Shown piece by piece: positions 1 through 35,477 of a stretch of DNA of 35,477 nucleotides (position 1 is its first letter; every line of letters begins with the position of its first letter). Position numbers and translations under genes: made by a program. The DNA is taken from the NCBI GenBank assembly GCA_028280565.1, contig JANQLQ010000048.1:1-35477 (forward strand). Direction: 5' to 3'. Under the pieces are notes generated by a model, which was given only the letters and a program-made list of their open reading frames with translations, was not told the DNA's origin and did not search any database. Origin of the DNA: Fulvivirga sp. (GTDB taxonomy: Bacteria; Bacteroidota; Bacteroidia; Cytophagales; Cyclobacteriaceae).

Positions 1-49
1 CGTGAACCTTTTTTTGGGTGTACTGGGTTTTCGTTTCACGACTTCACAG

Positions 50-91
50 ATTCCTTGTCACGCCTAGCCCAACACACAGGCGGCAAGGAAT
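50..91. repeat. REP-like imperfect palindrome
   Basis: Positions 50-59 pair with 82-91 (10 bp including one G-T), then a 2-nt bulge, then 62-65 pair with 78-81, around a 12-nt loop. A run of eight T lies at 104-111, too far from the stem for a classical terminator, so a dispersed palindromic repeat is the more likely reading; an end-of-transcript hairpin for a gene left of the window is the alternative. The + strand is open in frame 1 from base 1 to a TGA at 91-93, but the peptide is not recognisable. Confidence 0.4.
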
Positions 92-157
92 GACGATAGA
101 GAAGTTTTTTTTCGTTTTTGATGAGGATACCCAACGGGCTCATCTTTCGCTAAATCA

Positions 158-370
158 CTATCTATCACATAATTGAATGTGACAAAGTAAAACTAGGCAT
201 ATTTGGGGTATTTCATTAATCACATTCCCTGTACTCATTTTGATCGCTTTTGAGATTTTAACAACGGTTTCAATTGAGCCTTTATTTGATTTGCAACGGC
301 CGCTGGTTACTGTATTACCGGGACTACTATACGGGTCTGATCTACAAAGGCCCGTAAAGATCAGGGCCAT
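158..370 (-). pseudogene. Possible remnant of XRE-family HTH regulator
   Basis: A 70-residue minus-strand frame. Its middle part, around residues 28-50 (SIETVVKISKAIKMS then VINE), resembles the last helices of XRE/Cro-type helix-turn-helix domains, which often read 'TI.TL.KIAKAL.v....L'. The first HTH helices are missing: the upstream sequence in this frame (GLCRSDPYSS) is not recognisable and a stop lies shortly before the ATG. It could be a decayed gene, divergent from the PUL, or chance similarity in a short frame. Confidence 0.2.
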
Positions 371-637
371 GTGAGTTTCTACAGCGTCGATTTAAATTAT
401 AGCTTTTTTCATAACACTGTGATCATATATGAAATGTACAATAGAGCTACCTGTAAATGCTTCGAAGCTGTAAATGTCTTTATCGTATTTTATAGCTGCT
501 TTATTGTTCATTCCTTGATGAGAGATGATGGTGTGGTTAGGGATAGTGGTTAACTTCCGATATGGATATTAGAAGAAAGTTTGTTGCTTAATTAATATTC
601 TCATAATCAGCTATTTAGCCAGTAAAAACACCTAAAT

Positions 638-3010
638 ATGAAAATAAATATACTTAATACACCTTCTAAATACCTGCCGCTTTGCATACTGTTCTACTTA
701 ACGGTGCTATCCCCGGTGAGCCCGGTTAAGGCCCAGGTGTGGACCTACAGTTATCCAAACACCATCGTAAACAGCAATAGCTCATTGGTCAGGAAATCTA
801 CGATCTACGATGTTAAAGTTACGCAGGGAGCTACAACACAGGCCTGCTATGTGATGTATGATCTGAACCAGCAGTCCGTTACAGGAAACAACAATGTGAA
901 AAGAAACCCGGATAATCACTGGACCAACTTTTCCCTGCAAGGATCTGCTACCATCGAAATACAGCGACTGGATGGAGGCAATATTAATTCAGCTACTGTT
1001 TATCCATTGAAAAAAGGATTTACGGCATCCATCAATAACAATACAGCTACCATTAATATTCCTGCCGGAACCAATAAACTCCAGTTGTGGGTTGACATCA
1101 ATGGATTGAGTGACCAGCCCCTGTTTATCTTCGTGGATCCACCGGAAACGGATGTGCCTGATCCCAATTCGAGTGATGTTACCGTCATTAATCCAAGTGA
1201 CGGGATCAATACCGTAATTACTAAACTGAATAACAACGATACCTACGCTTATTTCGCCCCTGGGATACACCAATGGGGAGGTGGAACAGGCAGTGATTAC
1301 GACGGGTATATGCTACCCATTAAAGCCAATAAAAGGATATACATTCCAGGGGGAGCTTATGTCATTGGTTCTTTCAGTTCCGAAGATACCGGTGGATGGA
1401 AAGTGTACGGAAGAGGGGTAATTTCCGGGGCTGGCTTGGACATCCTGCCTACGGCAGCGTTTATCCCATGGTCAGCAGTACATCATACGGGCGGTAGAAC
1501 CGGGATGACCATTGAGGGCATCGTGTCCATGTGTCCTCCGCATTTCGCTTTGACGGTTCGTGGTACCGTAGACATTGACAATGTGAAAATGATGAGCTGG
1601 TGGCAGTCTACGGACGGGACCATCACTGGAGACAATTCTACGGTCAACAATTGCTTTTTCAAGGTCATGGATGATGGTATCAAGGCTTATGGAAACAATT
1701 GCACCCACGATAATAATACCATGTATCACCAGGTAAACGGTGCGCCTGTACAATTTTCCTGGCGTGGCCAGCATGGTGACAATAATACGGTGACCAATTT
1801 GTATATCATTAATAGCATTTATAAAGGCGTAGGCGCTGCGAGTAATACTGCTGTGATCAGTGTGGTGAGCCATACCCTCGGCCAAACTACCCGTGACAAT
1901 ACATTTGACGGCATCTACATAGACAATGGATGTCACAGGCTGTTGGGCATGGATGCCAGTTCCGGGTCCTACCAAAACTTCACGATCAAAAATGTAGAGC
2001 TCAATACGGGGAACAAATCAAAACCTCAGCAGGCGAATAGTTACCTAAGTGGGAACGCCAGCTTTTCCAATTTTGATGTAATCAATTTAAAGATCGACGG
2101 GCAGGATATCAATGGAACCAACAGCGTGAGTGACCAGCCCAATAATGGCAACTGGTGGTTTACAGGAAAAACCGGGCCCCTTTCTTTTAGCCAGGAGGCG
2201 GGTGGGGGCAATGTCCCGGACATTACTGACCTTTCCGCCTCTGCCCTTACTTGCAGCAGTGTGACACTTGCCTGGTCGGATGTAAGTGGTGAGACCGCTT
2301 ACCGGGTGAGGAGAAAGTTACCCGGGGAAAGCACTTTTACTAACCTTACCGATGTGTCGTCCAACGCCACTACCTATACGGATAATACCGTGGCTGAAAA
2401 TACGTCATACATCTACCAGGTACGGCCTGTAGTGAATGGCACTGCCATAGCCAACTCTAATCAGCTTTCGATCACTACGCCAGGCTGTGCTACCGCCACT
2501 ACCATCACTGTTACCGGGGTTACGCCAGGCTGCAATAGCAGTGGAAATGCGAGAAATATAATATCCTTTTCAGTAAGTGGCGGCAGCGCTACGCCTACCG
2601 TAAATCAAGGCACCATCCTGGATGATGGCAATGGGAACTACAGGGTGCGAGATATAGGCATAACTTTCGGAAGCACTACGAATTACACTATTTCTGCCGG
2701 AGGAACCTCTGTCAACCAATCGGTAACCGCTGTATCAAGTTGCAGTTCAGGAGCACGGGTGGCCAGCAAAACTACTACAGCTTTACCCGCGCTTACTACG
2801 TTCGTTACTTATCCCAACCCCGTGAAAAATGAGTTGATTTTCATCAAAGGTGCCATAGAGCAGCCACTGTCGATTGAAGTCATTGACGTAACGGGTAAAA
2901 TCGTCTTAAAAGAGGAAGTACAGGACCGTTTGGATGTAAGTAGGTTACACCCGGGAGTTTTTATACTGAGAGCGCCAGGCTTCCAACCCATTCGTTTTGT
3001 GAAACAGTAA
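638..3010 (+). CDS. Secreted GH49-like beta-helix glycosidase, T9SS cargo
   Basis: 790 residues. A signal peptide (about 1-32, ending VKAQ) is followed by a beta-sandwich segment and a right-handed parallel beta-helix (to about 520) with the features of glycoside hydrolase family 49 (dextranase, isopullulanase). D326 (STDG) and D345-D346 (MDDGIK) are spaced 19 residues apart, the same spacing as Asp376 and Asp395/396 in the Penicillium dextranase, so the catalytic carboxylates look intact. Then come an fn3 module (about 528-620), a second beta module (about 622-708) and a T9SS type A sorting domain (about 722-790, starting YPNPVKNE). The product is therefore expected outside the cell or on its surface. 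It is the first of four co-directional enzyme genes, 26 bp from the next. The exact substrate cannot be read; alpha-1,6-glucan is the classic GH49 target, but a sulfated marine glycan is plausible. Family call fairly firm, specificity open. Confidence 0.82.
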   Translation: MKINILNTPSKYLPLCILFYLTVLSPVSPVKAQVWTYSYPNTIVNSNSSLVRKSTIYDVKVTQGATTQACYVMYDLNQQSVTGNNNVKRNPDNHWTNFSLQGSATIEIQRLDGGNINSATVYPLKKGFTASINNNTATINIPAGTNKLQLWVDINGLSDQPLFIFVDPPETDVPDPNSSDVTVINPSDGINTVITKLNNNDTYAYFAPGIHQWGGGTGSDYDGYMLPIKANKRIYIPGGAYVIGSFSSEDTGGWKVYGRGVISGAGLDILPTAAFIPWSAVHHTGGRTGMTIEGIVSMCPPHFALTVRGTVDIDNVKMMSWWQSTDGTITGDNSTVNNCFFKVMDDGIKAYGNNCTHDNNTMYHQVNGAPVQFSWRGQHGDNNTVTNLYIINSIYKGVGAASNTAVISVVSHTLGQTTRDNTFDGIYIDNGCHRLLGMDASSGSYQNFTIKNVELNTGNKSKPQQANSYLSGNASFSNFDVINLKIDGQDINGTNSVSDQPNNGNWWFTGKTGPLSFSQEAGGGNVPDITDLSASALTCSSVTLAWSDVSGETAYRVRRKLPGESTFTNLTDVSSNATTYTDNTVAENTSYIYQVRPVVNGTAIANSNQLSITTPGCATATTITVTGVTPGCNSSGNARNIISFSVSGGSATPTVNQGTILDDGNGNYRVRDIGITFGSTTNYTISAGGTSVNQSVTAVSSCSSGARVASKTTTALPALTTFVTYPNPVKNELIFIKGAIEQPLSIEVIDVTGKIVLKEEVQDRLDVSRLHPGVFILRAPGFQPIRFVKQ

Positions 3011-3036
3011 AATAGGAGTATCCGAACCTAGTGGTT

Positions 3037-5313
3037 ATGACAAAAAAAATTACCATCATCCCGATGTTGGTTTTTGCCAACTATCTTCTATTCGCTCAAG
3101 TGGAAACGTATCCCAGTGACTATTCCAATACCAATATCTTGAAATCAGATATCTATGAAGTGACCGTAAGGCAGGCTGGGACTTCTTACCCGGCAATGGT
3201 GTATAAAAGCCAGTCCAATGGTCGTGTGAATGGAGGTCGCAATTCGGCGGTTCATAACAACTCTATTTCCTGGACTAACTTTTCCTTTTCAGGGACCGTC
3301 ACGGTGCAGGTGAAATTGCTGGATGGGCAAAACAAAGTTTCTTATGGTACAGCCAAGATTTTTCCGTCGAGACGAAACATTACTCCTGTGAAAATTAATA
3401 ATACCACCCTGGAATTTACGATCTCTTCCCCGGGTCAGTTTTCCGTCGAGTTCTCCGATACAGCATACGAGCATGGTTTGATGGTCTTCGCAGATCCTAT
3501 GGAAACCAGGGCGGCTCCGTCCGGTGCTGACGTGAAGATATGCAATGGTTGCTCTGCCTCTGACTTGAACGATCTAAGCGGCAAAACGGCTGTTTTTTTC
3601 AAAGACGCACATCACGATATTGGCATTTGGGAGATCCCCCCGGCTATCAAGGAAATATATATTGAGGGTGGAGCAGTAGTAGAAGGTGCACTACACCTTA
3701 AAAATACAGGTACGGGCAATGACAATACGCTCATTCACGGTCGTGGTATATTGGACGGTAGAAAGTACTACGACGCTGATCCGGACAACAAAAAGCATGG
3801 AATTGAGTCTTTCAACAACGTTAGCGGTACCACTGTAGAAGGAATTACTGTTTCCCAGGCAGGAGCCTTTTTTGTGCGCCTTCTTGGAACCAATAATACC
3901 ATAGATTGGGTGAAAACTATCGGGGGCTGGATATTTAATAACGATGGCTTTGTAGGATATCAAAATACCACTATTACCAATTGCTTTGTTTGGGCAAATG
4001 ACGATGGAATCAAATTGTACCGAGACAACCAGGCTATTGAAAACATTACCGCGTGGCATCTCACCAATGGGGGAGTGTTCCAATGGTGTTGGAATACCGT
4101 CTCGGCGAAAAATATTCGAGTAAAAAATGTGGATATCATTCGTGGACAGTGGCCCGGGGACGGAAGAAACCAGGGAGTCTTTAATATCCGTGGGAGTTCG
4201 GCCAATAACGGGCTACAAGAACAAACCGATTGGGTATTTGAGGATATCTATATTGATAACCCTGTAAAGGTGTTGTTCAATTTGGCGCCCCAGGTAGCAC
4301 ATAATGTCAACAACATGGAGTTCAATAACATCCATGCAAAGACTACTCCCGATGTTATCAATCGCATTAAAGGGTTCAATGCCTCCAATAAATTGGATAA
4401 CATCAGGATCAATAACCTTACGATCAATGGTACTTGCATAGATGACAACACTAAGAACACTGTAGGAAACTTCGAAATCACTAATACTACGAATATAAAC
4501 TTCAGTTGTCAGCAGGCAACACCTTCTAATATTAGCGATTTAGCCGCTACAGCTACCTCTTGCGATGCAGTAAGCCTCACATGGAGTGATACTAATGGAG
4601 AAACCGCTTACCGGGTGCGAAGAAAACTTCCTCCTGATGCAGCCTTCACCAACCTGGCCGATATAGGTGCTAATGCAACCTCGTACACGGATAATTCCGT
4701 ATCAGCCAGTACTACTTACATTTACCAGGTACGCCCCGTGGTGAATGGTACAGCTGTGGCCATTTCCAATCAACCTCCGGTGACTACGCCGGGCTGTGTT
4801 ACCATCACTATCGCTATTACTGGGGTTACAACGAACTGTAATGGTAGCGGAAACGCGAGAAATATCATTTCCTTTTCAGTAAGCGGCAGTAACACCACGC
4901 CGACTGTAAACCAGGGAACCATCGTTGATGATGGTAATGGCAACTACAGGGTGCGGGACATAGGTATAGCTTTCGGAAGCACAACCAATTATATCATTTC
5001 CGTTGGCGGAACCTCTGTCGATCAGCCTGTAACTGCGGTGCCAGGGTGTGGTACGGGGGCCAGGAAAGCATCAAATGATAAAGGGAGTCTCCTACTTCCC
5101 GGGGAAGCTTCACGGGTTCTCTATCCAAACCCAGTGCAGGGGATACTACACCTGCAGGGTTTGGGTGTGGACGGTGACCTGTACCTGGTGAACGTGAATG
5201 GAACTGTCCTTAAAAAAGTTAAGGGCCAAAAGTCCTTGGACATGAGTACATATTTACCAGGCATTTATTTCTTAAAGACCGGTCAAACCACGTGGAAGAT
5301 CATAAAACAATGA
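3037..5313 (+). CDS. Second GH49-like beta-helix glycosidase, T9SS cargo
   Basis: 758 residues from the ATG at 3037; a GTG at 3031 would add two residues, and TAGGAG at 3013-3018 could serve either. The short signal peptide ends near FAQ. The body is a divergent paralogue of the preceding enzyme: same N-terminal sandwich, then beta-helix with D303 (NNDG) and D322-D323 (NDDGIK), again 19 residues apart. The C-terminus repeats the same order: fn3 (about 498-587), the second beta module (about 588-675) and a T9SS domain (YPNPVQG, ending GIYFLKT...IIKQ). The accessory domains are much closer to those of the neighbour than the catalytic domains are. The pair probably attacks different linkages or chain lengths of one polysaccharide. 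Gap to the next gene is 28 bp, so co-transcription is likely. Confidence 0.8.
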   Translation: MTKKITIIPMLVFANYLLFAQVETYPSDYSNTNILKSDIYEVTVRQAGTSYPAMVYKSQSNGRVNGGRNSAVHNNSISWTNFSFSGTVTVQVKLLDGQNKVSYGTAKIFPSRRNITPVKINNTTLEFTISSPGQFSVEFSDTAYEHGLMVFADPMETRAAPSGADVKICNGCSASDLNDLSGKTAVFFKDAHHDIGIWEIPPAIKEIYIEGGAVVEGALHLKNTGTGNDNTLIHGRGILDGRKYYDADPDNKKHGIESFNNVSGTTVEGITVSQAGAFFVRLLGTNNTIDWVKTIGGWIFNNDGFVGYQNTTITNCFVWANDDGIKLYRDNQAIENITAWHLTNGGVFQWCWNTVSAKNIRVKNVDIIRGQWPGDGRNQGVFNIRGSSANNGLQEQTDWVFEDIYIDNPVKVLFNLAPQVAHNVNNMEFNNIHAKTTPDVINRIKGFNASNKLDNIRINNLTINGTCIDDNTKNTVGNFEITNTTNINFSCQQATPSNISDLAATATSCDAVSLTWSDTNGETAYRVRRKLPPDAAFTNLADIGANATSYTDNSVSASTTYIYQVRPVVNGTAVAISNQPPVTTPGCVTITIAITGVTTNCNGSGNARNIISFSVSGSNTTPTVNQGTIVDDGNGNYRVRDIGIAFGSTTNYIISVGGTSVDQPVTAVPGCGTGARKASNDKGSLLLPGEASRVLYPNPVQGILHLQGLGVDGDLYLVNVNGTVLKKVKGQKSLDMSTYLPGIYFLKTGQTTWKIIKQ

Positions 5314-5341
5314 CCGTTTTTCAAGCCAAAGACCTTAAATC

Positions 5342-8053
5342 ATGAAAAAGAGCATAAGACTGTTGACCCTACTATTTACTTGGTCAATTGCCATACAGCT
5401 TAGTGCCCAACAAAAAAATGTCCTCCTTATTGCAGTAGACGACCTCAACGACTGGGTCGGAGCGTTTGGAGGGAATAACCAGGCGATCACGCCAAACATA
5501 GATGCCCTGGCTGCCAAAGGAGTGGCCTTTCAAAACGCCAGCACTGCTTCGCCCGTATGTAACCCGTCGAGAACGGCCTTGCTTACGGGAAGGCGACCTC
5601 ATGAAACGGGCATTACCACCAACCAAGATGGGTTTAACTTCAGGGATAGCCCCGAAGCGTGGATAAGCGACCTGGTCACCCTACCCCAGTATTTTAGTGC
5701 CAATGGGTACGAAAGCGTGGGCCAAGGAAAGATATTCCACACGCATCGTTCCAACCCGGAATCCTGGGATATCCTGGGGCCGGGTGGGCAAGGAGCAAAT
5801 GGGGGTACCAATACAACGGTCGGAACGACCGGTATGAAATACGGGTGGTCACAACAAAACATCGAACAGACGGGTGACTGGAAAAGTGCTGATTATGCTG
5901 CTAATTATCTACTGCAAAACCATGATAAGCCTTTTTTTCTGGCGTGCGGTATTTTCAGGCCTCACCTGCCGTTTTATGCTCCCCAATCCTTTTACGACCT
6001 ATACGACGTTAACAACCTCAATCTTCCGCAAGGATACCAGCCCAATGATCTTGATGATACATTTGGCGGGTCCAATAATTTTCTTGCCGAAGTACAGCGA
6101 GTGGGGGAGTGGAAAAATGTAATTGAAGCCTATTTAGCCTGTATGTCTTTTGCAGATGCCGCCGTAGGACATTTGCTTACAGCGCTGGAAAACAGTCAAT
6201 ATGCGAACAATACGATTGTAGTCCTTTATGGGGATCACGGCTGGCACCTGGGGGAAAAGGAACATTTTAAAAAGTCAGCACTTTGGGAAAGAGCGGTAAC
6301 CACTCCGCTGATCATTTACGATCCGTCCGGGGGTAGTGGCAATAACTTCAATGCCGTGTCCTTGCAGGATGTCTATCCGACGTTGGTCAGGTTAGCAGGG
6401 CTGCCTGACCCTTCTTTTACCATCAGGGGCAGGGACCTTAGCCCACTGGTAGAAAATCCGCGCGCTGACTGGTGTGGTGCAGCACTAACTTCTTATAGGA
6501 CTGATGATCATTCTTTGAGGTCTGACCGGTATCGCTACATCAGGTTCGGCAATGGTAACGAAGAACTTTATGATCATCAAACAGACCCTTTTGAATGGAA
6601 TAACCTGGCTACGGATAGCGCTCATGCCGTCGCAAAACAGGAAATGCTCACGGCCATGAACGCTATGCTCAATCACGATGAGACACCGTTTGAGCAGTGT
6701 GGCCCGGTGCAAACAGGCCAGCTAATTCCTGGAAAAATAGAGGCTGAGTCTTATTTGACACAGTCCGGGGTACAAACCCAGCCAACTACAGATACGGGTG
6801 GCGGCCAGCATGTGGGGTTTATTGATACCGGTGACTTCATGGACTATGGAGTGGAGGTAGCTTCTTCGGGAAACTATAATGTATCCTTCCGGGTTGCCTC
6901 TAACGCAAATAACATCCGGTTAGACCTGGAGAGCGGCGGTACAGTATTAACCAGTGTCAACAGCACAACGACCGGAAGCTGGCAAACGTGGAAAACCGTC
7001 ACGCAGGCCATCACCCTATCAGCAGGACAGCAAACCTTGCGCATCCGGGCCACAGGAGGGGGCTGGAATATCAATTGGATGGATTATGTACCTGCTACAC
7101 CGCCGTCTCTTAATGTTAATGACCTTTCGGTCAATGCCACAGCCTGTAATTCGGTGACACTTACCTGGAGTGATGTAAATGGAGAGGAGGGCTACCGGGT
7201 AAGGAGGAAACTAGACGGCGCAAGTACTTTTACGACGTTAACGGATATTGCCGCCAATAGTATTTCCTATGTTGACAATACCGTAGCAGAGAGCACCTCT
7301 TACACCTACCAGGTAAGAGCATTGGTAGGCGGTAGCGCGGCTGGGGCCTCCAATCAACCCGGTGTGACTACGCCAGCCTGTTCTTCCGGGGGCGGGGTAG
7401 TATTTATTGATCATAACTCCAGCACCCAGCGATTAAAAGCTAATGCTTCCGGTGGAGCAGTAGGTGTAAAGACGGCCACTTCAACAGGAGCGAATGTACA
7501 GTGGGACCAGGTGGATGCCGGCGGAGGCTTTTTCTATTTGCTGCACCAGGGAAGTGGCAACAAGCTACATAGCAGCGATGGGTTGACAGTGAACACCACT
7601 GCACCTTCAGCTACGGATAACAATGTGCAATGGAGCTGGGTAGATGCCGGGGGGGAATGGTACAGGCTGGAGCATAAAGGTAGCGGTACCTGGCTGCATG
7701 CCAGGCAGGATGCTACAGATTTTCGCCTGGCGCCCACGAGTTGGACCGGTGATAATACAAGGTGGAAGTTTGCTAATGTGTCTGCACCAGCAGCAAGGTT
7801 AGCCTCAAAGGAAGGAGAAAAACCTGTTGAGCCAATAGAGCTCGACAACGTAATTATTTATCCTAATCCTGTACAAAACATTCTTGAGATCGACGGGATC
7901 ACCACCTATTCCAGGATTAAGATCTACAACTCGTCTGGAACAGAACTTTTGAATAGGGTAGGTAAGGATAAAATTGACGTATCCTCCTTTGAGCAAGGTA
8001 TATACTTTCTAAAAATTGATAATGAAAAAACCATTCGCTTCATAAAGATCTGA
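5342..8053 (+). CDS. Secreted sulfatase with CBM6, fn3, trefoil, T9SS domains
   Basis: 903 residues. Signal peptide about 1-22 (LSAQ). The type I sulfatase domain (about 24-455) has metal ligands D33-D34 (VDDLND), the formylglycine motif C73-N-P-S-R, and a second metal/active-site block around D298-H299 (YGDHGWHLGEKEH). It resembles iduronate-2-sulfatase-like enzymes. Cys73 must be converted to formylglycine by a maturase not encoded in this window. A CBM6-like carbohydrate-binding module follows (about 462-590, starting KIEAESY), then fn3 (about 592-682), a three-lobed beta-trefoil, ricin-like module (about 686-815) with repeated 'W..VDAGG..Y.L.H.GSG..L', and a T9SS sorting domain (about 838-903). 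It should remove sulfate esters from the PUL substrate outside the cell. Which sulfate position it cuts cannot be told. Confidence 0.9.
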   Translation: MKKSIRLLTLLFTWSIAIQLSAQQKNVLLIAVDDLNDWVGAFGGNNQAITPNIDALAAKGVAFQNASTASPVCNPSRTALLTGRRPHETGITTNQDGFNFRDSPEAWISDLVTLPQYFSANGYESVGQGKIFHTHRSNPESWDILGPGGQGANGGTNTTVGTTGMKYGWSQQNIEQTGDWKSADYAANYLLQNHDKPFFLACGIFRPHLPFYAPQSFYDLYDVNNLNLPQGYQPNDLDDTFGGSNNFLAEVQRVGEWKNVIEAYLACMSFADAAVGHLLTALENSQYANNTIVVLYGDHGWHLGEKEHFKKSALWERAVTTPLIIYDPSGGSGNNFNAVSLQDVYPTLVRLAGLPDPSFTIRGRDLSPLVENPRADWCGAALTSYRTDDHSLRSDRYRYIRFGNGNEELYDHQTDPFEWNNLATDSAHAVAKQEMLTAMNAMLNHDETPFEQCGPVQTGQLIPGKIEAESYLTQSGVQTQPTTDTGGGQHVGFIDTGDFMDYGVEVASSGNYNVSFRVASNANNIRLDLESGGTVLTSVNSTTTGSWQTWKTVTQAITLSAGQQTLRIRATGGGWNINWMDYVPATPPSLNVNDLSVNATACNSVTLTWSDVNGEEGYRVRRKLDGASTFTTLTDIAANSISYVDNTVAESTSYTYQVRALVGGSAAGASNQPGVTTPACSSGGGVVFIDHNSSTQRLKANASGGAVGVKTATSTGANVQWDQVDAGGGFFYLLHQGSGNKLHSSDGLTVNTTAPSATDNNVQWSWVDAGGEWYRLEHKGSGTWLHARQDATDFRLAPTSWTGDNTRWKFANVSAPAARLASKEGEKPVEPIELDNVIIYPNPVQNILEIDGITTYSRIKIYNSSGTELLNRVGKDKIDVSSFEQGIYFLKIDNEKTIRFIKI

Positions 8054-8138
8054 ACTCTCGCTAAAGCGGAAATTGATCGACTTTTCTATAGGCTGGCTTA
8101 ACTCGTTGTTAAATTTTTAAGAACCAAAACTCAGACCG

Positions 8139-10319
8139 ATGAAAACAATTGAAACTAAACAGTTATGGATTGGCAAGAGCAACGCTCGAATTGCATTGAC
8201 ATGTATGTTGGTGCTTTGCTTTTTGGTGAGTACCCATGTACTTGCCCAAGTGAACTTCCCCGGGGGAAGGATAGCGATGAGCTATGACGGTAACGAAAAT
8301 GACCTGGACGACTATGGTGCCATGCCACTGGCGATTGCTATGGTAGCAAAAGCCGGGTTGGCAGACAAACTGGTTCACATAGAACATGGTAATACGATCT
8401 GTGAAAACAATGCAAATCGTTCGAACCGGATGAACCAACTCTGTGAGGGAGCGTTGCAACGCTTCGGACCTTTTCCAAATGTAAAGGAGTACCAGGTCCG
8501 GGGTGGAGAGCGAAATGCTGCCAGCGATAACTTGGCGGCCGAAATTAATGCTTCTTCTGCCAATGACCCACTCTGGATCATTGCTGCAGGCCCTATGACC
8601 ACCGTGGCAGAAGGCATTCGCAAAGCACAGGTAGGCAAGCGACAGCATGTGATTGTGATCTCTCATTCAAAATGGAACGAAAATTATGATCGCTGCAACA
8701 ATCATACGGATTGGGCTGAAATGAAAAATGAATTCAATGGAGATGGTGTCCACTTCATCGGTAACGAGGGTGATGAAGGAACCGTCAGGCCCAATAATGT
8801 CAATAAGCTGGCTAACCAAAACAAAAGTAACGGGGACAATGACTTTAATGCCCCCGATAACAAATGGGCCTGGCTACGGGACAGCAGCAACCCTGACTAT
8901 CGTTGGCTTTGGGAGAATGATGAGAAAAACGGCTACGATGTATCAGATGCCGGCATGACGTACTTTTTGATAACAGGGGGTATTAACCTGGCCAGGACCC
9001 AAAAGAGCGGGTGTGAAACTTGTGGTTCAACCGAAACGGAGCAATTATTTGCAGGCAGCGGTTGCCAGGCGACCCAGGATATCACTGATTTGAGTACGTC
9101 GGTGACCCCGGGTTGTGCCATTGAACTTACCTGGAGCGACGTAAGCAACGAGACTACCTACAGGGTGAGAAGAAAGACAGCCTCAACCAGCTTCATCATC
9201 CTAACAGATCTTGCTGCCAATACGACAAGTTATGTAGACAATACTGCGCAAGAAGGCGTTACCTACACGTACCAGGTAAGGCCCCAGAACAGTTGCAGCA
9301 ACCAAGTCTCCAACCAGCCCAATGAAACCATCCCAACGGGCTGTGGTACTTCCGGGGGACCTTCGGACATTAATGACCTGGCCCCTTCCAGTGTTGCGTG
9401 TGATGCTGTCACACTGACTTGGTCAGATGTAAGCGGTGAGACGGCATATCGTGTACGGAGAAGGCTCACTTCTGCCGCCACTTTTACCACACTTGCGGAT
9501 GTGAGCGCTAATGTAACCACCTACACGGATAATTCAGTAGCGGAAAGCACTTCGTATATTTACCAGGTGAGACCGGTAGTCAGTGGTACGGCTGTTGCCA
9601 CTTCTAATCAACCCCAGGTAGATACACCACCTTGTGGCTCGACCGGTGGCGGTGTGGTATTCATCGACCACAACTCCAGTGGCCAGCGCTTAAAAGCCAA
9701 TAGTTCAGGAGGCGCCGTAGGTACAAAAGCAGCAACTTCAACAGGCACCAATGTCCAATGGGACCAAGTAGATGCTGGTGGTGGATATTTCTACCTCGTA
9801 CATGTAGGCAGTGGTAATAAACTCAACGCCACTACCAATGGCGATGTGATCAATACCGTGTCAGCGACCAGTACAGCCAATAGTGCACAATGGAGATGGA
9901 TAGACGCCGGGGCAGGCTGGTTTAGACTGGAGAACAGGCAATTTACCGAATGGCTACATGTAAAACCCGATGGCGTCACCGATTTTGCACTTGGACCCAT
10001 CACCTGGACGGGTGACAATACCAGGTGGACGTTCACGAATGTGAGTGGCGTAGCCGGTGGTCGGACAAATGGAGAAAAGATCCAGGGAGTTGAGGACGAA
10101 GCCGAAATTGCAGGTAGAGCCGTACTGTATCCTAACCCCGGAAGTGATGAGCTGATCCTAAGAGGAATTGCTAAAGACGCTGAAGTCAGGCTTTTTAACC
10201 AGGGGGGCATTGAAGTGATGCGTTTCATCGGCGACAAGGCGGATATACGTGCCTTACCTTCAGGAATGTATTTTGTGAGAAGCAATAATGAATACTTTGG
10301 AAGATTTATTAAGGAATAA
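8139..10319 (+). CDS. Nucleoside-hydrolase-fold enzyme, fn3 x2, trefoil, T9SS
   Basis: 726 residues. Signal peptide about 1-36 (VLAQ). The N-terminal domain (about 37-310) opens with YDGNENDLDDYGA, which matches the Asp-rich calcium-binding start of the inosine-uridine nucleoside hydrolase fold (DxDxxxDD type); further blocks are WIIAAGPMTTV and VISHSKWNEN. Related domains occur in secreted cellulose-binding proteins of the Sde182 type, where the role is not nucleoside salvage, so a glycosidase acting on a polysaccharide is an inference. Then two fn3 modules (about 314-404 and 410-500), a trefoil module like that of the sulfatase (about 507-635), and a T9SS domain (about 660-726, YPNPGSDE...GMYFVRS). 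It lies 85 bp after the sulfatase and is the last gene before a terminator. Confidence 0.72.
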   Translation: MKTIETKQLWIGKSNARIALTCMLVLCFLVSTHVLAQVNFPGGRIAMSYDGNENDLDDYGAMPLAIAMVAKAGLADKLVHIEHGNTICENNANRSNRMNQLCEGALQRFGPFPNVKEYQVRGGERNAASDNLAAEINASSANDPLWIIAAGPMTTVAEGIRKAQVGKRQHVIVISHSKWNENYDRCNNHTDWAEMKNEFNGDGVHFIGNEGDEGTVRPNNVNKLANQNKSNGDNDFNAPDNKWAWLRDSSNPDYRWLWENDEKNGYDVSDAGMTYFLITGGINLARTQKSGCETCGSTETEQLFAGSGCQATQDITDLSTSVTPGCAIELTWSDVSNETTYRVRRKTASTSFIILTDLAANTTSYVDNTAQEGVTYTYQVRPQNSCSNQVSNQPNETIPTGCGTSGGPSDINDLAPSSVACDAVTLTWSDVSGETAYRVRRRLTSAATFTTLADVSANVTTYTDNSVAESTSYIYQVRPVVSGTAVATSNQPQVDTPPCGSTGGGVVFIDHNSSGQRLKANSSGGAVGTKAATSTGTNVQWDQVDAGGGYFYLVHVGSGNKLNATTNGDVINTVSATSTANSAQWRWIDAGAGWFRLENRQFTEWLHVKPDGVTDFALGPITWTGDNTRWTFTNVSGVAGGRTNGEKIQGVEDEAEIAGRAVLYPNPGSDELILRGIAKDAEVRLFNQGGIEVMRFIGDKADIRALPSGMYFVRSNNEYFGRFIKE

Positions 10320-10478
10320 CTAACCCTGCTTTGTCAAGTTTTTGCCTGGAGATAAAGTTCGTCAGTGCTGGCAGGAAAATATGAAATCAGGAATATGAAA
10401 ATGATTAGATCTTTGATTTCAAGCACTTGACTTCATTGTCTAAGATGACAAAGTAGAGGCTAAGAATGATTAAGGAGC

Positions 10479-10513
10479 AAAAGCCATCCCATTAAAGCAA
10501 AGGGATGGCTTTT
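10479..10513 (+). terminator. Rho-independent terminator of the enzyme operon
   Basis: AAAAGCCATCCC (10479-10490) pairs perfectly with GGGATGGCTTTT (10502-10513) around an 11-nt loop and is followed by TTGTTGTTTT. It lies 160 bp after the stop at 10319. It separates the four T9SS-exported enzymes from the sigma factor gene. Confidence 0.8.
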
Positions 10514-10566
10514 GTTGTTTTCGTGCTTACAATCAGTAGCATAAATCAATCGTCAACGCACTTAGC

Positions 10567-10685
10567 TTTTAACCTGGACTCGTTTAAAACATGACCGTCA
10601 TTCTGTGCCGGTGGTTGTGGGAGGGCTCATTGCGAGAGCCGGAATCTGCTGTGTTGTAGAAGGTAAGCTACTCTCCAGGTTAAAA
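10567..10685. repeat. 119-bp element with perfect 12-bp inverted ends
   Basis: TTTTAACCTGGA at 10567-10578 is repeated as its exact reverse complement at 10674-10685. Inside lies a small hairpin, GGCTC/GAGCC around 10624-10640. No reading frame of note and no clear target-site duplication. It could be a MITE-like relic, or a structured RNA between the two transcription units. Confidence 0.4.
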
Positions 10686-10964
10686 ACACCGGATACAAAC
10701 GCATACTATATAGGCACGGTAAACCTGTCCGCCTAGCGTTATGTTAATGTAATTTTTACCTTAACTATAATAATCTAAAGATCAATTGAATACATTCGTA
10801 TATACTGTATCCTGTTTTAAGCGGATTGATTATTTTTTTTATGCAGTGATGACCCTGCGAAGTTGGTAACTTAAAAATTCCTTAATCCGATGTTTAGGTA
10901 TTTATCTTTTTTATTTTCCATTTTTGATTAAATCCCTCGTAACTTAATCATTCGTTGTTACCAG

Positions 10965-11540
10965 ATGCACAGGGTCGAGTTTCAAAACATTTCCGATGAA
11001 AGGCTGCTTTTCCTGATCAAAGATGATAATGAATTGGCCTTTGACGAGCTATTCTGGCGTTATTGGCAAAAGCTGTTCAAGACAGCCGCAGCGATCTTAA
11101 GGGATGACGAAAAAGCGCGCGATATTACACAGGAAATATTCACCCAGTGCTGGGCAAAGCGTAAAACGTTAAATGTCAGTCAACCTTCTCATTACCTTTA
11201 CCAGGCCACTAAGCTGAAATGTTTTGAACATTTAAGAAGAGATAAGATTGCCAAAGAAGTGCTGAGCCACTTTGATCATTTCTTGGTAACGAACAACCTA
11301 GAGGAAGAAATACGATTCAGGGAAGCCCAGCGCCGTTTTGAAGAGAGCCTGCAAAGTATGCCTGAAAAATGCCAGCTTGTTTTCAAATTGAGTCGTATAG
11401 ACCATCTGTCCAACCAGGAGATTGCCAAAAAGCTCAATATCTCCCTCAAAACAGTAGAATACCATATGACGAATGCGCTAAAGCATTTAAAGCTGACTAT
11501 GGTGGATTGCTTTGCGTTAGTACTTCTCATTTTTTTCTAA
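10965..11540 (+). CDS. ECF-type RNA polymerase sigma factor
   Basis: 191 residues, usual length for Bacteroidota ECF sigma factors. Region 2 (about 22-90) has the expected core DELFWRYW...DITQEIFTQCWAKR, with ...YLYQATKLKCFEHLRR at its end; region 4 (about 130-180) has MPEKCQLVFKLSR, then the helix-turn-helix LSNQEIAKKLNISLKTVEYH. The protein ends in a hydrophobic tail (FALVLLIFF). The FecR-type gene starts 66 bp downstream, followed by an STN-bearing SusC, the standard arrangement in which substrate binding at the outer-membrane receptor releases the sigma factor to transcribe the PUL. Its target promoters are not identifiable here by eye. Confidence 0.92.
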   Translation: MHRVEFQNISDERLLFLIKDDNELAFDELFWRYWQKLFKTAAAILRDDEKARDITQEIFTQCWAKRKTLNVSQPSHYLYQATKLKCFEHLRRDKIAKEVLSHFDHFLVTNNLEEEIRFREAQRRFEESLQSMPEKCQLVFKLSRIDHLSNQEIAKKLNISLKTVEYHMTNALKHLKLTMVDCFALVLLIFF

Positions 11541-11606
11541 AAAATTACACTTCATGGCAAGGGTTTGACAGGAGTTATTCAACTCTAGTATGTAAATGCT
11601 AGTGTT

Positions 11607-12614
11607 ATGGATGAAGAACTACTGAAAACCAGGCTTGAAAGATACCTTAATGGCCTGGGGACCGCAGAAGAAAAAGCACAGCTTGATGCTTTTTTTGATG
11701 CTTATATGGAAAAAGCGCAACAGTCAGAATGGAAAAACGGTGACCCCGATCACTTTGGAAAGGCATTATTAGCAGACATTAAGCAGGGCATTCGAGAAGA
11801 GGCTCGTGAGGGAAAAGCCAGGCGTTTACGGATTACCCAGCCGTGGATGCGTATTGCCGCGACGGTCAGTATCATTTTTATACTAGGCTTAGGAGTGTAC
11901 TGGTGGTCCTCGGATATGCTGAACGCTAATACGTCCCATATGGTGACCCGAACCACGGCCTTTGGCCAGCGATCCAGCGTAGCGTTAAGTGATGGCACCA
12001 CGGTTTACCTGAATGCAGGAAGTGAGCTCAAGTATCCTGCGCATTTTGAAGGTACCATTCGCCAGGTCTCGCTGGTAGGAGAAGCCTTTTTTGAAGTACA
12101 AAAGAACCCTGGTAAACCTTTTGTGGTTCAAACCGGGAAGGTGGCTACAACGGTACTCGGCACTTCCTTTAATATCAATGCCTATCCGGGGCAAGATGAA
12201 ATCAAGGTGACAGTAGCCACCGGCAAAGTGAAAGTGGCTAAAGTAGATCCGGTCACCTCTCAGGCGAACGAGGAAGAAGTATTTCTTGCCCCCTCGCAAC
12301 AGGCTACATTTCAACGCAATACGGGTAATCTGCTATCGGAAACCGTAGCGCTTAAAGATCATTTGGGCTGGAGGGAAGGGGTTATCCGGTTTGATGACAT
12401 ACGCCTGGGAGAGGCAGTCAAAATACTGGAACGCTGGTTCGACGTATCGATCACCCTGCAAGAGGAAGCGACATCAGGTTGCTATATCAGCAACACGTTT
12501 GAAAATGAAAGCCTGGTCAACATACTGGAAAGCATCAAATTCATTAAAGGAGGAATTGATTACGAATTCATGCAAGACGATAAAATACTCATCACCGGTA
12601 GTTGCCGGCATTAA
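11607..12614 (+). CDS. FecR-family anti-sigma factor
   Basis: 335 residues. Cytoplasmic N-terminal part (about 1-79, MDEELLKTRLERYLNG...) that would bind the sigma factor; one transmembrane segment (about 80-101, IAATVSIIFILGLGVYWW); periplasmic FecR domain (about 111-212, with FGQRSSVALSDGTTVYLNAGS and FNINAYPG); C-terminal DUF4974-type domain (about 252-330, VIRFDDIRLGEAVKILERWF), which contacts the STN domain of the receptor. Located between its sigma factor and SusC. It should hold the sigma factor inactive until the SusC receptor signals substrate. Confidence 0.92.
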   Translation: MDEELLKTRLERYLNGLGTAEEKAQLDAFFDAYMEKAQQSEWKNGDPDHFGKALLADIKQGIREEAREGKARRLRITQPWMRIAATVSIIFILGLGVYWWSSDMLNANTSHMVTRTTAFGQRSSVALSDGTTVYLNAGSELKYPAHFEGTIRQVSLVGEAFFEVQKNPGKPFVVQTGKVATTVLGTSFNINAYPGQDEIKVTVATGKVKVAKVDPVTSQANEEEVFLAPSQQATFQRNTGNLLSETVALKDHLGWREGVIRFDDIRLGEAVKILERWFDVSITLQEEATSGCYISNTFENESLVNILESIKFIKGGIDYEFMQDDKILITGSCRH

Positions 12615-12660
12615 ATCACGATGTGCCTATGGAGAAAAACTGACCAACAAAAACAAAACA

Positions 12661-12696
12661 ACAGCCTGCCACACTTTGGCCGGTACAACAGGCTGT
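12661..12696 (+). promoter_or_regulatory. Inverted repeat in the FecR-SusC gap
   Basis: ACAGCCTG (12661-12668) and CAGGCTGT (12689-12696) form an 8-bp stem with a 20-nt loop in the 135-bp gap before susC. No T-run follows, so it is not a terminator. It may be part of a structured susC leader or an operator. Confidence 0.3.
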
Positions 12697-12749
12697 AACG
12701 ATCAATGTAAAACAATGGAATTGTAATCATCAAACGCTTAGATAAAAAT

Positions 12750-15700
12750 ATGCAATCAAAAATACTAAACCTATTAATTATGGGATCAAAACTGGCATGC
12801 TATGTATTCATCATTCAGCTGATCAGCATGCAGTTGCTCTTTGCCAGTGATTTGAACGGACAGAATTTGGAGGACACACGCGTAACGATCCAATTGGAGG
12901 AGGCAACACCCGTGCGCGTGTTTGAAGCGCTGGAACGTACTACAAAATTTAAATTTGGCTATGACCGTTCCGTTTCAGCCATTGAGCGCCGTATTGACCT
13001 GGATTTTAGAAAGAAGTCGCTGGCAAAGGTGCTAAGTTTTATGGAAGACCAATGGAACCTCAGGTTTCGGCAAATCAACCATAACATCTCGGTTATCCTT
13101 AATAAAGGACCGCAACTTGACGGCAAGACGGTCCTTCGCACCCGGACGTTTGAGAGAACGCTTACCGGGCGGGTAGAGGATGATGCCGGGGAACCGCTGC
13201 CCGGTGCTACTGTACAGGTAAAGGGTACTTCCGTCGGCACTATCACCGATAGTGAGGGCAGATTTACGCTCGAGGTACCGGATGAGGCGGAAATGCTGAT
13301 TGTTTCTTACATCGGTTTTATTGCCAGGGAAGTTATGATTGGTGAGCAGACCCGTTTTGAGATTTCACTTTCCCCTGATCTGAAATCATTAGAAGAAGTG
13401 GTGGTAATTGGCTATGGAACACAAAAAAGAGGAGATGTAACCGGTGCGATAGCGCAGGTAAAGGCAGAAACACTCAGTGGCCAGGCAGTCACCAGCCTGG
13501 ACCAGGGGATTATAGGAAAAATGGCAGGTGTCCAGGTGCTGGAAACCTCCGGTGCCCCGGGAGACAATGTATCAATCCGGGTTAGGGGCACCAATAGTAT
13601 TACCGCCGGTAACAATCCATTGATCGTTGTCGATGGCGTCCCTTTGAGCGATAATCTTTCCCCGAATACGTTAGTACCGGGTAACCGAACTAACCCATCC
13701 GTACTGGACGGTGGCGCCACGGAAACAAACGTCCCTTTTAACCCGCTCAGTGCAATCAGCGTGGACGACATTGAATCCATTGAAGTGCTGAAAGACGCCG
13801 CTTCAGCTGCAATTTATGGGTCAAGGGGCGCAAATGGCGTGGTGCTGGTAACTACCAAGAGAGGCTCAGGAAAACCAAAAGTGTTCTATAACTCGTACGT
13901 GGGGTGGCAGCAGGTATCCAAAAAACTGGACGTTTTAAATGCGTATGATTATGCGCAGTTCACCTTCGAAGGGCATGGCAATGCCTACCTGGATGAGCTT
14001 CGCCGTGCAGGGGTGACGGACGCCAGTATGGACGATTCCAACGAGGTAAGAAGACAAAAACTAGAGGCTGCAGGCATCCGGGTGCGAGGACGGCTGTTGA
14101 CCCCGGAGGTATTGATCCCCTACCTAGAGGGCGAAGAGGGACTTACCGATACGGACTGGCAAGACGAGGTATTCCGGGTAGCCCCTATGCAAAACCACAG
14201 CCTGGCGGTGGCAGGTACGAAAGATAAGGTGTCGTATTATGCCTCGTTAAACTACTTTGACCAGGAAGGGGTGGTCATTAACTCTGGCTTTGAGCGTTAC
14301 AGTGCACGGCTCAACCTGGACGTTGACATGGGTAAGCTGAAATTTGGCGTTAATTTTAACCCTTCTTATTCCATCCAAAACCGGGTGTTCGGCCAGGGAA
14401 GGTCTACCTCGGGGGAAACCGGTATCGTAGCCACAGCACTGTCTTATGCGCCTGTTTTCCCGGTTTTTGAGGAAGATGGCACCTATAATTTCGGTGCCAA
14501 CAGCCTGGAGTGGCGGGGAAACGATAAAACCCGGATGCTGAATCCCGTGGCGCTGGCAGAGCTGGTGGAAAACGACCTGAACCATACCCGGGTGCTGGGA
14601 AACCTGTTCGCGGAATATGCCATCACTCCAGCGTTGAGCTACCGGGTGTCCTTGGGGGTGGATGTGAATAATTTTGAATTTAACTACTTCCGGCCTTCTA
14701 CGTTGGAAGATTATAATATCCCTGGGCCTTCGGTGCCTGACGGTGCGGCAAGAACCAATACCTACCTCAACTGGCTAGTCGAAAATACGCTGAATTATAC
14801 GCGTAACCTGGGCCAGCACCGGCTCGCGGCACTTGTAGGCTATACTGCTCAAAAGGAAATCAACAGGAATACGGCCGTTTTCGCTACTGACTTTCCCAAT
14901 GACCTGGTAACCACCTTAAACCAGGGCATTGTTACTGACGGTTCATCAGACCGAAGCGAATGGTCACTGCTTTCCTACATAGGCCGTGTTCAATACTCCT
15001 TCCAAGATAAATACCTGCTCTCTGCCGCTGTGCGAATGGATGGCTCCTCACGGTTTGGGTCCGGCAACCGGTGGGGAGTGTTTCCGTCAGTATCAGCCGG
15101 ATGGTGGATCTCGGAGGAGTCCTTTTTTCCGGAGACAGGGTGGTTTACAGGTCTCAAACTCAGGGGAAGTTATGGAGGCTCAGGAAATTTCCAGATCCCC
15201 AATTACGGGGCGATTGCCCTGGTCGGGCAGTCTAACTATGTGACCGGAAACGGGGGAGATGAGATAGAAGCTACCGGCCTTACCCCCATTACGGCTGCCA
15301 ATGAAGAATTAAGCTGGGAAAGAACCACTACGGTAGACCTGGGAATGGATGCTAGCTTTTTTGAGGGGGCACTCACCTTAGAGATAGATTATTACAGGAG
15401 TCTTACCCAAGACCTGCTATTGCAGGTGCCGGTGCCCAGGACGTCCGGGTTTGATCAAGCTTTACAAAACCTTGGAGAGGTGGAGAATAGGGGAGTGGAA
15501 TTTTTACTCTCGGCAAACAGGAAGTTTGGAGCGCTACATGTGTCACTTTCCGGAAACTTTTCAGCTAATCGCAACGAGGTACTCAAATTAGGCCCTGGTG
15601 ATACGCCTATCATTGTAAGCGGAGGCCATAGTTCCGGGCAGTTCATCACGGAAGTAGGTGGTCCCATTGCTAACTACTTTACGCTGGTCCAGGACGGTAT

Positions 15701-16361
15701 CTATACCAATGAAGAAGCTGTACAAAATAATCCTGTTGTAGAAGGCAGCAGGGGAAGCCAGCCTGGCGACCGGCTTTACCGGGATGTGAATGGTGACGGG
15801 GTCATAACACGTGACGGTGACCGCACAAACACGGGTTTTAACTATTTTCCGGACTATACCTACGGTGCCACAGCCTCCCTGGCATACAAAGGCATAGACC
15901 TGGGTGTAAGCTTACAAGGATCACAGGGAGGTGAAATAATGTGCTTGCTGTGCAGACATGTGGCTAATTTGGAAGGTAACTTTAACAACCTGCAGGAGGT
16001 GTATGACAATCGGTGGGTGTCAGAGTCACAGCCTGGCGACGGGCAAACCCCCCGGCCCAACCGAAGAGCTACCGGACAGAATATCGATACGAACACCAAT
16101 TTTATCGAAGATGCATCCTACCTGAGAATACGTAATATTACCCTGGGGTACAGCTTCCCATCGGCGTTGATCCGTGACCTTCACCTTTCCAAAGCACGTC
16201 TCTATTTCGCGGCTATGAACCCCTTTACCTTCACGGATTACCGTGGCTATAATCCTGAAGTGGACACCCGGCCGGGAAGCGCATTAGCCTCAGGCGAAGA
16301 TTCCGGTACTTACCCTCTTGCAAAAACTTATTCCATAGGCATAAACATCACTTTCGAATGA
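12750..16361 (+). CDS. susC-like: SusC/RagA TonB-dependent receptor with STN domain
   Basis: 1203 residues. Signal peptide about 1-33; STN signalling domain (about 34-117, TRVTIQLEEATPVRVFEALE); carboxypeptidase-regulatory-like beta domain (about 138-218, GRVEDDAGEPLPGATVQVKG); plug (about 220-350, GYGTQKRGDVTGAI, then IRVRGTNSI and the SusC signature AASAAIYGSRGANGVVLVTT); outer-membrane beta-barrel to the end, finishing SIGINITFE. It should import oligosaccharides across the outer membrane in TonB-dependent fashion together with SusD, and through the STN domain signal to the FecR/sigma pair immediately upstream. The stop overlaps the start of the SusD gene by 4 bp. A CLLC pair near residue 1070 in the barrel is slightly unusual. 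A second ATG 30 bp downstream is also possible. Confidence 0.95.
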   Translation: MQSKILNLLIMGSKLACYVFIIQLISMQLLFASDLNGQNLEDTRVTIQLEEATPVRVFEALERTTKFKFGYDRSVSAIERRIDLDFRKKSLAKVLSFMEDQWNLRFRQINHNISVILNKGPQLDGKTVLRTRTFERTLTGRVEDDAGEPLPGATVQVKGTSVGTITDSEGRFTLEVPDEAEMLIVSYIGFIAREVMIGEQTRFEISLSPDLKSLEEVVVIGYGTQKRGDVTGAIAQVKAETLSGQAVTSLDQGIIGKMAGVQVLETSGAPGDNVSIRVRGTNSITAGNNPLIVVDGVPLSDNLSPNTLVPGNRTNPSVLDGGATETNVPFNPLSAISVDDIESIEVLKDAASAAIYGSRGANGVVLVTTKRGSGKPKVFYNSYVGWQQVSKKLDVLNAYDYAQFTFEGHGNAYLDELRRAGVTDASMDDSNEVRRQKLEAAGIRVRGRLLTPEVLIPYLEGEEGLTDTDWQDEVFRVAPMQNHSLAVAGTKDKVSYYASLNYFDQEGVVINSGFERYSARLNLDVDMGKLKFGVNFNPSYSIQNRVFGQGRSTSGETGIVATALSYAPVFPVFEEDGTYNFGANSLEWRGNDKTRMLNPVALAELVENDLNHTRVLGNLFAEYAITPALSYRVSLGVDVNNFEFNYFRPSTLEDYNIPGPSVPDGAARTNTYLNWLVENTLNYTRNLGQHRLAALVGYTAQKEINRNTAVFATDFPNDLVTTLNQGIVTDGSSDRSEWSLLSYIGRVQYSFQDKYLLSAAVRMDGSSRFGSGNRWGVFPSVSAGWWISEESFFPETGWFTGLKLRGSYGGSGNFQIPNYGAIALVGQSNYVTGNGGDEIEATGLTPITAANEELSWERTTTVDLGMDASFFEGALTLEIDYYRSLTQDLLLQVPVPRTSGFDQALQNLGEVENRGVEFLLSANRKFGALHVSLSGNFSANRNEVLKLGPGDTPIIVSGGHSSGQFITEVGGPIANYFTLVQDGIYTNEEAVQNNPVVEGSRGSQPGDRLYRDVNGDGVITRDGDRTNTGFNYFPDYTYGATASLAYKGIDLGVSLQGSQGGEIMCLLCRHVANLEGNFNNLQEVYDNRWVSESQPGDGQTPRPNRRATGQNIDTNTNFIEDASYLRIRNITLGYSFPSALIRDLHLSKARLYFAAMNPFTFTDYRGYNPEVDTRPGSALASGEDSGTYPLAKTYSIGINITFE

Positions 16362-17758
16362 AATCATTTAGTACAAAGCTTATCGTATGTTTCTCCCTGG
16401 TCGTGCTGGTTTCGGGATGCGGGGAAGATTTCCTGGACCTTGCACCGGAATCGAACGCCAATGTAGAGAACTTCTATAAAACCGCGTCAGATGCAAACAG
16501 CGCCGTACTGGCAGCTTATGCCTCTTTGCAAAGTGGAGATCAATATCGCAGTAATTTTTACACGCTCTTTGAATACCGGTCTGATAATCTCCAGCCTACC
16601 TCTACTTCCAACTCCAGGATCGCTATCTCCGAATTTGATGCAGGTCCGGCCAATGAAATCGTGGATAACACCTGGAGTAGCATCTACAATACGATTTTCA
16701 GGTGTAATGAACTACTGGACAATGTGGATGACATAACCTTTGATGAAAACCTAAAAGCACAGTATAAAGGGGAAGCACGGTTCATTCGTGCATTGTCTTA
16801 TTTCAATGCAGTGAGGATATGGGGCGAAGTTCCCCTGGTGCTGCGTTCTGTCTCCACGCAAGAGTCTCTGAACGTCGGACGGTCTTCGGTAGAGGAAGTC
16901 TATGATGCCATTGAGGAAGACCTGGTGTTTGCCACCGAAAGCCTGCCCGCTCAATATGGTGGGTCAGACGCTGGAAGAGCAGTGGCGGGTGCCGCTCGTA
17001 CCTTGCTGGCCAAGGTGCTGGTATACCGGCAAAAATGGCCGGAAGCCGCCGCACAATTACAACAGGTCATTGCACCAGGCACCTTTTCCTTGCTGAGTGA
17101 TGTGGCCGACGTATTTGATGTCAGCAATAAGGATAATGAAGAAATGATCTTTGCCATCAAGTTTTCCAAAAATATTGTAGGAGAGGGCCATGGTTTTCTA
17201 TTCACCGGCTTGGAGGATGGTACCACCGCGGTTACGCAAGACCTGGTAGCAAGCTATGACACGCAAGATGCGAGAGGCAGTTTGATGCAGTTAGTGCCTT
17301 CCGGTACCGATTTTATCATTGCCAAGTATTTTGATGAATTATCGTCCGCCAATGAAGCGGGTAACGATATTCCGGTACTAAGGTACGCAGAAGTGTTGTT
17401 GCTGCGAGCGGAGGCGTTGAATGAGTTAGGCTATGAAGCCGATGGCGAGGCCTTCGAACAACTTAACGCCATAAGGCAGCGTTCCGACCTGGGTCTGCTG
17501 ACATCGGCGGATCTGCCGGACCAGGATAGCTTTCGGGCGGCCATCTATCGTGAACGCAGGTGGGAGCTGGCGCTGGAGGCGGACCGCTGGCCTGACCTGG
17601 TGCGTACCGGAACCGCCCTCTCGGCTTTAAATGGTAAAACCATTAATGGGTTTACTTATGATATTGATGAAAATGATCTGCTGTATCCCATCCCTTTATC
17701 AGAGATTCAGCGGATGGATAATGTAAGCCTGATGTATCAAAACGAAGGATACGACTGA
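16358..17758 (+). CDS. susD-like: SusD/RagB glycan-binding lipoprotein
   Basis: 466 residues. Lipoprotein signal with lipobox LVSGC, Cys21, followed by GEDFLDL, the usual SusD start. Tetratricopeptide-like helices (for example YKGEARFIRALSYFNAVRIW) and the C-terminal RagB block (AAIYRERRWELALEADRWPDLVRTG, then LYPIPLSEI) are clear. Translation is coupled to SusC by ATGA overlap. The protein should sit on the cell surface as the lid of the SusC barrel and bind the polysaccharide. It is shorter than many SusDs (500-600 residues), in line with the RagB-type short subgroup. Ligand not readable. Confidence 0.93.
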   Translation: MKSFSTKLIVCFSLVVLVSGCGEDFLDLAPESNANVENFYKTASDANSAVLAAYASLQSGDQYRSNFYTLFEYRSDNLQPTSTSNSRIAISEFDAGPANEIVDNTWSSIYNTIFRCNELLDNVDDITFDENLKAQYKGEARFIRALSYFNAVRIWGEVPLVLRSVSTQESLNVGRSSVEEVYDAIEEDLVFATESLPAQYGGSDAGRAVAGAARTLLAKVLVYRQKWPEAAAQLQQVIAPGTFSLLSDVADVFDVSNKDNEEMIFAIKFSKNIVGEGHGFLFTGLEDGTTAVTQDLVASYDTQDARGSLMQLVPSGTDFIIAKYFDELSSANEAGNDIPVLRYAEVLLLRAEALNELGYEADGEAFEQLNAIRQRSDLGLLTSADLPDQDSFRAAIYRERRWELALEADRWPDLVRTGTALSALNGKTINGFTYDIDENDLLYPIPLSEIQRMDNVSLMYQNEGYD

Positions 17759-17884
17759 TGGCATGGCGTAGCGTACCTGGGTTTCCTAATGGAACGCTGA
17801 GAGGTCCATCACCTGAAAATGTCATATGTTGTCTTGGCTTCATGCCATGTCGACAGTTGCACGTGCCCGGTACAAACTGCTTAT

Positions 17885-18808
17885 ATGACGACCATATATA
17901 AACAGATACTGATCATTTTGTTGGCTGGCTTGCTCTGCTGGCAGCGTTTTCTGCACCATGGAAATGAAGAACAGGCAACAGGCCGGGCGGTACAGATCAA
18001 AGAAGTATTCTGCGATCCGAATGACCCTCGTATCCTGGTGAATGCGCACCGTGGTGACTGGCGCCATGCACCTGAGAATTCACTCAGGGCCATACGAAAT
18101 GTCATTGCCATGGGCGCAGATATCGTAGAAATCGATATCCGTAAAACGCGTGACGGTGTACTTGTGTTGATGCACGATGCCACCGTAGATCGCACTACAA
18201 ACGGACAGGGATATATCCATGAACTTGACTATGATTCCATAGGTGCACTTTTCCTGAGAAATGGAGCTGGCATTATTACCCAACATAAAGTGCCCACCCT
18301 AAAAGCAGCGTTGCTGGCGGCCAAAGACCACATTTTGATCCAGCCGGATTACAAATGCACGAATTGCCTGGATGATATCGCCCGGTTGCTGAAGGAAACA
18401 GGTACTGACGACCAGGTAGTATTTGGAGTAAAAAAAACCCTCCGGGAGACCAAGGACTTCTTTGGAGATCTTTTTCACCAGGCGCTGTTCGTACCCGCCA
18501 TCGATGGAAAGGTGGAGCCAAAAGCCGTGATGGACGAATTTGCCCCGGTAGATCCGCAAGCTTATGTGTTCAAGTTTGAGCAGGAGGATGCAAGTCATCT
18601 GGAATACATGACGCCGCTGCAACAGGAGGCCCGTATCTGGGTACAGACCATCCAGCCCCACCGGTGCGGAGGGCATAGCGATGACCTGGCTGCAGATGAT
18701 CCTGACCAGGCGTATGGCTGGCTCATTGATAAAGGCGCAGACATTTTCCTGACTGACAGACCCGGTTTATTACTGGATTATCTGAGAAAGAGGCAACTAC
18801 ACGATTAA
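17885..18808 (+). CDS. GDPD-family phosphodiesterase, membrane-anchored or periplasmic
   Basis: 307 residues from the ATG at 17885. An upstream in-frame ATG at 17819 would add 22 non-signal-like residues, while the chosen start begins MTTIYKQ and runs directly into a hydrophobic segment (ILIILLAGLLCW), a better export signal. The glycerophosphodiester phosphodiesterase motifs are intact: AHRGDWRHAPENS, EIDIRKTRDG, LMHDATVDRTTNG, and at the end GADIFLTDRPGLLLDYL. The family hydrolyses phosphodiesters such as glycerophosphodiesters. No T9SS domain, so the periplasm is the likely site. It follows SusD by 126 bp and opens the phosphodiester part of the locus; in this context a glycan-linked phosphodiester is a more likely substrate than phospholipid breakdown products, which is inference. 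Confidence 0.87.
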   Translation: MTTIYKQILIILLAGLLCWQRFLHHGNEEQATGRAVQIKEVFCDPNDPRILVNAHRGDWRHAPENSLRAIRNVIAMGADIVEIDIRKTRDGVLVLMHDATVDRTTNGQGYIHELDYDSIGALFLRNGAGIITQHKVPTLKAALLAAKDHILIQPDYKCTNCLDDIARLLKETGTDDQVVFGVKKTLRETKDFFGDLFHQALFVPAIDGKVEPKAVMDEFAPVDPQAYVFKFEQEDASHLEYMTPLQQEARIWVQTIQPHRCGGHSDDLAADDPDQAYGWLIDKGADIFLTDRPGLLLDYLRKRQLHD

Positions 18809-18977
18809 AAGAAAAAAATTAAAAACTAGAGCGAATGATGCACAGCCATAATTCTTGGGAAGTTCTTCCAGGAATAGCAGATGGAGACGGTATGGATACC
18901 ATAGGATTATCATGTAATGAATATCACTTTACAAACCACATGAATAAAAACTTTACTCATTATTAAAACGAACTAAA

Positions 18978-21293
18978 ATGAATGCAACACTCAGTCTGAA
19001 ACGAAAAGCCACCAGGGCAATACCAGGGAAAAAGCCACTATCCTTTCCCGCTTCCTGCCTTCGTGTGTGTGCAACCCTGCTTCTCCTCATAGGAGGAAAC
19101 ACAACGCTGTTAGCTCAGCTCAATGGAGCAACTGACCTTCGAGGGTCCAATAGCGGAACGAGAGATGATGGTACCCTCTACGACAGGTGGGTCATTAATG
19201 GAGACAGAACGAATACAAAATCGTATTTAAGACTTCAAAATGGGAGTAATGCCTACAACTTCATAAACGATGAACAAGCGCTCAGAATTTCACGTACCAC
19301 TTCTTCCAGCCTTAACGCTATAGGAGATTACATATTCGGCTTATACCCGGATGGGAGGGCGTTATTTTACGATGATATCCAGATCATCAATAATGGCAAA
19401 TTGACCCTGCCAGGTTCAGGTTCCATAGGTATTGGAACTGTGAATCCATCGTACAAATTACATGCTAAAGGTGATGTATTTGCAGATGGCGGCTGGTTCA
19501 GGGCATCAGGAGATAAGGGGCTGTACTTTCAAAACTACGGCGGCGGCTTTTTTATGCAAGACAATTCCTGGATCAGGACCTATGGAAACAAAAACTTCTA
19601 TCATAATACAGGGATCATGCGTACGGATGGATCTTTCCAAGTAGGCCGTGACGGAGAACGTTTCATTGTCAATGGCGCTGGTAATGTAGGGGTGGGCACT
19701 ACTAACCCCGATGCCCTGTTGGCCATCGGCAACGTGGGTGAAAATAATGGGGTGAAGATGCTGGGGTTCGGAGAAACAGGTCTCAACTCCTTTTGGTTTG
19801 AATCCGGCTTTCAACCTTATAGTGGAAATAACTACATGACGTTGCAAGGTTCTGTCCAAACCGAACCGCTTATGTCCTGGAAGCTAAATGGTAATGTAGG
19901 TATTGGCATAGTAAATCCCAGGAATAAACTGGATGTAGCCGGTACGCTAAGAACCCAGGCGTTAGAGGTTATCGATGCCAGTGGGGATACGCTCATGCAT
20001 GTTGATAATGAAGGTAAGTTGAACATTCGTAACTCCAGGAGTACACATTATTTCAGTGCAGACCGCATTTATATTACCGAAGGATCTCGTGAACGGGGTG
20101 AACTGTTCTTCAGCAGAGAAGGCAATAATCACCTGTCCATAAAGACAAAGGGCGGGGATGATATAAAATTTCTTACCAATAACTCGAATGTGGTGATGAC
20201 ACTAAAACATGAAAATCAAAATGTGGGTATAGGAACAGAAATACCAGGTGAAAAACTGGAGGTTATCGGGAATATTAAAGGCACAAATTTTATTGGAGAT
20301 GAATTGGATGTGACGGGTAATATAACGGGAGCACAGTTTATAGGAGATGGATTGGATGTGACGGGTAATGTAACAGGTGCACAGTTTATAGGAGATGGGT
20401 CGCAGCTTACAAATATCCATACTGACATATTGAAGGCTGATTATTTTAATTTGAAAGTCAATGATCAAGGAACGGGAAACTTCCTGGAACTGGCCCCGGA
20501 AAGATATAACTCGGATGAGGGTGTTTTTATGGGGTTGAAATTATCAGTGTTGCATGCTTATGCCACAGAACCTACTCCGGTGGTAAAAATTTCAGCGAAT
20601 GGAAATACACTATTTGGATCGGGTCTTCATGAGGCAACAGAGAAAGTACAAGTGGTGGGCAATGTAAAAGCTACTCAGTTCATTGGTGATGGTTCACAGC
20701 TTACCAATGTTCCAAGCATCTGGACAACTCATGGAGGAAACATCCACGTTTCCACTGGAAATGTTGGCATTGGTGTGTCAAACCCTTCGGAAAAGCTGGA
20801 GGTAAATGGAAGGGTAAAAGCCGGTGGCCTTGCACTGGCCGGAGACAATACTTCGCATACCATAGACAGCCGTATTGATGGTACCATCGTTTTTGGTGGC
20901 CAGGCAGGCAGCTCGGAGATCACGGACGCTTCCATAGACCAAAGCTATTACAGTGATTTTGCCGTGTGGGTCAAAGAAGGGATCGTGGTGGATGATATTG
21001 CGTTGGCCGCTTCCGATGAATGGGCCGGCACTCAGCCGGATTATGTCTTTGCCGATGATTACGCCCTGCCTTCACTGGCAGAAACAGAAGCGTTTGTCCG
21101 GGAAAACCGTCACCTGCCCGATATGCCCTCCCAGGCAGAGATCAGGGAAAAAGGGTGGTCACTGCCTGAAATGGACCAGCGATTACTGAAGCAGGTAGAA
21201 GAGTTGGTATTACATACCATCGAGCAGCAAAAGCAACTGGAAATGTTACGTGAGCAAGTGGCGCAACTTACCGAACTACTAACAGAAAAATGA
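18978..21293 (+). CDS. Secreted fibre-like repeat protein with C-terminal coiled coil
   Basis: 771 residues. Signal-like N-terminus with a long basic n-region, cleaved near residue 48 (TLLAQ). The body carries many copies of a 'GNVGIGT.NP..KL.V.G' motif, as in phage tail-fibre and trimeric beta-prism or endosialidase-chaperone proteins of Bacteroidota, for example around residues 150-162, 234-245, 305-318 and 414-427. A 48-bp DNA repeat gives three near-identical steps, IGDELDVTGNITGAQF and similar, at about 440-475. The C-terminus has RHLPDMPSQAEI and a long coiled coil (about 730-768), which suggests trimerisation. No intramolecular-chaperone catalytic motif was identified. The stop overlaps the start of the phosphodiester glycosidase gene, so its production is coupled to that enzyme. 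Function unknown; an adhesive or scaffolding fibre is plausible. Confidence 0.65.
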   Translation: MNATLSLKRKATRAIPGKKPLSFPASCLRVCATLLLLIGGNTTLLAQLNGATDLRGSNSGTRDDGTLYDRWVINGDRTNTKSYLRLQNGSNAYNFINDEQALRISRTTSSSLNAIGDYIFGLYPDGRALFYDDIQIINNGKLTLPGSGSIGIGTVNPSYKLHAKGDVFADGGWFRASGDKGLYFQNYGGGFFMQDNSWIRTYGNKNFYHNTGIMRTDGSFQVGRDGERFIVNGAGNVGVGTTNPDALLAIGNVGENNGVKMLGFGETGLNSFWFESGFQPYSGNNYMTLQGSVQTEPLMSWKLNGNVGIGIVNPRNKLDVAGTLRTQALEVIDASGDTLMHVDNEGKLNIRNSRSTHYFSADRIYITEGSRERGELFFSREGNNHLSIKTKGGDDIKFLTNNSNVVMTLKHENQNVGIGTEIPGEKLEVIGNIKGTNFIGDELDVTGNITGAQFIGDGLDVTGNVTGAQFIGDGSQLTNIHTDILKADYFNLKVNDQGTGNFLELAPERYNSDEGVFMGLKLSVLHAYATEPTPVVKISANGNTLFGSGLHEATEKVQVVGNVKATQFIGDGSQLTNVPSIWTTHGGNIHVSTGNVGIGVSNPSEKLEVNGRVKAGGLALAGDNTSHTIDSRIDGTIVFGGQAGSSEITDASIDQSYYSDFAVWVKEGIVVDDIALAASDEWAGTQPDYVFADDYALPSLAETEAFVRENRHLPDMPSQAEIREKGWSLPEMDQRLLKQVEELVLHTIEQQKQLEMLREQVAQLTELLTEK
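20295..20396 (+). repeat. 48-bp tandem repeat within the fibre gene
   Basis: GGAGAT...ACAGTTTATA recurs with a period of exactly 48 bp, starting at 20295, 20343 and (partial) 20391. The frame is kept, so each unit adds 16 residues to the fibre. Recent unit duplication is likely. Confidence 0.7.
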
Positions 21294-24200
21294 TGGATCG
21301 GTCAATGAATAAATTGTTGATGAATTGCCTGTGCAGCTATGTGACCGGATGCAAGAAGTATGAGATGCTCTTTCGGGCGGCAGGCATGGTCATGATCATT
21401 ACGGCAGTCACATGGCCATTACAGGCGCAGCATGCTACATTTACAGGCCCGGGTGCTATTCGCTGGGATTATGTCAATGGCTATGCAGAAGTATCAGGAG
21501 GTGCAAAGACGTTCACCAGTTATGTTCCTGCCTTTGACAAGCGGTCGGATGAATCGGAGATAAGCAAGATGCTCCAGCTTGACCTGGAAGAGGTGCTGAA
21601 GATCCAACTGCGTATGAAAGAGTTCGGATTGCTGGCGGCCACCCAGGCTGGGGTAACGGTAGACCTGGAACTCTTCGCCTACGACCCAAATGCCAGCGGT
21701 GGAATTGGAAATGCCCTATACCAGGTAACGCTGCCGGTTAGCTCGCCTACCTCCTATGAAGGAAGTGTATCAAAAATCACCTATGACCTGACCCAGCCTC
21801 ACTTTGATGAGCAAAAGTTGGACTATTTTGACTCCGACAATATCCTGCAGATGATGAAAGGGGCCAGGCTGTATTATTGGTCTACCTGTAAGCAGGCCAT
21901 CCAGGCCCGGGACTCACATTACTTTACCAGGCATCGCTCTAACGGGGTGCTGTATCATTTATGGGGTGGGTTTTTGCGAGGTATGGCACATGATACGTAC
22001 CTGGGAGACCGCTTGATGCGTTTTCCATGTGGCAGTAACCAGCGCATGCGCTATCAGCCGGTGATCATGAAAATTACCAAGCATGGAGATGGGCTGGCCC
22101 ACCTAAAAAAAGTAAAGATCCCCGGGTTGGGTGAAAAAGATGTGACAGCACTGTTCGGTATAGGCATTACGGCCAGCACACCGAACCTCAGCGGCCTCAC
22201 CGATCCTAACCCTGACCGGACCGAGAATATCGCTTTCTACAAGGACCTCGGAGGCATCCAGGTCAACAAATACTATTGGGGTCCGATCAACGATGAAAAT
22301 CATGTTCCCTATTGGATACAGGCACCGGTAGAGGCTGAGAAGTACCTGGAAGGGCAGGGGATCACGATGGCGAAGATGGACCTTTCCGATCCTTCCAAAT
22401 ACCGGGGGCTGTATGATCTAAAATTCACCTACCGCTTTAAAAACCCGGCAGAGCGGGGAACGCCTAATGTACCGGTAGGGGGTGACGTTATCCCGGAAGA
22501 GTGTATGTATGCGGATAAACCGCTTGGCGGCCAATTCGATATACTTAGCCACGCCGCAGCGCGCGAGGGCGCCATCTTCGGCATCAATGGTACATATTAT
22601 GATTATTACTATCGCTGTATCCCCAGTATCCGCCAATACATCAAGGTGAACGACCAGGTCATGGCTTATCCAACGGTCACGAGCCATAAGCTTCAAGGAG
22701 CGTTCGCATTCGATTTCAGCCAAACGCCGCCGGTCAGGTTCCAGGCGGTGGATATTCATAACCCCAATGCTACGGATGCCCATCCTGATAACCTGGGTAG
22801 CTATACGGAGCCGAATATTTTTCGTGAGTTGCAGGGGTATCCTAACATCATGTCCGGCGGACATTATTCGTACATTCGGCCGGACGGTACCAAATCGATC
22901 TATGAATTCCAGGTACCGCTGGAATGCCAGGACGGGCAAACACACCCATGGCCTAACCTGGTGAGCGACGCTACGAACTATCCGTTTGAAGAAGGGCAGA
23001 ATGGCAACTACATGGTAAATGACTGGAAAACGTTAAAATGGATCGTAGACCCGAACAATAACGAAGGCTGGTTTTACCTTGCCTGCCAGCGCAGCGCAGA
23101 TGGGTATAACGGCTACTACAAGGATTTTTTCAGGTGTGATAAACTGGACCCGGGTACGCAATATTATGAGCAGTACCGAAGCCTGTTCACTTGCATTGAT
23201 TCCTACCGCGCTGTGGACGAATTCGGAGGACAAAACCGACAGATCCGGAAAGCACGTACGTTTGTGGCCTGGAAAAATGACCAGCTCTATTTTGTTACGG
23301 TGGATGGAATGCGCCGGGTAAAAAATAAGAAAGATGAGCAGGGCAATGACATTGGGGGAACCGTAAAAGATGACAGCCAATGGGGCTTTACCATCGAAGA
23401 GCTCGGCAGATTTTTTGACCAGATGGGCTTTGAAAACCTTGTTCACATGGATGGAGGTACTTCCACGGAGTTTTTTGTGAATGGCCGGGGTATGTTACAA
23501 CGTACCATTAAGTCGTTCGCTACACTCGACGGGCCTTTACGTCAGCGTTACACGTCAGCTTTTATCCTGGTAGTGCCGGAGCTTAATGTAGATGAGATAG
23601 AAGGGATCGGCTTCAATAAACAGTTTCTTGAACTGGATAACCTGGATCCTCTTAAAGAAAATAAAGCGATTTTAAGCCTTACGCCTTCTTTGGCAAAGCT
23701 CACGGAACATGACGGCGAAGGGCTATTAACCTCCTCGTTCAAAGTGGATCAAACCGAACCGGCGGACGGAGCCGTCATTTTCTCACTGAGCCATGATACT
23801 TATGAGCATGCCCAGTCGCTGTTTGTAGCGGGTGTAGGTAAGATCCCGGCATCGCTGGCCGATAGCCTGGAAGGATATGAGGTCTGCGATGACACTGAGC
23901 GTGTCGCATACCGCAGGGCGCTAAGCAGGAATAACCAGGCCTTCTACCAGGTAAGGGTTGAAAATAATGAGGTAGTAAGCTGGTCATTTACGGCACCCGG
24001 TCAATACCAAAAATACCTGGACGGTCAGTGGCATACGTTTGCATTGTATAACCTCCGGGACCGTGAGGGGTTGGTAGTGGATGGTGAAGTTTACCCGCAG
24101 TCACGTTCCTACCAGCCGGGTACGCCTTTCTTTAACCTGGGCCATCTAACCCACGGTATGATGGGAGGTATGATGCTGGGAGGGCGCTACATTGTAGGTC

Positions 24201-24628
24201 AAAGTAAGCTGTCACTGGATGACGTCGGTTTTATAACCAATAGTGAACAACTGGAGCTTTTGGCCCGGGAGACAGCGGATTGCAATGCGTTGGAAACTTC
24301 ACTGGTAGCACTTACGTCAGCAAAGCAATCCTACCCTATGGCAGGTATTTATCCAGGGTGGCACCAAGCTGGGGGAGCCTACTTTTTAACCATGGAGGAA
24401 CAGAAGGGTATGCATGCCTTTGCGGCTGACACCCAAGGACGTAACAAGTTTTGGGGACTTATGCTGCATGGTGAGCGTAACCTTCATGCTCAAAATGAAC
24501 GGTTGAGGTTCAGTAGCCACTGGAATAATGGGAACACCTCCCGCTATGGAGCCCACAGGTTCATAAATCCGCCGTTAGGTAACGGTTTTATCACGGGCAG
24601 TGTATCAGAAGAATTAAATCAGCCATGA
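21290..24628 (+). CDS. Phosphodiester glycosidase (NAGPA/DUF2233 type) with accessory domains
   Basis: 1112 residues, far longer than a bare DUF2233 domain. Signal-like segment about 25-47 (ending LQAQ). Residues about 50-400 are not recognised. The phosphodiester glycosidase domain spans about 415-770: FGINGTYYDYYY near the start, then WGFTIEELGRFFDQMGFEN and the hallmark MDGGTSTEFF (D721-G-G), then RYTSAFILVVP. The family includes the mammalian enzyme that removes GlcNAc from GlcNAc-1-phospho-6-mannose, so the expected reaction is cleavage of a sugar-1-phosphate diester at the glycosidic side. The C-terminal 300 residues (about 813-1112) match the N-terminal half of the next protein, including a 'VGKIPASL', 'DGQWHTFALY' LamG-like part. 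No T9SS domain. Starts within the previous stop (ATGATGA) and overlaps the next gene by 4 bp: tight translational coupling. Confidence 0.82.
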   Translation: MMDRSMNKLLMNCLCSYVTGCKKYEMLFRAAGMVMIITAVTWPLQAQHATFTGPGAIRWDYVNGYAEVSGGAKTFTSYVPAFDKRSDESEISKMLQLDLEEVLKIQLRMKEFGLLAATQAGVTVDLELFAYDPNASGGIGNALYQVTLPVSSPTSYEGSVSKITYDLTQPHFDEQKLDYFDSDNILQMMKGARLYYWSTCKQAIQARDSHYFTRHRSNGVLYHLWGGFLRGMAHDTYLGDRLMRFPCGSNQRMRYQPVIMKITKHGDGLAHLKKVKIPGLGEKDVTALFGIGITASTPNLSGLTDPNPDRTENIAFYKDLGGIQVNKYYWGPINDENHVPYWIQAPVEAEKYLEGQGITMAKMDLSDPSKYRGLYDLKFTYRFKNPAERGTPNVPVGGDVIPEECMYADKPLGGQFDILSHAAAREGAIFGINGTYYDYYYRCIPSIRQYIKVNDQVMAYPTVTSHKLQGAFAFDFSQTPPVRFQAVDIHNPNATDAHPDNLGSYTEPNIFRELQGYPNIMSGGHYSYIRPDGTKSIYEFQVPLECQDGQTHPWPNLVSDATNYPFEEGQNGNYMVNDWKTLKWIVDPNNNEGWFYLACQRSADGYNGYYKDFFRCDKLDPGTQYYEQYRSLFTCIDSYRAVDEFGGQNRQIRKARTFVAWKNDQLYFVTVDGMRRVKNKKDEQGNDIGGTVKDDSQWGFTIEELGRFFDQMGFENLVHMDGGTSTEFFVNGRGMLQRTIKSFATLDGPLRQRYTSAFILVVPELNVDEIEGIGFNKQFLELDNLDPLKENKAILSLTPSLAKLTEHDGEGLLTSSFKVDQTEPADGAVIFSLSHDTYEHAQSLFVAGVGKIPASLADSLEGYEVCDDTERVAYRRALSRNNQAFYQVRVENNEVVSWSFTAPGQYQKYLDGQWHTFALYNLRDREGLVVDGEVYPQSRSYQPGTPFFNLGHLTHGMMGGMMLGGRYIVGQSKLSLDDVGFITNSEQLELLARETADCNALETSLVALTSAKQSYPMAGIYPGWHQAGGAYFLTMEEQKGMHAFAADTQGRNKFWGLMLHGERNLHAQNERLRFSSHWNNGNTSRYGAHRFINPPLGNGFITGSVSEELNQP

Positions 24629-26847
24629 AAAGTATCACTTATATAAAATTAGGTCGTTATAGACAGTTATTGGTACTATGCTTCCTACTGGTGGCTTCAT
24701 GGAGCATGGTCCGGGCGCAAGTGGGCCATCAGTCTCAAAATGAAAAGATGGTTGCGTTAAACAATGTCCACCTGGATGGCGCGCAGTACAGCCTGGCCTC
24801 TTCCGACACCCTGGGCAAATGGGATGGCTTTTACCAGTGGCCCAATGTAGCTACTATTGACCTCACGTCGAGTCTGAACAAAATGAGCATCGATGGGACA
24901 GAAAACGGGCTGATACTCGGTTCATTCCATGTGGATGAAAAAAGTGAGGGAGCGGTGCTGTTTTCCATGAGCGAAGACTTTGCGATGGTGACAGACGGTG
25001 AGTTTTTGAATAAAGAAGAAACCGGTGCTGAGCCACCGGGTTATGCGCAAAACCAGGGTGAGATTCGGAATCTACTCGTGCTTGGCGTAGGTAAAATACC
25101 CGGTGACCTCATGAGCCAATTGGCGATCTATGCTACCCCCAACTCGCAATCGCATACGAATTACCAGGATGCACTGGCTGCCAATAACCAGTCGGTATAT
25201 GCCATCGTGGTGAATGATAGTGTAGTAACACAGTTTCTATTCGGTACCAGTACGGTGGATTACCTCGACAATGACTGGCATAACTTTGTGTTGTACGCTT
25301 TTCCATCAGGGTTGACCGGCGCTCAGGACCTCCATGAAGTAGCTGCTGACGCTTTTCAGCTCGTGATTGATGGTGAGGTAGTGCATACGCAGGCGCTCTA
25401 CAGGTCTGAAGGCCGTGTGCATAACAGGTTTTGGGATGTGGGCTTCTCCCAATACCAGGTGCATACGGTAAAAACACCACGGCATAACATAACGCATTCG
25501 CTCATTGGAGGCATCAATTTGAGAGGGAAAGTGGTGACCGGCGTTAAAAGCGATCTCCAGGTAGATAACTTTGGGTTCTTTGTTGGCGCAGATCCCATCC
25601 ATAAGCTGAAAACAGCGCTGACCGGTGCGGGTAACCAGGCCAAAATGAGGCATTTGAGTGAAAGCATTGGAGTGAATGACCTCGGGATTCCTTCAAACCT
25701 GTTCGATGAGGTTAATGACCCGGCATGGGGAACGGACGCATTTTACTTGCAGTGTGAATCACCCGGTAAGCGACACGTAGTTTCCGTAGATCGAACAGGT
25801 GGGAGCGAGCCGGCTTTTTATGGGTTGATAAACCATGGACTGAAAACGGAGCATGTTAACCCAACCCAGCAAGCGCATTTGGCCTATTACACGGATTGCA
25901 GTGTGCCGCTGCCGGCCAATGCCACAAAAATGGACGAAACACTAAAAATACTGCGTTGTCCTCAAAACTACCCGGATTATAAGATGGTGGTATCGCACCG
26001 TGGTTATCATCGTGATGTTCCGGAGCATTCCTTACCGTCAGTAAATTATGCAGTAGAGCTGGTGGAAAATGGCTATGCTGATTTTATCGAACTGGATGTA
26101 AAGTTCACCAAAGACTTACAGCCCGTCTTAACGCATGACAAGTATTTTGAGCTGTTATCGAATGGTCCTGCTTACCCGGCGAACATCAACGACACAAAAT
26201 GGAGTGAAGTAAAAAATTATCACCTGAAAGATTACCAGGGAAATGTGACGACTCACAAATTCGTGCACCTGGAACAGGCCATGCAGATCATCAAAGGCAA
26301 ATCCTACCTATTACTGGACATCAAAGCGGCTTCAGCCGGGCTGTATAAAGACAGGGCCTTACGTTGCCTTAAAATAGCAGACGAGCTAGGTATGCTGCAT
26401 CAGATCATCATAGGAGGAGGATCGTGGCACCTGGAGAGGATACAGGAGGAATATGCCGGGTACTGGGGGCGCTTTATTTATCTGCCTTCTGTAAAGGACC
26501 CGTCAAGAAAGGACAATCCTAAGGACCACCTGGATGCGTTTATCACCGCAGGTATGGCGCCGGTGATAGGAGCCCGGTTTAAGACGGAGGATTACAACAT
26601 CTTACAGCCTTTCAATTACGTGGATTATATTAATGATAATAATATCCGCGCCATGATCTTTAGCCGCTGGCCGGATTTTTTGGATGCCAATAACCGTGAC
26701 GGGCACCAGAAAATAGATGTAGACCCCTCCACCGACTACCGGGGTAACTGGGACTTCCTGATAGAAAACGGCAGCTCGGTGATCACCACTGACCGGCCTA
26801 TGCTGATGCACCAGTACCTGGAAGCACAGGGATTAAGGACCAAATGA
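24625..26847 (+). CDS. GDPD phosphodiesterase with long accessory N-terminus
   Basis: 740 residues. Signal peptide about 1-32 (VRAQ). Residues about 99-440 match the C-terminal part of the upstream phosphodiester glycosidase: 'VDEKSEGAVLFSMSED', 'LGVGKIPGDL', 'DNDWHNFVLYA', and a second block beginning FYLQCESPG that parallels YFLTMEEQKG. The catalytic domain (about 455-740) is GDPD: VVSHRGYHRDVPEHSLPS, DFIELDVKFTKDLQPVLTHD and, near the end, GSSVITTDRPMLMHQYL. It differs from the other GDPD of the locus in having E-H-S instead of E-N-S after the HRG motif. No T9SS domain. Coupled by ATGA to the gene before and 28 bp before the next. It would hydrolyse phosphodiesters, presumably after or together with the upstream glycosidase. 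Confidence 0.83.
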   Translation: MKSITYIKLGRYRQLLVLCFLLVASWSMVRAQVGHQSQNEKMVALNNVHLDGAQYSLASSDTLGKWDGFYQWPNVATIDLTSSLNKMSIDGTENGLILGSFHVDEKSEGAVLFSMSEDFAMVTDGEFLNKEETGAEPPGYAQNQGEIRNLLVLGVGKIPGDLMSQLAIYATPNSQSHTNYQDALAANNQSVYAIVVNDSVVTQFLFGTSTVDYLDNDWHNFVLYAFPSGLTGAQDLHEVAADAFQLVIDGEVVHTQALYRSEGRVHNRFWDVGFSQYQVHTVKTPRHNITHSLIGGINLRGKVVTGVKSDLQVDNFGFFVGADPIHKLKTALTGAGNQAKMRHLSESIGVNDLGIPSNLFDEVNDPAWGTDAFYLQCESPGKRHVVSVDRTGGSEPAFYGLINHGLKTEHVNPTQQAHLAYYTDCSVPLPANATKMDETLKILRCPQNYPDYKMVVSHRGYHRDVPEHSLPSVNYAVELVENGYADFIELDVKFTKDLQPVLTHDKYFELLSNGPAYPANINDTKWSEVKNYHLKDYQGNVTTHKFVHLEQAMQIIKGKSYLLLDIKAASAGLYKDRALRCLKIADELGMLHQIIIGGGSWHLERIQEEYAGYWGRFIYLPSVKDPSRKDNPKDHLDAFITAGMAPVIGARFKTEDYNILQPFNYVDYINDNNIRAMIFSRWPDFLDANNRDGHQKIDVDPSTDYRGNWDFLIENGSSVITTDRPMLMHQYLEAQGLRTK

Positions 26848-26875
26848 TGATGCTTTTACCTTTAACTCAACAAAA

Positions 26876-28804
26876 ATGTATTTAAAAGAAAATAAACTGA
26901 AATGGTCACGATTGCCGTGGGGGTGGATAGTATTGTTTACGATCATTACCTTCCCTCCGGCGGTGGCACAGGTAAAGCCTTTGGCCCATTATCCATTGGA
27001 TGTACGTATGATCACCCGGCCTCCTGACCTGGATAAACAGTATATTTTGAGACCCTATGACGTTTCAGGCAGAGGCGCTCATGGTGACTTTGACTATATC
27101 AAAAAGCCAGCCGTTACCAACTTCTTATCGGTTCCGGGAGGGAGTGTGCACTGCCTGGACGTTCAAAACGGTGATCGTGTGAGATTAGACATACCCGAAC
27201 CTTACGAGGGAGTGACCTCAACGAGTACATATTCCATTAGCTTCTGGCTGTATTGGAAAGGAGGGGGCAGTGCCAGGGAGATACTGGCTACCGGTGATAA
27301 AAAGATACGTGTACATGACCGGGACCTGGAATTCACCTATCGCAACGTGCTATCAAATTATAAAGTCACTATTTCGGATTACTTCTCTAACGAGGGCTGG
27401 TATCATGTAGCCTTTGTCAAATCCGGGGCTAATAGTTATCATTATTACCGGTTTATTTATGCTAATGCACCTCCGCAGGCGGCCTCTGCGGTATACCATT
27501 CAGCGGGTAATTCAAGTCACATTACCCATGAAGATTATACACCCAGCCTGTTAGGAGATACCTTCGAGGGGAAGCTTTATGGGGTACGGTTTTTTAAAGA
27601 AGGATTGACAAAAACGCAATTGGATGCACTAACACACCGTGATTACCAATGGGCACAGGCCGTTCCTGCCCTTGGTGCCGGTGCCGCTGAACATTATGTG
27701 GATCGGGGTGCGTTTGCCTACTATCCTATGGTGGCGGCAGCGTCTCCTGCCTCAGAGCGTGCATACCTGGATTGTGTAACAGCAGGAGGTACAGGCTGCA
27801 GCACATCAAAAAACGGCAGTATGATAGGTACGGCGACTATAGTAGATGAATCCGGACGTCAATGTGCCGAATTCGATCCGCAAGCGGCCATCAGCTTGCT
27901 AGGAAGTCATACCAGCTTACGTGACTTCCTGGGCAATTATGATGGTAAAAAAGGGCTTACTTTTTCCTTTTGGACCTATATCGACGCTTTTTTGACCCAT
28001 GCGCATTCCGTGCAAAATTCCTTTGGACAAACGGATACCTGGCATACCTTTTTCGGAGGTATTACCGAAACAGGCCCCAATGATCCTGACCATTTCACAT
28101 TGGGGGTACATCGCATACATGACCTGGTAGGAGTTACCCGTCATATCAAAAATGACCCTACACAGCCCTGGCTGCTTTGGATGTATAAGCCAGCCTCCTT
28201 TACACATACCACGGGTTGGTATCATGTAGTACTGGCCTATGAGCCCAAATCAATGACTCTTTACTCTATCTATCCCGATGGAACGGTAGATGGACGATAC
28301 AATTTTTTCGGAACAGAAGACCAGGACCTGGACGCCGTTCAATTCTTTGCCATCGGCAGTATGATCTATAGCAGTGACAGGCGTTCCGCCAGGTATATCG
28401 ATGATTTCAGAATATACAACTGGGCCATGACGCCAAACGAAGTAAAAGCGTTACACGCCTATGAAGCTAGTTTTCCCAATGCTACCCCACCAGGCAACCA
28501 ACGACTGGGTACACCTGGAATGGCATCCGGTAAAGAAGCAGAACAGGATCACCCTTTTTCCGTCTACCCTAATGCCACAAGGGGAGAGTTAAACATACAG
28601 ATGTCGTTAGAAAGGGATGCTGAGGTCACCATTGAAATGTTAGACCTGGCAGGAAAACTGTTATATCATACCAAAAAACTAGGAAATGCCGGCACCCAGG
28701 TAATCCGGCTAAACCTGGCCAACAAGGTGAAAACAGGCTTACATTTACTGCGCGTGACTTCCGAAGATATTTACGAGGTCCGTCGTATCCTGGTCAAAAA
28801 CTAG
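26876..28804 (+). CDS. Two-LamG-domain T9SS secreted protein
   Basis: 642 residues. Signal peptide about 1-32 (AVAQ). Two concanavalin-A/laminin-G-like sandwiches: the first about 33-260 (YSISFWLYWKGG, then GWYHVAFVKSG and LYGVRFFKEGLT), the second about 275-540 (LTFSFWTYIDAF, TGWYHVVLAYEP, RYIDDFRIYNWAMTPNEV). A T9SS sorting domain closes the protein (about 565-642, VYPNATRGELNI...GLHLLRVTS). No catalytic motif is visible, so a secreted carbohydrate-binding protein is likely. It is the last gene of the locus, 28 bp after the GDPD gene and before a terminator, and the only protein in the downstream block with a T9SS domain. Confidence 0.8.
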   Translation: MYLKENKLKWSRLPWGWIVLFTIITFPPAVAQVKPLAHYPLDVRMITRPPDLDKQYILRPYDVSGRGAHGDFDYIKKPAVTNFLSVPGGSVHCLDVQNGDRVRLDIPEPYEGVTSTSTYSISFWLYWKGGGSAREILATGDKKIRVHDRDLEFTYRNVLSNYKVTISDYFSNEGWYHVAFVKSGANSYHYYRFIYANAPPQAASAVYHSAGNSSHITHEDYTPSLLGDTFEGKLYGVRFFKEGLTKTQLDALTHRDYQWAQAVPALGAGAAEHYVDRGAFAYYPMVAAASPASERAYLDCVTAGGTGCSTSKNGSMIGTATIVDESGRQCAEFDPQAAISLLGSHTSLRDFLGNYDGKKGLTFSFWTYIDAFLTHAHSVQNSFGQTDTWHTFFGGITETGPNDPDHFTLGVHRIHDLVGVTRHIKNDPTQPWLLWMYKPASFTHTTGWYHVVLAYEPKSMTLYSIYPDGTVDGRYNFFGTEDQDLDAVQFFAIGSMIYSSDRRSARYIDDFRIYNWAMTPNEVKALHAYEASFPNATPPGNQRLGTPGMASGKEAEQDHPFSVYPNATRGELNIQMSLERDAEVTIEMLDLAGKLLYHTKKLGNAGTQVIRLNLANKVKTGLHLLRVTSEDIYEVRRILVKN

Positions 28805-28841
28805 GCACTAATCCATCATATTAATTTAAAACCTAAAACCT

Positions 28842-28875
28842 CCTCGGAGTCTCCTGTAAGGGACTCCGAGGTTTC
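28842..28875 (+). terminator. Terminator at the end of the PUL
   Basis: CCTCGGAGTC (28842-28851) pairs with GACTCCGAGG (28862-28871), extended by a T-G and a C-G pair around the 6-nt loop CTGTAA, followed by TTTC. It lies 37 bp after the stop at 28804. The T-run is short, but the 12-bp stem is strong. Confidence 0.75.
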
Positions 28876-29020
28876 TCAATGAAATCTCTAAGACAGAAAC
28901 GATAGCTCTTGCACACCAAACCCTAGTTGTTAGGTTTACTCTACCTTTGAGTGTCCTTGAAAATTGAATTTGACTGGAGAACGTATAATTTTGGCAAATT
29001 AAGCATTGTTTTAAGATGTC

Positions 29021-29513
29021 TCGGGTAATGCAAACCTCTCAATGAGCAGTTTAAGCGGGATTTTGAGGTTCTAAGTCCAGTTTTCATTTTCTTTTGTGCG
29101 CCCAAAAGAAAACGAAACAAAAGAAAAGGGCGCCAGCAACAAAGCCCATTTTCCGCGCAAAACGCGCTATCCAACCCCTATGGCCTGCTTACCCACATGC
29201 CTCAAATGTGCCGCGCTGTTCCTGGATGTCTCCCCTCCACACGCCATTTGAATTTTCAATGGTGCCCTCGGGTAGTGCGATCCTCTCAACGAGCAGTATA
29301 CGCGGGATTTTGTGGTTCTAAGCCCGGTTTTCATTTTCTTTTGCACGCCCAAAAGAAAACGAAACAAAAAAAAAGGGCGCCAGCAACAAAGCCTATTTTC
29401 CCCTCGAAACGCACTGCCAGCCCCTATAGGCCGCTAACCCACATGCCTCAAATGTGCCGAGCTATTCCTGGAGGTCTCCCTTCCATACGCCACTTGAATT
29501 TTCTATGATGCTC
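29021..29513. repeat. Tandem 247-bp intergenic repeat, two copies
   Basis: Copy 1 spans about 29021-29267 and copy 2 about 29268-29513, with the same order of blocks and roughly 85 percent agreement by eye. Each contains a long hairpin: TTTCATTTTCTTTTG pairs with CAAAAGAAAACGAAA (29082-29117 in copy 1, about 29329-29364 in copy 2) with one mismatch, followed by GGGCGCC. Short open frames on both strands here are by-products of the repeat and show no family features. The unit looks like a dispersed, non-coding repeat. Confidence 0.75.
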
Positions 29514-29527
29514 TAAGTTTTCAGCTA

Positions 29528-29583
29528 GTGCGCATTTAGCGCAGCGTAATGCGTACTTATCGAGGCAATAGGATTTGTAATCC
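29528..29583. repeat. REP-like double palindrome
   Basis: GTGCGCATT (29528-29536) pairs with AATGCGTAC (29548-29556) with one G-T, and 14 bp later GGATT (29571-29575) pairs with AATCC (29579-29583) around TGT. Two adjacent hairpins of this kind are typical of REP elements mobilised by RAYT transposases; no transposase is present here. Confidence 0.4.
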
Positions 29584-29748
29584 GGGCGTTCCCGTTAGTG
29601 CCCCATGATCCTATTCATTCTTTCCGGAACAACGTTAAACCAAAATTGGCAAACTCCCGATACCACTACTCAAGACTAAAGACTCATTACTCAATACTAA
29701 ATCTGAATATTCATGATTTAAATTCGAAAAAGTAGGAATAGAAGAAGA

Positions 29749-30369
29749 TCAGGCTTTGGCCATCCTCCTGTTTCGAATACGACTCAGCGTTTCGCGGGAC
29801 ATCCCTAGGTAAGAAGCTACAAATTGCATAGGAGAATACTGTATGATCAATGGCTGCTCTCGCAACAGGTTTTCGTATCGCTTTTGAGCGTCCTGGGTAA
29901 GGTAAGATACCAGGCGTTCCTCTTTACAGGCCAGCCCTTCTGCTAGCAAATGCTCCGTCATAGAGCGAAAAGCTTCAGACTCATTTTTGAGCTGGTCAAA
30001 TCGTGGGTAGTCGATAGCCATCAAGTCGCAATCGGTCACGGCTTGAACATGCTCTAAACTGGGCTCTTGTTTGATGAAGTGCCTGTAAACCGTGTTAAAA
30101 TCCCCATTACAGGTCATGTACTTGACAATCTCGTTGCCTTCATTATCAAACAGGTAATTACGCATGACCCCGGAATTGATGAATACGATATACTGGCACT
30201 TTTTGCCTATTCTCACAAGGTATTCATTCTTTTTTAAGTGCATGGGCTCAAAAAAGGAGGCCATATGATCTATTGAATCTTCCAAAGCCGGGAACGCAGC
30301 CCTTAGCATCTCTTTGAATGGTTTGACATTATTCTTCATAGGTCCATACTTATGCGTATCGAACAACAC
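29749..30369 (-). CDS. Crp/Fnr-family transcriptional regulator
   Basis: 206 residues, or 196 if the internal ATG at 30339 (MKNNVKPF) is used. Cyclic-nucleotide-binding-like beta-roll in the first 130 residues (HLKKNEYLVRIGKKCQYIVFINSGVMRNY). The C-terminal winged helix reads PMQFVASYLGMSRETLSRIR, a normal Crp/Fnr recognition region. No Fnr-like cysteine cluster, so not an obvious iron-sulfur sensor. Divergently oriented from the cation transporter gene with 378 bp between them. Ligand and targets unknown. Confidence 0.88.
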   Translation of the reverse strand: MLFDTHKYGPMKNNVKPFKEMLRAAFPALEDSIDHMASFFEPMHLKKNEYLVRIGKKCQYIVFINSGVMRNYLFDNEGNEIVKYMTCNGDFNTVYRHFIKQEPSLEHVQAVTDCDLMAIDYPRFDQLKNESEAFRSMTEHLLAEGLACKEERLVSYLTQDAQKRYENLLREQPLIIQYSPMQFVASYLGMSRETLSRIRNRRMAKA

Positions 30370-30747
30370 AGGAAAAATATAGTTCGTCTTTTTATGTCAG
30401 CAGGGGTCGGTTTTTAAAATAAACGACTGCCTTCTCCTTTAGTAAATGCATTAAAGCAAAATGACATTACACCTCCTGTGAAAATTACGATTTCCCAAAG
30501 GGTAATTGACCATTCTTTGTTATTTTTCGATGATGTAAAAACCCTGGGTTGAATAGTTGGTCGAAAAAGAAACGATCTACACTTTTGTAAACCAGGCGCA
30601 AGGTTAAAACCTTTTTAAATAGGGGTTATAACAAAAGCTGCAACTTCGAAGTAGGTGAACATTTCCAGCCTTATTTCCTGAAATTCTGGGCGCCAACGGA
30701 TGGCCGGATTATTCATGCCGGCTTTGTTTTTGATTTGTAAATGATAT
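30370..30747. other. Divergent intergenic region
   Basis: 378 bp between the two divergent starts. Apart from a weak promoter candidate at 30557-30587 for the transporter I see no repeat, hairpin or small gene of note. Confidence 0.5.
30557..30587 (+). promoter_or_regulatory. Candidate Bacteroidota-type promoter
   Basis: TTG at 30557-30559 and CACTTTTG at 30580-30587, one base from the TAnnTTTG consensus, are 20 bp apart, the usual spacing of the -33 and -7 elements. It would start transcription about 150 bp before the cation transporter gene. A weak motif match of this sort is common by chance. Confidence 0.25.
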
Positions 30748-31629
30748 ATGGGACACGATCATGACCACCACCACGCGGAAGGTAATATAAAAGTTGCCTT
30801 CTTTCTCAATCTTGGCTTCACTCTTATCGAGATTGTCGGAGGATTCTACACCAATAGCCTGGCCATACTCTCAGATGCCCTGCACGACCTTGGGGACAGC
30901 TTGAGCTTGGGATTGTCATGGTATTTCCAGCGGCTGTCTAAACGAGGAAGGACCAAAACCTTTTCCTATGGCTACAAGCGTTTTTCTTTATTAGGAGCCG
31001 TGATCAATTCAATTATTCTTATTGTAGGTTCAGTATTTATACTCATCCATGCCGTGCCCCAGCTTTTCCGCCCGGAGGAAACGAATGCCCAAGGGATGCT
31101 TTACTTGGCGTTGTTGGGAATAGTGGTGAATGGCGCGGCCGTTTTGAAATTGCGTAAGGGTAAGTCTCTCAATGAAAAAGTAGTGTCTCTACACCTCTTA
31201 GAAGATGTACTCGGGTGGGTAGCGGTTTTGATCGGTAGTATTGTCATGATCTATTTTGATGCGCCTTTTATTGATCCGCTACTCTCGATAACTATAGCGC
31301 TATTCGTGCTCTATAATGTTTACAAGAACTTAAGAAAAAGCCTGCTGATCATCCTACAAGGTATTCCTAAGGAGATCGATATCGAGGAGATCCGGGATAA
31401 ACTTAAGGGCATCGAAGAAATTGATGATATTCACGGCTGTCATATCTGGTCGATGGACGGTAGTTATAACATACTTACCATACACCTGGTAGTACACAAA
31501 AACTACCAGTTGTCTGAACAGTATTACCTAAAACAAAAGGTGAAGAGTATATTAAAAGACAAGCCCATTAGTCATATCACTATTGAATTCGAGAACCCGA
31601 ATGAATATTGCGAGCTTGAGCATTGCTGA
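30748..31629 (+). CDS. Cation diffusion facilitator (CDF) family transporter
   Basis: 293 residues, usual for CzcD/ZitB-type zinc-cobalt-cadmium exporters. His-rich N-terminus (MGHDHDHHHAEG); six transmembrane helices; metal sites in helix 2 (LAILSDALHDLGDS) and helix 5 (HLLEDVLGW, with H and D in HxxxD spacing). A cytoplasmic C-terminal domain follows (about 205-290), with IHGCHIWSMDG and ISHITIEFE. It should export divalent metal, most likely zinc, in exchange for protons across the inner membrane. It stands alone, divergent from a Crp/Fnr regulator. Confidence 0.93.
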   Translation: MGHDHDHHHAEGNIKVAFFLNLGFTLIEIVGGFYTNSLAILSDALHDLGDSLSLGLSWYFQRLSKRGRTKTFSYGYKRFSLLGAVINSIILIVGSVFILIHAVPQLFRPEETNAQGMLYLALLGIVVNGAAVLKLRKGKSLNEKVVSLHLLEDVLGWVAVLIGSIVMIYFDAPFIDPLLSITIALFVLYNVYKNLRKSLLIILQGIPKEIDIEEIRDKLKGIEEIDDIHGCHIWSMDGSYNILTIHLVVHKNYQLSEQYYLKQKVKSILKDKPISHITIEFENPNEYCELEHC

Positions 31630-32050
31630 AACCAGTTTTTGATCCCCAGGCCGTTCTAAAACTGCCGGTCTTATCTAAAAAAAGTTTTTACCCCAAGGCA
31701 ACCCCTATGAAAGAGCCGCCGTCTGGTGTATGACGTCAACTGAAATGATCCCTAGGGTAGAAACAAAGTGGAGGAGTCTAAGCAAATAAAGAAACCCAAC
31801 TCCTGGTAATAGGGCATACTTGCTGCCATTTCTAATGAGGCAAGTAAACCATGAAAATTAGTGAAAATGGATAGAGTGAAACTTAATAAAGGATTGGTTA
31901 GAAAAATGTAAAGACTTGGCACCCAACAGGTGGGCACCTATTCCCTACAGGTCGGCGACCTTATCATGATGGAATAGGAACCAACCGGCATAAGATTTCA
32001 TCTAGAATATTCCCCAAATATTTTTTAAGGAAACTAAACTTTAATCAACA
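31630..32050. other. Intergenic region before the lamin-tail protein
   Basis: 421 bp without a gene. Most shows nothing recognisable; open frames are under 25 residues on the + strand. The last part contains the structured element at 31928-31978. Confidence 0.5.
31928..31978 (+). promoter_or_regulatory. Nested palindromes, possible structured leader
   Basis: AGGTGGGCACCT (31928-31939) is followed by a nested hairpin: outer arms CCTATTCC (31937-31944) and GGAATAGG (31971-31978), inner arms AGGTC (31949-31953) and GACCT (31957-31961). The first palindrome shares three bases with the outer arm, so two alternative folds compete. It ends 72 bp before the ATG at 32051. It could be a leader RNA switch or a set of operator sites. 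Confidence 0.35.
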
Positions 32051-34384
32051 ATGAATACAGATCAAAAACGGGAGTTTTCCCGTATAGGACAACTATGCTC
32101 AAAATTTACCCTGTTAGTGATGACCATGATCCTCGTCGTAAGCTGTGGCGATGATGATGACGGCGATAACGGTGACCCAAATCCTACGAATGGCAATGTG
32201 CGCCTGTTTGAAGTAGATGCTGCAAATGATGAAGTAACGCTAAGGAATTTTGGCGATGCTGATGTAGATATAAGCGGATATTGGTTTTGTTTACAACGGG
32301 GCTACCAGGCCTTTAATTCGGTCACTAATGATGGGGCTGACCTGGTGCTGGCTCCCGATGAAACCATCGTATTTTCGATAACAGTAGCTGACGTCGCCTC
32401 TGATGTGGCCATCTACGACCGTGGAGGAAGTTTTGGCTCGGCAGACGCTTTGGTCGACTTCATGCAGTTTGGAGCCTCCTTTGCCGGTTCGGCAGGTCGA
32501 GAAGACGTAGCAGTCAGCAAGGGGATCTGGACTGAAGGAGACTTTGTAGAAGGGGTCAACGTATTCGACTATACGGGGGATGGATCTACAACAGGCGTTG
32601 GTACCTGGGAAGGTGAAGAAGAAGTAGATAATGGTGAGTCTACAGTACGTATTTTGGCCGTAGATCCCATCAATGACCGTGTGACCCTAAAGAACTTTGG
32701 AAGCTCGGAAGAGGATATTTCCGCTTATTTCTTTTGCACCAGGAGAAATTATGTTGGACTGGGCACTCTCACCTCGGTTTCAGGTGATTTGTCATTGGCA
32801 GAAGATGAAGAGGTAGTGTTTGACTTGTCCATAAATGATGCATCTTCTGATGTGGCTTTGTACAATCGTGGCGGGGCCTTTGCAGATGCTACGGCGATTA
32901 TTGATTTTATGCAATACGGCGAGGATGTTGGGAATGCCGGGAGGGTCAGCGTAGCAGTAGAGGCCGGAATTTGGACCAGCGGCGAAGTGGTAGAAGGCAT
33001 TGCTCCATTCACTTATCTCGGTGATGATGACGATCGCGGAGAAGATTTTTGGATCGATGACGCCAACATTCGAATGGTTACGATCGATACGGACCTGGAC
33101 GAGGTAGTGATCAAGAACTTCGATGCGTCAGAAAGGGATATCACGGGTTACTTTTTCTGCACAGCAGCGGGTGTTTATCCTTCCTTTGCCAATACAGCAG
33201 ATATTGAGATCGTATCAGGAGACCTGGTACTTTCCCCTAACGAAGAAGTCAGGGTAAGAATTCTCACACAAGGAGGTGTAGCAGATGTTACAGGAAGTAT
33301 CTTCTTGTTCTCAACGAACACCTTAGGATTCAATAACAATAATCCCAATGTGCTGAGGGATTTTGCCCAATGGGGTGCGGCTAATGGTTTTAGAGTGGAA
33401 AATGCCGTGGCCGCTAATAGGTGGGACAACGCTGCTAACTTTATTGCTAACAGCAGTCCATATACTTACACGGGTGATGGTGATGCTATAGGAGCGGCTT
33501 CTTGGGAAGGCTCTTTATTAATTGCCAATGTCAGGATCATTTCAGTAGACCCTATTAATAACAGTGTTAGGATCAAGAATTTTGGTACGGGCACGCGTGA
33601 CGTTTCCGGCTATTTCTTTTGTATAAGACGGGTATATACCGTACTCTCGGAATCAGGATTAGCTCCCAGTGGAGACTTGATTTTAGATGCTGGTGAAGAA
33701 CTGGAATTTAGCATAACCATAGAAGACGGTTCTTCCGATGTTGCGCTTTACAATCGAGGAGGGGCGTTTGCCAATGCTGATGCTATTGTTGACTTTATGC
33801 AATTTGGCGACGATGTAGATGGTCTTGGCAGAGAAGAGGTGGCTGTGACGGCTAATCTCTGGACAGAGGATGATTTTGTGAATGGCGTAGGACCTTACAC
33901 CTACACTGGGGATGGTAGTGCCAATGGCGCAGACCAGTGGTCAGCAGACCAAGCAGGTATGGCTAACATTCGGCTACTTACTATTGATGCTACCAACGAC
34001 CAAATCACGCTGAAAAACTTTGGGAATGCGTCAATGGACATTTCTGGATATTTCTTTTGCGCCAGGAGGAGCTACAGGCAACTGTCTGCGGTGGCAGTGA
34101 CCAGTGGTAACTTCATTCTTGCCCCGGATGAAGAGATAGAATTTAACTTAGAAATAAACAATACTTCTTCGGATGTAGCCCTTTACAATACTGGCGGTGC
34201 GTTTGCCAATGCCGATACTATCGTAGATTTTATGATGTATGGTGAAGATCTCCCCAATGGCAGTACAAGGGAAGATGTAGCAAATACAGCCAATCTTTGG
34301 ACCCCAGGAGATTTTGTGGCCAATCCCGGGCCGTTCAACTATACCGGTGATGGAAGTCAACAAGGGGTTACTTCATGGGATTAA
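32051..34384 (+). CDS. Surface lipoprotein with five lamin-tail-like repeats
   Basis: 777 residues. Lipoprotein signal with VVSC lipobox, Cys32, followed by GDDDDGDNGD; an acidic run directly after the Cys is typical for surface export of Bacteroidota lipoproteins. Then five repeats of about 140-150 residues, starting near 49, 197, 339, 493 and 639, each with 'vR...VD..ND.v.LkNFG....DISGYFFC', 'GDL.L...EE..F.i', 'SSDVALYNRGGAFA.AD.IVDFMQ.G' and a closing 'YTGDG...G...W'. This pattern agrees with LTD (lamin tail) immunoglobulin-like domains. The third repeat diverges most. Each repeat keeps one Cys in YFFC. No enzyme or T9SS domain visible; role unknown, possibly cell-surface binding. A strong terminator follows. 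Confidence 0.75.
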   Translation: MNTDQKREFSRIGQLCSKFTLLVMTMILVVSCGDDDDGDNGDPNPTNGNVRLFEVDAANDEVTLRNFGDADVDISGYWFCLQRGYQAFNSVTNDGADLVLAPDETIVFSITVADVASDVAIYDRGGSFGSADALVDFMQFGASFAGSAGREDVAVSKGIWTEGDFVEGVNVFDYTGDGSTTGVGTWEGEEEVDNGESTVRILAVDPINDRVTLKNFGSSEEDISAYFFCTRRNYVGLGTLTSVSGDLSLAEDEEVVFDLSINDASSDVALYNRGGAFADATAIIDFMQYGEDVGNAGRVSVAVEAGIWTSGEVVEGIAPFTYLGDDDDRGEDFWIDDANIRMVTIDTDLDEVVIKNFDASERDITGYFFCTAAGVYPSFANTADIEIVSGDLVLSPNEEVRVRILTQGGVADVTGSIFLFSTNTLGFNNNNPNVLRDFAQWGAANGFRVENAVAANRWDNAANFIANSSPYTYTGDGDAIGAASWEGSLLIANVRIISVDPINNSVRIKNFGTGTRDVSGYFFCIRRVYTVLSESGLAPSGDLILDAGEELEFSITIEDGSSDVALYNRGGAFANADAIVDFMQFGDDVDGLGREEVAVTANLWTEDDFVNGVGPYTYTGDGSANGADQWSADQAGMANIRLLTIDATNDQITLKNFGNASMDISGYFFCARRSYRQLSAVAVTSGNFILAPDEEIEFNLEINNTSSDVALYNTGGAFANADTIVDFMMYGEDLPNGSTREDVANTANLWTPGDFVANPGPFNYTGDGSQQGVTSWD

Positions 34385-34440
34385 ATGCAATATGAGGGGA
34401 TACGGTCATTAGATCGTGATGAAATGTTGGTGAAGATAGG

Positions 34441-34466
34441 GACCGTCCTTCGGGGCGGTCTTTTTT
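34441..34466 (+). terminator. Rho-independent terminator with TTCG loop
   Basis: GACCGTCC (34441-34448) and GGGCGGTC (34453-34460) pair over 8 bp (one G-T) around TTCG and are followed by six T. A textbook terminator 57 bp after the lipoprotein stop. Confidence 0.92.
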
Positions 34467-34544
34467 ATTCCACGCCACTGAGAATAACGGTTTTATTTTG
34501 TTTCTTTAGTTTTTCGTAACAGTGAATGATTCAATATAGGGGCA

Positions 34545-35132
34545 ATGCTCGATTTTACTCCCATACTGGAAAACGTTAATACATACATCCCACTCTCTAA
34601 AGAGGAATCGGACTACTTTGTTTCTTTACTAAAGTACCGGAGGCTTAAAAAGAAACAGTACCTGTTACAAGCCTTTGATCATTGTAAATACGAGACCTTT
34701 GTGCTCAAAGGATGCCTAAAAGAGTATTACACTGATTATGAGCAAGGCAAGGATCATATCATCCAGTTCATTACAGAGCATACTTGGACCTCCGACGTGG
34801 AGAGCTTTATAAAAGGCACCCCGGCGATGCTCAATATTGAAGCCTTGGAGGACTGTGAATTACTGCAGATCGACTATGCCTCGTTAGAATTGCTTTTCCA
34901 GGCCTACCCTAAATTCGAGCGGTGGTGCCGCATTATCTTCCAGGAAGAATATATATCTTTTCAGAATCGTATCCTCACCCATCTGTCCAAGTCCGGTAAA
35001 GAGAAATACCTGGATTTCCTGGAAAAATACCCCGGTCTTATGCATCGCGTTCCCCAGCATCAAATTGCCGCTTATCTCGGGGTGAGTGCAGAATTTTTGA
35101 GTAAAATAAGGAAGCAACTGGCCGAGGAATAG
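34545..35132 (+). CDS. Crp/Fnr-family transcriptional regulator
   Basis: 195 residues. A GGGG five bases before ATG 34545 may serve as ribosome site. Cyclic-nucleotide-binding-like beta-roll (about 15-130, KKKQYLLQAFDHCKYETFVLKGCLKEY, QGKDHIIQFITEHTW). The C-terminal HTH is PQHQIAAYLGVSAEFLSKIR, as in small Bacteroidota Crp-like regulators. It precedes an NTF2-like gene by 126 bp, with three 23-bp tandem motifs in the gap, so it may regulate that gene. Only about 30 percent like the other Crp/Fnr protein of the window by eye. Confidence 0.88.
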   Translation: MLDFTPILENVNTYIPLSKEESDYFVSLLKYRRLKKKQYLLQAFDHCKYETFVLKGCLKEYYTDYEQGKDHIIQFITEHTWTSDVESFIKGTPAMLNIEALEDCELLQIDYASLELLFQAYPKFERWCRIIFQEEYISFQNRILTHLSKSGKEKYLDFLEKYPGLMHRVPQHQIAAYLGVSAEFLSKIRKQLAEE

Positions 35133-35143
35133 GGACCTGCTTA

Positions 35144-35202
35144 AACTTCTTCAACCTTTTTTATTGAACTTGTTCAACGGTTTTTCCTGAACTTCTTCAT
35201 CG
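35144..35202. repeat. Three 23-bp direct iterations, candidate operator
   Basis: AACTTCTTCAACC at 35144, AACTTGTTCAACGG at 35167 and AACTTCTTCATCG at 35190 are spaced exactly 23 bp apart, about two DNA helix turns, so they present one face of the helix. The middle copy contains the inverted repeat TTGAAC-TT-GTTCAA (35164-35177). They end 57 bp before the next ATG. The layout fits binding sites for a dimeric regulator. Confidence 0.5.
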
Positions 35203-35258
35203 CTAAGGATGGCAGTCCTGGTCGATTTTTGCATTGTCAGAACTAAAAAACAAAAACC

Positions 35259-35477
35259 ATGACAAGTCAAAATGAAACCTTAGGAACCGCTTCGGCACTT
35301 TTGCTAGGCAAGGTGACCGAACTCAACCAAATGCTGGTCGAAAACCGGCCACTCGAAGCGTTCGAAAAATTCTACCACCCCGCCGTGGTAATGCAAGAAA
35401 ACGACGAACCACCGACCATCGGGAAAGAGGCTAATCGCCGGCGCGAGGAAAAATTTTACAGCAATATCACGGACTTA
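35259..35477 (+). CDS. NTF2/SnoaL-like protein, cut by the window edge
   Basis: The first 73 codons of a gene that runs off the window, start ATG 35259 after an A-rich leader. The sequence (LGKVTELNQMLVENRPLEAFEKFYHP, VVMQENDEPPTIGKEANRRREEKF) resembles the N-terminal helices of the NTF2/SnoaL-like fold, where small proteins often open with 'l..LN..i..G...eAf..fy.ddvvm.en...p..Gk'. Members are often uncharacterised or bind small ligands. Only the first half is present, so no active-site statement is possible. Candidate target of the preceding Crp/Fnr regulator. Confidence 0.65.
   Translation, partial: MTSQNETLGTASALLLGKVTELNQMLVENRPLEAFEKFYHPAVVMQENDEPPTIGKEANRRREEKFYSNITDL

What the first reader, a model, noticed from the sequence alone, without database searches (positions are those of the whole stretch)
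638..28804. PUL that joins sulfatase and GH49-like enzymes to three phosphodiester-cleaving enzymes
Seen: two GH49-like enzymes, a formylglycine sulfatase, a nucleoside-hydrolase-fold protein, SusC/SusD with sigma/FecR, and then two GDPD enzymes and one phosphodiester glycosidase in one block. Known: SusC/D loci group enzymes for one glycan; NAGPA/DUF2233 enzymes cut sugar-1-phosphate diesters and GDPD enzymes cut glycerophosphodiester-type bonds. Inference: the target is a sulfated glycan with phosphodiester-linked sugar or glycerol substituents or bridges, a substrate class with few described PULs.
Basis: partly seen in the sequence, partly recalled or inferred. Interest (0 to 1): 0.75.

Follow-up and report, generated by a model that had tools for sequence, protein, structure and literature searches.

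The report
Two neighbouring nutrient-uptake gene clusters
What looked like one gene set for an unusual sulfated and phosphorylated sugar polymer is more likely two separate sets side by side, one for a sulfated sugar polymer and one for scavenging phosphorus-linked molecules.

Summary
The genes are present as described: two GH49-like enzymes, an S1 sulfatase, sigma/FecR, SusC/SusD, two GDPDs and one NAGPA domain. The nucleoside-hydrolase call is only sub-threshold. They probably do not form one locus. A strong predicted terminator (10476-10516) separates block A (638-10319: GH49, GH49, sulfatase, g4) from block B (10965-28804: sigma-FecR-SusC-SusD-GDPD1-g10-NAGPA-GDPD2-LamG). Elsewhere each half recurs without the other. 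GH49-like genes sit with sulfatase-like genes in 3 of 3 other loci examined, once fused, with no GDPD, NAGPA or SusC/D match there. GDPD1-type genes share an operon with SusD in 54 of 77 loci, and no GH49 match was found in 80. Block B is best read as a PUS-like locus that imports and cleaves glycerophosphodiesters, extended by a rare NAGPA/GDPD module. NAGPA with GDPD and SusC/D was found in one other locus. An N-terminal region of the NAGPA enzyme is weakly similar to that of a GDPD-like enzyme in another genome. The 'sulfated glycan with phosphodiester bridges' inference is not supported; the phosphodiester part is. Caveats: block A starts near a contig end, so its own SusC/D may be missing; there are no expression data.

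The parts
638..3010 (+). block A g1: GH49-like, FN3-like, T9SS tail
   Evidence: Pfam GH49N 21.4 bits (cut-off 21.3), T9SS; 6nzs dextranase 9e-14
3031..5313 (+). block A g2: GH49-like, T9SS tail
   Evidence: GH49N 38.5 bits; dextranase 9e-19, isopullulanase 6e-18 and 1e-17
5342..8053 (+). block A g3: S1 sulfatase + CBM6 + T9SS tail
   Evidence: CNPSR motif by eye
8139..10319 (+). block A g4: possible nucleoside-hydrolase-like domain, ricin-B-like, T9SS tail
   Evidence: PF01156 E 0.012, sub-threshold; ricin-B-like match 2e-9
10476..10516 (+). predicted intrinsic terminator between blocks A and B
   Evidence: 15-bp stem, loop 11, U tail; -25.6 kcal/mol, z -5.2, 0 of 200 shuffles; inverted repeat expected 0.01 times by chance
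10965..11540 (+). block B ECF sigma factor
11607..12614 (+). block B FecR anti-sigma
12750..16361 (+). block B SusC
16358..17758 (+). block B SusD
   Evidence: relatives
17819..18808 (+). block B GDPD1 (GDPD + DUF4996)
   Evidence: H77, E104, D106, H119 invariant in 11 rows
18978..21293 (+). block B g10: fibre-like protein with a C-terminal region common in this genome
   Evidence: 14 other matches on 7 other contigs of the own genome
21290..24628 (+). block B g11: NAGPA-type enzyme
   Evidence: NAGPA residues 646-737; motifs INGTYY, RTFVA, VDG, DGGTST align with NAGPA proteins
21500..22390 (+). g11 N-terminal region without Pfam match, weakly similar to the N-terminus of a GDPD-like protein in L169
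   Evidence: 22% over 327 aa, blastp 8e-5 one way and 0.047 the other; no Pfam match
24625..26847 (+). block B GDPD2: N-terminal region shared with the g11 C-terminus, then GDPD
   Evidence: GDPD residues 458-594; 28% over 348 aa to g11
26876..28804 (+). block B g13: LamG domains + T9SS tail
28842..28871 (+). 12-bp hairpin after g13, possible end of operon B
   Evidence: fold of 28805-28950: z -2.8, 2 of 200 shuffles as good; not found by the terminator script

Best explanation
Two adjacent, separately transcribed loci. Block A is an outer-surface module: T9SS-secreted GH49-like hydrolases and an S1 sulfatase that attack a sulfated glycan. Block B is a phosphodiester-acquisition locus, PUS-like but under a sigma/anti-sigma switch. 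SusC/D binds and imports small phosphodiesters, probably deacylated phospholipid or glycosyl-glycerophosphate headgroups. GDPD1 cuts them in the periplasm to glycerol-3-phosphate plus an alcohol. The exported NAGPA-type g11 and GDPD2 trim larger or glycosylated phosphodiesters outside first. FecR/sigma induces the operon when substrate is at SusC. Shown: gene content, a predicted terminator, recurrence of SusD-GDPD1. Inferred: separate transcription, substrates, locations of the enzymes, direction of flow.
For: SusD lies in the operon with the GDPD1-type gene in 54 of 77 resolved loci, and directly upstream in 29 of 78 against 24 of 711 other ORFs of the same loci, core PUL genes and GDPDs excluded (Fisher p 5e-18). 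In the 10 other genomes with a DUF4996 match, a SusD match is next to the gene in 6 and in the same-strand gene run in 8. GlpT-like matches occur in 10 of 80 loci; the query, from G351, is nearest to PgtP/UhpC/GlpT models but below their cut-offs. PafA (above cut-off) follows GDPD1 in G182. PI-PLC-C1 and alkaline phosphatase follow a SusC/D-GDPD1 locus in G138. The own genome (C328) has FecR-SusC-SusD-GDPD1 and a congener (G407) sigma-FecR-SusC-SusD-GDPD1, without GH49 or sulfatase matches in the stretches examined. Terminator 10476-10516. Sulfatase-GH49 fusion in G610. Lidbury et al. 2020 (PMC8115612; passages incl. abstract) describe low-phosphate-induced SusCD-like complexes with phosphodiesterases (PUS).
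Against: No expression data; a terminator can leak. The closest SusD relative (G249, 49%) has no GDPD match within the 40 kb fetched, and only 2 of the 8 best non-self SusD neighbourhoods have one. Some GDPD1 operons contain glycosidases (GH92 in 6, arabinofuranosidase C-domain in 4, GH20 in 3 of 92 neighbours scanned), so a phosphorylated glycan substrate stays possible for block B. No phosphatase or GlpT-like gene was identified in the window. Block A has no SusC/D in the window and begins 638 bases from a contig end, so its own pair may be off the contig, or it may use block B's.
Confidence: 0.72

Rival explanations
1. One PUL for a sulfated glycan with phosphodiester-linked substituents: GH49 and sulfatase cut the backbone, NAGPA and GDPDs remove the phosphodiesters, all feeding the single SusC/D.
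For: All genes on one strand, contiguous; block A has no SusC/D in the window. NAGPA + GDPD + SusC/D also occurs in L190, and GH92/GH20 glycosidases occur in some GDPD1 operons.
Against: No GH49 match in 80 GDPD1 loci; no GDPD, NAGPA or SusC/D match in the 3 other GH49 loci; predicted terminator between the halves.
Confidence: 0.15
2. Block B alone is a glycan locus for phosphodiester-linked glycoconjugates (for example teichoic-acid-like or glycerophosphoglycosides), with NAGPA removing sugar-1-phosphate diesters and the GDPDs removing glycerophosphate.
For: NAGPA domain with conserved motifs between GDPD1 and GDPD2; L190 precedent; a NAGPA gene beside a GDPD gene, without SusC/D, in G002; glycosidases in other GDPD1 operons.
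Against: No glycoside hydrolase other than NAGPA was identified in block B; the NAGPA combination is in 1 of 80 other GDPD1 loci; GlpT- and PafA-like neighbours in other loci point to simple organophosphates.
Confidence: 0.25
3. g10-g11-GDPD2-g13 is a separate surface module that merely follows the SusC/D-GDPD1 operon.
For: 169-bp gap before g10; g10-like genes precede giant proteins on three other contigs of this genome.
Against: No stable fold in 18810-18958, 149 of the 169 gap bases (z 0.41); g10-like proteins plus a large GDPD or GDPD-like protein also lie downstream of GDPD1 in L157 and L169.
Confidence: 0.25

Closest known systems
PUS, phosphate utilisation systems of Flavobacterium (Lidbury et al. 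2020, PMC8115612; passages incl. abstract)
   Same: SusCD-like pair next to exported phosphodiesterases. PI-PLC-C1 (pf16670) is in PUSI and also follows a SusC/D-GDPD1 locus in G138. PhoA1 of PUSII carries pf13653, which I recall as a GDPD-related domain.
   Different: The PUSI diesterases are pf00149 and pf16670 proteins, not PF03009 GDPDs. Block B has sigma/FecR, NAGPA, fibre-like and LamG genes, and phosphate control is untested.
Classical PUL with sigma/anti-sigma
   Same: ECF sigma, FecR, SusC, SusD, exported hydrolases.
   Different: No glycoside hydrolase identified downstream of SusD other than the NAGPA domain.
GH49 dextranase / isopullulanase
   Same: GH49N domain and similarity over the catalytic region to 6nzs, 1wmr, 3wwg.
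   Different: Paired or fused with S1 sulfatases, so probably a sulfated substrate.

Membership tests
PUS (phosphate utilisation system) | SusCD-like pair co-located with phosphodiesterase or phosphatase genes | tested here: met
PUS (phosphate utilisation system) | induction by phosphate depletion | not testable with these tools
   no expression data
single PUL spanning 638-28804 | conserved synteny of GH49 + sulfatase with GDPD + NAGPA + SusC/D | tested here: not met
   no GH49 match in 80 GDPD1 loci; no GDPD, NAGPA or SusC/D match in 3 other GH49 loci
single PUL spanning 638-28804 | no transcription stop inside | tested here: not met
   terminator predicted at 10476-10516; sequence prediction only
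GH49 | GH49N domain and GH49 catalytic-region similarity | tested here: met
   g1 barely above cut-off; no PF03718 match was returned; catalytic aspartates not checked
S1 sulfatase | sulfatase domain with C-x-P-S-R | tested here: met
   motif by eye (motif recalled)
GDPD | catalytic His, Glu, Asp, His kept | tested here: met
   GDPD1; GDPD2 (residue roles recalled)
NAGPA / DUF2233 | score above Pfam cut-off and conserved motifs | tested here: met
   34.1 bits against 25, profile positions 82-152 of 169 only; motifs, with DGGTST in place of DGGGST
nucleoside hydrolase | IU_nuc_hydro domain or fold for g4 | tested here: inconclusive
   PF01156 E 0.012, below cut-off; unusable model

The most novel reading that the evidence does not exclude
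Block B is a SusC/D locus dedicated to glycosylated glycerophosphodiesters: an undescribed N-terminal domain carries either a NAGPA or a GDPD catalytic unit to the same substrate at the cell surface, so that sugar-phosphate and glycerol-phosphate bonds are cut before import.
Probability: 0.2. Interest if true: 0.65.

Novelty: new variant of a known kind. Interest (0 to 1): 0.42.

Why it matters
SusC/D pairs are usually read as sugar importers. A recurrent SusD-GDPD unit, often with sigma/FecR, in many Bacteroidota species suggests a large set of SusC/D systems for organic phosphorus. PUL annotation by proximity would mislabel them as glycan loci, as probably happened here.

Tried and rejected
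Rejected: one PUL for a sulfated phosphoglycan (no synteny, predicted terminator). Led nowhere: g11 relatives in viral contigs and genome contigs (both need exact short peptides), in 395 phylum genomes and 98 relatives (both counts include the window's own genome, the only one with a match); a two-row profile of the g11 N-terminus matched only the own genome among 241; structure models of the g4 N-terminus and the g11 N-terminal region had pLDDT 36.5 and 37.4, so no fold search was run; L157 did not align usefully with the g11 N-terminus. Promoters: the sigma-70 scan found 32 sites against 28.2 expected, and the recalled Bacteroidota motif TAnnTTTG was found only after g13, not upstream of either block, so promoters say nothing either way. 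The consensus terminator scan with loops up to 8 missed 10476-10516 and found 19 sites against 19.9 expected. Papers: GH49 with sulfatase and PUL gave 2 (one opened, passages) and 0, of no direct use; DUF2233 terms gave 3, none opened. Searches for SusC/D with glycerophosphodiesterases or PUS (listings of 4, 7, 12 of 71, 12 of 532 and 12 of 44) showed the PUS papers; from these open-licence searches I cannot say that SusC/D-GDPD operons are undescribed. PMC12758843 (passages) mentions a GDPD inside one PUL of Flavobacterium IR1. PMC8812569 was read as passages only. Rows dropped: 3 of 80 loci whose focal ORF was not resolved; 32 of 124 operon neighbours not scanned because of the size limit, and only the first 25 of 85 families were shown.
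Full report
Observation. g11 itself has no NCBIfam or PDB sequence match. The nucleoside-hydrolase label for g4 is only a sub-threshold match, and its single-sequence model is unusable.

The block is probably two blocks. Between g4 (ends 10319) and sigma (10965) lies a predicted intrinsic terminator at 10476-10516. It has a 15-bp stem and a U tail, folds at -25.6 kcal/mol with z -5.2, and none of 200 shuffles folds as well. A script that allowed loops up to 14 found three such sites on both strands of the window, and this is the only one between genes; five mononucleotide shuffles, scanned on one strand, gave none. The consensus scan with shorter loops had missed it. A second hairpin follows g13 (28842-28871, z -2.8), and 149 of the 169 bases before g10 show no stable fold (z 0.41). 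This is a sequence prediction, not expression evidence.

Block A recurs without block B. Relatives of g2 were found in 2 of 98 genomes counting the own one, and the GH49N family in 2 of 261 counting the own one. That gives three other GH49 loci: G404:C124, G000:C251 and G610:C8. All three hold sulfatase-like neighbours. In G610 a sulfatase is followed by a g2 homologue, and another protein carries both a sulfatase domain and a g2-like GH49 region in one chain. With window proteins and eight NAGPA references as queries, no GDPD, NAGPA, SusC or SusD match appeared in the stretches fetched (16.9 kb; the whole 45.7-kb contig; 40 kb). C251 also has GH43 and GH2 enzymes. None of the three shows a SusC/D pair either, so this module may work without one nearby; in the window it begins 638 bases from the contig end.

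Block B recurs without block A. The own genome (C328) carries FecR-SusC-SusD-GDPD1 and a congener (G407) sigma-FecR-SusC-SusD-GDPD1, with no GH49 or sulfatase match in the stretches examined. DUF4996 occurs in 11 of 395 phylum genomes, own included. In the 10 others a SusD match is next to the gene in 6 (once with an 83-aa ORF between) and in the same-strand gene run in 8. Best-match labels in these 80 loci are SusD 60, SusC 60, FecR 35, sigma 33, GlpT 10, PafA 2, NAGPA 1, g10-like 4, sulfatase-like 2. No g1, g2, g4 or g11 match of any rank was found in them. Of the two sulfatase-like hits, L146 looks by eye like a phosphodiesterase-type protein. With the operon defined as same strand and gaps under 300 bp, SusD is present in 54 and SusC in 52 of 77 resolved loci. 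SusD is directly upstream of GDPD1 in 29 of 78 against 24 of 711 other ORFs in the same loci (Fisher p 5e-18; ORFs and loci are not fully independent). Neighbours that point to organophosphate use are a GlpT/UhpT/PgtP-like transporter (L101, below model cut-offs), PafA (L104, above cut-off) and PI-PLC-C1 with alkaline phosphatase (L106).

Results against this reading. The closest SusD relative (G249, 49%) has no GDPD match nearby, and only 2 of the 8 best non-self SusD neighbourhoods do. Some GDPD1 operons contain GH92 (6), arabinofuranosidase C-domains (4) and GH20 (3) among 92 of 124 neighbours scanned, with 25 of 85 families shown. A glycosylated phosphodiester is therefore a live option for block B.

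The accessory module. g11 keeps the NAGPA motifs but its only matches in 395 and 98 genomes are itself and GDPD2 of the window, and the genome-contig scan, which needs exact short peptides, found none. Its N-terminal region is weakly similar to the N-terminus of a protein in L169 (22% over 327 aa, blastp 8e-5 one way and 0.047 the other; phmmer 0.0017) whose GDPD domain is itself sub-threshold (19.7 bits, cut-off 23.6). Its C-terminus matches the N-terminus of GDPD2 (28%, 2e-21 in a nine-sequence set). In L157 (SusC but no SusD match) g10-like proteins and a tandem GDPD follow GDPD1; in L169 a g10-like protein and the GDPD-like protein lie further downstream. g10-like regions give 14 other matches on 7 other contigs of this genome, on three of them before giant proteins, so g10 may be a general surface accessory. 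NAGPA with SusC/D and GDPD1 occurs in one other locus, L190. Among 30 NAGPA loci of about 3 kb, one has a GDPD match beside it (G002, no SusC/D match in 20 kb) and one a SusD match.

Comparison with known systems. Lidbury et al. 2020 (PMC8115612; passages incl. abstract) describe PUS clusters: SusCD-like complexes beside phosphodiesterases, induced by phosphate depletion. Block B resembles these, but its enzymes and its sigma/FecR control differ, and phosphate control was not testable. I file it as a PUS-like variant, not as a tested member.

Verdict. Observation partly confirmed, interpretation partly supported. The most likely reading is a sulfated-glycan module next to an independent phosphodiester-acquisition locus.

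Noticed in passing
L204:3733-7503 (G610:C8): One protein with an N-terminal sulfatase domain and a C-terminal g2-like GH49 region.
   Followed up: partly
G000:C251 (L043, L200): GH49-like gene among five Pfam-confirmed sulfatases, two GH43 and a GH2 in the first 20 kb, with a further GH43 and genes that look by eye like L-arabinose isomerase and ribulokinase beyond.
   Followed up: partly
window 29020-29514: Two pairs of direct repeats (149 and 98 nt, 89% and 86% identical) after block B.
   Followed up: no
G000:C124, C191, C167 (L193-L195): g10-like genes before giant proteins of about 2700-3000 aa; one region looks RHS-like by eye.
   Followed up: no
G000:C104 (L199:9317-16201): A second NAGPA domain, in a protein of about 2300 aa; no GDPD or SusC/D match in the stretch fetched.
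   Followed up: no
L046:13115-15005 (G407:C94): The congener's SusC/D-GDPD1 unit lies next to a homologue of the window's cation-efflux gene, in the other relative orientation.
   Followed up: no
L157:11193-20806: Five g10-like genes in a row before a tandem-GDPD protein of 1077 aa and a SASA-type esterase.
   Followed up: partly
L205:9514-11153 (G002): A NAGPA gene directly followed by a GDPD-like gene, without SusC/D matches in 20 kb.
   Followed up: partly
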